A stretch of 64,000 nt of DNA from Knoellia flava TL1. Its GTDB lineage: Bacteria > Actinomycetota > Actinomycetes > Actinomycetales > Dermatophilaceae. A model generated the notes under the pieces. The model was not told where the DNA came from. It saw nothing but the letters and a program-made list of their open reading frames with translations, and made no database searches. This document shows positions 1 to 64,000 of the stretch, piece by piece. The DNA is taken from positions 186,001 to 250,000 of the forward strand of contig NZ_AVPI01000001.1 in assembly GCF_000768675.1 (NCBI RefSeq), written 5' to 3'. Position 1 is the first letter of the stretch. Every line of letters begins with the position of its first letter. The translations under genes and the position numbers were made by a program.

Positions 1-307
1 GGCCGTCGACCGGGTCCGCTCCGCCGAGGCGAGCAAGGCCCGCGAGGTCACCTACGAGGTGACGACCGCAGAGCGCGAGCACGACTCGACGCTCGAGAAG
101 GTCGAGGTCCGCCTCGACCAGGAGCGCGTCCGCCGCGCGCTGGCCTCGCTCACCGACACCCAGCGAGGAGCTGTCGAGCTCGCCTACCTCGGCGGACACA
201 CCCACACCGAGGTGGCTGCCCTCCTCGGCATCCCGCTCGGGACGGCGAAGACCCGGATACGGGACGGACTCATCCGACTTCGAGACACCCTGGAGGTGAC
301 GGCATGA
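1..307 (+). CDS. sigK: ECF sigma factor, SigK-like, C-terminal part (5' end outside window)
   Basis: The open frame runs in from the left edge (first full codon at base 2) with no stop, so only about the last 101 residues are present. They hold the region 4 helix-turn-helix that reads the -35 element: a stretch reading [19 protein letters not shown], then [19 protein letters not shown], as in group 4 (ECF) sigma factors. The TGA stop overlaps the ATG of the next gene (ATGA), so the two are probably translationally coupled. The neighbour is an RskA-type anti-sigma factor, the known partner of SigK in actinobacteria. The SigK assignment rests on that pairing and on the region 4 sequence; the N-terminal half cannot be checked here. 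Confidence 0.85.
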
Positions 308-1137
308 ACCCTGACACGCACGCGCTCGCAGGCGCGTATGCCGTCAACGCCGTGACGGAGGAGGAGCGACGCTCCTTCGAGCTGCACCTCGGTCAGTGCG
401 CGGACTGCCGCGCCGAGGTCGCCGAGCTGCGCGCCGCTGCCGCCACCATCGCGGCGGACGTCGAGCTGCCTCCCCCGCCGGCGCTGCGCGCGTCGGTCCT
501 CTCCGCCGTGGCCCAGACCCGCCAGCTCTCCCCGCTCGAGGAGACCGAGGCGCCTGCTGCCGCTCCTGCCGCGACACCGGCCCCCGACGGGGCGCCGTCC
601 CCGGCCGAGGGGTCCCCGGCTCCGGTCGATGCGCCGGTGGGTGCACCCCTTGACGGCTCGGCGGGTGTCGACGAGCTCGCCGCACGGCGTCGCAACCGGC
701 TGCGTCCCTGGCTCGCGGCCGCCGTCGCCGCCGCCGTCCTCACCGTCGGTGGCCTCGTCTGGCAGCCGTGGCGCGACGACGCCCCCCCGCAGCTCACCGC
801 CACGGAGCAGGTGCTGCAGGCCGACGACGCCCAGCGCCTCGAGCTGCCGATGGGCACCTCCGAGGTCGTCCTCGTCCGGAGCCCGTCGCACAAGCAGGCG
901 GTCTTCGTTGCCGACGCCATGCCGAGCCCGCCATCGGGCAAGGCCTACCAGCTGTGGTTCGACGTCCCCGGGCAGGGCATGGTGAGCGCCGGCATGATCC
1001 CCACGACGGGGTCTGCCGTCACGGTCATGCTCGAGGGTGACGCCTCGACCGCCACCGGCGCCGGCATCACGCTCGAGCCCGAGTCGGGCTCGGAGCACCC
1101 CACGAGCGCCCCGGTCGCCCTCTTCTCGTTCGCCTGA
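304..1137 (+). CDS. rskA: Anti-sigma-K factor RskA
   Basis: Membrane-bound anti-sigma factor that holds the upstream SigK-like sigma inactive until it is cut by regulated proteolysis. Of the 277 residues, the N-terminal cytoplasmic part carries the zinc-binding anti-sigma motif H28-x3-C32-x2-C35. An Ala/Pro-rich linker follows, then one membrane helix at about residues 135-153 (after basic RRRNRLRPW), then an extracytoplasmic RskA domain (about 160-277) ending in APVALFSFA. The start overlaps the sigma stop by four bases, so the pair is an operon and is probably autoregulated by its sigma, as known for SigK. The family match is clear; the inducing signal cannot be read from sequence. Confidence 0.9.
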
Positions 1138-1168
1138 CCGCCGCCTGGCGCGGTGGACAATGGGCGCC

Positions 1169-1755
1169 ATGCGATACGCACTCACCGGCGCCACCGGGTT
1201 CGTCGGCGGCGAGCTCGCCCGCCAGCTCGTCGAGGCCGGGCACGACGTCGTGGCGCTCGTCCGCACGCCGGGCCGGGCCACGGCCCTGAGCGCGCTGGGT
1301 GTCGATCTCGTCGAGGGCGAGCTCGACTCCGACAAGGCGCTCGACCGGCTGCTCGCCGGCGCCGACGGGCTCTTCCACGTGGCCGGTTGGTACAAGCTGG
1401 GGAGGACGTCGCGCGTGGCCACGTCCTCGCGATGGAGCGCGGGGTCGCGGGCGAGGACTACATGCTCGCCGGTGAGCCGGCCACCCTCTCCGAGCTGCTG
1501 GGGCAGGTGGCCGAGGTCGCCGGGACGAAGCCACCGGTGCCCCTCCCCGCCTCGGTCGTCCGGATCACCGAGCGGGTCCTGCGGCCCGTTGCCGGCGCCC
1601 TGCGACTGAGCGGCACCTACCACCCGGAGTCGCTGCGAGCGGCGCTGGCGAGCTACACCGGCACGCGGGCGAAGGCCGAGCGCGAGCTGGGATGGACCTG
1701 CCGCCCGCTCTCGGAGGGCCTCACGCAGACGGTGGTCGCCCTCCGCGCCCGCTGA
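1169..1755 (+). pseudogene. NAD-dependent epimerase/dehydratase gene, internal deletion plus frameshift
   Basis: The first part reads MRYALTGATGFVGGELARQL, an SDR Rossmann start with the NAD-binding GATGFVG motif, and continues to FHVAGWYKLG at about base 1400. From there the frame changes: the next frame continues with VARGHVLAMERG, GEDYMLAGEPATL and a normal C-terminus ending at 1755. Extended SDR proteins of this kind are about 330 residues, and between these two segments they carry roughly 130 residues with the catalytic Ser and YxxxK. All of that is missing here. The join at about 1400-1405 is therefore a deletion whose length is not a multiple of three. The product would lack its active site, so this is a pseudogene unless it is an assembly error. 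An in-frame ATG also exists at 1160. Confidence 0.85.
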
Positions 1756-1918
1756 GCGCGAGACTGAGGCCGACCAACGCCACCGCCGGGCCCACGACCG
1801 CCCAGAGGGTGACGCCCGACATCACACTGCCCCCGAGCACGCCCACGCCCTGCAGGAACCAGACGAGACCGACGACGACCAGCACGAGGCCCAGGACCAG
1901 CCGCGTCCGCGTGCTCAT
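1721..1918 (-). CDS. Small membrane protein, two predicted helices
   Basis: A 65-residue protein with two hydrophobic segments, about residues 7-27 (LVLGLVLVVVGLVWFLQGVG) and 35-56, a short basic N-terminus (STRTR) and a basic tail. It resembles the short conserved actinobacterial membrane proteins of unknown function; no catalytic motif is visible. Its ATG overlaps the TGA of the upstream small membrane protein gene (ATGA), so the two are probably cotranslated. Its 3' end overlaps the tail of the epimerase pseudogene on the other strand by 35 bases. Function unknown. Confidence 0.7.
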   Translation of the reverse strand: MSTRTRLVLGLVLVVVGLVWFLQGVGVLGGSVMSGVTLWAVVGPAVALVGLSLALSGRGGRPPSA

Positions 1919-2160
1919 CGGTTGCGGCGCTCGGAGATCGTCTCGATGAGCACGGACACGCCGGCTGCGAGCAGACCGACGACGATGGCGCCGAGGATGC
2001 CGAGGTAGCCGACCGCCGTCGACGTCGAGTACTCACCGGCGGTGGTGCGCGCCGACGACTCGAGGCCGCGGTAGACCCCGAAGAAGGCACCCAGCGCGAA
2101 CCCCAGGACGGCCCCGACGACGAGGACACGGAGGTGGTTGGGACGGCGGATCTCGTTCAC
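1915..2160 (-). CDS. Small membrane protein, two predicted helices
   Basis: An 81-residue protein starting at a GTG at 2160 (VNEIRRPNHL). A longer frame to 2238 exists, but it would run back into the neighbouring oxidoreductase gene and its extra residues are Pro/Arg/Ser-rich, typical of out-of-frame sequence. Hydrophobic segments at about residues 9-30 and 47-72 flank a polar loop, and the C-terminus is basic (ISERRNR). The gene starts 10 bases after the oxidoreductase stop and overlaps the next small membrane gene by four bases, so it is probably the third gene of a four-gene operon. Function unknown. Confidence 0.65.
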   Translation of the reverse strand: MNEIRRPNHLRVLVVGAVLGFALGAFFGVYRGLESSARTTAGEYSTSTAVGYLGILGAIVVGLLAAGVSVLIETISERRNR

Positions 2161-2170
2161 GCCCCCAACG

Positions 2171-3031
2171 CTACTTCGCGTGCGCGGCGGCGACGACACC
2201 GGAGGCAACGGCTTCGAGGGTCGCGAGCGAGCCGGCATACGGGGACTCGGCCCTGGGCCAGTGGGTGATGGTGTCGGTGAAACCGAGCTCGGCGGCGCGG
2301 CCGGTCATCTCCTCGTAGAGGCCGGCCGACTCGAGCGAGAACCGCGGTGATGCGTCGAGGAGCAGGTAGCGGTCGTGCCCGCCCGTGCCCTCCAGTCCGT
2401 CGAACCGCTCGACGAGACCGGTGACGCCCTCCCACCACTGGTCGAGCGTCTCGGCGCCGCGCACCCCGGTCGTCACCCAGCCCTGGCCGAAACGGGCCGC
2501 GAGCCGCAGCGAGCGCGGCCCGTTGGCGGCGACGACGAACGGCACCCGGTCGCGAACGGGTCCGGGCAGCGTGCGGGCGTCGCGCACGGCGTACCACTCG
2601 CCGTCGTGGTCGACGTGGTCCTCGCGCAGCAGCCGGTCGAGCAGCGGGACGTACTCGTGGAAGCGGTCGACCCGCTCCTTGACCGTGTGCGAATCGCCGA
2701 GCACCTCGGAGTCGAGGTCACCGCCGGTGCCGAGCCCGCAGAGCAGGCGCCCGCCGGACAGGTCGTCGAGGGCGAGGACGTCACGGGCGAAGACGTAGGG
2801 GTGGCGGTAGTTCGGCGACGTGACGAACGTACCGAGCCCGATCGTCGACGTCACGCCGGCCGCCGCGGCGAGCGTCGGCACCGCCGGGAACCACGCGCTG
2901 TCGGGCAGCCCGCCCCACACGAGGTGGTCGTAGACCCATGCGTGCGCGAAGCCCAGCTCCTCGACCGCGCGCCACCGTGGCCCGGCCTCGCGCCAGGGTG
3001 CGTCGGGAAGGATCGAGATCCCGTGTCGCAC
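2171..3031 (-). CDS. Luciferase-like (LLM class) oxidoreductase, probably F420-dependent
   Basis: 286 residues with the luciferase-like monooxygenase TIM-barrel pattern: an N-terminal strand (HGISILPDAPW), WVYDHLVWGG (DH motif), IGLGTFVTSPNYRHP, ALDDLSGGRLLCGLGTGG and PFVVAANGPRSLRLAARFGQGWVT. In actinobacteria this class mostly uses coenzyme F420 or flavin to reduce or oxidise small molecules; the substrate cannot be told from sequence. It starts one base after the SCP_3 gene stop and is followed within 10 bases by a small membrane protein gene, so it lies in an operon. A broken paralogue of the same superfamily is at 19611-20540. Confidence 0.85.
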   Translation of the reverse strand: MRHGISILPDAPWREAGPRWRAVEELGFAHAWVYDHLVWGGLPDSAWFPAVPTLAAAAGVTSTIGLGTFVTSPNYRHPYVFARDVLALDDLSGGRLLCGLGTGGDLDSEVLGDSHTVKERVDRFHEYVPLLDRLLREDHVDHDGEWYAVRDARTLPGPVRDRVPFVVAANGPRSLRLAARFGQGWVTTGVRGAETLDQWWEGVTGLVERFDGLEGTGGHDRYLLLDASPRFSLESAGLYEEMTGRAAELGFTDTITHWPRAESPYAGSLATLEAVASGVVAAAHAK

Positions 3032-3032
3032 G

Positions 3033-3416
3033 TCAGGTCACCTTCTCGGGGTCGGGGAAGAGCGGGAGGTATGCCGTGAGGTCGGCTCGCGTGCCACTCA
3101 CCCGCAGGCGTCCCTCACCGGCCGCCGCGGCCGGGTCGAGCGTGCCGACGACGAGCGCGAGCCATGTCGCGGCGTCGGTCTCGATGACGTTGGGCGGGGT
3201 GCCGCGGCGGTGCTGGAGGCCCTCGATGCACTGGACCACGCCGAACGGGGGCACCCGCACCTCGACACTGCGTCCGGGGGCTCGGGCGCCGAGCTCCTCG
3301 AGCGAGAACCGCACCGCCGTCGCCGTCGTCGTGCGGTCGGCGCCCTCGGGGTCCCCCACCCACGAGGCGAGGGCCGCGCGGCCGGCGGTGACGGGCACAC
3401 GGCGACGGGACGGCAT
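3033..3416 (-). CDS. Sterol carrier family protein (SCP_3-type)
   Basis: 127 residues matching the bacterial SCP-2 orthologue family found in actinobacteria. The diagnostic stretch is VRVPPFGVVQCIEGLQHRRG followed by TPPNVIETDAATWLALV, and the tail DLTAYLPLF is also typical. The family has an SCP-2 fold and is thought to bind hydrophobic ligands; its role is not established. It is the first gene of a minus-strand run followed one base later by the luciferase-like gene. Its ATG lies inside a copy of the dispersed octamer (CGGCATAC at 3411-3418). Confidence 0.8.
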   Translation of the reverse strand: MPSRRRVPVTAGRAALASWVGDPEGADRTTTATAVRFSLEELGARAPGRSVEVRVPPFGVVQCIEGLQHRRGTPPNVIETDAATWLALVVGTLDPAAAAGEGRLRVSGTRADLTAYLPLFPDPEKVT

Positions 3417-3597
3417 ACGGGCATCGTAGGGCGGCGCACCGACGGTCCCGGACGACCACCGTTTCCCGTGATGTCAAAAAAAGTTATGGAAAGGGTGCAG
3501 ACGCCGTCGGCATTGTCGGGCAGCATGGGCCGGGTTGCCGAGCCCCTGCCGGTGACGACGCGCTCACTCACCCGGAGTGGCCGAACCAGGAGTTGGC
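3417..3597. promoter_or_regulatory. Divergent promoter region with an A-tract
   Basis: 181 bases separate the divergent SCP_3 and 5'-nucleotidase genes. Most is GC-rich, but 3473-3491 is clearly A/T-rich, with seven consecutive A residues at 3476-3482. This is the only such stretch nearby and the likeliest place for promoter elements. No -35/-10 pair is good enough to name. The nucleotidase has a usable ribosome binding site (AGGAG at 3589-3593) five bases before its ATG. Confidence 0.4.
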
Positions 3598-5343
3598 ATG
3601 ACGATCACCACCAGGCGCCGGGTCGGCGCAACCGTTCTGGCGGCGGCCTGCGCCGCAACCCTCGCGGCGGCGCCCGCGAGCGGCGACACCAAGGCCAAGC
3701 CCAAGGGCAACCCCAACCTCACGACGGTGCAGCTGCTGTCGTTCAACGACTACCACGGTCACCTCGAGGCGACCGACCCGAAGCTCACCCCTGCCGAGGA
3801 CCCGAGCCAGACCGCCGTCGGTGGGGCCGAGCACCTCTCGACGACGCTGACCAACCTGCGCGCCAAGGTCGGCGAGAAGTCGAGCCTCACCGTCGCGGCG
3901 GGAGACCTCATCGGCGGTTCGCCGTTCCTCTCCGGCATGTTCCACGACGAGCCCGCGGTGGAGTCGCTCAACGAGATGAAGCTCGACGTCAGCTCCGTCG
4001 GCAACCACGAGTTCGACGAGGGCACCGACGAGCTGCTCCGCATGCAGAACGGCGGCTGCCACCCGACCGACGGCTGCTACTTCCCGGAGGCGCCCTACGC
4101 CGGTGCCGACTTCCAGTGGCTCTCGGCCAACGTGGTCCGGAAGGACAACGGCGACACCCTCCTGCCCGGCACGTCGGTCAAGACCGTGAACGGTGTCAAG
4201 GTCGGCTTCATCGGCATGACCCTCGAGGCCACGCCGACACTCGTCAGCCCCGCTGGCGTGTCCTCGGTCGACTTCCTCGACGAGGTCACGACCGCCAACG
4301 CACAGGCTGCGGCCCTGAAGAAGCAGGGCGTGAAGTCCATCGTCGTCCTCCTGCACGAGGGCGGCTACCAGACCGGCACCATCAACGACTGCAACGGCAT
4401 CTCGGCCCCGATCGCCCAGATCGCCGCCCAGATCACTCCCGAGGTCGACCAGATCATCACGGGTCACACGCACCAGGCCTACATCTGCTCGCTTCCCGAC
4501 CCGGCGGGCAACGACCGCCTGGTCACGAGCGCGCACGACTACGGCCGGACCGTCACCGAGACGACGCTCGTGATCAACACCAAGAGCGGCGAGGTCATGC
4601 GTGACCGATCGACCGCCACCAACCACCTCGTCGCCCGGACGGCTCCGAAGGACGGCGCGATCACGCAGATCATCGACAAGTGGAACACCCTTGCCGGCCC
4701 GCTCAAGGCGCAGGTCGTCGGCACCCACACCGAGGACATCCTCGGCGACTCCGGCGGCAACCGCGGCATCGAGACGCCGATGGCCGACGTCGTGGCCGAC
4801 GCGATCCTCGCCGGCACCGACGGTGCCAACGAAGGTGGCGCCCAGATCGCCTTCATGAACGTCGGAGGCGTCCGCGAGGATCTGCCGATGAAGCCGAAGT
4901 ACTCCGAGGCACCCGGCCAGATCACCTACGCAGAGGCGTTCGACGTCGCTCCGTTCAACAACCTGCTCGTGAGCCTCGACCTCACCGGTGACCAGATCCG
5001 CCAGGTCCTCGAGCAGCAGTATCAGCCGGTCGCCGCTCGAGGTTCGCGCCCGATGCTCGCGCTCGGGGTGTCCGAGGGCTTCACCTACACCTGGGACGCC
5101 ACGCAGCCGCAGGGCTCGCGCGTCGTCAACGGCTCGATGGCCCTCAATGGGACGCCGATCGAGGCGACGAAGACCTACCGGGTCGGGACGCTCAGCTTCC
5201 TCGCCGATGGTGGGGACCTCTTCACCGCCTTCACCGGTGGCAAGAACCGCATCGGAGGCCCGGAGGACCTCGGCAACCTCGTCGCCTATTTCGGTGCCAA
5301 CCCCGGCATCACCGCTCCGGCCAGCCGGATTGCGGGGCTCTGA
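3598..5343 (+). CDS. Secreted bifunctional metallophosphatase/5'-nucleotidase
   Basis: 581 residues, UshA/NT5E-like. Residues 1-30 form a signal peptide (MTITTRRR, a hydrophobic Ala-rich core, ending near APASGD). The metallophosphatase domain follows with its metal-binding motifs: FNDYHGH (N50, D51, H53), AAGDLIGGSP (about 100), GNHEFDEG (about 135), LLHEGG (about 257) and TGHTHQAY (about 288). The C-terminal nucleotidase domain has NVGGVREDL and LADGGDLF. The family cleaves nucleoside 5'-monophosphates, and often UDP-sugars or cyclic nucleotides, outside the cell to salvage phosphate and nucleosides. I chose ATG 3598 over an upstream in-frame start because AGGAG lies five bases before it and it gives a clean signal peptide. 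A strong terminator follows. Confidence 0.93.
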   Translation: MTITTRRRVGATVLAAACAATLAAAPASGDTKAKPKGNPNLTTVQLLSFNDYHGHLEATDPKLTPAEDPSQTAVGGAEHLSTTLTNLRAKVGEKSSLTVAAGDLIGGSPFLSGMFHDEPAVESLNEMKLDVSSVGNHEFDEGTDELLRMQNGGCHPTDGCYFPEAPYAGADFQWLSANVVRKDNGDTLLPGTSVKTVNGVKVGFIGMTLEATPTLVSPAGVSSVDFLDEVTTANAQAAALKKQGVKSIVVLLHEGGYQTGTINDCNGISAPIAQIAAQITPEVDQIITGHTHQAYICSLPDPAGNDRLVTSAHDYGRTVTETTLVINTKSGEVMRDRSTATNHLVARTAPKDGAITQIIDKWNTLAGPLKAQVVGTHTEDILGDSGGNRGIETPMADVVADAILAGTDGANEGGAQIAFMNVGGVREDLPMKPKYSEAPGQITYAEAFDVAPFNNLLVSLDLTGDQIRQVLEQQYQPVAARGSRPMLALGVSEGFTYTWDATQPQGSRVVNGSMALNGTPIEATKTYRVGTLSFLADGGDLFTAFTGGKNRIGGPEDLGNLVAYFGANPGITAPASRIAGL

Positions 5344-5365
5344 CCCGCCTCCCTGCACGATCCAC

Positions 5366-5398
5366 GCACCCCCCGCGCCACGTCGGCGCGGGGGGTGC
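5366..5398 (+). terminator. Intrinsic terminator after the 5'-nucleotidase gene
   Basis: Perfect 14-base-pair stem: GCACCCCCCGCGCC (5366-5379), loop ACGTC, then the exact complement (5385-5398), followed by TT. It sits 22 bases after the nucleotidase stop. The T-run is short, as is common in high-GC actinobacteria. Confidence 0.85.
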
Positions 5399-5411
5399 TT
5401 GGCTGTGGGGC

Positions 5412-6212
5412 GTGACCGACGAGCCCGTCTTCGAGCAGGACGGCGACGTCACGTGGATCAGCGTCGGCGGCCACGCCCAGTCGGCCGTCTGCCTCGACGA
5501 CCCGACGCTGCTCGTCTTCGAGTACGTCCAGCAGCTCGCCCTCGCCGTCGACGCGGTCTTCGCCCCGCCCGCTCCGCTGCGCGTCACCCACGTCGGTGGC
5601 GCCGGGCTGACGCTGGCGCGGTGGATGCAGGTCACCCGACCGGGATCGCCGCAGATCGTCCTCGAGCCCGACGTCGCCCTCACCGAGGCTGTCCGGCGCG
5701 AGCTGCCGCTGCCCCGCGGGCACCGCATCCGGGTCCGACCGCAGCGTGGCGAGGACGGCGTCTCCGGGCTCGCCTCCTCGAGCGCGGACCTCGTCGTCCT
5801 CGACGCGTATGCCGGCGGGCAGGTCCCTGCCTCCCTCACCACCGTCGAGTGGTTGGGCGAGGTCGCGAGGGTCCTCGCGCCCGGCGGCCTCCTCCTCGCG
5901 AACCTCGGTGACCGACCCGGGCTCAGGTATGCCGCACGCGTCGCCGCGGGTGCCCGGGAGGCCATGGGCGCGGGTGCGCGGACGGCATACGTGGGGTTGC
6001 AGGGGGTGCTCAAGGCGAAAGGTTTCGGCAACGTCGTCCTCGTCGCGTCACGCGACGAGCTGCCGGTCGACGACCTGCGGCGGGCGGCGGCGCGTCAGCC
6101 GCTGCCGACGGGGGTGGTCCCGCCGAGCGAGGTGGTGGCGCGGAGCGCGGGGGCGCAGCCGTTCAGCGCGGCGTCCGGCGACACCGCCATGTCGCCCGCC
6201 CCGCCCGACTGA
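5412..6212 (+). CDS. Spermidine synthase-like SAM-dependent protein
   Basis: 266 residues with a Rossmann-like methyltransferase/spermidine synthase fold. The cofactor loop is VTHVGGAGLTLARW at about residues 59-72, an acidic residue follows strand 2 (IVLEPD, about 80), the catalytic region is LVVLDAYAGG (about 127-136), and EVARVLAPGGLLLANLGDR comes after. The family includes aminopropyltransferases, but many stand-alone actinobacterial members have no proven polyamine role and no decarboxylase partner is nearby. The tail after about 225 is Pro/Ala-rich and probably disordered. It starts at GTG 5412, 13 bases after the preceding terminator, so it has its own promoter. Substrate uncertain. 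Confidence 0.75.
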   Translation: MTDEPVFEQDGDVTWISVGGHAQSAVCLDDPTLLVFEYVQQLALAVDAVFAPPAPLRVTHVGGAGLTLARWMQVTRPGSPQIVLEPDVALTEAVRRELPLPRGHRIRVRPQRGEDGVSGLASSSADLVVLDAYAGGQVPASLTTVEWLGEVARVLAPGGLLLANLGDRPGLRYAARVAAGAREAMGAGARTAYVGLQGVLKAKGFGNVVLVASRDELPVDDLRRAAARQPLPTGVVPPSEVVARSAGAQPFSAASGDTAMSPAPPD

Positions 6213-6239
6213 CCCTGGCGGCGTCGCGACTCGGGAGGG

Positions 6240-6968
6240 TCAGTGCGGCGGCCGGAAGTCCTCGGGCGACCAGTCGCGGGAGTAGTCGACTGGGGCATCG
6301 ATCCCCGGGTCGTCCCGGACCTCGCGGGCGCTGCGGGACGAGCCCACGGGCCCGGTGTCGTCACCGTCCCCCGAGTCCTCGTCCTCGTCCTCGTCCTCGA
6401 CCTCGTCGGCCGACTCGTCCGCGTCGTCGGGCAGCGGCCCCGAGCGCAGCCACCACAGGGTCGCCACGGCCATCACGCCCAAGGCGGCGATGAGGATCGA
6501 GACGTTGCCGAGGAGCAACGGGGTCACGGACTGCGGACCCAGGTAGCCGCTGGCTCGGCTGGCGCTGTCGTCCGCCGTGAGGACGTAGAGGTGCGCGAGG
6601 AAGAGCACGACGACGGCGACGAGAACCACCACACCAGCGCCGAGGACCTCCCAGCGGAGCGATCCCAACCGCGCCGACGCCGCCTTCCGGTGGAATGCGG
6701 CGACCGCAGCGGCCAGCAGCACGGAGGCGAGCAGCGCCTGCATGGGCAGCGGTCGGTAGCCGGTCTCGAACACCATGAGCGTGATGCGAGTCGCGAGGTC
6801 CATGCCCAGGTCCGTGGGCGTGCCGTCCTCGCCGAAGGACTGCCCCGTCTGCTGCCACATGATCCGGGCGACCAGGCCGAGCCCGATCGCCACCAGCACC
6901 GCGGCCGCTGCCAGCAGGCGGGCGGTCACCCCGACAAGCCGCTCGGTCGACATGGCGCGCAGGTCCAT
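6240..6968 (-). CDS. Membrane protein with an acidic C-terminal tail
   Basis: About 242 residues from the ATG at 6968. Four hydrophobic segments are visible: the first after STERLVGVTARLLA, then PMQALLASVLLAAAVAAF, LGAGVVVLVAVVVLFLAHLY and LGNVSILIAALGVMAVATLWWL. The tail is strikingly acidic (ADEVEDEDEDEDSGDGDD), then ends SRDWSPEDFRPPH. No enzyme motif is seen. It resembles conserved actinobacterial membrane proteins of unknown function. An ATG at 6953 is a possible alternative start. It converges on the spermidine-synthase-like gene, with 27 bases between the stops. Confidence 0.65.
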   Translation of the reverse strand: MDLRAMSTERLVGVTARLLAAAAVLVAIGLGLVARIMWQQTGQSFGEDGTPTDLGMDLATRITLMVFETGYRPLPMQALLASVLLAAAVAAFHRKAASARLGSLRWEVLGAGVVVLVAVVVLFLAHLYVLTADDSASRASGYLGPQSVTPLLLGNVSILIAALGVMAVATLWWLRSGPLPDDADESADEVEDEDEDEDSGDGDDTGPVGSSRSAREVRDDPGIDAPVDYSRDWSPEDFRPPH

Positions 6969-7052
6969 GGGCCCCCTCCCCTCGGCGCGGACGCTCCGCA
7001 CCTGGGCCACAGGTTAGGCGTCATCCGGCGGCTGGCGTCGTAGCCTCGCGCC

Positions 7053-7655
7053 ATGGATGACGAGCTCGACGAGACGCAGTGGACCGATGCCGCCCGTGAG
7101 AGCTACGCCGCGAGCGCCGAGGCGCTCATCGCCGAGATCCGGCGGCACGTCGAGCTCACCACCGGGCGCGAGGGTCGTCAGCGCGAGCTCGGCCCCTGGT
7201 TCGAGTCCGCCGAGGAGGTCCACGAGGCGGCCGTCGCCTTCACCCACGCCGAGCTCGACTGGTGCGGCTCGACCTCGATCAAGGTGCGCATCGACGAGGA
7301 CGACTGGGATGACGACGAGGACGACGACGAGGAGGACGAGGAGGTGGGCGACGTCCTGTCCGTCGTGGGCCGTTGGGACTTCCGGGTGACCGACCCGGAG
7401 GCGTTCGTCGAAGCGGGGCGCCGGGCCTACGCCGAGGCGTGGCCGGACGACACCGCCGAGGACGCCGAGATCGCGGTGCCGGACGTCGGCGCCGCGGTGG
7501 CCGCACTCATGCACCCGCCGACCCTCGACCAGCTCGAAGGCGCGGAGGGGCTCGACATGGCGATGGTGTGGGCCGAGACCTACCTCCACGACGGGTCCGA
7601 GACCGACGAGGAGGACCCGTTCGCCATCGTCCACGAGTCACGGCGCAGGGGATGA
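7053..7655 (+). CDS. Acidic protein of unknown function
   Basis: 200 residues, soluble and very acidic, with an Asp/Glu run at about residues 80-97 (DEDDWDDDEDDDEEDEE). The N-terminal half looks helical (EALIAEIRRHVELTTG); the C-terminal half ends ETDEEDPFAIVHESRRRG. No known domain was recognised, but third-position GC and regular composition support a real gene. It is divergent from the upstream membrane protein (84 bases between the two start codons) and ends seven bases before the stop of the converging small gene. Confidence 0.6.
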   Translation: MDDELDETQWTDAARESYAASAEALIAEIRRHVELTTGREGRQRELGPWFESAEEVHEAAVAFTHAELDWCGSTSIKVRIDEDDWDDDEDDDEEDEEVGDVLSVVGRWDFRVTDPEAFVEAGRRAYAEAWPDDTAEDAEIAVPDVGAAVAALMHPPTLDQLEGAEGLDMAMVWAETYLHDGSETDEEDPFAIVHESRRRG

Positions 7656-7662
7656 GGTGGGC

Positions 7663-7875
7663 TCAGGCAGCGTCTGCCGTGCGTGCGCTCGCCTCGCGTG
7701 CCTCACGCTCAGCACGCGCGGCCTCGACCTTGGCCTGACGGCGCCGCTTGAGGCGCATCTGCGGGTCGTCGCCGGCGCCGAGCTGGGCCGGTCCGAAGAC
7801 CTCCCACATGGCGTACTGGATGCGGTAGCCGATCCGGTAGCCCAGCGACAGGCCCTCGTTCTCGGGCTTGGCCAT
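7663..7875 (-). CDS. Small basic conserved hypothetical protein
   Basis: 70 residues from ATG 7875 (MAKPENEGLSLGYRIGYRIQ). The N-terminal part has a repeated GYRI motif and YAMWEVFGPAQLG; the C-terminal part is a charged helix (RLKRRRQAKVEAARAEREAR). It looks like a short conserved actinobacterial protein of unknown function. A longer frame reaching 7986 would cover the regulatory region of the divergent marR gene, so the internal ATG is preferred. It shares that 73-base divergent region with marR and may be under the same control. Confidence 0.6.
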   Translation of the reverse strand: MAKPENEGLSLGYRIGYRIQYAMWEVFGPAQLGAGDDPQMRLKRRRQAKVEAARAEREAREASARTADAA

Positions 7876-7892
7876 CGACTCCCACTTCCTTC

Positions 7893-7913
7893 GTGCACTT
7901 ATGGTTAGTACAC
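7893..7913. promoter_or_regulatory. Candidate MarR/OhrR operator
   Basis: Imperfect inverted repeat GTGCACTTA-TGG-TTAGTACAC. Seven of nine half-site bases match across a 3-base spacer. It is A/T-rich against its surroundings and lies midway between the divergent small gene (start 7875) and the marR gene (start 7949), where an autoregulating MarR protein would bind. The assignment is by position and symmetry only. Confidence 0.45.
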
Positions 7914-7948
7914 TCAGCATAGCCCACCCGACCACTAGGATTGCGACC

Positions 7949-8413
7949 GTGACGACGTCGAAGACCTCCACGGCCACCGCGGGCACCGACCTGCTCGCCC
8001 TCGACCGCCAGGTCTGCTACGCCCTCGCGGTCGCCTCGCGCAACGTCATCGCGCTCTACAAGCCGCTGCTCGAGCCGATGGGCCTGACCCACCCGCAGTA
8101 CCTCGTCATGCTCGCGCTCTGGGAGGAGACCCCGCTCACCGTGAGCGAGCTCGGCCGCCGCGTGAGTCTCGAGCCGGGCACACTCTCGCCCCTGCTCAAG
8201 CGGCTCGAGGCCGGCGGGCTCATCACCCGAGAGCGTGACCCACGCGACGAGCGCGCCCTCGCCGTCTCGCTCACCCCCGCGGGTGCCCGGCTGAGGAGGC
8301 GTGCCGAGAAGGTCCCGCCGGCCATCCTCGACCGGCTCGGCATGGAGCTGTCCGAGCTCGAGGACCTGCGCGACGGACTCACCCGCCTCATCACCGCCGC
8401 CCGCGCCCAGTAG
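7949..8413 (+). CDS. MarR-family regulator, OhrR-like
   Basis: 154 residues from GTG 7949, the usual MarR length. The N-terminal helix carries DRQVCYALAVASR with C23 in the position of the peroxide-sensing cysteine of OhrR proteins, followed by YKPLLEPMGLTHPQYLVMLAL. The winged helix-turn-helix covers about residues 59-110 (LTVSELGRRVSLEPGTLSPL, then RLEAGGLITRERDPRDERA). OhrR represses organic hydroperoxide resistance genes until its cysteine is oxidised. No ohr gene is adjacent, so the target may be the divergent small gene or lie elsewhere. The MarR call is firm; the OhrR subtype rests on the cysteine and its context. Confidence 0.85.
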   Translation: MTTSKTSTATAGTDLLALDRQVCYALAVASRNVIALYKPLLEPMGLTHPQYLVMLALWEETPLTVSELGRRVSLEPGTLSPLLKRLEAGGLITRERDPRDERALAVSLTPAGARLRRRAEKVPPAILDRLGMELSELEDLRDGLTRLITAARAQ

Positions 8414-8436
8414 CTCGGGTCGCGAGCCGGGTTGGC

Positions 8437-8468
8437 GCTCGCGAGCCGCTTCGAGGCGGCTCGTGAGC
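8437..8468. terminator. Bidirectional terminator between marR and purL
   Basis: Inverted repeat with arms GCTCGCGAGCCGC (8437-8449) and GCGGCTCGTGAGC (8456-8468), 12 of 13 pairs, with loop TTCGAG. It lies between the converging stops of marR (8413) and purL (8510). There is no T-run. Function is inferred from position. Confidence 0.55.
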
Positions 8469-8509
8469 GAGAGAGCGGCTCGGGAGACGGCCGCTCCTCC
8501 GCCGAGGGG

Positions 8510-12421
<3,912 letters not shown>

Positions 12422-12483
12422 TCTGGGTTCTCCGAACGTGTGCGGCCGGGCCGGGTCACAGGCTACTGGCCCTTGGTCGGACC

Positions 12484-12795
12484 TCAGACCACCGGATCAG
12501 CGAGGTCGAAGGCGCGCGACACCGCGGTGGCCAGCTCCTGCTCCTGCTCGGGCAGGAGGAACCCGACCAGACGCCCCACGGCGCCGACCTCGGTCGTCTG
12601 GATGTTGTCGATCGACACCGCGCACGGGTGGTCCAGCCCGTTCCTCGGGCCGACGGGGATCTCGGTGAACCCGCCTCGCACCGTGCTCGTGATCGGCGCC
12701 ACCGTGACCTTCGTGAGGTGGGGGCGGGCCGTCTCTCGGGTGAGGATGACGGCTGGACGTGGTTTGTCCAGCTGGACGATGTGGATCGGGCGCAT
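12484..12795 (-). CDS. mazF: MazF/PemK-type toxin, probable endoribonuclease
   Basis: 103 residues with the MazF fold signature: an N-terminal strand ([17 protein letters not shown]), [33 protein letters not shown] and a C-terminal helix region. MazF enzymes cut RNA at short sequences and arrest growth when their antitoxin is lost. The ATG overlaps the stop of the ribbon-helix-helix gene just upstream (ATGA), the usual antitoxin-first order. The cut site cannot be predicted. The pair sits between purL and the methyltransferase/purC genes, with only 62 bases between its stop and purL. Confidence 0.85.
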
Positions 12796-13046
12796 CAGTC
12801 GAGATCGGGATATGTGCGGTTACGCGACCACTCCGCGAGCCCCGCCAGGTCGTCATCCTCGAGGGCTCCCGCGGCCTTCTGCGCCATGAGCCGCTGGACT
12901 TCCTCGGCATACAACCTCCGGCGCAGCTCGCGCTCGAGGGCGGACTCGACCAGCTCAGCGCGGCTGCGCGCCTGCCCGGACTTCACCTGGTCGTCGAGGA
13001 AGGCGACGAGGCGGTCGTCGATGCGGACGGAGATCTGCGTGCTCAC
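12795..13046 (-). CDS. Ribbon-helix-helix antitoxin
   Basis: 83 residues from a GTG at 13046. The N-terminus (MSTQISVRIDDRLVAFLDD) followed by QARSRAELVESALERELRR is a typical MetJ/Arc/CopG ribbon-helix-helix DNA-binding domain. The C-terminal 35 residues (EEVQRLMAQKAAGALEDDD, then LAGLAEWSR) are the acidic toxin-binding tail. It should dimerise, repress its own promoter and neutralise the MazF partner. Translational coupling through the ATGA overlap supports a type II toxin-antitoxin module. Confidence 0.85.
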   Translation of the reverse strand: MSTQISVRIDDRLVAFLDDQVKSGQARSRAELVESALERELRRRLYAEEVQRLMAQKAAGALEDDDLAGLAEWSRNRTYPDLD

Positions 13047-13095
13047 GCACGAATGGTATCGCCACCGGGTGACAGAGTGAATCCCAAAGGCACGG

Positions 13096-13770
13096 TCAGC
13101 GCGTGAGGACCGCCCGCCAGCAGGGGTAGTCCGTCAGCGACCCGTCGGCGACGACCTCGACCTCGCTCAGCCCGTGGCTGGCGAAGAGGGACACGTCCTC
13201 GGCGGTGAGGAGCCACGGCGGCCCCGAGCCGTCGTCGTCGGGCTGCAGGACGCCCTGGACCGCCACGAGCGTGCCGCCGGGCGCGACGAGGTCCGCGATG
13301 GCCCCGACGGTCCGGTCGCGCAGGTCCCGCGGCAGGGCCTGGACGGTGTAGACGTCGACGACGAGGTCGAAGGCCCGGTGCCAGTCCTGCGGCAGGTCGA
13401 AGAGGTCGGCCGTGAGGTAGACGACCTGGGTGTCCGGGTGGCGCCGGCGGGCCGTGCGGATCGCCGTCGGCGAGAGGTCGAAGGCGGTCGTCTCGAACCC
13501 GAGGGACGCGACGTGCTCGGCGTCGGCGCCGAGGCCGCAGCCGACGACGACCGCCCGACGTCCCTCGCCGCGCACGCCGTGCTCGCGCGACCAGGCGGCG
13601 AGGAGCGGCTGCGGGTCGTCGTGGTCCCACGCCATCGTCACCTCGCCGGACTCGCCGGCGGCATAGAGCTCCTCGAACCAGCTCGTCGGGTCACCCCGCT
13701 CGATGCTCGCCTGTGCGAGGCGGTCCGCCTCCTGCTGCCAGCGGCGCGGTTCGGAGCCTTGGCGGGTCAT
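13096..13770 (-). CDS. Class I SAM-dependent methyltransferase, TPMT-like
   Basis: 224 residues. SAM binding is shown by VVVGCGLGADAEHVASLGFE (about residues 75-94) and FDLSPTAIRTARRRHP, with TADLFDLP and FDLVVDVYTVQALPRDLR further on. The N-terminal WFEELYAAGESG and the W-D pairs in the first 60 residues resemble the thiopurine methyltransferase-like group, which methylates small nucleophiles; the true substrate is unknown. Its ATG is three bases after the purC stop, so it probably shares the purC transcript. Confidence 0.75.
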   Translation of the reverse strand: MTRQGSEPRRWQQEADRLAQASIERGDPTSWFEELYAAGESGEVTMAWDHDDPQPLLAAWSREHGVRGEGRRAVVVGCGLGADAEHVASLGFETTAFDLSPTAIRTARRRHPDTQVVYLTADLFDLPQDWHRAFDLVVDVYTVQALPRDLRDRTVGAIADLVAPGGTLVAVQGVLQPDDDGSGPPWLLTAEDVSLFASHGLSEVEVVADGSLTDYPCWRAVLTR

Positions 13771-13773
13771 GGG

Positions 13774-14649
13774 TCAGAACGTCCGGCCGGTGAGGCGCTC
13801 GTAGGCCTCGACGTACTTCGCCCGGGTCCGCTCGACGACGTCGGCCGGCAGTGCGGGCGGCGCGTCGCCGGAGGTCTTGTCCCAGCCGCTCTCGGCGGAC
13901 AGGAGCCACTCGCGCACGAACTCCTTGTCGAAGCTCGGCTGAGGGTGGCCCGGCTCCCACTGGTCCGCGGGCCAGAAGCGGGACGAGTCCGGGGTGAGCA
14001 CCTCGTCGGCGAGGACGAGGGCACCGCCGGCGTCGACGCCGAACTCGACCTTGGTGTCGGCGATGAGGATGCCGCGCTCGCCGGCGATCTCGTTGCCGCG
14101 GGCGAGGATGCGGGTCGTGAGGTCGCGCAGCTCCTCGGCGCGCTCAGCGCCCACCTCGCCGACGACGGCCTCGAAGGACATCGGCTCGTCGTGCTCGCCC
14201 ACGGGCGCCTTCGTCGACGGGGTGAAGAGCGGCGCGTCGAACCGGTCGCCGTCGCGCAGGCCCTCGGGCAGCGCGAGCCCGCTCACGGTGCCATCGGCGA
14301 GGTACTCCCGCAGGCCGCCGCCGGTGAGGTAGGCCCGGGCCACGCACTCCACCGGCACCATCTCGAGCCGCTGGACGAGCACCGCGCGACCGGCGACGAT
14401 GTCGGGCACATCGGTCGACACGACGTGGTTGGGCACGAGGTCGGCGAGCTGGTCGAACCACCACAGCGACAGCTGGGTGAGCACGGCGCCCTTGTCGGGG
14501 ATCGGCGGGTCGAGGATGAAGTCGAAGGCCGAGATCCGGTCCGAGGCGACAAGGAGCAGCTGGTCGTCACGCCCGTCCGGGACGTAGAGGTCGCGGACCT
14601 TGCCCGAGTAGAGGTGGGTGAAGCCGGGGATCTCGAGCGGCGTCGTCAT
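13774..14649 (-). CDS. purC: Phosphoribosylaminoimidazole-succinocarboxamide synthase (SAICAR synthase)
   Basis: 291 residues. The enzyme joins CAIR and aspartate with ATP to make SAICAR in purine synthesis. Family motifs include YSGKVRDLYVP (about 14-24), VASDRISAFDFIL, the Arg/Glu segment VPVECVARAYLTGGG, and the signatures ILIADTKVEFGVD and LADEVLTPDSSRFWPA. Full length for the long actinobacterial type. It starts at ATG 14649 and is followed three bases after its stop by the methyltransferase gene. purL and purD on the same strand belong to the same pathway. Confidence 0.96.
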   Translation of the reverse strand: MTTPLEIPGFTHLYSGKVRDLYVPDGRDDQLLLVASDRISAFDFILDPPIPDKGAVLTQLSLWWFDQLADLVPNHVVSTDVPDIVAGRAVLVQRLEMVPVECVARAYLTGGGLREYLADGTVSGLALPEGLRDGDRFDAPLFTPSTKAPVGEHDEPMSFEAVVGEVGAERAEELRDLTTRILARGNEIAGERGILIADTKVEFGVDAGGALVLADEVLTPDSSRFWPADQWEPGHPQPSFDKEFVREWLLSAESGWDKTSGDAPPALPADVVERTRAKYVEAYERLTGRTF

Positions 14650-14680
14650 GCCTGCGATTCTGGCAGCCTCGGCCCCGCCG

Positions 14681-15133
14681 TCACTCCCGGGCAGCGGCCG
14701 GCCAGCGCTGGGCGCCCGGGCCGTCGGCGGCGTGGGCGTCCTCGGGGTTGTAGATCGGGCAGCTCGTCATCGACAGGCAGCCGCAGCCGATGCAGCCGGT
14801 GAGCCCGTCGCGCACCTCGACGAGGGCGTCGATGCGGGCGGTGAGGGCGGCGTGCCACACCTTGGAGAGCCGGGCCCAGTCGCCCTTGGTCGGCGGGTGG
14901 TCGTCGGGCAGGGTCGCGAGCGCCTCACCGATCTCGCCCAAGCTGAGACCGAACCGCTGGCCGGCGCGCACGACCGCGATCCGGCGGAGCACATGCCGTC
15001 CGTAGCGGCGGTGGTTGCCGGCGTTGCGCACGCTCGCGATGAGCCCGCGCTCCTCGTAGAACCGGACCGTCGGGACCGAGACGCCGCTGCGTGCGGCGAC
15101 TTCACCTATGGGCAGCAGGTCGTTCTTGTCCAC
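14681..15133 (-). CDS. soxR: Redox-sensing activator SoxR
   Basis: 150 residues, MerR family. The N-terminal winged helix reads LLPIGEVAARSGVSVPTVRF, then YEERGLI and AGNHRRY; a dimerisation helix follows. The [2Fe-2S] cluster motif CIGCGCLSMTSC gives C114, C117, C119 and C125, matching the spacing of known SoxR proteins. SoxR activates genes in response to redox-cycling compounds; in actinobacteria its targets are often exporters. The divergent MFS exporter gene 45 bases away, with a SoxR-type palindrome between, fits that exactly. The start is a GTG at 15133. Confidence 0.93.
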   Translation of the reverse strand: MDKNDLLPIGEVAARSGVSVPTVRFYEERGLIASVRNAGNHRRYGRHVLRRIAVVRAGQRFGLSLGEIGEALATLPDDHPPTKGDWARLSKVWHAALTARIDALVEVRDGLTGCIGCGCLSMTSCPIYNPEDAHAADGPGAQRWPAAARE

Positions 15134-15152
15134 GCCCGCAGCCTACGACTTG

Positions 15153-15172
15153 ATCTCAGGTGCGCTTGAGAT
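15153..15172. promoter_or_regulatory. SoxR operator between soxR and the MFS gene
   Basis: ATCTCAGGTGCGCTTGAGAT is a 20-base palindrome in which 16 bases agree with its own complement. Outer bases ATCTCA/TGAGAT are perfectly paired, as in MerR/SoxR boxes. It fills most of the 45-base gap between divergent soxR and the exporter gene. A TTGATC at 15150-15155 could be the exporter -35. Binding by the adjacent SoxR is inferred. Confidence 0.75.
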
Positions 15173-15178
15173 ATCAGG

Positions 15179-16633
15179 ATGCCCGGCATGACCTCGACGG
15201 CCGCCGTGCCGACCCCCGCGCCTCCCGGAGGGTCAGCTCCCGCGGCCGCACCTGAGCGCGCCGAGCGCCTGCTCAGCGCGCGACACCTGCCGGTGGCGGT
15301 CGGCATCATCGCCCTCGTCACCCTCGGCGCCTTCGAGAACCGGGCTGTCATCAGCATCATGCCGACCGCCACCCGGGCCCTCGATGGGCTCGCGTGGTTC
15401 GGCGCCGCCAACGCGGCCTCGATGGTGACCTTCATGGTGGCCGTCGTCGTCGCCGGCCGCTGGGTCGACCGCGTCGGGGCGCGCACGGTCCTGCTCACCG
15501 GGCTGGGGACGTTCGCTGCCGCCCAGGTCGTCACCGCGGCTGCCCCGTCGATGGCCGTGCTCCTCCTCGGGCGCGGGCTCTCCGGCATCGCCGAGGGGCT
15601 CATCGACGTCTCGACGCTCGTCTTCGCCGCCCGGGCACTGCCCGAGCACCTGCGCGCCAAGGTGTTCGCGACCTTCGCCGCCGCCTGGATCCTGCCGAGC
15701 CTCCTCGGCCCCGGGGCCGCAGGTGCGGCCGAGGCGCTCGTCGGCTGGCGGCTCGTCTTCCTGCTGCCGACCGTCCTGCTCGTGCCCGCACTCCTCCTGC
15801 TCCTGCCCGCGCTGCGCCGCAACGTCCGGCACGACGACGGCCAGGCCACCAGAGCTGCGGACGCAAGCCCGACGCCGGCGCCGCTCGCCCCGGCCATCGG
15901 GCTCGCCACGGCCGTCGCCCTGCTCAGCATCGGCGGTCCGCTCGCCTTCGATGGCGGGGACCACCGGCTCGCCGGGCTCGTCGCCCTCGCGGTCGGCGGA
16001 CTCGCCCTCGTCGCCACGGTGCGCGCAGCGCTGCCGCCCGGGACGCTCACGGTGGCACGCGGCATACCGGCAGTGGTCGCGCTGCGCACGCTCCTCGTCG
16101 TCGCGTTCGGCGGCATCGGTGGCTACCTGCCTCTCATGCTCGACGTCACCCACGACGTCGGGCCGGCGCTCGCGGGCATCAGCCTCAGCGTCACCGGCGT
16201 CTTCTGGGCCGTCGGCTCGGCGGTCCACAGCCTCGACGCCGTCCAACGACGCCTCGACGCCGCGGCCCGGGTCCGGCTCGGCCTCGCGCTCATCGTCGTC
16301 GGGGGGACCGGCCCGCTGCTCATCGCGCTCGGCGTCCTCGGGCTCGTGCCGGGGCTCGTCGGGTGGGCGCTCGCCGCGACCGGCATGGGGCTCTCCTCCC
16401 CCAGCCTGGCGACGGAGATCTTCACCCTCGCCGAGCCGCACGAGCAGGGGCAGGCAACCGCCGCGTCGCAGATCGGCGCGAGCCTCGGCAGCGCGCTCAC
16501 GACAGCCGGCGGGGGCGCGCTCATCGCCGCCCGCCACGACACCCTCGACGGAGGGGTCTTCGCGCTACTCATCGGTATCTCGATCGCGGCCGCCGCGACG
16601 GCCCTCACTCTCACGCACCGGCTGCGCGCGTAG
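15179..16633 (+). CDS. MFS transporter, probable SoxR-controlled drug exporter
   Basis: 484 residues with about 14 hydrophobic segments, starting ARHLPVAVGIIALVTLGAFE. MFS motif A is seen as GRWVDRVGARTVLL (about 96-109), and GRGLSGIAEGLIDVSTLVFA lies in helix 4-5, like DHA2-type or related multidrug exporters. It is divergent from soxR across a SoxR-type operator, so it probably exports redox-active compounds under SoxR control. Two ATG codons (15179, 15188) can start it; neither has a clear ribosome binding site and the promoter lies very close, so a leaderless message is possible. Substrate not predictable. Confidence 0.85.
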   Translation: MPGMTSTAAVPTPAPPGGSAPAAAPERAERLLSARHLPVAVGIIALVTLGAFENRAVISIMPTATRALDGLAWFGAANAASMVTFMVAVVVAGRWVDRVGARTVLLTGLGTFAAAQVVTAAAPSMAVLLLGRGLSGIAEGLIDVSTLVFAARALPEHLRAKVFATFAAAWILPSLLGPGAAGAAEALVGWRLVFLLPTVLLVPALLLLLPALRRNVRHDDGQATRAADASPTPAPLAPAIGLATAVALLSIGGPLAFDGGDHRLAGLVALAVGGLALVATVRAALPPGTLTVARGIPAVVALRTLLVVAFGGIGGYLPLMLDVTHDVGPALAGISLSVTGVFWAVGSAVHSLDAVQRRLDAAARVRLGLALIVVGGTGPLLIALGVLGLVPGLVGWALAATGMGLSSPSLATEIFTLAEPHEQGQATAASQIGASLGSALTTAGGGALIAARHDTLDGGVFALLIGISIAAAATALTLTHRLRA

Positions 16634-16694
16634 GTCGTTCCCGTGGGCGGATGCCCCTGCCGCAAACCGCTGGCGGGCTGGCACAGTACGACCC

Positions 16695-17282
16695 ATGCTC
16701 TCGTCCCGTGACCTGTCCCTCGTGGCCATCTTCGCCGGCGTCATCGCCGCGCTCGGCCTCGTCCCGGCCGTCTCGCCCTTCGGTGGCGCCGTCCCCATCA
16801 CCGCGCAGTCGATGGGCATCATGCTCGCCGGCGCCATCCTCGGCGCGCGCCGCGGCGCCCTGTCGGTGCTGCTCTTCCTCGCGCTGGTCGCCATCGGGCT
16901 GCCGCTGCTCTCCGGCGGGCGTGGAGGCCTCGGTGTCTTCGCCGGGCCAAGCGTCGGCTACCTCGTGGGCTTCCCCGTCGCGGCCTTCCTCGTCGGCCTG
17001 CTCACCGAGCGCGTCGGCCGCCCCTACCGGGTCCACCTCGGCGTCATGGCCAACATCCTCGGCGGCGTCCTCGCCCTCAACGTCCTCGGCATCATCGGCA
17101 TGGCCGCAGTCCTCGGCGTCTCGCTCGTCAAGGCCACGACCCTCGCCGCCGTCTTCATGCCCGGCGACGTCGTCAAGGCCGTCCTCACCGCCGTCGTCGC
17201 CGCGGGCGTCCACGCCGCCTACCCCGGCCTCATCCCGGCGCGCCGCGAGCAGCCCGCCACCCCGGACCGCGTCTCCGCCTGA
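16695..17282 (+). CDS. bioY: Biotin ECF transporter substrate-binding subunit BioY
   Basis: 195 residues, six membrane helices. The family pattern is clear: ITAQSMGIMLAGAILGARRG (about 35-54), LPLLSGGRGGLGVFAGPSVG, GYLVGFPVAAFLVGLL and a C-terminal FMPGDVVKAVLTA. BioY binds biotin with high affinity in the membrane. It is followed 22 bases later by the ATPase and then the EcfT-like gene, giving a complete dedicated bioYMN transporter. No biotin synthesis gene is in the window, so the organism may rely on uptake. No BirA-type operator was recognised in the 61 bases upstream. Confidence 0.95.
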   Translation: MLSSRDLSLVAIFAGVIAALGLVPAVSPFGGAVPITAQSMGIMLAGAILGARRGALSVLLFLALVAIGLPLLSGGRGGLGVFAGPSVGYLVGFPVAAFLVGLLTERVGRPYRVHLGVMANILGGVLALNVLGIIGMAAVLGVSLVKATTLAAVFMPGDVVKAVLTAVVAAGVHAAYPGLIPARREQPATPDRVSA

Positions 17283-17304
17283 CGCTCCACCGAGCCACCC
17301 TTCC

Positions 17305-18000
17305 GTGCCCGAGATCCGCGTCGCGTCCGTCAGCCACTCCTTCGGCGACGGCGCGACGCGGCGACCGGTCCTGCGCGACGTCGACGTCACCCTCACCGAG
17401 CACCGCATCGGGGTCGTCGGGGCCAACGGCTCGGGCAAGTCGACCTTCGCCCGCCTGCTCAACGGCCTCGTCCACCCGGACTCGGGCACGGTGACGGTCG
17501 ACGGCCGCGACACCGTCCGCGACGGCCGCGAGGTCCGCCGGCGCGTCGGCTTCTGCTTCACCGACCCCGACGCCCAGATCGTCATGCCGACCGTCGCCGA
17601 GGACATCGCCTTCGGGCTGCGCCGCCGCGGTCTCACCAAGGACGAGGTGCGCGCGCGCACCCAGGGTGCGCTCACGGCATACGGGCTCGAGGGTCACGCC
17701 GACCACCCGGCCCACCTGCTCTCGGGCGGGCAGAAGCAGCTCCTCGCGCTCGCCAGCGTCCTCGTCACCGACCCCGACCTGCTCGTCCTCGACGAGCCGA
17801 CGACCCTGCTCGACCTGCGCAACGCCGAGATGGTCCGGCGGCTCGTCGACGGGCTCTCGCAGCAGGTCGTCCTCGTCACCCACCACCTCGACCTGCTCGA
17901 CGGCTTCGACCGCGTGCTCGTCTTCGACGACGGTCGCGTCGTCCACGACGGCACGCCCGCCGACGCCGTCGCGGCCTACCGCTCGCTCGTCGCCCGCTGA
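17305..18000 (+). CDS. bioM: Biotin ECF transporter ATPase BioM
   Basis: 231 residues from GTG 17305. ABC ATPase motifs: Walker A GANGSGKST (39-47), Q-loop FTDPDAQIVMPTVAEDIAFG, signature LLSGGQKQ, Walker B LLVLDEPTTLLDL and switch VTHHLDLL. The close match to EcfA/CbiO-type ATPases and the bioY and bioN neighbours give the BioM call. Its TGA overlaps the ATG of bioN by one base (TGATG), so the two are coupled. Confidence 0.94.
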   Translation: MPEIRVASVSHSFGDGATRRPVLRDVDVTLTEHRIGVVGANGSGKSTFARLLNGLVHPDSGTVTVDGRDTVRDGREVRRRVGFCFTDPDAQIVMPTVAEDIAFGLRRRGLTKDEVRARTQGALTAYGLEGHADHPAHLLSGGQKQLLALASVLVTDPDLLVLDEPTTLLDLRNAEMVRRLVDGLSQQVVLVTHHLDLLDGFDRVLVFDDGRVVHDGTPADAVAAYRSLVAR

Positions 18001-18608
18001 TGCCCGTCACCGCGGTCCCGCTCTACCTCCCCGGCGCCTCACCGGTCCACCGGCTCGGCGCCGGACCCAAGCTGCTCCTCCTGCTCGCGACGGGCGTGAC
18101 CCTCGCCGTCTGGCGCTCGCCGTGGCAGGTCGCCGTCGCGCTCGGAGCCGTCCTCCTCCTGTATGCCGTGGCGCGCCTTCCCTTGCGCGTGCTGGCCCGG
18201 CAGGTGGTCGCCCTCGCCTGGGTCGCCGTGCCGCTGCTCGCCTTCCAGTGGGTGTTCGCGTCGTGGCGGACGGGAGTCGGGGTCGTCGGCTCGTTCGTCA
18301 CGCTCGTCCTGCTCGCCGGGCTCGTCACGTTGACGACGCGAACGACGGCCATGGTCGACGCCGTCGTGCGGGTGTGCGGGTGGCTGCGGAAGTTCGGGGT
18401 CGACCCCGAGCGGGTGGGGCTCCTGCTGGCGCTGGGCATCCGGTCGGTGCACGTCGTCCTCGGGCTCGCGCAGGAGGTGCGCGAGGCGCAGCACGCGAGG
18501 GGGCTGCGGTCGAGCCCACGAGCGTTCGCCGTGCCGCTCATCGTCCGGTCGCTGCGACACGCCGACCGGCTCGGCGAGGCGCTCAGCGCCCGCGGCGTCG
18601 ACGACTGA
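18000..18608 (+). CDS. bioN: Biotin ECF transporter transmembrane subunit BioN (EcfT-type)
   Basis: 202 residues with four to five membrane helices. Two Ala-Arg-Gly coupling motifs sit at 166-168 (EAQHARG) and 197-199 (EALSARG). These are the hallmark of EcfT/CbiQ proteins: they contact the ATPase and pass on its movement. The ATG overlaps the bioM stop. Together with bioY and bioM this completes an energy-coupling-factor biotin importer. Confidence 0.93.
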   Translation: MPVTAVPLYLPGASPVHRLGAGPKLLLLLATGVTLAVWRSPWQVAVALGAVLLLYAVARLPLRVLARQVVALAWVAVPLLAFQWVFASWRTGVGVVGSFVTLVLLAGLVTLTTRTTAMVDAVVRVCGWLRKFGVDPERVGLLLALGIRSVHVVLGLAQEVREAQHARGLRSSPRAFAVPLIVRSLRHADRLGEALSARGVDD

Positions 18609-18639
18609 GTGCCGCGCGGCTGGGCGGGCCCGGACCGGC

Positions 18640-18714
18640 TCAGGCGATGCCGAACGCGGCGAGGACCTGCGCGTCACAGTCGAGGGTGATGCCGAACACG
18701 GGTGCGCGTGTCAT
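18640..18714 (-). pseudogene. Possible remnant of a VOC/glyoxalase-family gene (N-terminus only)
   Basis: A 24-codon frame reads MTRAPVFGITLDCDAQVLAA then FGIA and stops. Many VOC (glyoxalase-like) proteins of actinobacteria begin with almost the same sequence, where ITLDC-D-x-LAAF starts the first beta-alpha-beta unit. Nothing of the remaining 90 or more residues of that fold is seen downstream, where bioN ends. It looks like the stub left by a deletion. A chance frame or small peptide gene cannot be excluded at this length. Confidence 0.35.
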
Positions 18715-18832
18715 GGCGACAACCTCCGACCGGGCACCGACGATCGCTCCGGGTATCTGGAGTGGCTCCCCCACCTCCTGAGAGGTGCAGGACCACCCCT
18801 ACAGAACCCATGCCCAGAACGGGAGCACGACC

Positions 18833-19600
18833 ATGAGCGAGACCGCGAGCACGTCGGCCACCCCGGCAGCCGTCACCCCGACGACCACACCCACGGCGAC
18901 ATCCACGCCGACTCCCATCAGCGCGGCCCGGGTCCGCGCCTGCCTCGTCAGCGCGCAGATGTGGGCGCGCGAGCTGCCCCGCTACGCCAACTGGCAGCAG
19001 AGCAAGGCCGACTGGTGGTCCCTCGCCGCGGGCATCCTCGCGGCCGTCACCGGGCTGTCGGTCTTCCCCGTCCTCGACGACACCTCGACGACGACGGAGA
19101 AGGGCATCGTGGCGCTTGGCGCCCTGCTGTCGAGCATCTGCGCTCTCGTGCCCAGGGTGAAGAACTACGGCGAGATGGCCGGGCAGGCCCGCGAGCTCTC
19201 GACGACCTACGGCCCCCTCGTCGGGCGGCTCCTCGACAGCCTCGTCCAGGCGGAGGCAGGGACAGCGGACCAAGGCTCCCTCCGGGCCGTCATGGACGAC
19301 TTCGACAGGGCCAAGGCGCGCAAGGACACCCTGCGCTTCCTCGGCCGCGAGAGCGCGCGCGCCGCGGACCGCACCCGGGCGGAGGAGCGGGTCGCCGCGC
19401 TCGTGCCCCAGACACTCCAGGCACCCGCAACGCCGCCAGACGGCACGCCACCACGGTCGACGCCCTCCACCTCCGACGGGTCACCCACCCCACGCGCCAC
19501 GCGGGTCGACGGCCACCGCACCGTCAACATCGCGCTCTTCCAGTTCCCCGCGCGGGGGCCGGTCCCTGCGTCGGATGCCGGTGCGCCACGGCCTGTCTAG
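18833..19600 (+). CDS. Two-helix membrane protein, SLATT-like
   Basis: 255 residues from ATG 18833, with a GGGAG ribosome site about seven bases before it. Residues 1-30 are Thr/Pro/Ala-rich. Then comes LVSAQMWARELPRYANWQQ, a helical hairpin (about 61-80, WWSLAAGILAAVTGLSVFPV, and 91-107, GIVALGALLSSICALVP), an amphipathic helix (RVKNYGEMAGQARELSTTYG) and a coiled region to 200. The last 55 residues are disordered. Two close helices followed by a tyrosine-containing helix is the layout of SLATT proteins, membrane effectors linked to nucleotide-signal defence systems. No nucleotide cyclase or SLOG gene is adjacent, so this would be an orphan. The assignment is structural resemblance only. Confidence 0.5.
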   Translation: MSETASTSATPAAVTPTTTPTATSTPTPISAARVRACLVSAQMWARELPRYANWQQSKADWWSLAAGILAAVTGLSVFPVLDDTSTTTEKGIVALGALLSSICALVPRVKNYGEMAGQARELSTTYGPLVGRLLDSLVQAEAGTADQGSLRAVMDDFDRAKARKDTLRFLGRESARAADRTRAEERVAALVPQTLQAPATPPDGTPPRSTPSTSDGSPTPRATRVDGHRTVNIALFQFPARGPVPASDAGAPRPV

Positions 19601-19610
19601 GGTGAGGTCC

Positions 19611-20540
19611 GTGGACCTCCGGATCTTCACCGAGCCGCAGCAGGGCGCGACCTACGACGACCTCCTCGCGGTCGCCCGCACCGCCGAGGACGCCGGGTTC
19701 GACGCCTTCTTCCGGTCCGACCACTACCTCCACATGAGCGGTGACGGTGGCGCCGGGCCGACCGACGCCTGGACCACCCTCGCCGGGCTCGCGCGCGACA
19801 CGTCGCGCATCCGCCTCGGCACGCTCGTCACGGCTGCAACCTTCCGCCTCCCCGGCCCGCTCGCCATCGCCGTCGCCGGTGTCGACCAGATGTCCGGGGG
19901 CCGGGTCGAGCTCGGCATCGGCGCGGGGTGGTTCAAGGGTGAGCACACGGCATACGGGATCGACTTCCCCGACGTGAGGGAGCGGTTCGACAGGCTGGAG
20001 GAGTAGCTCGCCGTCATCACCGGGCTGTGGTCGACGCCCGCGGGCCGGACCTACACCCACGACGGGTCGCACTACCCCATGGTCGACGCGCCCGCGCTCG
20101 CCAAACCGGTGCAGGAGGGCGGCGTCCCGATCATCGTCGGCGGCTCCGGCAAGCGGCGCACGCCGGCTCTCGCCGCGCGCTACGCCTCGGAGTTCAACGC
20201 GGCCTTCCAGTCGCCCGAGGAGTCGCGGGTCCTCTTCGAGCGGGTGCGGGGGGCCTGCGAGGACCGCCGGCGCGACCCCGAGACCCTCACGCTGTCGGCG
20301 GTCGGCGTCCTCTGCCTCGGCGACGACGACGCGACGCTGGCCCGTCGGGCGGCCGCGATCTCGCGCGAGGTGGGCGAGCTGCGCACCCACGGGTTCGCCG
20401 GCTCGACCGACGAGGTCGTCGACCGGATCGGCCGCTACGCCGAGGCGGGCGCGACCCGCGTCTACCTCCAGGTCCTCGACCTCGCCGACCTCGACCACGT
20501 CGAGGAGGTCGCGGCCAAGGTCCTGCCGCAGCTCAGCTGA
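19611..20540 (+). pseudogene. Luciferase-like F420-dependent oxidoreductase gene interrupted by an in-frame TAG
   Basis: One frame encodes a complete LLM-class protein of about 309 residues except for a TAG at 20004-20006. Before it: VDLRIFTEPQQGATYDDLLA, FRSDHYLHMSGDG, RIRLGTLVTAATFRLPGPLA, QMSGGRVELGIGAGWF and RERFDRLEE. After it, same frame: LAVITGLWSTP, VPIIVGGSGKRRTPALAARY and a normal C-terminus ending VLPQLS. Relatives have Gln in RLEEQLAVI, so CAG to TAG explains the stop by one base change. The two halves keep good coding composition, so the lesion is recent or a sequencing error. The 3' end overlaps the converging purD stop by eight bases. Confidence 0.85.
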
Positions 20541-21813
20541 CGCCGACCTCGCCGCGCGAGGCACGGAGCGCGATGTCGCTGCGGTGGTGGGCGTCCTCGA
20601 GGCCGACGAGGTCGACGGCGGCGTAGGCGCGCTCCCGTGCCTGCGCGAGGTCGGCTCCCGTCGCGACGACCGACAGGACGCGCCCGCCCGCGGAGACGAG
20701 CGTCCCCTGGCCGTCGAGCGCCGTCCCGGCGTGGAGCACGTATGCCGTGGGCACGCCCTCGATGTCGCCGAGACCGGTGATCGGGTCACCGGTGCGCGGG
20801 GTGCCCGGGTAGTTGTGCGAGGCGACGACCACGGTGACCGCCGCGTCGTCGGACCAGCGCAGCGCGTCGTACTCGTCCAGCCGTCCTGTCGCGGCGGCCT
20901 TGAGGAGCCCGCCGAGCGGGGTGAGGAGGCGGGCGAGGACGACCTGGGTCTCGGGGTCGCCGAAGCGGGCGTTGAACTCGATGACGCGCGGGCCGCGGCT
21001 CGTCATGGCGAGACCGATGAAGAGGACGCCCACGAAGGGCGTGCCACGACGGCGCATCTCGTCGACCGTCGGCTGGGCGACGCGGGTGACGAGCACGTCG
21101 GTGAGGCCCTCCGGCGCCCACGGCAGCGGGCTGTAGGCGCCCATGCCGCCCGTGTTGGGGCCGGCGTCGTCGTCGCCGACGCGCTTGAAGTCCTGCGCCG
21201 GGCTCAGCGGGACGACCTTGGCCCCGTCGCTGATGACGAAGAGCGACACCTCGGGCCCGTCGAGGAACTCCTCGACGACGACCTTGCCGCCCGGCTTGGC
21301 GAGGCAGGCGCCGGCGTGCGCGAGCGCCTCGTCGCGGTCGTCGGTGACGACGACCCCCTTGCCGGCCGCGAGGCCGTCGTCCTTGATGACGTAGGGAGCG
21401 CCGAAGGCGTCGATCGACTCGGCGACCTCGTCGACGGTCGTGCAGAGGTGGGCCAGGCCCGTCGGCACCTCTGCCGCCGACATGACCTCCTTGGCGAAGG
21501 CCTTGCTCCCCTCGAGGCGCGCGGCCTCGGCCGAGGGCCCGAAGACGTCGAACCCGCCGTCCCGCAGCACGTCGGCGACACCGGCGACCAGTGGCGCCTC
21601 GGGTCCGACGACGACGAGGTCCGGAGCGTGGCGCTGCGCCAGCGCGAGCACGGCCGCCCCGTCGGTGACGTCCGCGAGGGGCTCACACAGCGCGATCCGG
21701 TCGATCCCCGGGTTGCCCGGGGCGACGACGACGGCGTCGACCGCCTGGTCGGCGACGAGGCTGCGGACGATGGCGTGCTCGCGGGCACCTGAGCCGAGGA
21801 CGAGGACCTTCAT
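20533..21813 (-). CDS. purD: Phosphoribosylamine-glycine ligase (GAR synthetase)
   Basis: 426 residues. It makes GAR from phosphoribosylamine, glycine and ATP, the second purine step. ATP-grasp family motifs: an N-terminal [33 protein letters not shown], the ATP site [18 protein letters not shown], the PurD signature [11 protein letters not shown] within [10 protein letters not shown], and [10 protein letters not shown]. The start is ATG 21813; a longer frame to 21939 exists but its extra residues do not belong to the family. The stop lies in TCAGCTGA, shared head-on with the oxidoreductase pseudogene. Confidence 0.96.
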
Positions 21814-22149
21814 GGATCGCAAGCCTAGGGCGGTGTCGCGCAGCCGGGAGCGGGGGTCCGCGGACGGCATACGGGCGGGTGCGCGGACGGCACACGACGT
21901 CCTTCTGCGGGCCGGAGGCGCGTCCATGGGCACGGACACAAGTGTGGGCGCGACGCGCCCGGGGAGCAGGGGGGTACCCCCGGGTGCGCCGCGCCCGTCC
22001 GTGCGGCGCTCACGGTTGGGGGGAACCGGCGCTCTGCACGAACGTCGACGAGGTCGACGTGGAACACCATGACACGTCGTTCACCCTTCATTCAAACCAA
22101 ACGGCGGCGGATTCCTGACAATGTCGTGAAGCCGCCATAGTCTGGGCCG
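21814..22149. other. 336-base gene-free divergent region
   Basis: It separates divergent purD and a LuxR-type regulator gene. No convincing coding frame was seen on either strand. It contains one dispersed octamer (21865-21872), a 12-base palindrome GGGGGTACCCCC (21970-21981), an 8-3-8 palindrome (22042-22060, listed separately) and an A/T-richer patch from about 22075 to 22125. CTGACA near 22116 and CATAGT near 22137 could be -35 and -10 elements; CATAGT lies so close to GTG 22150 that a leaderless message is likely. Confidence 0.5.
22042..22060. promoter_or_regulatory. Perfect palindrome upstream of the LuxR-type regulator gene
   Basis: ACGTCGAC-GAG-GTCGACGT: eight-base half sites, fully complementary, with a three-base spacer. 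It lies 90 bases before the regulator start and about 230 bases before purD. Dimeric regulators bind sites of this shape, so autoregulation by the adjacent gene is possible; nothing in the sequence proves it. Confidence 0.35.
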
Positions 22150-23139
22150 GTGAGCGACCCCGCCACCCGCCTCGCCATCGACGAGCTGACGACCCGTGTC
22201 TACCTCGTCCTGCTCCGCGACCCGTCGCCGCGGCGCAGCGCGCTGTTGCGCGAGGGCCTCACCGAGGCGGAGATCACGGCGGCGCTGGCCAACCTCGAGT
22301 CCCGCGGGATGGTCAACGCCTCGCGCCCGGATCTCATCGAGGTCTTCCCGCCGGACACGACGCTGCCCGCCTGGGCCGCAGACCTCGAGCGGCAGGCGCG
22401 CACGACCCGCTCGGCGGTCGAGGGGCTCACCCACATGTACAACGAGGCGCGGGCCGGGGTCCGCGGCTCCACGGCCAGCCGCGACGTCGCGATCCTCGAC
22501 ACCGTCGAGGACGTCGAGGCGGCCTACTACCGGTTGGCCCGGCGGGCCGAGACCCGCTGCGTGCGCCTCTTCGCCCGCAGCCCGCGGATGGACGAGCTCG
22601 TCATCTCGCACCCCGAGTCGATCGCCATCGCCCACAGCGGCGTCGCGAGCCCGGGGCTGCAGCGGCAGGTCGTCTTCGAGCAGTCGATCCTCGAGGTGCG
22701 GGGGGCGTTCGCGGCGCTCGAGGCGATGCGGGCCGACGGGATCGACGTGCGCCTCACGCCGCACCTCGCCTTCTCGGTCCTCGCCGTCGACCGCACCTCG
22801 GCGCTCATCGACATCACCCACATCGACTCCGGTGGCGGCTCGCTGCAGGTCCAGCAGCGCCAGCTCGCCAGTGCGCTCATGGACATGTGCCTCGGGCTCT
22901 TCGCGCTCGCGACGCCCCTCCCCCGCACGCCACGGTCGCTGTCGGTCGCACGGCTCACCGAGCGCGACACCCAGATCATGGCCCTGCTCGCCGCCGGGGC
23001 GAGCGACCTCACGATGGCGCGCCAGCTCGACATCTCGCAGCGGACCGTCGAGCGCCGCGTCCGGGCGATCATGGTCGAGCTCGGGGCGACGACCCGCTTC
23101 CAGGCGGGGGCGATCGCCGGGCGGCGGGGGCTCATCTGA
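22150..23139 (+). CDS. LuxR-type regulator with a TrmB/PLD-like sensor part
   Basis: 329 residues. The first about 60 residues form a winged helix like TrmB (SPRRSALLREGLTEAEITAA, LESRGMV). Residues about 100-250 resemble the TrmB/phospholipase-D-like sensor found in many actinobacterial regulators (RCVRLFARSPRMDELV, ADGIDVRLTPHLAFSVLAVD). The C-terminus is a LuxR/GerE helix-turn-helix: LTERDTQIMALLAAGASDLT, MARQLDISQRTVERRVRAIM. A related protein is encoded at 26959-27765. The GTG start lies very close to a candidate -10 element. Effector and targets are unknown. Confidence 0.8.
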   Translation: MSDPATRLAIDELTTRVYLVLLRDPSPRRSALLREGLTEAEITAALANLESRGMVNASRPDLIEVFPPDTTLPAWAADLERQARTTRSAVEGLTHMYNEARAGVRGSTASRDVAILDTVEDVEAAYYRLARRAETRCVRLFARSPRMDELVISHPESIAIAHSGVASPGLQRQVVFEQSILEVRGAFAALEAMRADGIDVRLTPHLAFSVLAVDRTSALIDITHIDSGGGSLQVQQRQLASALMDMCLGLFALATPLPRTPRSLSVARLTERDTQIMALLAAGASDLTMARQLDISQRTVERRVRAIMVELGATTRFQAGAIAGRRGLI

Positions 23140-23261
23140 GGGCGTCCGTGTCCGTTGTCCGCGGGGCGTCCTCGCCGGGGTCCGCGCGCGCGTAGACTCG
23201 TTCCTTCCGTGCGTCCCGCGCACCCCACACCCCACGTCACTCTGCAGGGAGGGCCTCGACA

Positions 23262-25475
23262 GTGACGAGCACGCGCCCCGGTGCGCCCGACACCTCGGCG
23301 GACGTCGCCCGCGAGATCGCGTTCGAGCAGGCGCACGTCGACCGCGTCTACGCCGAGCTCGAGAAGGCCGGTGCCCGCGCCGCCGACGTCGAGGCCGACG
23401 GCCTCGCCCGCGGCCGCACGAGCCGCACCGGTGACGTCCGCGACGAGGAGCTCACCGGGCTCTTCGAGCGCGACGCCCTCGTGTATGCCGCCGCGAGGCG
23501 CCGTTCCGCGATCGAGAAGCAGTACGAAGGGCTCGTCTTCGGACGGCTCGACCTCGGCTCGGTCGACACCCCGGCCGCCGAGCGAGACGTGCGGCACATC
23601 GGCCGGCTCGGTGTGCGCGACGACGACTACGAACCGCTCGTCATCGACTGGCGGGCCCCGGCGGCGTCGGCCTTCTACCGCGCGACCCCGGTCGACCCCA
23701 TGGGCGTCCTGCGTCGCCGGGTCCTGCGCTGCAAGGGCGCGACCGTCATCGGGGTCGAGGACGACCTCATGGTGCCCGAGGCGCCCGACGACATCGTCGT
23801 CGTCGGTGACGGCGCCCTCATCGCCGCCCTCACCCGCAGCCGCGGCCGGCAGATGCGCGACATCGTGGCGACGATCCAGCGGCACCAGGACGAGGCCATC
23901 CGCGCCCCCTCCCGCGGCGTCACCGAGATCACCGGCGGTCCGGGCACGGGCAAGACGGTCGTCGCCCTGCACCGCGCGGCCTACCTCCTCTACTCGGAGC
24001 GTCGCCGCTTCGAGTCCGGCGGCATCCTCGTAGTCGGCCCCTCGGCGGCCTACACGGCATACATCGAGCGTGTTCTGCCCTCGCTCGGCGAGGACAGCGT
24101 CGCGCTGCGCGCGCTCGGCGACCTCGTCGACGGGGTGACGGCAACGCGGCTGGACAGCCCCGAGGTCGCCGCGGTCAAGGGCTCGCTGCGGATCCGACGG
24201 GTGCTGTCGCGCGCCGCCTCGCGCCCGCCGCAGGGTGCGCCGTCGCAGCTGCGCGTCTTCGTCAACGGCCACGCCGTGCGGCTCGACGAGCCTGTCCTGC
24301 ACCGCATCCGGCGCCAGGTGCTGCGCTCCGGGCAGCACAACCTCGCGACGAAGCACGCCCGCGAGGAGCTCGCGCAGGAGGCGTGGCGGTCGGTCCGCCA
24401 GGGTGACCGCGACGAGTTCTTCGACGCCTTCGACTCCTCGCGCGACATCGACGAGTTCGTCGCGTCGTGGTGGCGACAGCTCGACCCGCGCGAGGTGCTG
24501 CTCACCCTCGCCGACACCGATCACGCCTACGCGCTCGCCCGCGGGGTCCTCGACCAGGAGGAGGCGGCCGCGCTCGCCCACTCCATGCGCGAGGCGCTCG
24601 AGCTCGGCACGTGGTCGGTCGCCGACGTCGCCCTCATCGACGACCTCTCGGCGCGGCTCGGTCAGGTCCAGGAGCCCGAGGCCGAGGAGCGTGGGTTCTA
24701 TGACATCGAGGAGTTCGACGACCTCTCGTCCTACGGCGTGCTCGACGTGCACGCCGGGGTCGACCGCCGCGCGGGTGAGACGTCGACGCGCAGCGTCGTG
24801 ACGCCCGCGGACGCCCGCGGGCGCCTGCTCCACGGACGGATCGACCGGGCGTCCGGGTCGGCCCACGTCCTCGTCGACGAGGCCCAGGACCTGTCACCGA
24901 TGCAGTGGCGCACGCTCGCCCGGCGCGGCCGCAACGCGTCGTGGACCGTCGTGGGCGATGCCGCGCAGGCGTCGTGGGGCGATCTCGAGGAGGCCCGGAG
25001 CGCACGGGTGGAGGCCTACGGCACCCACGAGGTGCGCGGCTTCCACATGGACACGAACTACCGCAACGCCCGTGAGATCTTCGACTACGCCCGCGACGTC
25101 ATCCTGCCGCTCGTGCCCGACGCCGACATCCCGGCAGCGGTGCGCGAGACCGGGATCGACCCCGTGGACGTCACCGTCGACGGGTCGCCGGTCGATGCCG
25201 TGGAGCGTGCGGTCGACGACCTGCTCGGCGAGGTCGAGGGCTCCATCGCGGTCATCGTGCCGGCGCGCTGGGCGGACCGGGTGGCCCACCTCGACGGGGT
25301 CGGCGACGGCCGCGTGCAGGTCATCGACCCGCTCTCGACCAAGGGCCTCGAGTGGGACGCGACCGTCGTGCTCGACCCGGACGCAATCGTCGAGGAGTCA
25401 CCGGGCGGGGTGCGCGTGCTCTACGTCGTCCTCACCCGAGCCGCGCACCGCATGACGGTGCTCCGCCCGAGCTGA
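23262..25475 (+). CDS. helD: HelD-family RNA polymerase recycling ATPase (UvrD-like)
   Basis: 737 residues, superfamily 1 helicase-like motor. It has an N-terminal coiled coil (EIAFEQAHVDRVYAELEKAG), the HelD-specific segment PLVIDWRAPAASAFYRATPV, Walker A GGPGTGKT (K231), VDEAQDLSPMQWR (Walker B), VVGDAAQASW, TNYRNAREIF and a C-terminal PLSTKGLEWDATVVLDP plus VLYVVLTRAAHRM. HelD proteins pry RNA polymerase off DNA or nascent RNA and recycle it; the actinobacterial HelR subgroup gives rifamycin tolerance. No rifamycin-associated element was recognised upstream. An AGGGAGGG ribosome site precedes GTG 23262. A second HelD is at 32935-34968. Confidence 0.9.
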   Translation: MTSTRPGAPDTSADVAREIAFEQAHVDRVYAELEKAGARAADVEADGLARGRTSRTGDVRDEELTGLFERDALVYAAARRRSAIEKQYEGLVFGRLDLGSVDTPAAERDVRHIGRLGVRDDDYEPLVIDWRAPAASAFYRATPVDPMGVLRRRVLRCKGATVIGVEDDLMVPEAPDDIVVVGDGALIAALTRSRGRQMRDIVATIQRHQDEAIRAPSRGVTEITGGPGTGKTVVALHRAAYLLYSERRRFESGGILVVGPSAAYTAYIERVLPSLGEDSVALRALGDLVDGVTATRLDSPEVAAVKGSLRIRRVLSRAASRPPQGAPSQLRVFVNGHAVRLDEPVLHRIRRQVLRSGQHNLATKHAREELAQEAWRSVRQGDRDEFFDAFDSSRDIDEFVASWWRQLDPREVLLTLADTDHAYALARGVLDQEEAAALAHSMREALELGTWSVADVALIDDLSARLGQVQEPEAEERGFYDIEEFDDLSSYGVLDVHAGVDRRAGETSTRSVVTPADARGRLLHGRIDRASGSAHVLVDEAQDLSPMQWRTLARRGRNASWTVVGDAAQASWGDLEEARSARVEAYGTHEVRGFHMDTNYRNAREIFDYARDVILPLVPDADIPAAVRETGIDPVDVTVDGSPVDAVERAVDDLLGEVEGSIAVIVPARWADRVAHLDGVGDGRVQVIDPLSTKGLEWDATVVLDPDAIVEESPGGVRVLYVVLTRAAHRMTVLRPS

Positions 25476-25480
25476 ACCCC

Positions 25481-25555
25481 CGACTTATTGCCCGTTTGCG
25501 ACACGTCCGCTCGGGCGAAGCCCGCTCCGACGTGTCGCAAACGGGCAATAAGTCG
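25481..25555. terminator. Long perfect inverted repeat between helD and purA, probable bidirectional terminator
   Basis: Two 27-base arms (25481-25507 and 25529-25555) are exact complements; the first begins CGACTTATTGCCCGTTTGCG. Between them is a 21-base loop with its own small hairpin GGGC-GAA-GCCC (25513-25523). The repeat lies between the converging stops of helD (25475) and purA (25564). Arms this long and this A/T-rich are unusual next to the other terminators here (13-16 pairs, GC-rich), so a mobile palindromic repeat that now acts as terminator is possible. Confidence 0.7.
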
Positions 25556-25563
25556 CGAAGGGG

Positions 25564-26958
<1,395 letters not shown>

Positions 26959-27765
26959 CTATCGGGTATGCCGTCCGCCCACCGATGCTGCCGGGTGCGA
27001 GGCCGCGAGCGCGGCACCGAGCTGGAAGCGGGTGTCGACGCCGTGGATCGACATGAGGGCGGCGATCCGCCGACGCACCGTGCGAAGCCCGACCCCGAGG
27101 AAGCGGGCGATCGCCTCGTCCTTGAGGCCCATGCCCAAGAGCTCGACGAGACGGGCGTCGCCGGCTGCCCCGGCGGCATACGGCACGGCGTGGGCGTGCT
27201 CCCACGCGAGGTCGAAGTAGGCCGCGAGGGTGGAGATGAGCAGGGGGTCGCGGATGAGGACGTAGCCGGAGGAGACGTCGCCCCACCGCCGCAGGCCCAC
27301 GGCGCCGACGTCGCCGAAGACGGCGTACTCGGAGCCGACCTCGGGCAGGAGCCGCTGCTCCTCGCCGACGGTCGACCACGACCGGAGCCACTGCAGCCCC
27401 TGCGGGGTGTCGAGGGCGTGGGCGGGATAGATCGTGCGCTGGACGTTGCCGGCGGCGATCCACTGCTGGTTGTCGCGCATCGTCGTGTCGTCGAGTGCGG
27501 GGCCGGCGTCGACGACCATGACGAGGTTGCGCAGGACCCCGCTCGACTCGTGGATGAGCCGCTGGACGACGGTCGGCGCCATCTCCTCGCTGATCGGCTC
27601 GACACCGGGCGTCGAGGCCGTCGAGGTGCCCTGGGTGAGCCGTCCGACGAGGTCGCGGATCTGGCCGAGGTCGCGCAGCCGTTCCTCGATCCGGGACTGC
27701 TCGCGGTCGAAGTACTCCTCGAGGAGCCGGGCCGGCGAGGCGACGTTGTCTGAGGTCAGCGCCAT
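26959..27765 (-). CDS. LuxR-type helix-turn-helix regulator
   Basis: 268 residues from ATG 27765 with an AGGAGGAG ribosome site. The N-terminus is helical (LLEEYFDREQSRIEERLRDL); the middle has a sensor-like region (VVQRLIHESSGVLRNLVMVV, FGDVGAVGLRRWGDVSSGYV). The C-terminal LuxR helix-turn-helix reads ELLGMGLKDEAIARFLGVGL, RTVRRRIAALM, and ends DTRFQLGAALAAS. The same ending (TTRFQAGAIAGRRG) occurs in the regulator at 22150-23139, so the two are paralogues of different length. Stops 97 bases before the purA start on the same strand. Target unknown. Confidence 0.75.
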   Translation of the reverse strand: MALTSDNVASPARLLEEYFDREQSRIEERLRDLGQIRDLVGRLTQGTSTASTPGVEPISEEMAPTVVQRLIHESSGVLRNLVMVVDAGPALDDTTMRDNQQWIAAGNVQRTIYPAHALDTPQGLQWLRSWSTVGEEQRLLPEVGSEYAVFGDVGAVGLRRWGDVSSGYVLIRDPLLISTLAAYFDLAWEHAHAVPYAAGAAGDARLVELLGMGLKDEAIARFLGVGLRTVRRRIAALMSIHGVDTRFQLGAALAASHPAASVGGRHTR

Positions 27766-27788
27766 GACGGGCTCCTCCTGCTCGACGG

Positions 27789-27808
27789 AATGGCAGGATG
27801 CTGCCATT
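27789..27808. promoter_or_regulatory. Inverted repeat upstream of the LuxR-type gene
   Basis: AATGGCA-GGATGC-TGCCATT: seven-base perfect arms with a six-base spacer, 24 bases before the regulator ATG. It is more A/T-rich than its surroundings. Position suggests an operator or promoter-overlapping site; an untranslated hairpin is equally possible. Confidence 0.35.
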
Positions 27809-27927
27809 GGCATCTAAGTGTCGCAGATTCGGTGTGACATGGCGCATGATGGGCGCGCACGACCGTCGTGGCAGGGGACACGCGGACGTGTTCGCGCTTC
27901 GGCGCGGTGCTCCCTGGCAGGGGCTGG

Positions 27928-27960
27928 AGAAGGGCTCGGACCTGAGGTCCGAGCCCTTCT
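27928..27960 (-). terminator. Intrinsic terminator after fbaA-DUF3151
   Basis: Sixteen-base arms AGAAGGGCTCGGACCT (27928-27943) and its exact complement (27945-27960), in practice a stem of about 14 pairs with a five-base loop. On the minus strand it follows the DUF3151 stop by 67 bases. The arm ends give a modest T-containing tail on both strands (CTTCTCTTC on the plus side). Confidence 0.8.
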
Positions 27961-28027
27961 CTTCATGCGCGATCGGGCGGGTGGTCGCAGTCGCCCGCGA
28001 TCGGCACCGCCGAACCCGGGACGGGCC

Positions 28028-28432
28028 TCAGAGCCCCAGCTCGCGCGCCCCGGTCGTCGAGGAGTCGCGCAGGAAGTCGGCGCAGCGCCGCTCCTCGTCG
28101 GTCTCGCCGATGAGCCCGGCCGCCCGCGACAGGACGGCGAGCGAGCGGAGGAACCCGCGGTTGGGCTCGTGCTCCCACGGGACCGGCCCCTGGCCTCGCC
28201 AGCCGTTGCGGCGGAGCGCGTCCAGCGCCCGGTGGTAGCCCGTGCGGGCGTAGGCGTAGCCCTCGACGGTGCGACCGTCGGCGAGGGCGTCCTCGGCGAG
28301 GGTCGCCCACGCCAGGGACGACGTCGGGTTGGCCGCGGCGACCTGGTCCGCGGCGACGCCCTCGTCGAGGAGCCGCGCCGCGGGGTCGACCGGGAGCCGG
28401 GTCTCGGGGATGCCGAGCAGGTTGTCGCTCAC
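28028..28432 (-). CDS. DUF3151 family protein
   Basis: 134 residues from GTG 28432. It matches the actinobacterial DUF3151 family: NLLGIPETRLPVD at the start, then LAWATLAEDALADGRTVEGY, RTGYHRALDALRRNGWRGQG and PVPWEHEPNRGFLRSLAVL. Function unknown; the helices look TPR-like. It follows fbaA by 10 bases, and a fba-DUF3151-purA order is common in actinobacteria, so cotranscription with fbaA is likely. A terminator follows. Confidence 0.85.
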   Translation of the reverse strand: MSDNLLGIPETRLPVDPAARLLDEGVAADQVAAANPTSSLAWATLAEDALADGRTVEGYAYARTGYHRALDALRRNGWRGQGPVPWEHEPNRGFLRSLAVLSRAAGLIGETDEERRCADFLRDSSTTGARELGL

Positions 28433-28442
28433 GACTCGCGCC

Positions 28443-29474
28443 TCAGGCCTGGTGGGTGCCGGCGGAGCGGAGGTTCTCGCAGGCCTCGACGACCCGGCGT
28501 GCCATCGCCGCCTCGGCCTCCTTGCCCCACGCGCGCGGGTCGTACTGCTTCTTGTTGCCCACCTCGCCGTCGATCTTGAGGACGCCGTCGAAGTTGCGCA
28601 GCATCCACTCGGCGACCGGCCGGGTGAAGGCGTACTGGGTGTCCGTGTCGACGTTCATCTTGACGACGCCGAAGTCGACGGCCGCGGCGATCTCCTCGGC
28701 GGTCGAGCCCGAGCCACCGTGGAAGACGAGGTCGAAGGGGCGTGCATCGGCGCCCTGGCCGAGCTCGCCGGCGGCGGCCTCCTGGGCGGCCTTGAGGATC
28801 TCGGGGCGCAGCTTGACGTTGCCCGGCTTGTAGACGCCGTGGACGTTGCCGAAGGTGAGCGCCGTGAGGTAGCGACCCTTCTCGCCCGCGCCGAGCGCCT
28901 TGATCGTGGCGACCGCGTCCTCGGGGGTCGTGTAGAGCTGCTCGTTGATCTCGTTGGCGACGCCGTCCTCCTCGCCACCGACGACGCCGACCTCGATCTC
29001 GAGGATGACGTTGGCGGCCTTGCACGCCGCGAGCAGGTCCTCGGCGATCTGGAGGTTCTCCTCGAGCGGCACGGCCGAGCCGTCCCACATGTGGCTCTGG
29101 AAGATCGGCAGGCCACCGGACTTCACGCGCTCGGCGCTGGCCGCGAGGAGCGGGCGCACGAAGCCGTCGAGCTTGTCCTTGGGGCAGTGGTCGGTGTGGA
29201 GGGCGATGTTGACGGGGTAGTTCTTCGCGACCTCCTCGGCGTAGGCCGCGAGCGCCTTGGCGCCGGTGACCATGTCCTTGATCGTCGAGCCCGAGGCGTA
29301 CTCGCCACCACCGGTGGAGACCTGGATGATGCCGTCGCTGCCCGCCTCGGCGAACCCGCGGATCGCCGCCGTCACGGTCTGGCTCGAGGTGATGTTGATG
29401 GCCGGGTAGGCGAACGAGCCGGTCTTGGCCCGGTCGAGCATGTCGGCGTAGATCTCGGGAGTTGCGATGGGCAT
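28443..29474 (-). CDS. fbaA: Class II fructose-bisphosphate aldolase
   Basis: 343 residues. It splits fructose 1,6-bisphosphate in glycolysis and runs in reverse in gluconeogenesis. Zinc and substrate motifs: INITSSQTVTAAIRGF, IALHTDHCPKDKLDGF (zinc His), SHMWDGSAVPLEENL, EIEVGVVGGEEDG, LTFGNVHGVYKPGNV and VFHGGSGSTAEEI, then KMNVDTDTQYAFTRPV. Length and motifs match the type A class II enzymes of actinobacteria. The start is ATG 29474; the gene downstream is DUF3151. Confidence 0.97.
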   Translation of the reverse strand: MPIATPEIYADMLDRAKTGSFAYPAINITSSQTVTAAIRGFAEAGSDGIIQVSTGGGEYASGSTIKDMVTGAKALAAYAEEVAKNYPVNIALHTDHCPKDKLDGFVRPLLAASAERVKSGGLPIFQSHMWDGSAVPLEENLQIAEDLLAACKAANVILEIEVGVVGGEEDGVANEINEQLYTTPEDAVATIKALGAGEKGRYLTALTFGNVHGVYKPGNVKLRPEILKAAQEAAAGELGQGADARPFDLVFHGGSGSTAEEIAAAVDFGVVKMNVDTDTQYAFTRPVAEWMLRNFDGVLKIDGEVGNKKQYDPRAWGKEAEAAMARRVVEACENLRSAGTHQA

Positions 29475-29574
29475 GGGGTCTCCTCGTCAGTGGCGAAGCC
29501 GGATCGCTTCCGATCTTTCCACGCAGGGTCGTGGTGGCAACACCGTGCCCAGACACCGGCCGGTAACTCCGTGC

Positions 29575-30804
29575 TCAGCCCGTGAGCTCCTCGCGTCGAC
29601 GCTCCATGTGGCGCCGCTCGATCTCGTTGTCGCACAGCCCGATCGCCTCGGCGAGGCTCTCTCGGGCCGCCTCGGTGTCACCGGCCCGGGCGAGCAGCTC
29701 GCCGCGCACGGCGGGCAGCCGGTGGCCCGCCATCTCGACCCCGTCGAGCAGCGCGAGCCCGGCCCGCGGCCCCTCGGCCTCCGCGACGGCGACAGCCCGC
29801 GCGACCCGCACGGCCGGTGACGGGGAGAGCCGCTCGAGCACGGCATACAGGTCGGCGATGTGGTCCCAGCGGGTGTCGGCGGCGGTCGGCGCGCTCGCGT
29901 GCTCGGCCGCGATGAGCGCCTGGAGGCGGTAGCTGCGGGCGAGCGGCGACGTGGGCTCGGGGCGTGACTCGAGCCGCGCGAGAAGCGCGAGCGCGTCGGC
30001 GACCTCGTCGTGGTGCCACAGCGCCCGGTCCTGGTCGGCGAGGAGGACGAGCGATCCGTCGGGGCCGACGCGTGCGTCGCGTCGGGAGTGCTGGAGCGTC
30101 GTGAGGACGACGAGGTGGGCGAGCGTGTCGCTCGGCCGAAGCCCCATCGTCACGCGCGCGAGACGGATCGCCTCGCCGGCCAGCTCGGCCCGGACGAGGT
30201 CCGGCCCGCTCCCGGGCGCGTAGCCGGCCGTGAACGCGAGGTATGCCGTGTGCGCGACGACGTCGAGCCGCTCGCCGATCGCGTCGGTCCCGGGGATGGC
30301 GAAGGGGATGCCGGCCGCGACGACCTTCTTCTTGGCCCGGGTGATGCGGGCGGCCATCGTCGCCTCGGGCACGAGGAAGAGCCGGGCGATGTCGGCCGTC
30401 GAGATGCCCATGACGAGGCGCAGCGACAGCGCGCTCGCACTCTCCGGTGAGAGCGAGGGGTGGGCGCACATGAGGACGAGCCGCAGCAGGTCGTCGTCGA
30501 CCACGGACCCGTCGTCGACCATGACTCCCTCCTTCGGCCGGCGTTCGGCCTCGACGGTGAGCAGCGGTTGCTTGCGAGCGGCCATCGCCTCGGCCCGCAG
30601 CCGGTCGAGGATGCGGCGTCGGGCGGCGGTCATGAGCCAGCCGCCGGGGTTGGCGGGCGTCGACTCCTGCGTCCATCTCGCCTGCGCGGTCGCGACCGCC
30701 TCCGCCAGCGCGTCCTCGACGAGGTCGAGCCGGCGGAACTGCGCGAGGAGCAGGGCCACGAGCCGGCCCCACTCCTCGCGCACGACGCGCTCGAGGGGCG
30801 TCAC
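29575..30804 (-). CDS. ECF42-type RNA polymerase sigma factor
   Basis: 409 residues from GTG 30804. Region 2 is REEWGRLVALLLAQFRRLDL, VEDALAEAVATAQARW and GWLMTAARRRILDRLRAEA; region 4 includes MGISTADIARLFLVPEATMA. A long helical C-terminal extension of about 200 residues (SYRLQALIAAEHASA, ARAVAVAEAEGPRAGLALLD) follows. Such a tail and adjacent DGPF genes define group ECF42, where the extension regulates the sigma in place of a membrane anti-sigma. Two DGPF genes lie directly upstream, with a GTGA overlap, so all three form one operon. Confidence 0.9.
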   Translation of the reverse strand: MTPLERVVREEWGRLVALLLAQFRRLDLVEDALAEAVATAQARWTQESTPANPGGWLMTAARRRILDRLRAEAMAARKQPLLTVEAERRPKEGVMVDDGSVVDDDLLRLVLMCAHPSLSPESASALSLRLVMGISTADIARLFLVPEATMAARITRAKKKVVAAGIPFAIPGTDAIGERLDVVAHTAYLAFTAGYAPGSGPDLVRAELAGEAIRLARVTMGLRPSDTLAHLVVLTTLQHSRRDARVGPDGSLVLLADQDRALWHHDEVADALALLARLESRPEPTSPLARSYRLQALIAAEHASAPTAADTRWDHIADLYAVLERLSPSPAVRVARAVAVAEAEGPRAGLALLDGVEMAGHRLPAVRGELLARAGDTEAARESLAEAIGLCDNEIERRHMERRREELTG

Positions 30805-31169
30805 CCGACCTGGTTCCCGGCAGCGTCGAGCTCGACGACGGAACGGATCTCCACGGCATACGCGGGTGGGAGGAGGGAGGCGGCCTCGATGGCGACGTCG
30901 AGGTCGGGCAGCTCGACGTCGTAGTAGCCACCGATCATCTCGGTCGTCTCGGCGAACGGTCCGTCGGTGAGGACGCGCCGGCCGTCGAGGTGGCGGACCG
31001 TCGTCGCCGTGTCGGCGTCGGCGAGCGGAGCACCGGAGATGCGGCGTCCGCGCTCGTCGACGAACCGGTGGAAGGCGTCGTGGCCGTCGACGTAGGCCTG
31101 CCGCTCCTCGGGTCCGGCCGCCTCCCAGCCGCCGGGCTCGTAGGCGAGGAGGAAAAGGTAGCGCCTCAC
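30801..31169 (-). CDS. DGPF (YCII-related) protein
   Basis: 122 residues from GTG 31169 (VRRYLFLLAYEPGGWEAA). The eponymous motif is TDGPFAETTEMIGGYYDVE at about residues 69-87. YCII-like dimeric alpha-beta proteins of this kind accompany ECF42 sigma factors; their role is unknown. Its start overlaps the stop of the first DGPF gene and its stop overlaps the sigma start, so the operon is fully coupled. Confidence 0.88.
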   Translation of the reverse strand: MRRYLFLLAYEPGGWEAAGPEERQAYVDGHDAFHRFVDERGRRISGAPLADADTATTVRHLDGRRVLTDGPFAETTEMIGGYYDVELPDLDVAIEAASLLPPAYAVEIRSVVELDAAGNQVG

Positions 31170-31516
31170 TGGACCAGGGTGCGGAACTCGAGGAGCTCGC
31201 CGCGAGATGCGAACTCGGTGCAGATGCGGCGGAGGTCGGCCTCGTCGTCGGTCTCGACGAGGTAGAAGCCGACGACCTGCTCGGCGGACTCGGTGAAGGG
31301 CCCATCGGTGACGAGCGCTCCCCCGGACCCGTCGGGGCGCATCGAGGTCGCCTCGGCCGAGGGGGTGAGCGGGCTCGTCATCAGCAGGGTGTGCCCGCCG
31401 GACGCGAGGTCCTCGTGGAACTGCTCGTGCGAGCGCATTCCCTTCTCGTGCTCCTCGGGCGGGAGCTGTGCCCACTCCGCCTCGGGCGCGGGCAGCAGCA
31501 GCAGGTGGCGACTCAT
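31166..31516 (-). CDS. DGPF (YCII-related) protein, first gene of the ECF42 operon
   Basis: 116 residues from ATG 31516 (MSRHLLLLPAPEAEW). It carries TDGPFTESAEQVVGFYLVE at about residues 69-87, the DGPF signature, and ends LLEFRTLVQ. It is a diverged paralogue of the next gene. The promoter of the three-gene operon should lie in 31517-31664, the divergent gap shared with the acyltransferase gene. Confidence 0.87.
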   Translation of the reverse strand: MSRHLLLLPAPEAEWAQLPPEEHEKGMRSHEQFHEDLASGGHTLLMTSPLTPSAEATSMRPDGSGGALVTDGPFTESAEQVVGFYLVETDDEADLRRICTEFASRGELLEFRTLVQ

Positions 31517-31664
31517 CGGGTCTCCTCCGGTCGGTTCGGTGTGGCCGCGGGTGCGACCTCCACCCTCGTGACGAGCGAACCACACCCGGATCGACAACCG
31601 GGTCGTGCCGGGCTGGGTCGTCGTACTCACGCGCGGGAAGGCATGCACCCGCCACGCTGTCCCC

Positions 31665-33002
31665 ATGGACCTCTCCACCGTGCGCGACCTCGCCCGCGCC
31701 ACCCCCGCCGAACGCAACCGGGTCGTCGACCTGCTGCGGGCCGGGGCGATCCTCGTCGTCGTCCTCGGCCACTGGCTCATGGCCGCCGTGCAGGTCCGCG
31801 ACGACGAGCTCGTCATGGGCCACCTGCTCGGGCTCGCGCCGTGGACGCACCCGCTCACCTGGGTCTTCCAGGTCATGCCGGTGTTCTTCGTCGTGGGCGG
31901 CTACGCGAACGCGCTCTCGTGGCGCTCGGCCCGCCGACGGAACCTCCCGTATGCCGGGTGGCTCCGCTCGCGGCTGCGTCGCCTCCTCGTCCCGGTCGTC
32001 CCGTTGCTGCTGCTCTGGCTGGCGGCGACAGCTGTGGCGTGGGAGGCGGGCGTCCCGGCGGGCACGCTGCGCACGGCCTCGCAGGTGGCCCTCGTGCCCA
32101 CGTGGTTCCTCGCGGCCTACGTCGTCGTGTGCGCCCTCGCGCCGGCGACCCTGTGGCTGTGGGAGCGGTTCGGGTGGGCGTCCGTCGCCGCCGGGCTGGC
32201 GCTCGGAGGGCTCGTCGACCTCGTGTCGATCGGCGCCGACCTCCTCCTCGTCGGGTTCGCCAACTACGTCGTCGTGTGGGCCACCGTCTCCCAGCTCGGC
32301 TACGCGTGGCTCGACGGGCGGCTCGCCGGCACGGGTCGGCGGCTGCTCCTCGCCGCGGTCGGCGGGACCGCGACGCTCGCGCTCGTCGGCCTCGGCCCCT
32401 ATCCGGTGTCGATGATCGGGCTCGACGGTGCTGCGGTGAACAACTCCTACCCGACGCGCGTGACGATGCTGACGCTCGGCCTGCTCCAGGCCGGGCTCGT
32501 CCTCGCCCTCGAGCCGCTGCTCGCGCGGTGGATGAGCCGCCCGCGCGCCTGGACCGCGACGGTCCTCGTCAACACACGCATCATGACGCTCTACCTGTGG
32601 CACCTCACCGCGATGGTGCTCGTCATCGGGGCCCTCCTGCTGCTCGGCGGCCCCGGCCTCGGCATCGAGCCGGTGAGCGCCGGCTGGTGGCTGACCCGGC
32701 CGCTGTGGTGGGCGCTCCTCGGCATCGTCACGGCCGGCGCGGTCGCCGCGCTGGGCCGCTTCGAGACGCCCCGCGCCGACGACTCCCCGCCGCCACCGGT
32801 CTGGCTGCCGGTGCTCGTCACCGCGGTTGCCTGCGGCGGGCTCGGCCTCATGGCGGCGCAAGGAGTCGTGGCCGAGGACGGCGTGCACTGGTGGTGGCCA
32901 GTGCTCACGGTCGCCGCCGTCGGGCTGCTGCTCCTCAGGCCGGGGGGTCGGTCGGGCGCTCGGCCAGCGGCGCGGGCAGCGGCCGGGCGTGGACGACCGT
33001 GA
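31665..33002 (+). CDS. Acyltransferase 3 family membrane protein
   Basis: 445 residues with about ten membrane helices. The acyltransferase-3 signature is at the start: VDLLRAGAILVVVLGHW, with R25 and H36. MPVFFVVGGYANALSW and a later RIMTLYLWHLTAMVLVIGAL are also typical. Such proteins move acyl groups onto sugars or other acceptors at the membrane; the acceptor is unknown. ATG 31665 is preferred over an upstream in-frame codon. The last 22 codons run antisense into the end of the second helD gene: the two stops overlap by 68 bases. Confidence 0.8.
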   Translation: MDLSTVRDLARATPAERNRVVDLLRAGAILVVVLGHWLMAAVQVRDDELVMGHLLGLAPWTHPLTWVFQVMPVFFVVGGYANALSWRSARRRNLPYAGWLRSRLRRLLVPVVPLLLLWLAATAVAWEAGVPAGTLRTASQVALVPTWFLAAYVVVCALAPATLWLWERFGWASVAAGLALGGLVDLVSIGADLLLVGFANYVVVWATVSQLGYAWLDGRLAGTGRRLLLAAVGGTATLALVGLGPYPVSMIGLDGAAVNNSYPTRVTMLTLGLLQAGLVLALEPLLARWMSRPRAWTATVLVNTRIMTLYLWHLTAMVLVIGALLLLGGPGLGIEPVSAGWWLTRPLWWALLGIVTAGAVAALGRFETPRADDSPPPPVWLPVLVTAVACGGLGLMAAQGVVAEDGVHWWWPVLTVAAVGLLLLRPGGRSGARPAARAAAGRGRP

Positions 33003-34968
33003 GGTCGGAGACCGCACGGGTGAGCACGACGTAGAGGCGGCGCAGACCGGTGCGCTCGTCGGGCTCGGCCTCGGCCACCTCGGCCGGCTCGAGGACGAGC
33101 ACGTGGTCGAACTCGAGACCCTTGGCGACCGTCGCCGGCACGACGTCGACCTGGTGGTCAACGTCGCCGTGGTCGGCGCCGAGGGTGCCGTGCTCGATGC
33201 CCGCCGCGGACAGCGCAGCCGAGACCTCGGCGACGCGGGCATCCGGCACGATCGCCCCGATGCTGCCCTCGAGGGCACGCAGCCGGTCGACGTGCGCGAC
33301 AGCGGTGGCGACAAGGTTCCCGTCGGCGGCGACCTCGACGAGGTCGAGCAGCCCGGGGTTTGCGCGGACCGACTCGGGTGCGGCGAGCCCCGGGGCCGCG
33401 GTGGGCAGCAGCCGCGCCGCGAACTCGATGACGCTCGCGGGCACGCGGAACCCGCGACGCAGCTCGGAGACGACCCCCTCGGGCTTGCCGAGGTGGGCCA
33501 GCGTCTCCGACCACGACGCCGTCGACCACGGGGTCGTGCCCTGCGCGATGTCGCCGAGCACCGTGGCCGCGCCGGTCGAGCAGCGTCGGCCGACGGCGCG
33601 CAGCTGCATCGGCGAGAGGTCCTGCGCCTCGTCGAGGACGACGTGGCCGAGGCTCGGCGTCCGGTTGAGCAGGTCGCCGAGCTCGTCGAGCAGCCACGTG
33701 TCCGCGAGTGTCCACTTCGCCGATCCCGCTGTGCGAGAGGGCTTCTGCCACAGCAGGCGGCTCTGCTCGTCGGCCGACAGGACCCCGTCGGCTGCCGCCG
33801 CGAGCGCGTCCGCGTCGGAGAGGAGCCGGTGCAGCAGCGCGCGGGGTTCGACCTTGGGCCAGATCGAGCCGGCATACGCCTTGACCGGCGCGCTGCGCGC
33901 GACGGCGTCCTGGACACGGTCGTCGGGGTACTCCCCCAGCGCCTCCATCCGCACGAGGACGGCGTGGGCGAGCCGCTGCGGCAGGAGCTGGCGCGCCGCC
34001 TCGTAGCGCACGTCGCGCGCCGCGAGACCGTCGACGAGCGGAGCGATGTCGTATGCCGGCACGCGCCACCGGCGTGACCCGCGCGGGACGACCATCGCCT
34101 CGCTCGGCGGCACGAGGTGCGACCACACGGCGCGGTGGAGCACCTGCGCCATGCGGGCGTCACCCTTGAGCCGGGCGACCTCGGTGGGCTCGGCCGCCCG
34201 GACCGGCACCGACGCCGTGAGCGCCTCGATGCTCGTGTGCTTGACCTCGACCTCGCCGAGGGTCGGGAGCACGGCCCCGATGTGGTCGAGGAAGGCCTCG
34301 TTGGGTCCGACGACGAGGACGCCGCTGCGGCTCAGCCGCTCGCGGAACGCATAGAGCAGCCATGCCGCGCGGTGGAGCCCGACCGCGGTCTTGCCGGTGC
34401 CGGGCGCTCCCTGGATGCAGACGGTCGTCGTCGCGTCGACCCGGACGAGGGCGTCCTGCTCGGGCTGGATCGTCGCGACGATGTCGCGCATGGGCCCGAC
34501 GCGGGGCCGCTCGATCTCGGTCGCGAGGATCTGCGACGTCGCGTCCGGCTCGGTCTCGTCGAGGAGGTGCTCGTCCTCCATCGCGGTGATCCGGCCGTGG
34601 TCGTAGCCGAACCGGCGCCGCAGCCGCACGCCGAGCGGGTCGGTGTGGGAGGCGCGGTAGAAGGTCGTCGACACCGGCGCGCGCCAGTCGATGACGAGCG
34701 GGTCGCCGAGGTCGTCGGTGACGTGCCGTCGGCCGATGTACCAGCGCTCGTCGGTGTCGAGGTCGACGCGCCCGAAGAAGAGCGCGGTCGTGGGGTCGTC
34801 CTCGAGCGAGCGGGCGCGACGCCACAGCGTCTCGGCGAGCCGCTCGGACGAGACGGCGTCACCGCCCTGGATGTCGAGGGCGAGGGTCCGCTCGCGCATC
34901 CGGGCCAGCTCGGCGCGCGCGTTCGCGAGGTGGGCGCGCTCGCGGGTGAGCTCCTCATGAGTGGGCAT
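32935..34968 (-). CDS. Second HelD-family RNA polymerase recycling ATPase
   Basis: 677 residues. N-terminal coiled coil (LTRERAHLANARAELARMRE), HelD segment DPLVIDWRAPVSTTFYRAS, Walker A GAPGTGKT (K193), VVLDEAQDLSPMQLRAVGRR, TVLGDIAQGTTPW, LRRGFRVPASVIEF, VPATVAKGLEFDHVLVLEPA and LRRLYVVLTRAVSDL. It shares the full domain order with the protein at 23262-25475 but is clearly diverged and 60 residues shorter. One of the pair may be the housekeeping HelD and the other a HelR-type rifamycin-tolerance factor; the sequence alone does not say which. Confidence 0.88.
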   Translation of the reverse strand: MPTHEELTRERAHLANARAELARMRERTLALDIQGGDAVSSERLAETLWRRARSLEDDPTTALFFGRVDLDTDERWYIGRRHVTDDLGDPLVIDWRAPVSTTFYRASHTDPLGVRLRRRFGYDHGRITAMEDEHLLDETEPDATSQILATEIERPRVGPMRDIVATIQPEQDALVRVDATTTVCIQGAPGTGKTAVGLHRAAWLLYAFRERLSRSGVLVVGPNEAFLDHIGAVLPTLGEVEVKHTSIEALTASVPVRAAEPTEVARLKGDARMAQVLHRAVWSHLVPPSEAMVVPRGSRRWRVPAYDIAPLVDGLAARDVRYEAARQLLPQRLAHAVLVRMEALGEYPDDRVQDAVARSAPVKAYAGSIWPKVEPRALLHRLLSDADALAAAADGVLSADEQSRLLWQKPSRTAGSAKWTLADTWLLDELGDLLNRTPSLGHVVLDEAQDLSPMQLRAVGRRCSTGAATVLGDIAQGTTPWSTASWSETLAHLGKPEGVVSELRRGFRVPASVIEFAARLLPTAAPGLAAPESVRANPGLLDLVEVAADGNLVATAVAHVDRLRALEGSIGAIVPDARVAEVSAALSAAGIEHGTLGADHGDVDHQVDVVPATVAKGLEFDHVLVLEPAEVAEAEPDERTGLRRLYVVLTRAVSDLTVVHARPLPAPLAERPTDPPA

Positions 34969-35024
34969 GACGCTGTCGCCTCTCCTGAGCTCAGGGGTGT
35001 GTTGGGGGGATGGGACAGCCTAGG

Positions 35025-35849
35025 TCACGGACGCGCGAGGGTCACCCGGACATCGGTCCACCACGACAGCCGGCCTTCGCGCTGACGGTCCTCGAGCATC
35101 GGCTGGACCTGCTCGCGGACCGCCTCGAGGGTGCCGAGCCGCTCGTGCGCCTCGAGGACGACGCGGAACCCCTGCGACCAGACCCAGTCCCACCACGCCT
35201 GCGCCGCCGGGAGGGTGACGGTGATCCGGTGCTCCTCCGTGGCGACCCGGCCGAAGCCGTGCTCGCGCAGCACCGCCTCGAGCCGCTCCACCGAGGCGAA
35301 GTCCCCCTCCCGGGCCACCGTGATCGGAGGTCGCTCCTTCTCGGGGAGCGCCTGCACCACGGTGCCGTGGATGTCGGCCCACGAGTCGTCGGCCGCACCG
35401 AACCACGTGAACCCGAGCCGGCCCGACGGCGAGAGCCCCGCGCGGTGGACGTCCAGGGCCGCGCCGAGGTCCGGCAGGAAGAAGAGGACGAGTCCGGCCT
35501 GCACGACGTCCCAGGGACCCGGCGGCGGGTCAGCAGCGTCACCCACCTCCGCGGTGAGCCACGGGAGGTCGGCGGCCTCGGAGCGGAGCCCGGCCACCAT
35601 CGTCGGAGCGATGTCCGTCGCCGTCACGGCACCGGTCGGCCCGACGGCCCGCGCGGCCAGCAGCGCGCTCGCGCCACGGCCACAGCCGACGTCGAGGACG
35701 CGCTCGCCGGCAGTGGGCCGGGTCGCCCCCACGAGAGCTCGCGCGGCAGGTCCGAAGAACTCGACCCCGACCTGGTCGTAGGTCGCCGCCGCCCGCTCGA
35801 AGACTCCACCGATGAGTGCCTTCTGCTCGGCGGCGGACTCGTGGGCCAT
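35025..35849 (-). CDS. Class I SAM-dependent methyltransferase
   Basis: 274 residues from ATG 35849 (MAHESAAEQKALIGGVFERA). The SAM site is ERVLDVGCGRGASALLAARA (about residues 48-67), then VTATDIAPTMVAGLRSEAAD and WDVVQAGLVLFFLPDLGAAL. The overall pattern resembles UbiE/MenG-like and small-molecule methyltransferases; the acceptor is unknown. It follows the TrmH-type gene by four bases and is probably in the same transcript. Confidence 0.8.
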   Translation of the reverse strand: MAHESAAEQKALIGGVFERAAATYDQVGVEFFGPAARALVGATRPTAGERVLDVGCGRGASALLAARAVGPTGAVTATDIAPTMVAGLRSEAADLPWLTAEVGDAADPPPGPWDVVQAGLVLFFLPDLGAALDVHRAGLSPSGRLGFTWFGAADDSWADIHGTVVQALPEKERPPITVAREGDFASVERLEAVLREHGFGRVATEEHRITVTLPAAQAWWDWVWSQGFRVVLEAHERLGTLEAVREQVQPMLEDRQREGRLSWWTDVRVTLARP

Positions 35850-35853
35850 CCCG

Positions 35854-36513
35854 TCAGTGTGCCCCCGTGGTCGCGGCGTCGCCGACGCTTTGGTCGAAGA
35901 CGTGGCGCCGCACCCAGGCGTGCATCGCGATGGCCGCCGCCGCCCCAGCGTTGATCGAGCGCGTCGACCCGAACTGCTCGATGTGCAGCGTCGCCTCGCA
36001 CTCGGCGCGCATCGCCTCCGACAACCCCGGCCCCTCCTGCCCGAAGACGAGCATGGCTTTGCGCGGCAGGTCGTAGGTCTCGAGTGCGCGGCTCCCGGGC
36101 AGGTTGTCGATCCCGATGAGCCGTATGCCGTGCGCCCGCGCCCACGAGGCCAGCTCGCCGGGCGTGGCGTGGTGGTGCTCGTGCTGGTAACGATCGGTGA
36201 CCATGGCACCTCTGCGGTTCCACCGACGGCGGCCGACGATGTGGAAGGCGGCGGCGCCCATCGCGTTGGCGGTCCGGACGACCGAGCCGATGTTGAAGTC
36301 GTGCTCCCAGTTCTCGATCGCGACGTGGAAGTCGTGCCGCCGCGTGTCGAGGTCGGCGACGATCGCCTCGTGGCGCCAGTAGCGGTAGGCGTCGACGACG
36401 TTGCGCCGGTCGCCCTCGCGCAGCAGGTCGGGGTCGAGCCGCTCGTCGTCGGGCCACGCCCCGTCCCAGGGACCGACCCCGACGTCGTCAACTCGGTTGC
36501 CGCTGTCGGTCAT
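35854..36513 (-). CDS. TrmH/SpoU-family RNA 2'-O-methyltransferase
   Basis: 219 residues from ATG 36513. The three SPOUT motifs are clear: NIGSVVRTANAMGAAAFHIV (about 80), VFGQEGPGLSEAM (about 158) and STRSINAGAAAAIAMHAW near the C-terminus. The last deviates from the usual S-L-N-V-S. The protein should bind SAM in a trefoil knot and methylate ribose in tRNA or rRNA; the site is unknown. Its start codon lies 20 bases from the divergent DinB gene start, so both promoters overlap coding sequence. Confidence 0.88.
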   Translation of the reverse strand: MTDSGNRVDDVGVGPWDGAWPDDERLDPDLLREGDRRNVVDAYRYWRHEAIVADLDTRRHDFHVAIENWEHDFNIGSVVRTANAMGAAAFHIVGRRRWNRRGAMVTDRYQHEHHHATPGELASWARAHGIRLIGIDNLPGSRALETYDLPRKAMLVFGQEGPGLSEAMRAECEATLHIEQFGSTRSINAGAAAAIAMHAWVRRHVFDQSVGDAATTGAH

Positions 36514-36532
36514 GGACACCACGATGTCAGGC

Positions 36533-37021
36533 ATGGGTGAGCTGCTGGGTGAGAGGGACAACTACGCGGACTACCTCCGCAGCCGGCGCGAGATGTTCGT
36601 CGCGGCCTGCGAGGGGCTCACACCCGAGCAGCTCGCTCTGCGCTCGGTGCCGCCGTCGACGATGTCGCTGCTCGGCATGGTGCGCCACCTCGCCGAGGTC
36701 GAGCGGGTGTGGTTCCGTCGCTGGCTCGACGGCGGCGACCCGGAGCGGCTCTGGGGGCCGCGCGGCAACGACGACGACTGGAACGGCGCCGTCGGCAGCC
36801 AGGAGTGCGTCGACGAGGCCTGGTCCGCCTGGCGCGCCGAGGTCGCGTTCGCCGAGGGCTGGCTCGCCGCGCACGACGACATGGGAGCGGTCGTCGACGC
36901 CGACCACCACGGCCGGATCAACGTCCGCGACATCGTCGTCCACCTCGTCGAGGAGTACGCCCAGCACCTCGGGCACGCCGACCTCCTCCGCGAGGTCATC
37001 GACGGGCGCAGGAGTGGCTGA
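36533..37021 (+). CDS. DinB-superfamily protein (DUF664 type)
   Basis: 162 residues. The four-helix bundle with metal-binding histidines is indicated by LLGMVRHLAEVERVWFRRWL, the middle GRINVRDIVVHLVEEY and AQHLGHADLLREVIDG. That last part is the DUF664 ending with an H-x2-H pair. Related proteins include thiol-dependent transferases, but most have no known substrate. An in-frame ATG at 36512 would add seven residues and overlap the divergent trmH-type start codon; 36533 is the more typical start. Confidence 0.82.
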   Translation: MGELLGERDNYADYLRSRREMFVAACEGLTPEQLALRSVPPSTMSLLGMVRHLAEVERVWFRRWLDGGDPERLWGPRGNDDDWNGAVGSQECVDEAWSAWRAEVAFAEGWLAAHDDMGAVVDADHHGRINVRDIVVHLVEEYAQHLGHADLLREVIDGRRSG

Positions 37022-37030
37022 CGCGCGGAC

Positions 37031-37315
37031 CTAGTGGTTGCGCAGGGCGTCGATGAGCTCGTCCTTGCTCATCGACGCGCGACCCTCGATGTCGAGCTCC
37101 TTGGCCCGGTCGCGCAGCTCCTCGACGGTGCGGTCCTCGTAGTCCTCGGCGGACCCGCCGCGCTCGCCCATCTCGGAGCGTGAGGTGGCCGCCGCGGCGT
37201 TGGAGATGCGGGCGGCCTTCTCCTTGCTCGCACCGTCGTCGCGCAGCTTCTCGTAGAGCTCGGGGTCCTTGATGCTCGGTCCGGGGTCCTTCGAACCGCT
37301 CTTGCCCTGCGGCAT
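37031..37315 (-). CDS. Small protein with a Rho N-terminal-like (SAP) domain
   Basis: 94 residues. The N-terminal half (KDPELYEKLRDDGASKEKAA, RISNAAAATSRSEMG) matches a short conserved actinobacterial family. The C-terminal 35 residues (TVEELRDRAKELDIEGRASM, SKDELIDALRNH) are the helix-extended-helix seen in Rho_N and SAP domains, which bind nucleic acid. Function unknown, possibly a nucleoid or stress protein. Located 75 bases downstream of narI on the same strand. Confidence 0.78.
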   Translation of the reverse strand: MPQGKSGSKDPGPSIKDPELYEKLRDDGASKEKAARISNAAAATSRSEMGERGGSAEDYEDRTVEELRDRAKELDIEGRASMSKDELIDALRNH

Positions 37316-37390
37316 GGCTCCTCCTCGAGAGTCGGTGGCGTTCCTCCCACCCTGTGCCCGCGCGGAGTGATGTGCAAACGGGCGGCCGTC

Positions 37391-38128
37391 CTACTGCACC
37401 TTCTCCCACCCGCGCTTCTGGGCGCGGGTGCCCGCTCCCCGGCCGGGTCGCTCGTCGCGGCTGCGGTAGACGACGTAGGGCCGCGTGAAGTAGCCGATCG
37501 GCGCCGAGAAGACATGCACGAGACGCGTGAACGGCCACATGGCGATGAGGAGGAACGCGAGGAAGGCGTGCAGCTTGAAGCCGACCGGTGCCGACTCCAT
37601 GAGGCTCGCGTCGGGCTGGAACCAGAAGATCTGGCGGAACCACGGCGAGACGCCGTCACGGTAGTTGTACTCCCCGCCGATGGTGAAGAGGCTGCCTGCC
37701 ACGGTGTTCCACATGCCGAGGACGATGACGGTGCCGAGCACGGCATACATGACCTTGTCGTTGACCGTCGTCGCGGAGAAGACCGGGCCGACGGTCCGAC
37801 GGCGGTAGACGAGGATGGCCAGCCCGACGACCGCCGCGATGCCGGCGGGGATTCCGCCGGCCAGCGCGATGACGTGGTAGGCCTCGTGGCTCAGGCCGAC
37901 GGCGTCGGTCCAGTCCTGGGGCAGGAGCAGCCCGAGCACGTGACCCATGACGACGCCGAGCATGCCGAAGTGGAAGAGCGGGCTGCCGATGCGCAGGAGC
38001 CTGCTCTCGTAGAGCTGCGAGCTGCGGGTGGTCCAGCCGAACTTGTCGTAGCGGTAGCGCCAGACGTGCCCGACGACGAAGACCGCGAGGCAGATGTAGG
38101 GGAAGATCACCCAGAGGAACGTGCTCAC
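37391..38128 (-). CDS. narI: Respiratory nitrate reductase gamma subunit (cytochrome b)
   Basis: 245 residues from GTG 38128, five membrane helices. It takes electrons from menaquinol through two hemes and passes them to NarH. Histidines in ICLAVFVVGHVWRYRYDKFG, GSPLFHFGMLGVVMGHVLGL and GFKLHAFLAFLLIAMWPFTR match the heme-ligand positions of the family. It is the last gene of narGHJI and overlaps narJ by four bases. Confidence 0.95.
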   Translation of the reverse strand: MSTFLWVIFPYICLAVFVVGHVWRYRYDKFGWTTRSSQLYESRLLRIGSPLFHFGMLGVVMGHVLGLLLPQDWTDAVGLSHEAYHVIALAGGIPAGIAAVVGLAILVYRRRTVGPVFSATTVNDKVMYAVLGTVIVLGMWNTVAGSLFTIGGEYNYRDGVSPWFRQIFWFQPDASLMESAPVGFKLHAFLAFLLIAMWPFTRLVHVFSAPIGYFTRPYVVYRSRDERPGRGAGTRAQKRGWEKVQ

Positions 38129-38874
38129 CGAGGGCCTCCGATCGTGACGGGCGTGGGTCCGGCGTGCGAGGCTCCGGAGTGTGGGGGTCCGGCGGGCGCG
38201 GCTTCGTCGAGGCTCGACGGCGTCGCGTAGGGCGCGTCGAGCTCGGTGCTCAGCCCGACGAGCTCGGTGGGCGGGCCCTGGGCGATGAGCCGCTCGAGCG
38301 CCTCGTGGTCGTCGCCCTCGAGGGCCGGCAGGGTCCTGCGGAGCGCGTCGACGACGTCGAGCCACGGCGAGTCGCGGTCGGCGAGCGCGACCCGGAGCAG
38401 CTCGATGCCGACCCGGTGGTCGTTGAGGATGCGCCACGCGACGTCGGCGTCGACGCCTGCGCCGAACTCGAGGACGACGCACAGGTGGTCCGGCAGCTCG
38501 GCGTCCTCGTCGACGAGGACGCCGCCGGCCCGGCGGTAGTCCTGCTTGATCCGGACGAGCGCGGCTCCGCGGTTGCGGGTGTCGCCGTGCAGGTAGTAGG
38601 TGAGGTGCAGGCAGCACCGACGGGTCACGTCGAACGTGTCGACGTAGTCGCGTTGGAGCTCTCCGAGGGCAGCGCTCGAGAGGCGAGCGAGGAAGCGGGA
38701 CAACGGCATACGGACGTCGTCGGGAAGTCCGGCGATCGCATCGGTGAGCATGGGCACCCGCTCGACGAGGGTCTCGTCGGGGTGGTCGAGCAACAGTGAG
38801 ACGACCTGCCACGCCGTGGCCTGGTCGGCCGCCGAGAGGCGAGAGGAGGACCGGCGGTGCCGGCGCCACGGCAT
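38125..38874 (-). CDS. narJ: Nitrate reductase assembly chaperone NarJ
   Basis: 249 residues. It belongs to the TorD/NarJ chaperone family that helps load molybdenum cofactor into NarG. Key stretches are WQVVSLLLDHPDETLVERVP, DYVDTFDVTRRCCLHLTYYL, HGDTRNRGAALVRIKQDYRR and LPDHLCVVLEFGA. ATG 38874 overlaps the narH stop by one base; a GTG at 38877 could also start it. The last 50 residues are Pro/Gly/Ser-rich and not conserved. Confidence 0.95.
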   Translation of the reverse strand: MPWRRHRRSSSRLSAADQATAWQVVSLLLDHPDETLVERVPMLTDAIAGLPDDVRMPLSRFLARLSSAALGELQRDYVDTFDVTRRCCLHLTYYLHGDTRNRGAALVRIKQDYRRAGGVLVDEDAELPDHLCVVLEFGAGVDADVAWRILNDHRVGIELLRVALADRDSPWLDVVDALRRTLPALEGDDHEALERLIAQGPPTELVGLSTELDAPYATPSSLDEAAPAGPPHSGASHAGPTPVTIGGPR

Positions 38875-40574
38875 CACGACCGCACCTCCTCGTCGGGGGC
38901 GTCGTCCTGCGTCCGGTCGGCACGACCCTCGGGGAAGAGCCCGTCAGGCGCACCCTTGCCGTCCCAGTTGAGGAGGTTGACCCGGCCCTTCGAGGTTCCA
39001 CCGCCGACGAGCGTCTCCGACGTCTGGCGCTGCTGCAGCATGTGGAAGTTCTCGACCGCGACCGGCGTGACGTTGCCGCGGCCCGAGCCCTCGCCGAAGG
39101 GTCCGGAGACGTCGAGCAGCTCGTCGTCGTAGGAGGTCACCGGGCAGTCGGTCGCGAGCTCCTCGAGCCCGTGCGCCTCCTCGGCGTGCGCGGTCGGGAT
39201 GACGTAGCGGTCCTCGTACTTCGCGATGGCGAGCAGCCGGAACATGTCGTACATCTGCTCCTCGCTCATGCCGACCGCCTCGGGGATGTGCGCCTGCGGG
39301 TCCCGGCCGAGGTTGATGTCGCGCATGTAGGAGCGCATCGCCGCGAGCTTGCGCAGCACCGCGTCGACGGGCCTGGTGTCACCGGCGGTGAAGAGGTTGG
39401 CGAGGTACTCGACGGGGATCCGCAGCGTGTCGATGGCCGCGAAGAGGTTGTCCTCGTCCTCGGCGTCGTGCCCGGTGTCCTTGAGGGCGTCGACGACCGG
39501 CGACAGCGGCGGGATGTACCAGACCATCGGCATCGTGCGGTACTCCGGGTGGAGCGGCAGCGCGACCTTGTAGGTGTTGATGAGGGCGTTGACCGGCGAG
39601 CGCTTCGCCGCCTCGATCCAGTCGCCCGGTATGCCGGCCCGCTCGGCCTCGCGCTGCACCTCCGGGTCGAAGGGGTCGAGGAAGACCGAGCGCTGCGCCT
39701 CGTAGAGGTCGTGGTCGTCCGGGGTCGAGGCGGCCTCGAGGACGCGGTCGGCGTCGTAGAGCATGAGGCCGATGTAGCGCAGCCGTCCGACGCACGTCTC
39801 GGCGCACACCGTGGGGATGCCGACCTCGACGCGGGGGTAGCAGAAGGTGCACTTCTCGGCCTTGCCGGTCTTGTGGTTGAAGTAGACCTTCTTGTAGGGG
39901 CAGCCCGTGACGCACATGCGCCAGCCCCGGCACTTGTCCTGGTCGACGAGGACGATGCCGTCCTCCTCGCGCTTGTAGATCGCGCCGCTCGGGCACGACG
40001 CCGCACACGACGGGTTGAGGCAGTGCTCGCAGATGCGGGGCAGGTAGAACATGAAGGTGTCGTCGAAGGCGAGCTTCACCTTGTCCTCGATGCCCTTGAT
40101 CATCGGGTCCTTGGCGGCGTGCTTGCCGCTGCCGCCGAGGTCGTCGTCCCAGTTCGCCGACCACTCGATGTTGACCGGCTTGCCGGAGATGAGCGAGTGC
40201 GGGCGGGCGACGGGGAACGTCTTGCCCGCCGGGGCGGTGAGCAGCGTCTCGTAGTCGTAGGTCCACGGCTCGTAGTAGTCGCTCAGCGCCGGCATCTTCG
40301 GGTTGCTGAAGATGTTGAGCAGCTTGGTGAGCCGGCCGCCGGCGCGCAGGGTGAGCCGGCCGCCCTGGGTGAGGGTCCAGCCGCCCTTCCACTTGTCCTG
40401 GTCCTGGTAGCCACGCGGGTAGCCGAGGCCGGGTCGGGTCTCGACGTTGTTGAACCAGACGTACTCCATGCCCGAGCGGTTGGTCCACGCCTGCTTGCAC
40501 GTCACCGAGCAGGTGTGGCACCCGATGCACTTGTCGAGGTTCATCACCATCGCCATCTGCGCCATGACCTTCAT
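38874..40574 (-). CDS. narH: Respiratory nitrate reductase beta subunit (iron-sulfur)
   Basis: 566 residues. It moves electrons from NarI to NarG through four Fe-S clusters. Cysteine sets: CIGCHTCSVTCKQAW (16-30), ICEHCLNPSCAASCPSGAIY, CRGWRMCVTGCPYKK and CTFCYPRVEVGIPTVCAETC. The Trp in CRGWRMC replaces a cysteine and marks the [3Fe-4S] site, as in known NarH. ATG 40574 overlaps the stop of a 25-codon frame that bridges narG and narH. Confidence 0.97.
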   Translation of the reverse strand: MKVMAQMAMVMNLDKCIGCHTCSVTCKQAWTNRSGMEYVWFNNVETRPGLGYPRGYQDQDKWKGGWTLTQGGRLTLRAGGRLTKLLNIFSNPKMPALSDYYEPWTYDYETLLTAPAGKTFPVARPHSLISGKPVNIEWSANWDDDLGGSGKHAAKDPMIKGIEDKVKLAFDDTFMFYLPRICEHCLNPSCAASCPSGAIYKREEDGIVLVDQDKCRGWRMCVTGCPYKKVYFNHKTGKAEKCTFCYPRVEVGIPTVCAETCVGRLRYIGLMLYDADRVLEAASTPDDHDLYEAQRSVFLDPFDPEVQREAERAGIPGDWIEAAKRSPVNALINTYKVALPLHPEYRTMPMVWYIPPLSPVVDALKDTGHDAEDEDNLFAAIDTLRIPVEYLANLFTAGDTRPVDAVLRKLAAMRSYMRDINLGRDPQAHIPEAVGMSEEQMYDMFRLLAIAKYEDRYVIPTAHAEEAHGLEELATDCPVTSYDDELLDVSGPFGEGSGRGNVTPVAVENFHMLQQRQTSETLVGGGTSKGRVNLLNWDGKGAPDGLFPEGRADRTQDDAPDEEVRS

Positions 40575-40648
40575 CGGGTTGCCGCCTTTCGGGGGTCCTC
40601 GCGAAGTATCGGAGCGAAGAATGAGCGTAGAACTTCGTGGGGTGCCAT
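40571..40648 (-). CDS. 25-residue frame bridging narG and narH, possible coupling peptide
   Basis: The frame reads MAPHEVLRSFFAPILREDPR then KAATR. Its ATG overlaps the narG stop (TGATG) and its TGA overlaps the narH ATG (ATGA), so ribosomes could pass from narG to narH without leaving the message. Codons are atypical for this genome (GTT, CTA, TCA, ATA, CTT within 25 codons). The DNA also holds an inverted pair CGAAGT/ACTTCG, so an RNA hairpin is an alternative role. Exact start and stop overlaps at both ends argue for real translation; no homologue is known to me. Confidence 0.45.
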   Translation of the reverse strand: MAPHEVLRSFFAPILREDPRKAATR

Positions 40649-43600
40649 CAGTACTCCACCTTCGCGGTCCGCTTGCGGATGGTCGTGACCTCGTCGCGGT
40701 TGTTGCCGATCGGGCCGATGTAGTTGAAGAAGTAGGACAGCTGCGCGTAGCCGCCGACGATGTGGTTCGGCTTGAGCAGGATCCGGGTGAGGCTGTTGTG
40801 GATCCCGCCCCGCTTGCGGTCGCGCTCGGTGAGCGGCACGTCGATGAGCCGGTCCTGGGCGTGGTGCATGTAGACCGTCCCCTCGGGCATCCGGTGGCTG
40901 ACGATGGCCCGCGCGGCGACGACGCCGTTGCGGTTGACCATCTCGATCCAGTCGTTGTCCTCGATGCCGACCTTCGCGGCGTCGACGTCGGACATCCACA
41001 CCGACTGCCCGCCGCGCGAGAGGGCGAGCATGAAGAGGTTGTCCTGGTACTCCGAGTGGATCGACCACTTGTTGTGCGGCGTGAGGTAGCGGACCGAGAC
41101 GGCGACGCCCTGCCCCTCCGCCCGGCTCAGCTCGCCGATGGGCGCCTCGCCGAAGAGCCGCGTCATGTCGAGCGGTGGCCGGTAGACCGGCAGCGCCTCC
41201 CCCATGCCGAGGAACCAGTCGTGGTCGACGTAGAACTGCTGGCGTCCGGTGAGGGTGTGGAAGGGCTTGTGCCGCTCGATGTTGATCGTGAACGGGCTGT
41301 AGCGCCGCCCACCGGACTCGGATCCCGACCACTCCGGGCTCGTGATGACCGGCACGGGCGCGACCTGGGTGTCGGCGAAGGTGATCTGCTTGCCCTCGTG
41401 CTCGGCGGCGAGGTCGGCGAGCTGCGTGCCGGTCCGCTTCTCGAGGAAGCGGAAGCCTTGCGTCGCGAGGTGGCCGTTCGAGACGCCCGCGAGGTGCAGC
41501 ATCGCGTCGGCCATCTGGATGTCGGTCTCGACCTTGGGCTGTCCGTCACCGGCACCACCACGCCGTATGCCGTTGCGCTGGCGGAGGATCTCGACCTCCC
41601 GCTTGACGTCGTAGGCGACGCCCTTGGTGAGCATGCCGACCTTCTCCAGCAGCGGGCCGATGCTCGTCATCTTGTCGAAGACGGCCGTGTAGTCGCGCTC
41701 GGCGACGGCGATGACCGGCATCGTCCTGCCCGGCACCGGCTCGCACTCACCGGCCCTCCAGTCCTTGACGACGCCGTGGACCGTGGCCATCGCTTCTGGG
41801 GTGTCGTGCCAGAGCGGCTTGGCGATGACATCCTTGCGGGTGCCGAGGTGGTCGACGGCGAGCTCGCTGAACTTCTTCGCGATCTCCTTCCACGTCTCCC
41901 AGTCCGACTTCGTCTGCCACGGCGGGCTGATCGCCGGGTTGAACGAGTGGATGAAGGGATGCATGTCGGTGGTCGAGAGGTCGTGCTTCTCGTACCAGGT
42001 GGCGGCGGGAAGCACGACGTCGGAGAGGATCGTCGAGCTCGTCATCCGGAAGTCGAGCGTGAGCAGCAGGTCGAGCTTGCCCTCGAGAGCCTTGTCCGGC
42101 CACTCGATGCCCTGCGGCCGGTGCTCGGGGCCCGCCTCGGTCGCCGTCGCCGCACTGTCGGTGCCGAGCAGGTGGCGCAGGAAGTACTCGTTGCCCTTGG
42201 CCGAGCTGCCGAGGAGGTTCGAGCGCCAGAGCGAGAGCACCCGCGGGTGGTTGCTCCCGGACTCGGGGTCGTCAACGGCGAACTTGAGGCGCCCCTCCTT
42301 GAGCTCCTGCGCGACGTAGGCCGGTGCCTCCATGCCCGCGGCCGCCGCGTCGTCGGCGATGTCGAGCGAGCTCCGGTCGAAGGTCGGGTAGCTCGGCGTC
42401 CAACCGAGCCGCACCGACTGCGACAGCAGGTCCATGACGCTCTTGCCGGCGAACACCCCTGTGCCCGAGTCGAGGTCGTCGGCCGAGAACGTGTCGTAGC
42501 GGTACTGCGACGTGTGGACGTACCAGTAGGCCGTCTGGTTCATGTGGCGCGGCGGGCGCTGCCAGTCGAGCGCGAAGGCCATGTGCTGGAAGCCCATGAT
42601 CGGCCGGATCTTCTCCTGGCCGACGTAGTGGGCCCAGCCGCCGCCGTTGCGTCCCTGGCAGCCGGTGATCGTCGTGAGCAGGAGGATCGCGCGGTAGATC
42701 TGGTCGCTGTGGAACCAGTGGTTCGTCCCGGCGCCGAGCAGGATCATCCCGCGACCCTGGGTGTCGACGGCGTTCTGCCCCCACTCCCGCGCGAGCCGCT
42801 CCACCTGCGCGGCCGGCACGCCGGTGTGCTGTTCCTGCCACGCCGGGGTCGCCGGGACGGAGGGGTCGTCGTAGCCGGTCGGCCACGTGCCGGGCAACCC
42901 GTCGCGGGCCACGCCGTACTGCGCGAGGAGGAGGTCGAGCACGGTCGTGACGAGGCGGTCGCCGATGCGCCGGACGGGCACGCCGCGCACCTCGTGGGCG
43001 ACCTTGCCGTCGGCACCGTCGAAGCGCGGCAGCTCGACCTCGACCGCCTCGTCGGTCGTGCCGTGGAGGGTGAGCAGCGGGTCGGTGTCACCGAGCTCGA
43101 GGTTCCACTTCCCGACGCCCTCGTCGCCGAACCGGTCGCCGATCGACCCGTTGAGCACGGTGAGCTCGCCGGTTCGCGCGTCGATGACGGCCGGCTTCCA
43201 CATGGCGTTCTCGGAGTCGGACTTCGGCCCGCCCTCGACGTCGCCGGCGACGAGGTACTTGCCCGGACGATAGGCACCGTCACCACCGTCGCCGCGCTCC
43301 CCCGGCACGAGCACGACGAGGTTGGCGAGGTCGGTGTACTGCTTGTTGTAGTCGGCGAAGAACGGCTCGAGCCGGTCGACGAAGAACTCCTTGAGGAGCA
43401 CGTGACCCATCGCCATCGCGAGGGCCCCGTCGGTCCCGGGGCCGAGGGTGACCCACTCGTCGGCGAACTTGACGTTCTCGGCGTAGTCGGGCGCGACCGC
43501 GATGACCTTCTGCCCGCGGTAGCGCGCCTCGGCCATCCAGTGCGCGTCGGGCGTGCGGGTCAGGGGCACGTTCGAGCCCCACATGAAGAGGTATGCCGCG

Positions 43601-44388
43601 TCCCACCAGTCACCGGACTCCGGCACGTCGGTCTGGTCGCCGAACATCTGCGGTGAGGCGTTGGGCAGGTCGGCGTACCAGTCGTAGAACGACAGCATCG
43701 GCGCGCCGACGAGCTCGAGGAAGCGGGCGCCGGACGCGTAGGACACCGGCGACATGGCGGGGATCGGTGAGAAGCCGGCGATGCGGTCGGGGCCGTGGGC
43801 CTTCACCGTGTGGACGTGGGCAGCGGCGACGAGCTCGACGACCTCCTCCCACGACGCACGCACGAGGCCGCCCTTGCCCCGGGCCGCCTTGTAGCGCGCG
43901 GCCTTCGCCGGGTCCTCGACGAGCGAGGCCCAGGCGAGCACCGGGTCGCCGCCGTGGGCCTTCTTGGCCTCCCGGAACATGCCGAGCAGCACGCCGCGCA
44001 CGTAGGGGTAGCGGATCCGGGTCGGCGAGTAGGTGTACCAGGAGAACGCCGCGCCGCGCGGGCACCCGCGGGGCTCGTAGTCGGGCCGGTCGGCGCCGGC
44101 CGACGGGTAGTCGGTCTGCTGCGCCTCCCACGTGATGATCCCGTCCTTGACGTAGACCTTCCACGAGCAGGAGCCGGTGCAGTTGACCCCGTGCGTCGAC
44201 CGGACGACCTTGTCGTGGCTCCACCGGTCGCGGTAGAAGGAGTCGCCACTTCGCCCGCCCTTGAGGCTGAGGCTGCGCCCGTCGTCCGAGACCGTGCCGC
44301 GGGTGAAGAACCGCCGCGTGCCGACGAGGGCCTCCGCCAGGGGCCCGTCGAGTCCGGTGCTGCTGGTGGCCTGCTCGCTCGTGGTCAC
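40648..44388 (-). CDS. narG: Respiratory nitrate reductase alpha subunit (molybdenum catalytic)
   Basis: 1246 residues, full length. It reduces nitrate to nitrite at a molybdenum bis-MGD centre on the cytoplasmic side. The FS0 [4Fe-4S] ligands are H66, C70 and C74 in STHGVNCTGSCSWKVY, with the fourth Cys in YEPRGCPRGAAFSW. The molybdenum Asp lies in FYDWYADLPNASPQMFGDQT. No Tat signal is present, as expected for NarG. The start is GTG 44388 with AGGAGAG close before it. It heads narGHJI, divergent from two narK genes. Confidence 0.97.
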   Translation of the reverse strand: MTTSEQATSSTGLDGPLAEALVGTRRFFTRGTVSDDGRSLSLKGGRSGDSFYRDRWSHDKVVRSTHGVNCTGSCSWKVYVKDGIITWEAQQTDYPSAGADRPDYEPRGCPRGAAFSWYTYSPTRIRYPYVRGVLLGMFREAKKAHGGDPVLAWASLVEDPAKAARYKAARGKGGLVRASWEEVVELVAAAHVHTVKAHGPDRIAGFSPIPAMSPVSYASGARFLELVGAPMLSFYDWYADLPNASPQMFGDQTDVPESGDWWDAAYLFMWGSNVPLTRTPDAHWMAEARYRGQKVIAVAPDYAENVKFADEWVTLGPGTDGALAMAMGHVLLKEFFVDRLEPFFADYNKQYTDLANLVVLVPGERGDGGDGAYRPGKYLVAGDVEGGPKSDSENAMWKPAVIDARTGELTVLNGSIGDRFGDEGVGKWNLELGDTDPLLTLHGTTDEAVEVELPRFDGADGKVAHEVRGVPVRRIGDRLVTTVLDLLLAQYGVARDGLPGTWPTGYDDPSVPATPAWQEQHTGVPAAQVERLAREWGQNAVDTQGRGMILLGAGTNHWFHSDQIYRAILLLTTITGCQGRNGGGWAHYVGQEKIRPIMGFQHMAFALDWQRPPRHMNQTAYWYVHTSQYRYDTFSADDLDSGTGVFAGKSVMDLLSQSVRLGWTPSYPTFDRSSLDIADDAAAAGMEAPAYVAQELKEGRLKFAVDDPESGSNHPRVLSLWRSNLLGSSAKGNEYFLRHLLGTDSAATATEAGPEHRPQGIEWPDKALEGKLDLLLTLDFRMTSSTILSDVVLPAATWYEKHDLSTTDMHPFIHSFNPAISPPWQTKSDWETWKEIAKKFSELAVDHLGTRKDVIAKPLWHDTPEAMATVHGVVKDWRAGECEPVPGRTMPVIAVAERDYTAVFDKMTSIGPLLEKVGMLTKGVAYDVKREVEILRQRNGIRRGGAGDGQPKVETDIQMADAMLHLAGVSNGHLATQGFRFLEKRTGTQLADLAAEHEGKQITFADTQVAPVPVITSPEWSGSESGGRRYSPFTINIERHKPFHTLTGRQQFYVDHDWFLGMGEALPVYRPPLDMTRLFGEAPIGELSRAEGQGVAVSVRYLTPHNKWSIHSEYQDNLFMLALSRGGQSVWMSDVDAAKVGIEDNDWIEMVNRNGVVAARAIVSHRMPEGTVYMHHAQDRLIDVPLTERDRKRGGIHNSLTRILLKPNHIVGGYAQLSYFFNYIGPIGNNRDEVTTIRKRTAKVEY

Positions 44389-44466
44389 GGCTCTCCTCGT
44401 CAGGGCGTCGTCGCTCTCGGAACGGACTCGTCACCCCACCCAACCGAACCTGCACCCGGGTTGGCA

Positions 44467-44480
44467 AGGACCAAGGTCCC
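44467..44480. promoter_or_regulatory. DosR/DevR-like box 1
   Basis: AGGACCAAGGTCCC is nearly palindromic (GGACC-AA-GGTCC). It resembles the DosR/DevR binding consensus built on GGGACT-AGTCCC. It lies 79 bases upstream of narG and about 130 upstream of narK. In mycobacteria DosR controls narK2 under hypoxia; binding here is inferred from similarity and position. Confidence 0.5.
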
Positions 44481-44512
44481 GTCGGGCGGGCCGGTCGCAC
44501 ATGTTGCAGGTC

Positions 44513-44527
44513 AGGACCAAAGGCCCT
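44513..44527. promoter_or_regulatory. DosR/DevR-like box 2
   Basis: AGGACCAAAGGCCCT repeats the core of box 1 (GGACCAA then GG-CCC) 46 bases further on. Two related sites in one divergent nitrate respiration promoter support a shared regulator. Paired sites are common at DosR-controlled promoters. Confidence 0.5.
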
Positions 44528-44608
44528 GCGACACATCAGCACCCGTCGTTAGCGTCGACATGCCGACGGTCGATCGCTACCGTCCAGACGAGGGTGGAAG
44601 GAGTGACC

Positions 44609-46009
44609 GTGTCGGAGCAGCACCGACCCGCGCGGGGCCTCAGTGACGAGAGGGCCGCGCGCCGGGTCCTCACGATGTCGACGACGGCGTTCACGGTGAT
44701 GTTCGCCGTGTGGCTGATGTTCGGGATCCTCGGCATCCCGATCCGGAAGGAGTTCGGCCTCACCGACGTCCAGCTCTCGTGGCTGAGCGCGGTGGCGGTC
44801 CTCAACGGGTCGCTCTGGCGCCTACCGGCGGGGATGGTCACCGACCGCATCGGCGGTCGCAAGGTCTTCGCAGCGATGCTCGCGTTCACGGCCGTGCCGG
44901 CATACCTCGTGTCCCGGGCCGAGAGCTACGGCCTGCTGCTCGTCCTCGCGTTCCTCGTGGGGTTCGCGGGCAACTCCTTCAGCGCCGGCATCTCGTGGAA
45001 CTCGGCGTGGACCCCGCGTGAGCGGCAGGGCTTCGCGCTCGGGGTCTTCGGCGCGGGCAACGTCGGCGCGTCGGTGACGAAGTTCATCGGCCCGGCGCTC
45101 ATCACCGGCACCGCCGGTGCGACGTACTTCGGCGTCCAGGGTGGGTGGCGCATCGTCCCCGTCCTGTATGCCGTCCTCCTCCTCGTGCTCGCGGCTCTCG
45201 TCCTCGTCGTCACCCCTGCCGAGGACCGCAAGCCCGGTCGCGGGCGGCCGCTGCGCGAGCAGCTCCAGCCGCTGCGCCGGCTGCGGGTGTGGCGGTTCAG
45301 CCTCTACTACGTCGCGGTCTTCGGCGCCTACGTGGCGCTGGCCGCATGGCTGCCGAAGTACTACGTCGACAACTTCGACGTGGGCCTCGGCACGGCGGCC
45401 CTGCTCACCGCGACCTTCATCTTCCCGGCGTCGCTGCTGCGCCCGGTCGGTGGCTGGTTCTCCGACCGCTGGGGTGCGCGGCGCGCGATGTACTGGACGT
45501 TCGGCGTGATGATGGCCTCCACGCTCTTCCTGTCGATGCCCGGCGGCCACATCGTCCTCGAGACCCGGGACGGGCCGAAGAACGTCCTCCCCTACGAGAT
45601 CGGCATCTGGCCCTTCGCCATCGCCGTCTTCGTCCTCGGCTGCGCGATGGGCGTGGGCAAGGCCGCCGTCTTCAAGCACATCCCCGAGTACTTCCCCAAG
45701 GACGTCGGCGCCGTCGGCGGGCTCGTCGGGATGCTCGGCGGCCTCGGTGGCTTCTTCCTCCCGCCGCTCTTCGCCTACGGGCAGCGTTGGTCCGGCCTGC
45801 CGTCGAGCACGTTCTTCGTCCTGTTCCTGCTCACCGCCGCGTGCAGCGTGTGGATGCACTGGACCGTCGTCCACATGCTCCACGAGGAGTCCCCGGAGCT
45901 CGCGACCGAGCTCGAGCGGCCGAGCCGCACGGCTGACGCCGCAGCCGCACCCACCGAACCCACTGACACGACCGGGCCGCACCGCGTCCCCGAGGAGGCA
46001 CGAGCATGA
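44609..46009 (+). CDS. narK: Nitrate/nitrite transporter, NarK1-like
   Basis: 466 residues from GTG 44609, preceded by GGAAGGAG with a five-base spacer. Twelve membrane helices. NarK-family signatures: GFAGNSFSAGISWNSAWTPR (nitrate signature, helix 5) and GLVGMLGGLGGFFLPPLFAY (helix 11). This shape matches the type 1 proteins thought to bring in nitrate with protons. Its end overlaps the second narK by four bases, forming a two-gene operon opposite narGHJI. The last 40 residues are a disordered Thr/Ala/Pro tail. Confidence 0.9.
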   Translation: MSEQHRPARGLSDERAARRVLTMSTTAFTVMFAVWLMFGILGIPIRKEFGLTDVQLSWLSAVAVLNGSLWRLPAGMVTDRIGGRKVFAAMLAFTAVPAYLVSRAESYGLLLVLAFLVGFAGNSFSAGISWNSAWTPRERQGFALGVFGAGNVGASVTKFIGPALITGTAGATYFGVQGGWRIVPVLYAVLLLVLAALVLVVTPAEDRKPGRGRPLREQLQPLRRLRVWRFSLYYVAVFGAYVALAAWLPKYYVDNFDVGLGTAALLTATFIFPASLLRPVGGWFSDRWGARRAMYWTFGVMMASTLFLSMPGGHIVLETRDGPKNVLPYEIGIWPFAIAVFVLGCAMGVGKAAVFKHIPEYFPKDVGAVGGLVGMLGGLGGFFLPPLFAYGQRWSGLPSSTFFVLFLLTAACSVWMHWTVVHMLHEESPELATELERPSRTADAAAAPTEPTDTTGPHRVPEEARA

Positions 46010-47403
46010 GCACGACGACGACCCGCCGCGGTGGAGAGTGGCTGGACTCCTGGGACCCCGAGAACGAGGAGACCTGGGACAAGAAGCTCGCGTGGACCAC
46101 GCTCTGGATCACGACGTTCACGCTCACCCTGTGCTTCGCCTCGTGGTTCCTCGCGAGCGCCATCGCGCCCAAGCTCACCAACCTCGGGTTCGACCTCACC
46201 CAGAGCCAGCTCTACTGGCTCACCTCGATGCCCGGTCTCGCCGGCGGCCTCATGCGACTGCTGTGGATGGTCATGCCGCCGATCCTCGGCACCCGCAAGC
46301 TCGTCACCCTCACGACGCTGCTCCTCATCTTCCCGGTGCTCGGGTGGGCCGTCCGGATCCAGGACCCCACGACGCCCTACTGGGAGCTGCTCGCCCTGTC
46401 CTTCCTGTCCGGCATCGGCGGCGGCGCGTTCTCGGGCTTCATGCCGAGCACGTCCTACTTCTTCCCGCGCCGCCTTCAGGGCACGGCGCTGGGGCTGCAG
46501 GCCGGCATCGGCAACTTCGGCGTCTCCCTCGTCCAGCTGCTCACCCCGTGGATCATCGGCTTCGGGATGATCGGCTTCCTCGGCGGCTCGCAGTCGATGC
46601 AGGGCCTGCCCGGCAAGCCCGCCACCGAGGTCTGGTACCAGAACGCCGCGTTCGTCTACATCCCGTTCATCCTCATCGGCGCCGCGCTCGCGTGGACGAT
46701 GCTCCGGTCGGTGCCCGTCACGGCCAACATCCGCCAGCAGTTCGACATCTTCAAGAACCAGGACACCTGGTGGATGACGCTCATCTACATCATGACGTTC
46801 GGCACCTTCTCCGGCCTGTCCGCCCAGTTCGGCCTGCTCATGAAGAACCTCTACGGCGCCGGCAACCCCGACATCGTCCAGGGCGCCGGAGCGAGCGCCC
46901 AGCTGCTCATCGACGGCTACTCGGTCCCCGACCCGGTGAAGTACGTCTTCCTCGGGCCGCTCGTCGGCGCCGGAGCCCGGGTGCTGTTCAGCCCGCTCAC
47001 CGACCGCATGGGCGGCGCGCGGTGGACCCTCGTCTCGGGCATCGGGCTCGTCGGCTCGATCGCCTGGACGATGACGACGCTCGTTCCCGACACGTCCTCG
47101 GCCGAGGCGCTGCGCGGTGACTTCAAGGGCTTCCTCTGGGGGATGCTCGCGATCTTCCTCTTCAGCGGGATCGGCAACGCCTCGACCTTCAAGCAGATGC
47201 CGATGATCTTCGAGCGCCGCCAGGCCGGTGGCGTCATCGGCTGGACGGCGGCCATCGCGGCCTTCGGTCCGTTCCTCTTCGGCGTCGGCCTCACGATCAT
47301 GTCGCCGACGGCGTTCTACGCAATCGGCATCGCGTGGGCGGTCATGTGCATCGCCATCACGTGGATGCGCTACGCCCGGCCCGGAGCACCCAAGGTCTCC
47401 TGA
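46006..47403 (+). CDS. narK: Nitrate/nitrite antiporter, NarK2-like
   Basis: 465 residues. A polar N-terminus (GGEWLDSWDPENEETWDKKL) leads into LAWTTLWITTFTLTLCFASW. Signatures: GIGGGAFSGFMPSTSYFFPR (helix 5) and GGVIGWTAAIAAFGPFLFGV (helix 11). The WDPE-E-W start is typical of type 2 NarK, usually a nitrate/nitrite exchanger used in respiration. With the preceding type 1 gene it gives both uptake modes, as in the NarK1-NarK2 fusion of some bacteria. A strong terminator follows eight bases after its stop. Confidence 0.92.
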   Translation: MSTTTTRRGGEWLDSWDPENEETWDKKLAWTTLWITTFTLTLCFASWFLASAIAPKLTNLGFDLTQSQLYWLTSMPGLAGGLMRLLWMVMPPILGTRKLVTLTTLLLIFPVLGWAVRIQDPTTPYWELLALSFLSGIGGGAFSGFMPSTSYFFPRRLQGTALGLQAGIGNFGVSLVQLLTPWIIGFGMIGFLGGSQSMQGLPGKPATEVWYQNAAFVYIPFILIGAALAWTMLRSVPVTANIRQQFDIFKNQDTWWMTLIYIMTFGTFSGLSAQFGLLMKNLYGAGNPDIVQGAGASAQLLIDGYSVPDPVKYVFLGPLVGAGARVLFSPLTDRMGGARWTLVSGIGLVGSIAWTMTTLVPDTSSAEALRGDFKGFLWGMLAIFLFSGIGNASTFKQMPMIFERRQAGGVIGWTAAIAAFGPFLFGVGLTIMSPTAFYAIGIAWAVMCIAITWMRYARPGAPKVS

Positions 47404-47410
47404 CGACGGT

Positions 47411-47443
47411 CTCGGCCCGCGCGCCGGCTGCGCGCGGGCCGAG
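47411..47443 (+). terminator. Intrinsic terminator after the narK pair
   Basis: Perfect 13-base-pair stem CTCGGCCCGCGCG (47411-47423), loop CCGGCTG, complement 47431-47443. It lies directly after the second narK stop. There is no T-run. Confidence 0.8.
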
Positions 47444-47488
47444 GCGTCCAGCGAACGCCCAGCGGCACGGCATACCCTTGCGCCCGTG

Positions 47489-48166
47489 ATGATGCCTACC
47501 CTCGGCCCCGACTGGATGGACCCCCAGTGGCTCCTCGAACGCTTCGGCTCCCAGTTCTTCTGGGTGGGCGTCGCCATCGTCTTCATCGAGTGCGGCCTGC
47601 TCTTCCCGATCCTGCCGGGTGACTCGCTCCTCTTCTCGATCGGCCTCTTCATCGCCCGGGGCGACATCGACGTCAACATCTGGTTGGCCTGCCTCATCCT
47701 CAGCGCCGCCGCCTTCCTCGGCAACGTCACCGGCTACGAGATCGGGCGCGCCGTCGGTGCCCCGCTCTACGAGCGCGAGGGACGCTTCCTCAAGAAGAAG
47801 TACTTCGACCAGACCCACGCCTTCTTCGAGAAGCACGGAGCGAAGGCGCTCATCATCGGCCGGTTCGTGCCGATCGTGCGCACCTTCATCACCGTCGTCG
47901 CGGGCGTCTCGCGGATGGACCGCCGTCACTTCTTCGTGTGGAGCGCCGTCGGCGCCGTCCTGTGGGCGACCGGGCTCACCCTGCTCGGGCACGCGCTCGG
48001 TGGGGTGCAGTTCATCCACGACCACCTCGAGGCCGCGATCCTGCTCATCGTCGCCTTCTCGGTCCTGCCGATGGTCGTCGAGTTCCTCCGCCACCGCAGC
48101 GCCACCCGCACGGCCGTCGAGGAGACCGCGGAGGTCGTCGACGACCTCCGCCACGACGACGCCTGA
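47489..48166 (+). CDS. DedA-family membrane protein
   Basis: 225 residues with five to six hydrophobic segments. DedA marks: VFIECGLLFPILPGDSLLFS (E and PILPGD), NVTGYEIGRAVGAPLYEREG, and GRFVPIVRTFITVVAGVSRM (R-F-x-P-x3-R, then AG). Members are flippases for undecaprenyl phosphate or phospholipids and affect membrane potential. Start codons GTG 47486, ATG 47489 and ATG 47492 lie together with no clear ribosome site. The dispersed octamer 47468-47475 gives CATACC where a -10 element would sit for a leaderless message. Confidence 0.85.
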   Translation: MMPTLGPDWMDPQWLLERFGSQFFWVGVAIVFIECGLLFPILPGDSLLFSIGLFIARGDIDVNIWLACLILSAAAFLGNVTGYEIGRAVGAPLYEREGRFLKKKYFDQTHAFFEKHGAKALIIGRFVPIVRTFITVVAGVSRMDRRHFFVWSAVGAVLWATGLTLLGHALGGVQFIHDHLEAAILLIVAFSVLPMVVEFLRHRSATRTAVEETAEVVDDLRHDDA

Positions 48167-48211
48167 GGCGCGTTCCCGTCTGGTCCGCCTGCTCACGGCT
48201 AGGGTCGCGCC

Positions 48212-49174
48212 ATGACTGAGGCGTCGCGGGTCGCTGTGTACATCGACTTCGACAACGTGGTGATCTCGCACTACGACGACGTCCACGGCGCGGGCCGCTG
48301 GCGTGACGACAGGGCTCGAAACCACACCCCGAGCGGCAACGGTTCGGGGAGCGAGGTCTCCCAGCGACTGACCGCCGCCCACGTCGACCTCGGTGCAGTC
48401 ATCGACTACGCCTCGTCATTCGGCACTGTTGCGGTGACGCGCGCGTACGCCGACTGGTCGGTGCCCGCCAACGCCGCGTACCGGCAGGACCTCGTCGACC
48501 GCGCGGTCGACCTCGTCCAGCTCTTCGCCACGTCGGGCACCAAGAACGGTGCCGACATCCGCCTGTCCATCGACGCGGTCGACGACCTCTTCAAGCACGC
48601 CGACCTCACCCATGTCGTCATCGTCGGCGGCGACTCCGACTACATCCCGCTCGCCCAGCACTGCCGTCGGATGGGCCGTTTCGTGGTCGGCGTCGGGGTG
48701 TCCGGTTCGACGAGCCGCGCCCTGCGGTCGGCCTGCGACGCGTTCAGCTCCTACGACGACCTGCCGGGCCTGGACGACCCGTCCGCGCCGACGGCCGCCG
48801 TGACCGCACCTCCGCCGGCGAAGAAGGCCGCCCCCGCCAAGAAGACCGCAGCCACGAAGGCCGTTGCCAAGAAGTCGGCCTCGGCCAAGGTCACGGGGTC
48901 GCCGCCCGCCCCGGCCAAGACGGCCACCAAGACCAACGCGACGGCTGAGCCGCCCGGCACGAGGCTGTTGCGCCGGGCGATGCAGGTCGCGACCGCCCGC
49001 GAGGACGGCTGGCACGACTCGTCCAGCGTCAAGAACCAGATCCTGCGGCTTGACTCGGGCTTCAAGGAGAAGTCCTACGGCCACTCCTCGTTCCGTGCCT
49101 TTGTCGAGGCGCACCGGGGGCTCGTCGACACAAAACTCCTCGACAACGGCCAGATGCTTGTCCGCCTCCGCTGA
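48212..49174 (+). CDS. NYN-domain (PIN-like) RNase with LOTUS/OST-HTH domain
   Basis: 320 residues. The N-terminal NYN domain has VAVYIDFDN (D12, D14), DLVQLFATSGTKNGADIRLS (the conserved K-N-G-A-D) and VVIVGGDSDYIPLAQHCRRM, the acidic set of a metal-dependent nuclease. A 45-residue linker rich in Ala, Lys and Pro (AKKAAPAKKTAATKAVAKKS) follows, like histone H1 tails. The C-terminal about 80 residues (LLRRAMQVATAREDGWHDSS, FKEKSYGHSSFRAFVEAHR) match the OST-HTH/LOTUS RNA-binding domain. Likely acts on RNA. It has more A/T-ending codons than its neighbours and no copy of the dispersed octamer. Confidence 0.83.
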   Translation: MTEASRVAVYIDFDNVVISHYDDVHGAGRWRDDRARNHTPSGNGSGSEVSQRLTAAHVDLGAVIDYASSFGTVAVTRAYADWSVPANAAYRQDLVDRAVDLVQLFATSGTKNGADIRLSIDAVDDLFKHADLTHVVIVGGDSDYIPLAQHCRRMGRFVVGVGVSGSTSRALRSACDAFSSYDDLPGLDDPSAPTAAVTAPPPAKKAAPAKKTAATKAVAKKSASAKVTGSPPAPAKTATKTNATAEPPGTRLLRRAMQVATAREDGWHDSSSVKNQILRLDSGFKEKSYGHSSFRAFVEAHRGLVDTKLLDNGQMLVRLR

Positions 49175-49186
49175 GCCGCAGAGTCG

Positions 49187-49810
49187 TCAGAGGGTGATGA
49201 GTCCCTGCCCGTATGCCGCGGTGACGGCTGCCGTGCGGTCGGTCACCTCGAGCTTGGCGAAGATCCGCAGCAGGTGCGTCTTGACCGTCGCCTCGCCGAT
49301 GTAGAGCTCACGACCGACCTCGGCGTTCGAGAGCCCGCGGGCCACCGCCCGCAGCACCTCGAGCTCGCGCGGGGTCAGCTCGGAGCGCGCCGGGGCCCGC
49401 AGCCGTTCGGCGAGACGCGCCGCGACGGGAGAGGCGAGGACGGTCTCGCCCAGCGCCGCCCGCCGGATCGCGTCGGCGAGGACGTCGGGCGGGGTGTCCT
49501 TGAGCAGGTAGCCCCGGGCTCCCGACTCGACCGCCCGCACGATGTCGGCGTCGGTGTCGTAGGTCGTGAGGACGAGCACCTGCGGCGCGTCCGGCAGGTC
49601 ACGCAGCCTGGCGGTCGCGTCGGCTCCGTCCATGACCGGCATACGGAGGTCCATGAGGACGACGTCGGGCGAGAGACGCGGGGCGAGCGCCAGCGCCTCG
49701 GCTCCGTTGCCGGCCTCGCCGACGACCTCGACGTCGTCGAGCTCACCGAGGAGGGCGACCATGCCGGCCCGCACGACGGGGTGGTCGTCGACGACGAGGA
49801 CGCGGATCAT
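49187..49810 (-). CDS. Response regulator, NarL/LuxR family
   Basis: 207 residues. Receiver domain with D8-D9, phosphoacceptor D54 (VVLMDLRMP), T in VLTTYD and K in YLLKDTP. The C-terminal LuxR helix-turn-helix reads LTPRELEVLRAVARGLSNAE, VGRELYIGEATVKTHLL. Its ATG overlaps the histidine kinase stop by four bases. It is the last gene of a four-gene operon with an ABC transporter, the usual layout for systems that sense membrane or antibiotic stress. Confidence 0.92.
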   Translation of the reverse strand: MIRVLVVDDHPVVRAGMVALLGELDDVEVVGEAGNGAEALALAPRLSPDVVLMDLRMPVMDGADATARLRDLPDAPQVLVLTTYDTDADIVRAVESGARGYLLKDTPPDVLADAIRRAALGETVLASPVAARLAERLRAPARSELTPRELEVLRAVARGLSNAEVGRELYIGEATVKTHLLRIFAKLEVTDRTAAVTAAYGQGLITL

Positions 49811-51021
49811 CGGGGCAGCTCCATGACGAGTCGGGTGCCGCGGGGGTCCCCGCGGCCGATGCTCACCTCTCCGCCGAGCTCGGCGGCGCGGGCGCGCAGG
49901 CCGTCGAGGCCGAAGCCGGGCGGCGTGGTCGCGGGATCGAAGCCGGCACCGTCGTCGGTCACCTCGAGGGCGACCCGCTCGGGTTCGTAGGCGAGGGTCA
50001 CGGACGCGGACGACGCTCCGGAGTGCCGCCTCACGTTCGACAGCGCCTCCTGCACCCCGCGCAGCAGGACGACCTCGGCGTTGCCGCCGAGCGGTGCCGG
50101 CTCCCCCTCGACCGACGACGTGACCCGTATGCCGGTCTCTCGCGTCACCGTGTCGGTGAGCCTCACGAGGGCCTCCACGAGGGTGCGCGACTGGAGGTGG
50201 CCGGGCGTGAGCTCCGCGACGATGACCCGGGCCTCGGCGAGGTTGTCGACGGCCGTGCCCTCGATCATCGACAGTCGCTCGCGGGCCGTGGCGACGTCGC
50301 CGCGGTCGAGCGCCGAGGTCGCTGCCCGCGACAGCGCGATGACCGAGGTGAACCCCTGCGCCAGGGTGTCGTGGATCTCGCGCGAGAGGCGGCTGCGCTC
50401 GTCCTGCACGCCCTGTGCGCGCTCGACGGCGGCGAGCTGCGCCCGGGTCGACCGGAGCTCGTCGATGACGGCGGCCCGGCGCTCGGCCTCGCCGATGATG
50501 CGGTGGATGAACATGCCGAGCGCGGCCGAGAGCGCGAACGAGATGACGACCGAGACGAGCGCCCCGGGGACCTCGGCGCCGGGGTCGTCGGCGGGGGCGA
50601 CGGCAGCGGTGAAGAGCGCGAGCAGTGCAAGCCCCGTGCCGATGAGCGCCGGGCGCACCTCGAAGGTCGCCCAGATCTGCGGGAAGAGGCAGAAGAAGAG
50701 CAGCCACGACTCGAACTCGGGGTCGAGGGCGATGATCGTGAGGAGGCACGTCCAGGCACAGAGCTGGTAGAGGACGGCATACACGGTCTCCTCGCGCATG
50801 ATCGCGCGGCGACCGAAGAGCGTGTAGGCCAAGGCGACCCCGCCGAGAAGGACGAGGGTCGGCCAACGGCCGTGCGGGCCGGGCGGCTCGAGGAGGGCGA
50901 CGACGACGGCGGTCGCGACGAGGGCGTAGCAGCCGAGGTGCCACCACTTCGCCTGGCCGCGCCACACCGCCGCGAGCTGGTCGCTCGAGAGCTCAGCGGG
51001 CGGGGCGGGGGCCGGGTTCAC
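49807..51021 (-). CDS. Sensor histidine kinase, HisKA_3 type
   Basis: 404 residues from GTG 51021. About five membrane helices in the first 180 residues with little extracellular sequence, suggesting an intramembrane sensor. The dimerisation motif SREIHDTLAQGFTSVIALSR gives phospho-acceptor H217. The ATP-binding domain has VQEALSNVRRHSGASSASV (N box) and VTDDGAGFDP, then GFGLDGLRARA. It phosphorylates the overlapping response regulator. It sits seven bases after the ABC permease gene. Confidence 0.92.
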   Translation of the reverse strand: MNPAPAPPAELSSDQLAAVWRGQAKWWHLGCYALVATAVVVALLEPPGPHGRWPTLVLLGGVALAYTLFGRRAIMREETVYAVLYQLCAWTCLLTIIALDPEFESWLLFFCLFPQIWATFEVRPALIGTGLALLALFTAAVAPADDPGAEVPGALVSVVISFALSAALGMFIHRIIGEAERRAAVIDELRSTRAQLAAVERAQGVQDERSRLSREIHDTLAQGFTSVIALSRAATSALDRGDVATARERLSMIEGTAVDNLAEARVIVAELTPGHLQSRTLVEALVRLTDTVTRETGIRVTSSVEGEPAPLGGNAEVVLLRGVQEALSNVRRHSGASSASVTLAYEPERVALEVTDDGAGFDPATTPPGFGLDGLRARAAELGGEVSIGRGDPRGTRLVMELPR

Positions 51022-51028
51022 GGCGCCA

Positions 51029-51826
51029 TCATGTCGTGCCGCGCTTGAACCAGCGGAAGGTGAGGACGCAGAGGACGAGCCCGGCGACGGCCCAGACGCC
51101 GAGGAACATCGCGGTGCGCCCGTGCTCCCACGTCCCGGCCATCTCCATCGACGCGAGCTCGTCGGGGAAGAAGACCGAGCGCATGCCCTGCGCGATCCAC
51201 TTGAGCGGGAAGACCGACGCGATCTGCTGCACCCAGGTGGGGATGTCGGTGAAGGCGAAGTAGACGCCGGAGATGAACTGGAGGATGAGCATGGGCGCGA
51301 CGACGACCGCTCCCGCCGAGCGCGCCGACGCCAGCGAGCTGAAGGCCGTGCCGAGCACCGTCCCGGCGAAGACGCCGAGGCCGAAGACCCACAGGAACGT
51401 CAGCCAGCGAGACGCCGTGTCGGGCAGGTCGACGTCGAACGCGAACCGGGCGACGGCGAGCAGGAGGACCTGCTGGGCGAGCGCCGTCGTGGCCACGAGC
51501 CCGACCTTGCCGAGGAAGTAGGACACCGGCGGGATCGGGGTGCTGCGCAGCCGCTTGAGCGTCCCGTCGTCCCGCTCGACCGCCACCGACATTGCCATCG
51601 TCTGGAACGACGTGAGGAGGATGCCGGCCGAGATCATGCCCGGCAGGAAGAAGGTCGCGGCGTTCATCGGTGACCCGCTGGAGTCCATGACGTCGCCGAA
51701 GATGACCGAGAACAAGGTGAGCATGAGGATCGGGAAGAGGAAGGAGAAGAAGACCGACTCCTTCTCGCGGGAGTACATCTTGAGCTCGAGGACGGTGCGG
51801 TCGAGCCCCAGGGCGACGGCGTTCAT
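51029..51826 (-). CDS. ABC-2 type transporter permease
   Basis: 265 residues with six membrane helices, ABC-2 family. It starts LELKMYSREKESVFFSFLFP and has FFLPGMISAGILLTSFQTMA, VERDDGTLKRLRSTPIPPVS and a later WIAQGMRSVFFPDELAS. The permease and ATPase together export a drug, lipid or peptide. Overlaps the ATPase gene by four bases and is followed by the two-component genes, so substrate and signal may be the same. Confidence 0.9.
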   Translation of the reverse strand: MNAVALGLDRTVLELKMYSREKESVFFSFLFPILMLTLFSVIFGDVMDSSGSPMNAATFFLPGMISAGILLTSFQTMAMSVAVERDDGTLKRLRSTPIPPVSYFLGKVGLVATTALAQQVLLLAVARFAFDVDLPDTASRWLTFLWVFGLGVFAGTVLGTAFSSLASARSAGAVVVAPMLILQFISGVYFAFTDIPTWVQQIASVFPLKWIAQGMRSVFFPDELASMEMAGTWEHGRTAMFLGVWAVAGLVLCVLTFRWFKRGTT

Positions 51827-52713
51827 GCCGGAACCTTCCGTGTCGTGTCTGCCGGGGAGTCCGCGACGTGCTCGGTGACGTGCGGGGCGATGAGGGAGAG
51901 GTAGGTGTCCTCGAGCGAGGGGCGGCTCACGGCGAGCTCCGGCACCTCGCCGCCGAACCGCTCGGCGAGCCGCTGGACCTCGAGCGTCGGCGTGGACGTG
52001 ACCAGCGACCGGCGCTGCCCGTCCTCGGTCCACGACACCGTCGCCTCGTCGTCCGCCCTGCCGCCGAGGTTGGCCGGGGTGTCGAGGGCGAGGAGCCGTC
52101 CGGCAGCGATGACCCCGACGCGGTCGGCGAGGTGCTCCGCCTCGTCGAGGTAGTGGGTCGTGAGCAGGATCGTCGTGCCCTCGTCGGCGAGCGACCGGAT
52201 GAGGTCCCAGAAGTCGCGCCGGGCCTTCGGGTCGAACCCGGTCGTCGGCTCGTCGAGGAAGAGCAGCTCAGGCCGGCCGACGATGCCGAGACCGACGTCG
52301 AGCCGGCGGCGCTGGCCGCCCGAGAGCCCGGCGATGCGCTCGTCCGCCTTCTCCTGCAGGCCGACTGATGCGAGGACCTCGTCGACGCCGCGAGGGGTGG
52401 CGTAGGCCCGCGCGGTCGAGGACAGGATCTCTCGCGGGGTGAGCAGGTCGAGGCCGGACGAGGTCTGCAGGACGATGCCGATCCGGTTGCGCCAAGCACG
52501 GTCGGCGTCGCGCGGGTCGGTGCCGAGCACCTGCACAGTGCCGGCGTCGGCGGTGCGGAAGCCCTCGAGGATCTCCACGGTCGTCGTCTTGCCCGCACCG
52601 TTGGGACCGAGGAGGGCGAAGACCTCACCGGCCTCGATGTCGAGGTCGAGCTCGTCGACGGCGCGCTTGTCGCCATAGGTCTTGACGAGTCCGCGGATGC
52701 TGATCGCTGTCAT
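51823..52713 (-). CDS. ABC transporter ATPase, drug/lipid exporter type
   Basis: 296 residues. Walker A LLGPNGAGKTTTVEILEGF, Q-loop GIVLQTSSGLDLLTPREIL, signature GLSGGQRRRLDVGLGIVGRP, Walker B LLFLDEPTTGFDPKARRDFW and switch TTHYLDEAEHLADRV. This is the DrrA/CcmA-like group. First gene of the operon; its promoter should lie in 52714-52787, before the converging-side SDR gene end. Confidence 0.93.
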   Translation of the reverse strand: MTAISIRGLVKTYGDKRAVDELDLDIEAGEVFALLGPNGAGKTTTVEILEGFRTADAGTVQVLGTDPRDADRAWRNRIGIVLQTSSGLDLLTPREILSSTARAYATPRGVDEVLASVGLQEKADERIAGLSGGQRRRLDVGLGIVGRPELLFLDEPTTGFDPKARRDFWDLIRSLADEGTTILLTTHYLDEAEHLADRVGVIAAGRLLALDTPANLGGRADDEATVSWTEDGQRRSLVTSTPTLEVQRLAERFGGEVPELAVSRPSLEDTYLSLIAPHVTEHVADSPADTTRKVPA

Positions 52714-52787
52714 GCCTCCAGCATCCTCGGCTCGAGGGCCGCGCACACCGACCTTCGGGTGGATCGTGCGTCCACCGACCGGTGGAC

Positions 52788-53564
52788 TCAGAAGGTCGTG
52801 TAGCCGCCGTCGACGACGACGACGGAGCCGGTCATGAAGCTCGAGGCGTCGGAGGCGAGGTAGACCACGGTGGGGGCGATCTCCTCGGGGAGCGCGTAGC
52901 GCTGCATCGGGGCGTCGTCGATCCACCGGGGCTTGAACGCCGGGTCGTCGACGGGTGCCATCTCGGTCCTGACGTATCCCGGGGCGACGGCGTTGACGCG
53001 GATGCCGAGGGGTGCCCACTCCGCCGCGAGCGACTTCGTCAGCTGGTGCACGGCCGCCTTCGACGCGTTGTATGCCGGCTGCCACTGCGGGCGGTTGACG
53101 ATGAGTCCCGAGATGGAGCCGATGTTGACGATGACGCCGCTGCCCCGGTCGGCGAAGTGTCGGCCGGCGACCTGGCTCATGAGCCACAGGCCCCGGACGT
53201 TGGTGTCGAAGACCTCGTCCCACTCGTCGTCGGGGACCTCGAGCGCAGGGCGGTGGACGCAGGCGCCGGCATTGTTGACGAGGACGTCGAGCCGGCCGGT
53301 CGCCTCGACCGCGGCCTCGACGGCTCGGGTCACACTGTCGCGGTCGGTGACGTCGAGCCCGAGCCCGACGACGGTGCGTCCGGTCTCGGCGGCGAGGTCG
53401 GCGGCAGCGTCCCGCGAGGCCGCCTCGTCACGGGCGCCGATGACGACGTCGGCCCCGGCCTCGGCGAGCGCGCGGGCGAAGGCGAGGCCGAGCCCGCGGT
53501 ATCCGCCGGTGACGAGCGCCGTGCGGCCGGCGAGCGAGAACGTGTCGAGAACAGTCGGACTCAT
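52788..53564 (-). CDS. Short-chain dehydrogenase/reductase
   Basis: 258 residues, classical SDR. NAD(P)-binding TGGYRGLG (with the T-G-x3-G-x-G pattern), LVNNAGACVHRPALEVPDDE, catalytic Ser in NIGSISGLIVNRPQWQPAYN and YNASKAAVHQLTKSLAAEWA (Y-x3-K), plus IRVNAVAPGYVRTEMA. The W-Q-P-A-Y before the catalytic Tyr is like gluconate and sugar-alcohol dehydrogenases; the substrate is not fixed. It has its own upstream region with an inverted repeat. Confidence 0.88.
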   Translation of the reverse strand: MSPTVLDTFSLAGRTALVTGGYRGLGLAFARALAEAGADVVIGARDEAASRDAAADLAAETGRTVVGLGLDVTDRDSVTRAVEAAVEATGRLDVLVNNAGACVHRPALEVPDDEWDEVFDTNVRGLWLMSQVAGRHFADRGSGVIVNIGSISGLIVNRPQWQPAYNASKAAVHQLTKSLAAEWAPLGIRVNAVAPGYVRTEMAPVDDPAFKPRWIDDAPMQRYALPEEIAPTVVYLASDASSFMTGSVVVVDGGYTTF

Positions 53565-53588
53565 GCCCGCCATTCTGTCCTCGGCATT

Positions 53589-53603
53589 CCCACCCGAGGT
53601 GGG
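53589..53603. promoter_or_regulatory. Inverted repeat upstream of the SDR gene
   Basis: CCCACC-CGA-GGTGGG, 24 bases before the SDR start. A related GGTGGGAA occurs again at about 53619-53626, so two half-sites resemble each other. It is a possible operator; no adjacent regulator suggests a candidate protein. Confidence 0.25.
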
Positions 53604-53689
53604 TTTGTCGCACTGGAGGTGGGAACCGTTGTGCTCCGAAGTGCGAGGTTCCTGGGTGAAGTCACCCACAGCCCACGCCCGGCCCAGCG

Positions 53690-54115
53690 TCAGCCGGCGG
53701 AGAGCTCCTGCCGCAGCACGATCCGGGTCCACGAGCCGAGGTAGAGGACGTGACCCGAGCCCATCGGCTGCCCGGTCTCGATCGGGTCGTCGGGGATGTC
53801 GCCGACCCTCGGCGACACATAGGTGCCGTTGGCCGAGCCGAGGTCCTCGACGACCCAGCCCAGCCCGTGTCGGGTCAGCTGCGCGTGCCGTCGGCTCACA
53901 CCGGCATCACCGTCGCAGTCGATGTGCGGGGCGACCGACATCGCCTCGCTGTGACGACCGATGAGCACCTGGCTGTTGCGCAGCGGCACCACGGTCGGCG
54001 GACCGAACGCGGGCAGCCGGTCGGGGCTGCTCTGGCACTCGTACCACTGCGGGTCCACCCAGACCTCGGCCACCCACGGGGCGGCTGCGGAGCGGCGGCC
54101 GGGGAGGATCGTCAC
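53690..54115 (-). CDS. FHA-domain protein
   Basis: 141 residues from GTG 54115. The C-terminal 95 residues form a forkhead-associated domain that binds phosphothreonine: VLIGRHSEAMSVAPHIDCDG, GVSRRHAQLTRHGLGWVVED and LGSANGTYVSPRVGD. Ser/Arg/His and Asn-Gly positions needed for phospho-binding are intact. It follows the LemA gene by 11 bases, so it may help link a Ser/Thr kinase pathway to that membrane protein. Confidence 0.87.
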   Translation of the reverse strand: MTILPGRRSAAAPWVAEVWVDPQWYECQSSPDRLPAFGPPTVVPLRNSQVLIGRHSEAMSVAPHIDCDGDAGVSRRHAQLTRHGLGWVVEDLGSANGTYVSPRVGDIPDDPIETGQPMGSGHVLYLGSWTRIVLRQELSAG

Positions 54116-54126
54116 AGGGGCGGGCC

Positions 54127-54876
54127 TCAGGTACGCGGAGCGGGCGGGGCCGCGGGGCCGTCGCCCGGGTTCGCGGGCTCGATCGGCTGCGTCTGCCCGA
54201 CCGTCGGCGTCGCCTCCGGCGTGGCCGGCGTCTGGGCCGGCGACTGCTGGCCGGGCGGGGTCGAGGCGCTGGGTGCCGTCGGGGCGTAGCCGCTCGGCGG
54301 CGGGATGGTCGCGTCGCGCTGGCCGAAGTCGACCTTGGGAGCCTCGCGCTGCTCACCGACGGCCTCGAAGTACTCGGCCTGCTTGATCCCGAACATGCCC
54401 GCGATGAAGTTCGTCGGCACCGTCTCGACCTTGGTGTTGAGGTCGCGGACGGTCGCGTTGTAGTAGCGGCGGGCCGAGGCGATGCGGTCCTCGGTGCTCG
54501 TCAGCTCCTGCTGGAGGGCCATGAAGTTCTGGTTGGCCTTGAGGTCGGGGTAGGCCTCGGCGATGGCGAGGAGGCGACCGAGCGCCTGGCTGAGCATGTT
54601 CTCGCTCTCGGCCTGCTGGCCCGGCGACTGGTTCGGGGCCATCGCCGCCGAACGCGCCTTGATGACGTCCTCGAGGGTGCCCCGCTCGTGGGCGGCGTAG
54701 CCCTTGACCGTCTCGACGAGGTTGCCGATGAGGTCGTGGCGTCGCGTGAGCTCGACGTCGATCTGCCGCCACGCCTCCTGCACGAGGTTGCGCAGCTTGA
54801 TGAGGCCGTTGTACATCCCGACGACCACGCCGACGAGCAGCAGGACGACGACGATGATGATGATGGCGGTGATCAT
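54127..54876 (-). CDS. LemA-family membrane protein
   Basis: 249 residues. One N-terminal helix (IIIIVVVLLLVGVVVGMYNG), then the LemA signature NLVQEAWRQIDVELTRRHDL, IGNLVETVKGYAAHE, AEAYPDLKANQNFMALQQEL and ARRYYNATVRDLNTKVETVP. A Pro/Thr/Gln-rich tail of about 70 residues follows, longer than usual. The role of LemA is unclear; it is a helical bundle exposed outside the membrane. First of a two-gene unit with the FHA protein. Confidence 0.9.
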   Translation of the reverse strand: MITAIIIIVVVLLLVGVVVGMYNGLIKLRNLVQEAWRQIDVELTRRHDLIGNLVETVKGYAAHERGTLEDVIKARSAAMAPNQSPGQQAESENMLSQALGRLLAIAEAYPDLKANQNFMALQQELTSTEDRIASARRYYNATVRDLNTKVETVPTNFIAGMFGIKQAEYFEAVGEQREAPKVDFGQRDATIPPPSGYAPTAPSASTPPGQQSPAQTPATPEATPTVGQTQPIEPANPGDGPAAPPAPRT

Positions 54877-54988
54877 GGGAACTCCCCTGTCGGTGGCGCT
54901 TCGCTCGCGATCCTAGGACCTGTATGCCGTCCGCCCGGGGATGCGCGCACGTTCGGCTCGGACGGCGCTCGGGACGGCGGCGTCCGGC

Positions 54989-55543
54989 TCAGGCGAGTCC
55001 GAGGTCCTCGAGCCCGAAGGCGTGTCGGTAGCCCAGACCCGCCTCGTCGAAGACCTGCGCCGCGCCGGTCGCCCGGTCGGCGATGGTCGCGACGCCGACG
55101 ACGGTGGCACCGGCTTCCTTCGCGGCGTTCGCGGCGTCGAGCGGGGAGCCCCCCGTCGTCGACGTGTCCTCGACGATGAGCACCCGTCGACCCTCGATCG
55201 ACGGCCCCTCGATGCGCTGCTGGAGTCCGTGCGCCTTGCCGGCCTTGCGGACGACGAAGGCGTCGAGGCGCTCCCCGGCAGCCGCGGCCGCGTGGAGCAT
55301 CGAGGTCGCGACCGGGTCGGCGCCGAGGGTGAGACCGCCGACGGCGTCGAACTCGAGGTCGGCGACGAGGTCGCGCATGACCCGACCCACGAGCGGGCTC
55401 GCCTCACCGTCCAGGGTGATCCGCCGCAGGTCGACGTAGTAGTCGGCCTCCTTGCCCGACGAGAGGGTGACGCGGCCGTGGACGATGGCCTTGTCCTTGA
55501 TGATCTCGAGCAGGCGGGCGCGGTCGGCGGCGATGTCAGTCAC
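54989..55543 (-). CDS. pyrE: Orotate phosphoribosyltransferase
   Basis: 184 residues from GTG 55543. It makes orotidine monophosphate from orotate and PRPP in pyrimidine synthesis. Motifs: VTLSSGKEADYYVDLRRITL (orotate site), GGLTLGADPVATSMLHAA, VVRKAGKAHGLQQRIEG (the catalytic Lys loop) and the PRPP signature RVLIVEDTSTTGGSPLDAAN. A longer frame to 55813 exists but the extra residues do not match the family. The neighbouring SDR gene ends 26 bases upstream on the same strand. Confidence 0.96.
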   Translation of the reverse strand: MTDIAADRARLLEIIKDKAIVHGRVTLSSGKEADYYVDLRRITLDGEASPLVGRVMRDLVADLEFDAVGGLTLGADPVATSMLHAAAAAGERLDAFVVRKAGKAHGLQQRIEGPSIEGRRVLIVEDTSTTGGSPLDAANAAKEAGATVVGVATIADRATGAAQVFDEAGLGYRHAFGLEDLGLA

Positions 55544-55569
55544 GGCCCCGAGGCTACCGACCCCGGGGC

Positions 55570-56340
55570 TCAGCCCGCCGACGGGCGGTGCGCGCCCTTC
55601 GACACCGCTCGCACGAGCGGGCGCGGCGCGAGGCGGGCAGCCGCCACGGCGACCTTGTAGAGCGGGCTCGGCACCGAGACGACCTTGCCCTTCGCCACGT
55701 CGGCGAGGGCGTCGCGGACGAGCCTGGGCGCGTCGAGCCAGACGAACTCGGGCAGCCTCGACATGTCGACGTCGGCCCGCTCGTGGAACTCCGTGTGCGT
55801 GAAGCCCGGGCACAGGGCCGTGACCGTGACTCCCGACCCTGCGAGCTCCGCGGCGAGACCCTCGCTGAAGACGGTGACGAAGGCCTTGTCCGCCGAGTAG
55901 GTCCCCGAAGCGATGAACGACGCCACCGACGACACGTTGACGATCGCGCCCCGGCCGCGGTCCCTCATGGCCCGGCCCGCGGCGTGCGACAGGACGAGCA
56001 CGGCCCGCGCGAGCACGTCGAACTGGGCCTCCTCGTCGGCGATGTTGTGGTCGAGGAAGGCGCCCTTGAGCGAGAAGCCCGCGTTGTTGACGAGCAGGTC
56101 CACCGGCCGCTCGACCGACCCCACCCGTTCGGCCACCCTTCCCATCGCCTCCCGGTCCGTGAGGTCTGCGGGGAGCACCTCGACCTCCACTCCGTGGCGC
56201 GCCCGGAGCTCGTCGGCGAGCGCCTCGAGCCGGGTGACCTCGCGGGCGACGAGCACGAGATCGTCGCCGCGGGCGGCGAGCTGGACGGCGAACTCACGGC
56301 CGATGCCGGCGGTGGCGCCCGTGACGAGTGCGGTGCTCAT
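55570..56340 (-). CDS. Short-chain dehydrogenase/reductase (DltE/YqjQ-like)
   Basis: 256 residues. TGATAGIGREFAVQLAARGD (cofactor loop), VLPADLTDREAMGRVAERVG, LLVNNAGFSLKGAFLDHN, catalytic VNVSSVASFIASGTYSADKA (Ser and Y-x3-K) and CPGFTHTEFHERADVD. The C-terminal helix carries basic residues (VAAARLAPRPLVRAVSKGAH). Substrate unknown. Placed just before pyrE on the same strand and possibly cotranscribed. Confidence 0.87.
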   Translation of the reverse strand: MSTALVTGATAGIGREFAVQLAARGDDLVLVAREVTRLEALADELRARHGVEVEVLPADLTDREAMGRVAERVGSVERPVDLLVNNAGFSLKGAFLDHNIADEEAQFDVLARAVLVLSHAAGRAMRDRGRGAIVNVSSVASFIASGTYSADKAFVTVFSEGLAAELAGSGVTVTALCPGFTHTEFHERADVDMSRLPEFVWLDAPRLVRDALADVAKGKVVSVPSPLYKVAVAAARLAPRPLVRAVSKGAHRPSAG

Positions 56341-56546
56341 GGCGACACCGTATGCCGGACCCTCACCGTCCCGACCGGCTCCGTGACCGACGTCGTATGC
56401 CGTCCGCGCACCTCGACTGCCCGTCGAGGGCCTCGTCGCGCGCGTCGAGGCCTGCAGCCGGGGTACTACGACCATCGCCCAATGGCACGCGCCCCCGGGT
56501 CCGGATGACGCTGATCACCTCACCTCCCCCCGACCAAGGAGACATC

Positions 56547-57083
56547 ATGAAGCGCATGGGACTGGTGGTCGCAGGACTGACGGTGGCTGTCTGCCCCGCC
56601 GTCATCGGACTGTGGGCCAACGCGTCGTTCTCGGAGGCCGTGCCCGTCCGGGTGCCGGCCAACAGCCAGGTGATCCGCGTGGATGCGACGCCCTCACCGT
56701 CCGCGTCCACCTCCACCCCCAGCCCGAGCCCCTCGGCGAGCGACGACCACGGCGGCCGCACGCCCCGTGACCAGCGGACCGAACCCGGCGACGACCGCCG
56801 GTCGGACCGCTCGGGCTCCGGCTCGTCCGGCTCCGGCTCCGGCTCCGCCTCGACCACCCGCCACCACGACGACGTGACGACGGACGACCACGGCGGCGAC
56901 ACCCCGCGCGACCAGCGCACCGAGCCCGGCGACGACCGGCGCACCTCGACCGACTCGGACGGCTCGGGCTCGCGACACTCCGGCTCCGACGACTCCGGCT
57001 CCAGCGGGTCCGGCTCGAGCGGGTCGGGTGGGTCGGACGACGCCCGACCCGACGACCACGGTGGGCACGGAGGCGATGACTGA
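56547..57083 (+). CDS. Exported or anchored repeat protein, upstream of a two-component system
   Basis: 178 residues from ATG 56547 with an AAGGAGA ribosome site. A signal peptide or membrane anchor covers residues 1-30. The rest is low complexity: Ser/Pro, then two almost identical units at 66-85 and 113-132 (19 of 20 residues the same; core TPRDQRTEPGDDRR). A Ser/Gly spacer lies between them, a longer Ser/Gly/Asp stretch follows, and the last ten residues (DDHGGHGGDD) echo the unit start. Asp and His richness could bind metal ions. Its stop directly abuts the kinase GTG, so it may be a sensor accessory. No family recognised. Confidence 0.6.
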   Translation: MKRMGLVVAGLTVAVCPAVIGLWANASFSEAVPVRVPANSQVIRVDATPSPSASTSTPSPSPSASDDHGGRTPRDQRTEPGDDRRSDRSGSGSSGSGSGSASTTRHHDDVTTDDHGGDTPRDQRTEPGDDRRTSTDSDGSGSRHSGSDDSGSSGSGSSGSGGSDDARPDDHGGHGGDD

Positions 57084-58583
57084 GTGGCAGTCGCTCCCGA
57101 CCCGGCCGCCGCGGCTCCCGCCGCGGCGGCCCAGCCGCGTCCCGGCGACCTCGGTGAGGACCGCAGCCTCGGCGACGAGCTCCTGTCGCCTCCGCCGAGC
57201 GTGCCGACCGAGCCGCACGGGCCGTCCGAACCGGACTGGACGCTCGTCACCACGCCGGGCACCCGCACCGACCTCTCCCCCGTCGTCACGCCGCGGCGCG
57301 TCCTCACCCAGATGGTCGGCGCCCTCGCGCTCGTCCTCGTCGTCGTCGCCGCCCTCGCGACCTTCGCGGCCGGGCGGCTCGCGGAGCGGGAGGCCGTCAA
57401 CGACGCCGCCGCCGCCGCCGACCTCATCGCCCAGGCGGTCATCACGCCCCTGCTCACCGACGACCTCCTCGACGGTGTCGACGGCTCGTCCGCGGCCCTC
57501 GACGAGGTCGTGCGCGACGTCGTCATCGGCGACGAGATCGTCCGGGTCAAGATCTGGTCGCCCGACGGGACGATCGTCTACGCCGACGAGGCCCACCTCA
57601 TCGGGCGCACGTTCAGCCTGTCGCAGGACCAGCGGGAGGCGCTCGCGGACCCCCGCACCATCGCGGAGGTGTCGCAGCTCGACGAGACCGAGAACGAGTT
57701 CGAGACGGGCAACCGCCTCCTCGAGGTCTACCGACCGGTGTGGACACCCACCGGTCGCGAGATGCTCTTCGAGACCTACACGGCATACGACGTCGTGAGC
57801 GAGCGGGCGGCCGAGCTGAGGCGAGGGTTCGTCGGGGTGACGCTGAGCAGCCTGCTCCTGCTCGTCGTCCTCATGACGCCGGTCCTGTCGCGGCTCCTGG
57901 GACGGCTGCGCACCGTGTCGGAGCACCGCGAGCGCGTCCTCGAGCGCTCGCTCGGGGCGTCGGACGCCGAGCGTCGCCGCATCGCCGGCACCCTGCACGA
58001 TGGTCCCGTGCAGGAGCTCGTCGCCTCGTCGCTCGCCGCCTCGGTCGCCGCCGAGCAGGCCGCCGCGCGCGGGGACTCGGCGCTGGCCGCGTCGTTCGAG
58101 CGCGTCGCGGCCTCGACCCGGGGCAACGCGAGGGCGCTGCGCTCGCTGCTCGTCGAGATCTATCCCGAGAGCCTCACCGGCGCCGACCCGGCCACGGTCC
58201 TGGCCGACGTCGCCGCCACCGCCCACGGCCGGGACGTCGACGTCGAGCTCGACGTCGACCCGTCGATCCGGCTGCCCGAGGACGAGCAGCGACTCATCCA
58301 CCGGATCGCCCAGGAGTGCCTGCGCAACGCCGCGACCCACGCCGCGCCGTGCAGGCTCCTGCTCCGCCTCGCCCGCGAGGACGGCGCCGTCGTCCTCGAG
58401 GTCGCCGACGACGGCCGGGGGTTCGACCCCGACGTGCTCCGCGACCCACCCGCCGGCCACCTCGGGCTCAAGGTCCTCGCCGACCTCGCCTCCGACGCCG
58501 GTGCCGAGCTCGCGGTCCGCACCGCACCCGGTCGCGGCACCCGTTGGCGGCTCCGGCTGGCCGACTCCGGGGCGGCGTCGTGA
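57084..58583 (+). CDS. Sensor histidine kinase with extracytoplasmic domain
   Basis: 499 residues. A Pro/Ala-rich cytoplasmic start of about 70 residues, helix 1 (TQMVGALALVLVVVAALATF), an outside domain of about 150 residues (VKIWSPDGTIVYADEAHLIG, like a PAS/CACHE sensor) and helix 2 (VGVTLSSLLLLVVLMTPVLS). Then the HisKA_3 motif ERRRIAGTLHDGPVQELVAS (H305) and an ATPase domain (AQECLRNAATHAAPCRLLLR, EVADDGRGFDPDVL, GHLGLKVLADL). It abuts the repeat protein gene and overlaps the response regulator by four bases. Confidence 0.9.
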   Translation: MAVAPDPAAAAPAAAAQPRPGDLGEDRSLGDELLSPPPSVPTEPHGPSEPDWTLVTTPGTRTDLSPVVTPRRVLTQMVGALALVLVVVAALATFAAGRLAEREAVNDAAAAADLIAQAVITPLLTDDLLDGVDGSSAALDEVVRDVVIGDEIVRVKIWSPDGTIVYADEAHLIGRTFSLSQDQREALADPRTIAEVSQLDETENEFETGNRLLEVYRPVWTPTGREMLFETYTAYDVVSERAAELRRGFVGVTLSSLLLLVVLMTPVLSRLLGRLRTVSEHRERVLERSLGASDAERRRIAGTLHDGPVQELVASSLAASVAAEQAAARGDSALAASFERVAASTRGNARALRSLLVEIYPESLTGADPATVLADVAATAHGRDVDVELDVDPSIRLPEDEQRLIHRIAQECLRNAATHAAPCRLLLRLAREDGAVVLEVADDGRGFDPDVLRDPPAGHLGLKVLADLASDAGAELAVRTAPGRGTRWRLRLADSGAAS

Positions 58584-59194
58584 TCCGCGTCGTCGTCGTC
58601 GACGACCACGCCATGGTGCGCGCCGGCCTCGTGTCGCTGCTCGAGGCGGCCGGTGACATCACGGTCGTCGCCCAGGCCGCCGACGGCGAGGACGCGATCA
58701 CCGTCGCGACCGAGGCACGCCCCGACGTCGTCCTCATGGACCTGTCGATGCCGGTCATGGACGGCGTGGCCGCGACCTCCGCCCTGCTCGACGTCATGCC
58801 CGATCTGCGCGTCGTCGTGCTCACCTCGTTCTCCGACCGAGGGCGCGTCACGGCCGCCCTCGAGGCGGGTGCGGTGGGCTACCAGCTCAAGGACGGTGAG
58901 CCCGCGAGCCTGCTCGCCGCGGTCCGAGCGGCGGCCGCCGGCCAGGCTCCCCTCGACCCGCGGGTGGCGCAGGTCCTCCTGCCCACCCGGGGCCAGCGGG
59001 CCGGCGACGGCCTCAGCAGCCGCGAGGAGCAGGTGCTCCGCCTCGTCGCCGACGGGCTGGCCAACAAGCAGATCGCCCGAGCGCTCGGCATCACCGAGCG
59101 CACGGTCAAGGCACACCTCGGCAAGGTCTTCCGCGAGCTCGGGGTCGCCGACAGGACGAGTGCCGCACTGTGGGCGCGTGACCACCTAGGGTGA
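58580..59194 (+). CDS. Response regulator, NarL/LuxR family
   Basis: 204 residues from GTG 58580. Receiver with D8-D9, phosphoacceptor D54 (VVLMDLSMP), VVVLTSFSD and YQLKDGEP. LuxR helix-turn-helix: LSSREEQVLRLVADGLANKQ, IARALGITERTVKAHLGKVF. Start overlaps the kinase stop (GTGA). The 4-base gap to exonuclease III suggests the operon continues. Confidence 0.92.
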   Translation: MIRVVVVDDHAMVRAGLVSLLEAAGDITVVAQAADGEDAITVATEARPDVVLMDLSMPVMDGVAATSALLDVMPDLRVVVLTSFSDRGRVTAALEAGAVGYQLKDGEPASLLAAVRAAAAGQAPLDPRVAQVLLPTRGQRAGDGLSSREEQVLRLVADGLANKQIARALGITERTVKAHLGKVFRELGVADRTSAALWARDHLG

Positions 59195-59198
59195 CCGG

Positions 59199-59984
59199 GT
59201 GCGCATCGCCACCTGGAACGTCAACTCCATCCGCTCCCGCATCGACCGCGTGGAGGCGTGGGTCCAGCGAGCCGACGTCGACGTCCTCGCCATCCAGGAG
59301 ACGAAGTGCCGCGAGGACCAGTTCCCGCACGACCGCTTCGCCGCGCTCGGCTACGAGGTGGCCCACCACGGCCTCAACCAGTGGAACGGCGTGGCCATCG
59401 CCTCGCGAGTCGGGCTCGAGGACGTGAGCCGCGGCTTCCCCGACCTGCCGCAGTGGGGCGAGCCCGCCGTCGAGGAGGCGCGCGCGATCGGGGCCACGTG
59501 CGCCGGCATCCGGCTGTGGTCGCTCTACGTCCCCAACGGCCGGCACATCACCGACCCGCACATGCAGTACAAGCTCGCCTGGCTCGACACCCTTCGCGTC
59601 CAGACGCAGGCGTGGGCGGAGACCGGCTCGCCCTTCGCGCTCATGGGCGACTGGAACATCGCGCCCCAGGACGAGGACGTCTGGTCGATGGAGTACTACC
59701 TCGACAAGAGCCACGTCAGCCCGCCCGAGCGGGCCGCCTTCCAGGCCGTCCTCGATGCCGGAGTCACCGACGTCGTGCGACCTCACACCGAGCCCGGCGA
59801 CTTCACCTACTGGGACTACCAGCGGCTCGCGTTCCCGAAGCGGCGCGGCATGCGGATCGACTTCATCCTGGCCTCCGAGCCACTCGCCGAGCGCGTGCAG
59901 GGCGCGGTCATCGACCGCGAGGAGCGCAAGGGTCAGGGCGCGAGCGACCACGCCCCCGTCGTCATCGAGGTCGCGGACGCGTGA
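59199..59984 (+). CDS. xthA: Exodeoxyribonuclease III (AP endonuclease)
   Basis: 261 residues from GTG 59199. It cuts DNA at abasic sites in base excision repair. Motifs: ATWNVNSIRSR (N7), QETKC (metal E34), HHGLNQWNGVAIASR, SLYVPNGR, GDWNIAPQDEDVW (catalytic D/N) and SDHAPVVIEV (general-base His near the C-terminus). Full length for the family. It lies at the end of the two-component operon and overlaps the hydrolase gene by four bases. Confidence 0.95.
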   Translation: MRIATWNVNSIRSRIDRVEAWVQRADVDVLAIQETKCREDQFPHDRFAALGYEVAHHGLNQWNGVAIASRVGLEDVSRGFPDLPQWGEPAVEEARAIGATCAGIRLWSLYVPNGRHITDPHMQYKLAWLDTLRVQTQAWAETGSPFALMGDWNIAPQDEDVWSMEYYLDKSHVSPPERAAFQAVLDAGVTDVVRPHTEPGDFTYWDYQRLAFPKRRGMRIDFILASEPLAERVQGAVIDREERKGQGASDHAPVVIEVADA

Positions 59985-60850
59985 GCGCCCGCACCACCGA
60001 GCGCACCCTGTCGGTCCTCGCTCCGCACGGCGCGACCCTCGCCGCCACCGAGTACCTGCCGGCCGGTGACCCCGACGAGGGCGCGCCCACCGTCGTCCTC
60101 GCCCACGGCTGGACCCTGGCCCGAGCGAGCTGGGAGCCGGTCGTGCGAGAGCTGCTGTCGCACAGGGCCGTTCGCGTCGTCACCTATGACCAGCGCGGAC
60201 ACGGCCGCTCCACGTGGGGCTCGGTCCGGTCGCAGTCGATCAGGGCCCTCGCCGACGACCTCGCAGCCGTCGTCCAGGCGGTCGCACCGACCGGACCGCT
60301 CGTCCTCGGCGGCCACTCGATGGGCGGCATGACGGTCCTCGCGTATGCCGGCCGCCACCCGTCCGTGGTCCGCGACCGTGTCCGTGGGGTCGCCCTCGTC
60401 TCGACGACGGCCACAGTCGAGGGTCGGCCGGAGGTGCGCGGCGAGGCACTCGCGATGGCTGTCGCAGCGCGAGTTCCGCTGCTGCGCATGGGGATGTTCG
60501 TCCCGCGCTCGGTCCTGCGCAACCTCAACTTCGGCGAGAACCCCGACCGGACCCACGTGCGGTCGACGGTCCGCACCATCGCGAGCACCTCGCTCGCGAC
60601 GACCGGTCGCTACTTCGCCTCGATCCGCGACCACGACGAGACCGAGGCCCTCGCCGTGCTCGACGGCGTGCCCACCCACGTGCTCGTCGGGACGAAGGAC
60701 CGGCTCACACCGGTGAGGTGGGCACGCAGCCTGCACGACGGCATACCGGGTTCGCGGCTCACCGTCCTCCCCGGCAAGGGGCACATGCTCACGCACGAGG
60801 CGACCGACACCGTCGCCGACGCCCTCATCGACCTCGTCGACGCGCGCTGA
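59981..60850 (+). CDS. Alpha/beta-fold hydrolase
   Basis: 289 residues from GTG 59981. VLAHGWTLARASWEPVVREL carries the oxyanion-hole HGW; the nucleophile S113 is in GGHSMGGMTVLAYAGR; the acid is in VGTKDRLTPVRWARSL; the His is in PGKGHMLTHEA. The cap region (about 140-200) is typical of esterases and haloperoxidase-like enzymes. Substrate not predictable. The gene ends three bases before the converging secreted S51-type gene, with no room for a terminator. Confidence 0.88.
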   Translation: MSARTTERTLSVLAPHGATLAATEYLPAGDPDEGAPTVVLAHGWTLARASWEPVVRELLSHRAVRVVTYDQRGHGRSTWGSVRSQSIRALADDLAAVVQAVAPTGPLVLGGHSMGGMTVLAYAGRHPSVVRDRVRGVALVSTTATVEGRPEVRGEALAMAVAARVPLLRMGMFVPRSVLRNLNFGENPDRTHVRSTVRTIASTSLATTGRYFASIRDHDETEALAVLDGVPTHVLVGTKDRLTPVRWARSLHDGIPGSRLTVLPGKGHMLTHEATDTVADALIDLVDAR

Positions 60851-60853
60851 CCG

Positions 60854-62704
60854 TCAGCCGAGCGCGAGCGCCTCGCCCTCGCCGAACGTGCTGAGGAGCG
60901 CCCCGACGGCGCCGATCGCGCCGTTGGGGCCGGTCCAGAAGTCCGCGCCCCGCGGGTCGAGGGCGACGACCGAGCCGGCGCCGACCACGGTGGCCGAGGC
61001 TCCCGGCGGGACGCGCACGGCCGTGTCCTCGCCGAGGCCCCACGCGACCTGGCCGCCCTCGAGGGCGCCGAGGTCGAAGAGCTTGCCCCAGCGGTAGTCG
61101 AGGGTGAGCGAGGGCACGAGCGAGCCCGTCACGAGCCCGAGCCCACGCTGCCACTGCCCGTCGCCGGTGCGGAAGTTCGCGATCGCCTCGTCCTCGTAGT
61201 TCGTGTCGGTCGGGTCGGCCTTGGTCGAGAACCACGTGCCGAGGGCGGCGGTGAGGTGGCGGTCGGCGAGGATGACCGGTGAGGTGAGGACGGCACTGCG
61301 GACCTTGTCGGCGAAGGCCGGGTCCGCGACGGCCGCCGCGACGGACGCGGGCGTCTCACCGACGAGGAGCACGCCGGCCGCTCCGGTCGTCACGACCTTC
61401 GACTTCTTGTCGGCCTCGACGACCTCGACGGTCCCCGTCCAGCCCGCGGCCCTGAGCGCGTCGGTGTAGCCCTTGGTGGCCTTCTTGTCCTTCGAGGAGG
61501 CCGCGAGCACGACGATGCGCGGCTGGGCACCCGAGGCGACCGCGCCCCGGGTGTCGGCCACGAACCGGTCGACGACGGCGGTCGACCCGCCGCCCACGAC
61601 GTCGCCGCCGAGGTAGACCGTGCCCGCAGCACCGGGGACGCTCGGTCCCTCGGCCGGCGCCGGGGTCGGCGCCGCGACCGGGGCTCCGTTGCGCGACACG
61701 GTGCGCCCCACGACGTCGTAGGCCGTCGTGCTCCCTGCCGCGTCCGGCGGGAGGAGGTGCGTGAGCACGTTGCGGGTGGAGAGGACGCTGTTGGGCCCCA
61801 CCCACGAGACCGGCGAGGAGAGCGTCTCGAGGTCGAGGACGGCGACCGAGGAGGCACCGAAGACACCGGAGAGGGTCGTGTCGGCGGTGTTGCGGACGCC
61901 GGTGGCGTAGTCGACGCCGACGCCGAGCCGGCTCGCACCGCCGAACCGCTCGTCCGAGGACGCGAGCGTCGACAGGAGGCGGCCGAAGCGCCCGCGCTGG
62001 TAGAAGTGCTGGTCGTAGATCGCCTGCGTCGAGCCGAAGCGGAGCCCGCGCTCACGGTCGGCGTCGTCGCCCCACCACACGAGCGAGCTGTCGCGGCGCA
62101 GGCCGTCCCACGGGCCGAGGTCGCCGACGTAGCCGTTGATCATCGTGCGCGACTCGACCGCGGCGCCGGCGCTCGTGCCACCGACGGCGGCTCCGCGCGC
62201 GAACGCCGCCTCGAGCCGGTCCTCGGCGGGGGTGTCGGCGAGGACCGACATCGCGAGCCCCTGGTCGCCGCCGAGGATGAAGACGCCGTCGGTCTGCTCG
62301 GTGACCATGGCCGAGTTGGCCGGGTCCTCGGCGTCCGCGCGGGCGAGCAGCGGGGCGAGGACGGCCGTGCAGCCGGTGAAGGGCGCGGTGACGACGGCGT
62401 CACACGCCGCGTCGACCTCGTCGGTGCGCTGCTGCGCGAGGGTGAGGTTCTCCTCGCGGTCCGCCGGGGCGTCCCCGTAGGACGAGGGCACGACGACGAT
62501 GTCGACACTCGGGCCGGTGGCACCGTCGGCCGCCGCACGGGCGAAGCCCTGGAGCGTCTCGAGCGTGTAGCCACCCCCGATGGGTGTCATCGTCGTGGGG
62601 TCGGCCGCCCGGGCGGCTCCTCCCCCGAAGACGACGCCGCACGCCGTGACGGCGGCGGCGGTGGACAGGGCGAGGGTGCGTGCAGCGCGCGACATCGGAG
62701 CCAT
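60854..62704 (-). CDS. Secreted peptidase S51/cyanophycinase-like protein with a duplicated domain
   Basis: About 616 residues. A signal peptide precedes the mature part (LALSTAAAVTACGVVFGG, ending near AARAAD). The first domain has IVVVPSSYGD, DGVFILGGDQGLAMSVLADT and the serine-nucleophile elbow GGTSAGAAVESR (S178), as in cyanophycinase and peptidase E. A second region (about 365-500) looks like another copy (TVYLGGDVVGGGS, RIVVLAASSKDKKATKGYTD, AAGVLLVGETPASVAAAVAD) but lacks the G-x-S-A-G elbow. Secreted members may degrade cyanophycin-like or other aspartyl peptides. Starts at 62695 and 62713 (TTG) are alternatives. Confidence 0.8.
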   Translation of the reverse strand: MAPMSRAARTLALSTAAAVTACGVVFGGGAARAADPTTMTPIGGGYTLETLQGFARAAADGATGPSVDIVVVPSSYGDAPADREENLTLAQQRTDEVDAACDAVVTAPFTGCTAVLAPLLARADAEDPANSAMVTEQTDGVFILGGDQGLAMSVLADTPAEDRLEAAFARGAAVGGTSAGAAVESRTMINGYVGDLGPWDGLRRDSSLVWWGDDADRERGLRFGSTQAIYDQHFYQRGRFGRLLSTLASSDERFGGASRLGVGVDYATGVRNTADTTLSGVFGASSVAVLDLETLSSPVSWVGPNSVLSTRNVLTHLLPPDAAGSTTAYDVVGRTVSRNGAPVAAPTPAPAEGPSVPGAAGTVYLGGDVVGGGSTAVVDRFVADTRGAVASGAQPRIVVLAASSKDKKATKGYTDALRAAGWTGTVEVVEADKKSKVVTTGAAGVLLVGETPASVAAAVADPAFADKVRSAVLTSPVILADRHLTAALGTWFSTKADPTDTNYEDEAIANFRTGDGQWQRGLGLVTGSLVPSLTLDYRWGKLFDLGALEGGQVAWGLGEDTAVRVPPGASATVVGAGSVVALDPRGADFWTGPNGAIGAVGALLSTFGEGEALALG

Positions 62705-62759
62705 GGAGCCCAACCTAGGGCGCCGCCGCCGATCCCGCGCGGCGACCGCGCCCCTCCGC

Positions 62760-63404
62760 TCAGCGGAGCGTGCGCTCGTCGCCCAGCCGGGCGGCGACCT
62801 TGTCCGGCAGCCGGCGGTTGAGGGAGAAGAGCCGCCCGAGGACGGGCATGAGGACGATGTTGAGACCGTGCAGGATCCCGATGATGAGAAGGATTCCGCC
62901 GATCCGGATGAGCTCGAACTTCACCTGCGCGGCGGTGACGTCGGTGATCGGCTGGGCCAGGGCCCAGTCGGGGTTGGGCGCCACCTGGAGGGTGAAGAGG
63001 ATGAAGGCCGCGAAGATGAGGTAGTAGACGATGTCGGTGAGGACGATGTAGCTCTTGCCCGTGAGCGGGTTGTCGTGGAAGACGTCGGCGGCGTAGGCGC
63101 GGCCGAACCGCTTGATGAACGGCCCGAGCCACAGCGCCATGCCGAGGAGGACGAGGTTCGTGGCGACTTCGAGGATCCACCAGGGCATGGCGAGGGTTCC
63201 GTTCTCTGTGCGGGGGGTGAGGGTGAGGACGAACGTGGCCACCACGACGACGACGAGGACCGCACCGAGCGACCATCGCAGCGCGGCGGAACGTCGGGCA
63301 CGGTCGGCGTCGATGCTGTCGACGACGCGCTCGAAGAGGTCGGGCGAGGGTTCGACGGGGTAGTCGTGCAATGCGCGGGTCAGCCGGTCCTCGAGGTCGC
63401 TCAT
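62760..63404 (-). CDS. Membrane protein paired with an ECF sigma factor, possible anti-sigma
   Basis: 214 residues. The cytoplasmic start (MSDLEDRLTRALHDYPVEPS, PDLFERVVDSIDADRARRSA) looks like the short helices of anti-sigma regulators. Then come four to five membrane helices (WSLGAVLVVVVVATFVLTL, ILEVATNLVLLGMALWLGP, IVYYLIFAAFILFTLQV, GGILLIIGILHGLNIVLMPV) and a basic tail. No zinc-binding H-x3-C-x2-C motif is visible. Its ATG overlaps the sigma stop, so the two are coupled and a regulatory link is likely. Confidence 0.7.
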   Translation of the reverse strand: MSDLEDRLTRALHDYPVEPSPDLFERVVDSIDADRARRSAALRWSLGAVLVVVVVATFVLTLTPRTENGTLAMPWWILEVATNLVLLGMALWLGPFIKRFGRAYAADVFHDNPLTGKSYIVLTDIVYYLIFAAFILFTLQVAPNPDWALAQPITDVTAAQVKFELIRIGGILLIIGILHGLNIVLMPVLGRLFSLNRRLPDKVAARLGDERTLR

Positions 63405-63943
63405 CGGTTGCCCTCCAGGGTCTCGGCGAGGCCGGCGAGGCCGCGCTGCAGATGGGTCTTCACGGTGTTGTTCGACAGGCCGAGGGTCTCGGCGATGTCG
63501 GGGATGGACAGGTCGAGGTAGTAGCGCAGGGTCACGCAGTCACGTTGGCGGCGCGGCAGGTCCCGGAGCGCGTCGATGACCTCCTGGCGTTCGGCCCGCG
63601 TCGCCGCGTCCTCCTCGGCGGAGGGCGCGTCGGGCAGCGCGGGCGGTCGGTGGCGCAGCGAGACCAGTCCCCTGCGGTTGTGGTCGCGCGCGAGGTTGAT
63701 GACGATCGAGCGGAGGTATGCCGCCGCGCTGCCGCCGCGGCGGATGCGACCAGCGTTGCGGGACAACCGGATGAACGCTTCCTGGACGAGGTCCTCGGCG
63801 GCGGTGCGGTCGTCGAGATAGAACCGGGCGAGCCGGGTGAGTGAGGTGGCCTCCTGGGCGAAGAGGGTGATGACGTCGGGGTCCGTCCCAGCACCCACAC
63901 CGGGGTCGGGCGCGGCCGTCCGGCGCTCGGCGAGGGTCTCCAT
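63401..63943 (-). CDS. ECF RNA polymerase sigma factor
   Basis: 180 residues. Region 2: ATSLTRLARFYLDDRTAAED, LVQEAFIRLSRNAGRI and YLRSIVINLARDHNRR. Region 4: LRDLPRRQRDCVTLRYYLDL, SIPDIAETLGLSNNTVKTHL. Length and layout fit SigE-like ECF factors of actinobacteria. It is cotranscribed with the membrane protein gene (ATGA overlap). The 57 bases after its start to the window edge are promoter region with no further gene. Confidence 0.9.
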   Translation of the reverse strand: METLAERRTAAPDPGVGAGTDPDVITLFAQEATSLTRLARFYLDDRTAAEDLVQEAFIRLSRNAGRIRRGGSAAAYLRSIVINLARDHNRRGLVSLRHRPPALPDAPSAEEDAATRAERQEVIDALRDLPRRQRDCVTLRYYLDLSIPDIAETLGLSNNTVKTHLQRGLAGLAETLEGNR

Positions 63944-64000
63944 CGCCCTGACAGACGCGTTCGCAGGGGCATCCGGGTGACCGTCCGGAGAAGGATTTTT

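Follow-up and report, generated by a model that had tools for sequence, protein, structure and literature searches.

A highly iterated octamer in Dermatophilaceae as the candidate core of a DNA uptake sequence

The locus considered here raises the question of why one short word, the octamer GTATGCCG, recurs throughout a stretch of bacterial DNA, on both strands and against the usual codon choice. In the window, which is the whole 64-kb stretch of DNA that was analysed, exact matching gives 50 copies (26 on the plus and 24 on the minus strand, spanning 336..63723, 0.78 per kb), the same numbers as the initial annotation had counted, while 100 dinucleotide-preserving shuffles of the window yield 0.87 copies on average and five at most. 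The word is sharply bounded: GTATGCC is followed by G in 50 of 51 cases, TATGCCG is preceded by G in 50 of 51, each single-base variant has at most 13 copies, and by eye the sequences beside the 50 copies show no relation to one another. The answer we favour, with a probability of about 0.6, is that GTATGCCG would be the core of a dialect-forming DNA uptake (self-recognition) sequence.

With genes called by our own simple gene caller, 44 copies lie within genes. Eighteen are read as Tyr-Ala (TAT GCC), namely 336..343 (GCG TAT GCC GTC, in the plus-strand called gene 304-1137), 5807..5814, 5927..5934, 18161..18168, 23483..23490 (in a HelR-like gene), 31949..31956, 45166..45173 and 60343..60350 on the plus strand, and 2233..2240 (in the minus-strand called gene 2171-3031), 12199..12206 (purL), 12905..12912, 26271..26278 (purA), 27174..27181, 29841..29848, 30854..30861, 33870..33877, 37741..37748 and 50775..50782 on the minus strand. 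Sixteen are read as Ala-Tyr (GCA TAC): on the plus strand 3069..3076 (in the minus-strand called gene 3033-3398), 10460..10467 and 11837..11844 (both purL), 20740..20747, 30241..30248, 34051..34058, 43591..43598 (narG), 49211..49218, 53070..53077 and 63716..63723, and on the minus strand 5983..5990 (3' flank TCCGCGCACC), 17675..17682 (in the plus-strand called gene 17305-18000), 19948..19955, 24055..24062 (a HelR-like gene), 44898..44905 and 57781..57788. Six give Gly-Ile (GGC ATA, with the rare ATA), at 36123..36130, 39629..39636 (narH), 41565..41572 (narG) and 50127..50134 on the plus strand and at 16060..16067 and 60739..60746 on the minus strand; three give Arg-Met-Pro (CGT ATG CCG), all on the minus strand, at 10268..10275 (purL), 38704..38711 and 49637..49644; all nine of these had been read in the same way before. 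The remaining one, at 26966..26973 on the plus strand, is read as Arg-His-Thr at the 3' end of the minus-strand called gene 26959-27813 and has the 3' flank TCCGCCCACC. Outside any called gene the initial annotation had placed five copies, and we count six: 3411..3418 (minus strand, identical in seven of seven aligned congeners), 47468..47475 (minus), 54922..54929 (plus, 3' flank TCCGCC), 56350..56357 (plus), 56395..56402 (plus, with the full extension TCCGCGCACC) and 21865..21872 (minus, 3' flank TCCGCGGACC), the last of which straddles the start of the called gene 20533-21870.

The proposal that the word forces the rare codons TAT, GCA and ATA holds in a sample of 413 called genes covering 446.8 kb of the genome. 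TAT accounts for 232 of 2251 Tyr codons overall, yet for 115 of the 133 that stand in G|TAy|GCC|G; of 16995 Ala codons 870 are GCA, compared with 79 of the 124 within xCG|GCn|TAC; and 18 of the only 28 ATA codons lie within the context C|GGC|ATh|C. These genes hold 244 copies of GTATGCCG, a number that no shuffle approached: 100 codon shuffles gave 20 copies on average and 31 at most, and 50 context-keeping codon shuffles gave 31 on average and 41 at most. An origin of the word in composition, dinucleotide frequencies or codon choice is thus ruled out by the shuffles.

The enrichment extends far beyond the window. Genome-wide, GTATGCCG has 2541 copies in 3.56 Mb (1268 on the plus and 1273 on the minus strand), against 44 and 50 copies of the reversed word in the same genome, and all nine genomes of the genus hold between 1971 and 3277 copies. 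Neither of the two outcomes that the initial annotation had named as refuting, a similar count after codon shuffling and an enrichment confined to the window, is therefore seen. The core is a strict eight bases, found at about 0.7 per kb on both strands. A single low-GC stretch of about 19 kb on the same contig, with a GC content of 0.61-0.69, has no copy at all.

Regarding conservation, GTATGCCG is far better kept among eight congeners than its surroundings and sits within permissive flanks. In the window region, identity is 94.6% within words against 82.5% elsewhere, and it falls to 78.9% at a distance of 11-30 bp from a word; of the 231 words aligned, 185 match exactly. The codon shuffles, this conservation and the genome-wide count together support the core of the earlier suggestion, namely that it is the DNA word and not the protein on which something acts. 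Between genes, the word shows two further properties. In the window's genome there are 60 intergenic copies in 25.0 kb, i.e. 2.4 per kb versus 0.63 in genes, which is a strong excess, and in the congener samples there are 25 in 25.8 kb, i.e. 0.97 per kb versus 0.80 in genes, which is a weak one. Moreover, intergenic copies carry a 3' extension leaning towards T-C-C-G-C, with preferred bases at up to some nine positions on the 3' side of the core.

In the family Dermatophilaceae, 107 of 186 genomes are rich in GTATGCCG, and none of 273 sampled genomes from other families of the order is. Some relatives without GTATGCCG hold another word at a similar density. The word CCCCCTTCG reaches 797-1939 copies in 19 of the 186 genomes, in which GTATGCCG has only 7-41 copies, and it has no more than 80 in the other 167; GGATGCCG reaches 2099-4480 copies in seven genomes, two of which carry both words; and GTATGNCG is the word of some genera in the family. 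These dialects follow phylogeny, as they are clustered on a ComEC tree of 47 rows with dialect labels assigned by us: the labels need 13 changes against a mean of 23.6 after shuffling, and none of 200 shuffles was as low. For GGATGCCG, two changes are required even when supported branches alone are used. Beyond the dialects, 41 family genomes are word-poor, and samples of 44-95 kb from 14 of them revealed no comparably strong word. Words like GTACGCCG looked enriched in the genomes G022, G083, G010/G012 and G023 and were taken as codon effects, because their variants are enriched too. The case for the heptamer GTAGACC, from one genome, is weaker, and CAGCCCCA in G113 and GTATGCGG in the genus g13 are unproven as words.

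To our knowledge, sequence-specific DNA uptake is known from two families only, both Gram-negative. One of them is Pasteurellaceae, whose USS consists of a core with a weaker flanking consensus and is presumably unrelated in sequence to GTATGCCG. Like the family studied here, Pasteurellaceae have divergent word dialects, and the type IV minor pilin PpdA/ComN has been predicted as their USS receptor (PMC12616744); the receptors named for Neisseria are type IV minor pilins as well. For Neisseriaceae, it is reported that the words are highly conserved and lie where the core genome is slightly permissive (PMC2397512), that there are eight dialects in line with phylogeny, with one genome holding two at once (PMC3630211), and that the DUS has 2257-5918 copies in the genomes for which numbers are named (PMC3630211, PMC2397512). 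The likeness to the present case is close: a short non-palindromic word, thousands of copies, conservation, dialects by clade and a genome with two words. However, the DUS belongs to a proteobacterial host, whereas here the host belongs to Actinomycetota, has tad genes with no PilM match in the window's genome and is not known to have a ComP-like receptor, and the dialects include the largely different core CCCCCTTCG. A precedent in the same phylum is the Flp/Tad-dependent transformation of the actinobacterium Micrococcus luteus, which likewise has comEA/comEC orthologs and requires its tad genes for transformation (PMC4322843). That paper nowhere uses 'sequence-specific', 'specific DNA' or 'uptake signal', and no claim of a preferred word was found in it.

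The machinery for uptake is encoded throughout the family, with ComEC in 180 and TadE in 181 of the 186 genomes. The window's genome has both; its ComEC has a ComEA-like protein with SLBB and helix-hairpin-helix domains encoded just upstream, and a flp-rcpC-tadA-tadB/C locus is present. Being near universal, ComEC and TadE are uninformative as presence/absence correlates; both are encoded whether a genome is rich or poor in the word, so that no tested gene tracks it. PilM, which marks T4a pili, was matched in seven of the 186 genomes (six above the cut-off) and is almost absent from the family, so that the T4a pilus was rejected as a correlate; since the known or predicted receptors belong to that pilus and the window's genome has no PilM match, the word may be said to work like the DUS and USS rather than to be a member of them. 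Clustering of the genes beside comEC in ten word-rich and ten word-poor genomes, and of the genes in the tad stretch in 22 genomes, gave no cluster that every GTATGCCG genome shares and every other genome lacks, both comparisons being weak because the gene caller truncates some genes. Two tad-stretch clusters (median 207 and 646 aa) are shared by the full set of five CCCCCTTCG genomes and missing from the other 17, a pattern that may be shared synteny because those five genomes are one genus.

Three candidates had been put forward at first: a methylation or restriction-avoidance context, the site of a nucleoid protein, and an uptake-type word. Switch and loss of dialects by lineage, the intergenic 3' extension, conservation within permissive flanks and the near-universal ComEC and TadE favour the last of them; restriction avoidance alone would be inadequate, because the word is enriched about 50-fold. 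For an uptake sequence, the scenario would be as follows. A surface DNA receptor, for which the first suspects are the ComEA-like protein and a Tad minor pilin, would prefer DNA that bears the word, and such DNA would enter the cell and recombine at a higher rate than word-free DNA. Copies born by mutation would then spread and be restored by biased conversion at permissive sites, codon choice included. Were the preference of the receptor to shift, a new word would accumulate while the old one decayed, giving rise to dialects; were the preference or competence lost, the words would fade. What speaks against this scenario is that no tested gene tracks the word, that PilM is rare in the family, that 41 word-poor genomes fall outside the dialects, that HIP1 of cyanobacteria has alternate words in relatives too, and that the intergenic excess is weak in the congener samples.

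The rival that survives best, although we consider it unlikely, is a situation like that of HIP1 in cyanobacteria, in which an orphan methyltransferase or restriction-modification enzyme would recognise the word, repair or protection linked to methylation would create and keep it, and the dialects would be enzyme specificities. HIP1, too, is an octamer iterated very often, and related genomes have other over-represented words in its place. These reportedly go with a matching methyltransferase, such enzymes being implicated in them, and a model based on repair has been put forward (PMC4390886). Dialect switching and loss in the present family would fit as well. Nevertheless, the HIP words tied to methyltransferases are palindromes, while GTATGCCG, CCCCCTTCG and GGATGCCG, by inspection, are not. 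The intergenic preferences exceed most methyltransferase sites, which are shorter than the core together with some nine 3' positions. At the same time, single-base variants are not depleted as a group (278 seen, 265 expected), unlike what conversion would lead one to expect, although individual variants depart from expectation, GCATGCCG being low (34 against 58) and GGATGCCG (82 against 41), GTAGGCCG (48 against 24) and CTATGCCG (18 against 4) being high. Should the word nevertheless be linked to methylation, we know of no earlier counterpart of HIP1 that is not a palindrome, and the case would be equally testable.

Less probable still is a site bound by an abundant protein of the chromosome, placed about every 1.4 kb for the organisation of the nucleoid or of domains and kept by selection. 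A word that is non-polar, dispersed and conserved, with an asymmetric extension in its intergenic copies, would agree with such a site. On the other hand, losses by lineage and complete switches of the word between related genera seem hard to square with a protein for which thousands of sites would have to change together, and the spacing along the contig C1 is uneven, with a CV of 1.18 that is inflated because the word-free stretch is included.

Signals of recombination (Chi-like) or segregation (KOPS-like) are strand-polar relative to replication. For GTATGCCG, plus and minus counts are balanced in each of ten successive 29-kb steps (290 kb of the contig C1) as well as in the genome total, which bears out the earlier remark that the word has no strand bias or replication polarity. 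It speaks for this reading that over-represented oligomers are known to serve as signals of these types, Chi being named in PMC4390886; as the word lacks polarity along 290 kb, both Chi and KOPS are disfavoured, and we regard a signal of this kind as very improbable. An artefact of composition or codon pairs, or a dispersed repeat family, has nothing in its favour beyond the high G+C and is hardly credible, as even the largest counts from the codon shuffles (41 and 31 versus 244) are nearly six times or more too low, the flanks are unrelated by eye and the 273 sampled genomes from other families of the order show no enrichment.

Coming back to the uptake sequence, a broader claim may be made, for and against which we see the chances as evenly balanced: this would be the first system of DNA uptake sequences that we know of outside Proteobacteria, based on the Tad pilus, forming dialects across a family of Actinomycetota, with a receptor specificity that switched several times and in one lineage to a largely different core. 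A literature search, with preprints and most subscription journals outside its scope, gave no uptake word for Actinomycetota in the titles and abstract starts among the matches listed, and for the string GTATGCCG none of the matches listed concerned a genomic word by its title.

If the reading is true, it would add a third origin of sequence-specific uptake, in high-GC Gram-positives and with a different type of pilus, and the comparison could show why some competent bacteria favour their own DNA. It could then be asked in what way a receptor changes in step with thousands of words, and which protein of the filament reads DNA. The family offers a natural experiment for this, since words differ between related genera, some genomes are mixed, and there are genera inside which the word was lost. 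A practical use of the word may lie in transforming these bacteria.

The octamer GTATGCCG, hereafter the word, occurs exactly 50 times in the window (26 copies on the forward and 24 on the reverse strand), where 100 shuffles gave an expectation of 0.87 and a maximum of 5, and this exact recount reproduces the figure of the initial annotation. The boundaries of the word are sharp, each of its one-base variants being found in at most 13 copies in the window. The enrichment is by no means confined to this region: the whole genome (3.56 Mb, with the window in contig C1) contains 2541 copies against 94 of the reversed word. Counts throughout the analysis come from pattern searches and from fetched stretches totalling about 2.8 Mb. 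The absence of strand bias reported for the window holds over 290 kb, along which no polarity is seen. The spacing of copies shows over-dispersion (CV 1.18), which is due in part to a stretch of low GC (mostly 0.61-0.69) with zero copies, about 19 kb long and located at approximately 30.3-49.6 kb of C1, outside the window (L002:10300-20000 and L003:1-9600 of the fetched stretches). This stretch is probably acquired DNA; the ten open frames in or near it have few family matches, namely two DUFs, a chaperone-like family, OmpA and weak WD40-like matches in a 1475-aa protein. Separately, ACTTATTG and AATAAGT, with 10 copies each against 0.1-0.2 expected in stretches L001-L020 and the window, may form a small repeat family.

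In 446.8 kb of this genome we found 325 copies, of which 318 were placed relative to genes called by a simple, rough GC-frame caller made for the analysis (244 coding and 74 outside), while the remaining 7 lie close to an end or across a gene boundary. The codon readings named in the initial annotation were all correct at each place, and its proposal that selection acts on DNA rather than on protein is upheld by codon shuffling, a kind of control that it had named as a possible refutation: synonymous shuffling within the 413 called genes gave a mean of 20 and a maximum of 31 copies (100 shuffles), and shuffling with neighbouring bases kept gave a mean of 31 and a maximum of 41 (50 shuffles), against 244 real copies. 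In the same genes, TAT accounts for 10% of Tyr codons overall and for 115 of 133 at the sites where this codon would complete the word, and 18 of 28 ATA codons sit in the context of the word.

Intergenic copies, taken from gaps of 20-500 bp separating called genes, number 60 in 25.0 kb, a density of 2.4 per kb, whereas genes have 0.63 per kb. T stands at +8 in 73% of them, followed by a stretch leaning to C-C-G-C, and TCCG follows directly in 19 of the 60; the word therefore consists of a core of eight bases and, on its 3' side, a weaker extension, for example GTATGCCGTCCGCGCACC at 56395. Samples from the congeners have T at +8 in 64% of 25 intergenic copies, but just 5 of these 25 continue with TCCG, and the difference in density is small there (0.97 in gaps, 0.80 in genes). 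The extended word GTATGCCGTC has the letters ATGCCGTC in common with the neisserial AT-DUS, whose prefix letters are AT, and this is probably a coincidence. The AT-DUS letters GCCGTCTGAA are printed in PMC6370729.

Within the window region, aligned words are exact in 185 of 231 cases over eight congeners, that is 74-86% per genome versus 24-38% for all octamers in the same alignments. Identity there is 94.6% inside words and 82.5% elsewhere, with a drop to 78.9% at 11-30 bp from the word, and five word-poor relatives have the word at 0 of 55 aligned sites in this region. All nine genomes of the genus are rich in it. With cut-offs chosen in the analysis and rounded genome sizes, 107 of 186 family genomes (53 genera) have 0.13 copies per kb or more, 17 fall between 0.03 and 0.13 and 62 are below 0.03, and loss within otherwise rich genera is seen in G016, G083 and G113. 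Among the 273 genomes of other families in an order sample of 297, none is rich; the highest count, 177, comes from G395, which also has 135 copies of the reversed word. As a separate observation on the family, purL (window 8510-12421), encoded here as one fused chain, has matches at E <= 1e-100 in 106 of the 186 genomes, some in pieces, and none in the other 80; the family may be deeply split along this line.

Other words, or dialects, were sought in samples of 15-100 kb from word-poor relatives, after which each of the 186 genomes was scanned for four patterns. CCCCCTTCG occurs 797-1939 times in every genome of genera g27 (16) and g35 (3), and these 19 have 7-41 copies of GTATGCCG; none of the remaining 167 exceeds 80 copies of CCCCCTTCG. 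GGATGCCG reaches 3816 and 3838 in genus g9, 3949 in G178, 4480 in G042 and 3619 in G043, and stands beside 1217 and 1189 copies of GTATGCCG in the mixed genomes G044 (2195) and G045 (2099); the other 179 genomes have at most 1336. Among these is genus g46 (1210 in G153, 1336 in G158, 614-949 in the other ten of G152-G163), which might carry a decaying dialect. GTATG(A/G/T)CG is found 53 times in the window's genome and 3273-5477 times in genus g14, 3747 in G167, 2147 in G093, 1155-1641 in g40 and, in four of the five genomes of g4, 1151-1550; in all of these, therefore, position 6 is free. GTAGACC in G016 (2110 copies; 476-651 in its four congeners, at most 916 in any other genome) is a weaker candidate because the 7-mer background is high. 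Also in G016, 100 kb (L046-L048, L223, L224) hold 20 copies of GAAGGTGTA against 0.1 expected and 32 of AACACCGGC against 1.2, which point to a dispersed repeat family. Flanks differ as well: of the intergenic CCCCCTTCG copies in g27, only 16 in number, 68% have T directly after the word and 93% have C next, giving ...CGTC as in GTATGCCGTCC, while intergenic GGATGCCG in G178 has G at +8 in 83% of 12. No comparably strong word was found in samples of 44-95 kb from 14 further word-poor genomes. In 40 kb of G033 (genus g13; L221-L222), GTATGCGG (11 copies, 0.8 expected) and GTATGCGGT (8, 0.2 expected) are a possible further dialect.

Six labels assigned by hand from the counts were mapped onto a tree of ComEC from 47 genomes, G016 and G113 being left off. 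They require 13 changes, whereas shuffled labels require 23.6 on average and none of 200 shuffles is as low, with the caveats that ComEC is itself a competence gene, that 11 of the 44 inner branches have support below 80 and are drawn open, and that some labels are borderline, namely that of g41 and those of g3, g10 and g13, which have intermediate counts and were labelled none. The two CCCCCTTCG rows group together with support 99, and a GTATGCCG genome stands next to them with support 87, GGATGCCG requires two changes even with supported branches alone, and g46, labelled without a word, is sister of g15, a GGATGCCG genus.

ComEC is present in 180 and TadE in 181 of the 186 family genomes, and PilM of T4a pili in only 7, with no match in the window's genome; gene presence therefore does not explain which genomes carry the word. 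The window's genome has ComEC with a ComEA-like protein (SLBB and helix-hairpin-helix domains) immediately upstream, a tad locus with Flp pilin, RcpC, a ParA-type ATPase, a T2SSE ATPase and two T2SSF proteins, and TadE close to a contig end. In Micrococcus luteus, transformation is reported to require tad genes (PMC4322843). Beside the tad genes of g27 (L098-L102) lie two gene clusters, whose members are about 207 and 646 aa long, present in all five of the CCCCCTTCG genomes compared and 0 of 17 others, possibly plain synteny, all five being one genus. In the window itself, two genes for HelR/HelD-like RNA polymerase recycling ATPases, both scoring under curated cut-offs, lie about 7.5 kb apart (23262-25475, forward; 32935-34968, reverse).

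The most serious rival to an uptake function is that the word is linked to methylation, as HIP1 is, and alternate words among relatives are likewise described for HIP1 (PMC4390886); this reading is weakened by the extended flank of GTATGCCG and by its not being palindromic. The binding site of a chromosomal protein is less likely because the words differ among related genera. Dialects, tolerated loss, mixed genomes, strong conservation of the word amid permissive flanks, its asymmetric, non-palindromic form and the absence of polarity together argue for GTATGCCG and its dialects as candidate DNA uptake sequences, a class that they match better than any other known to us; we give this reading a probability of about 0.58.
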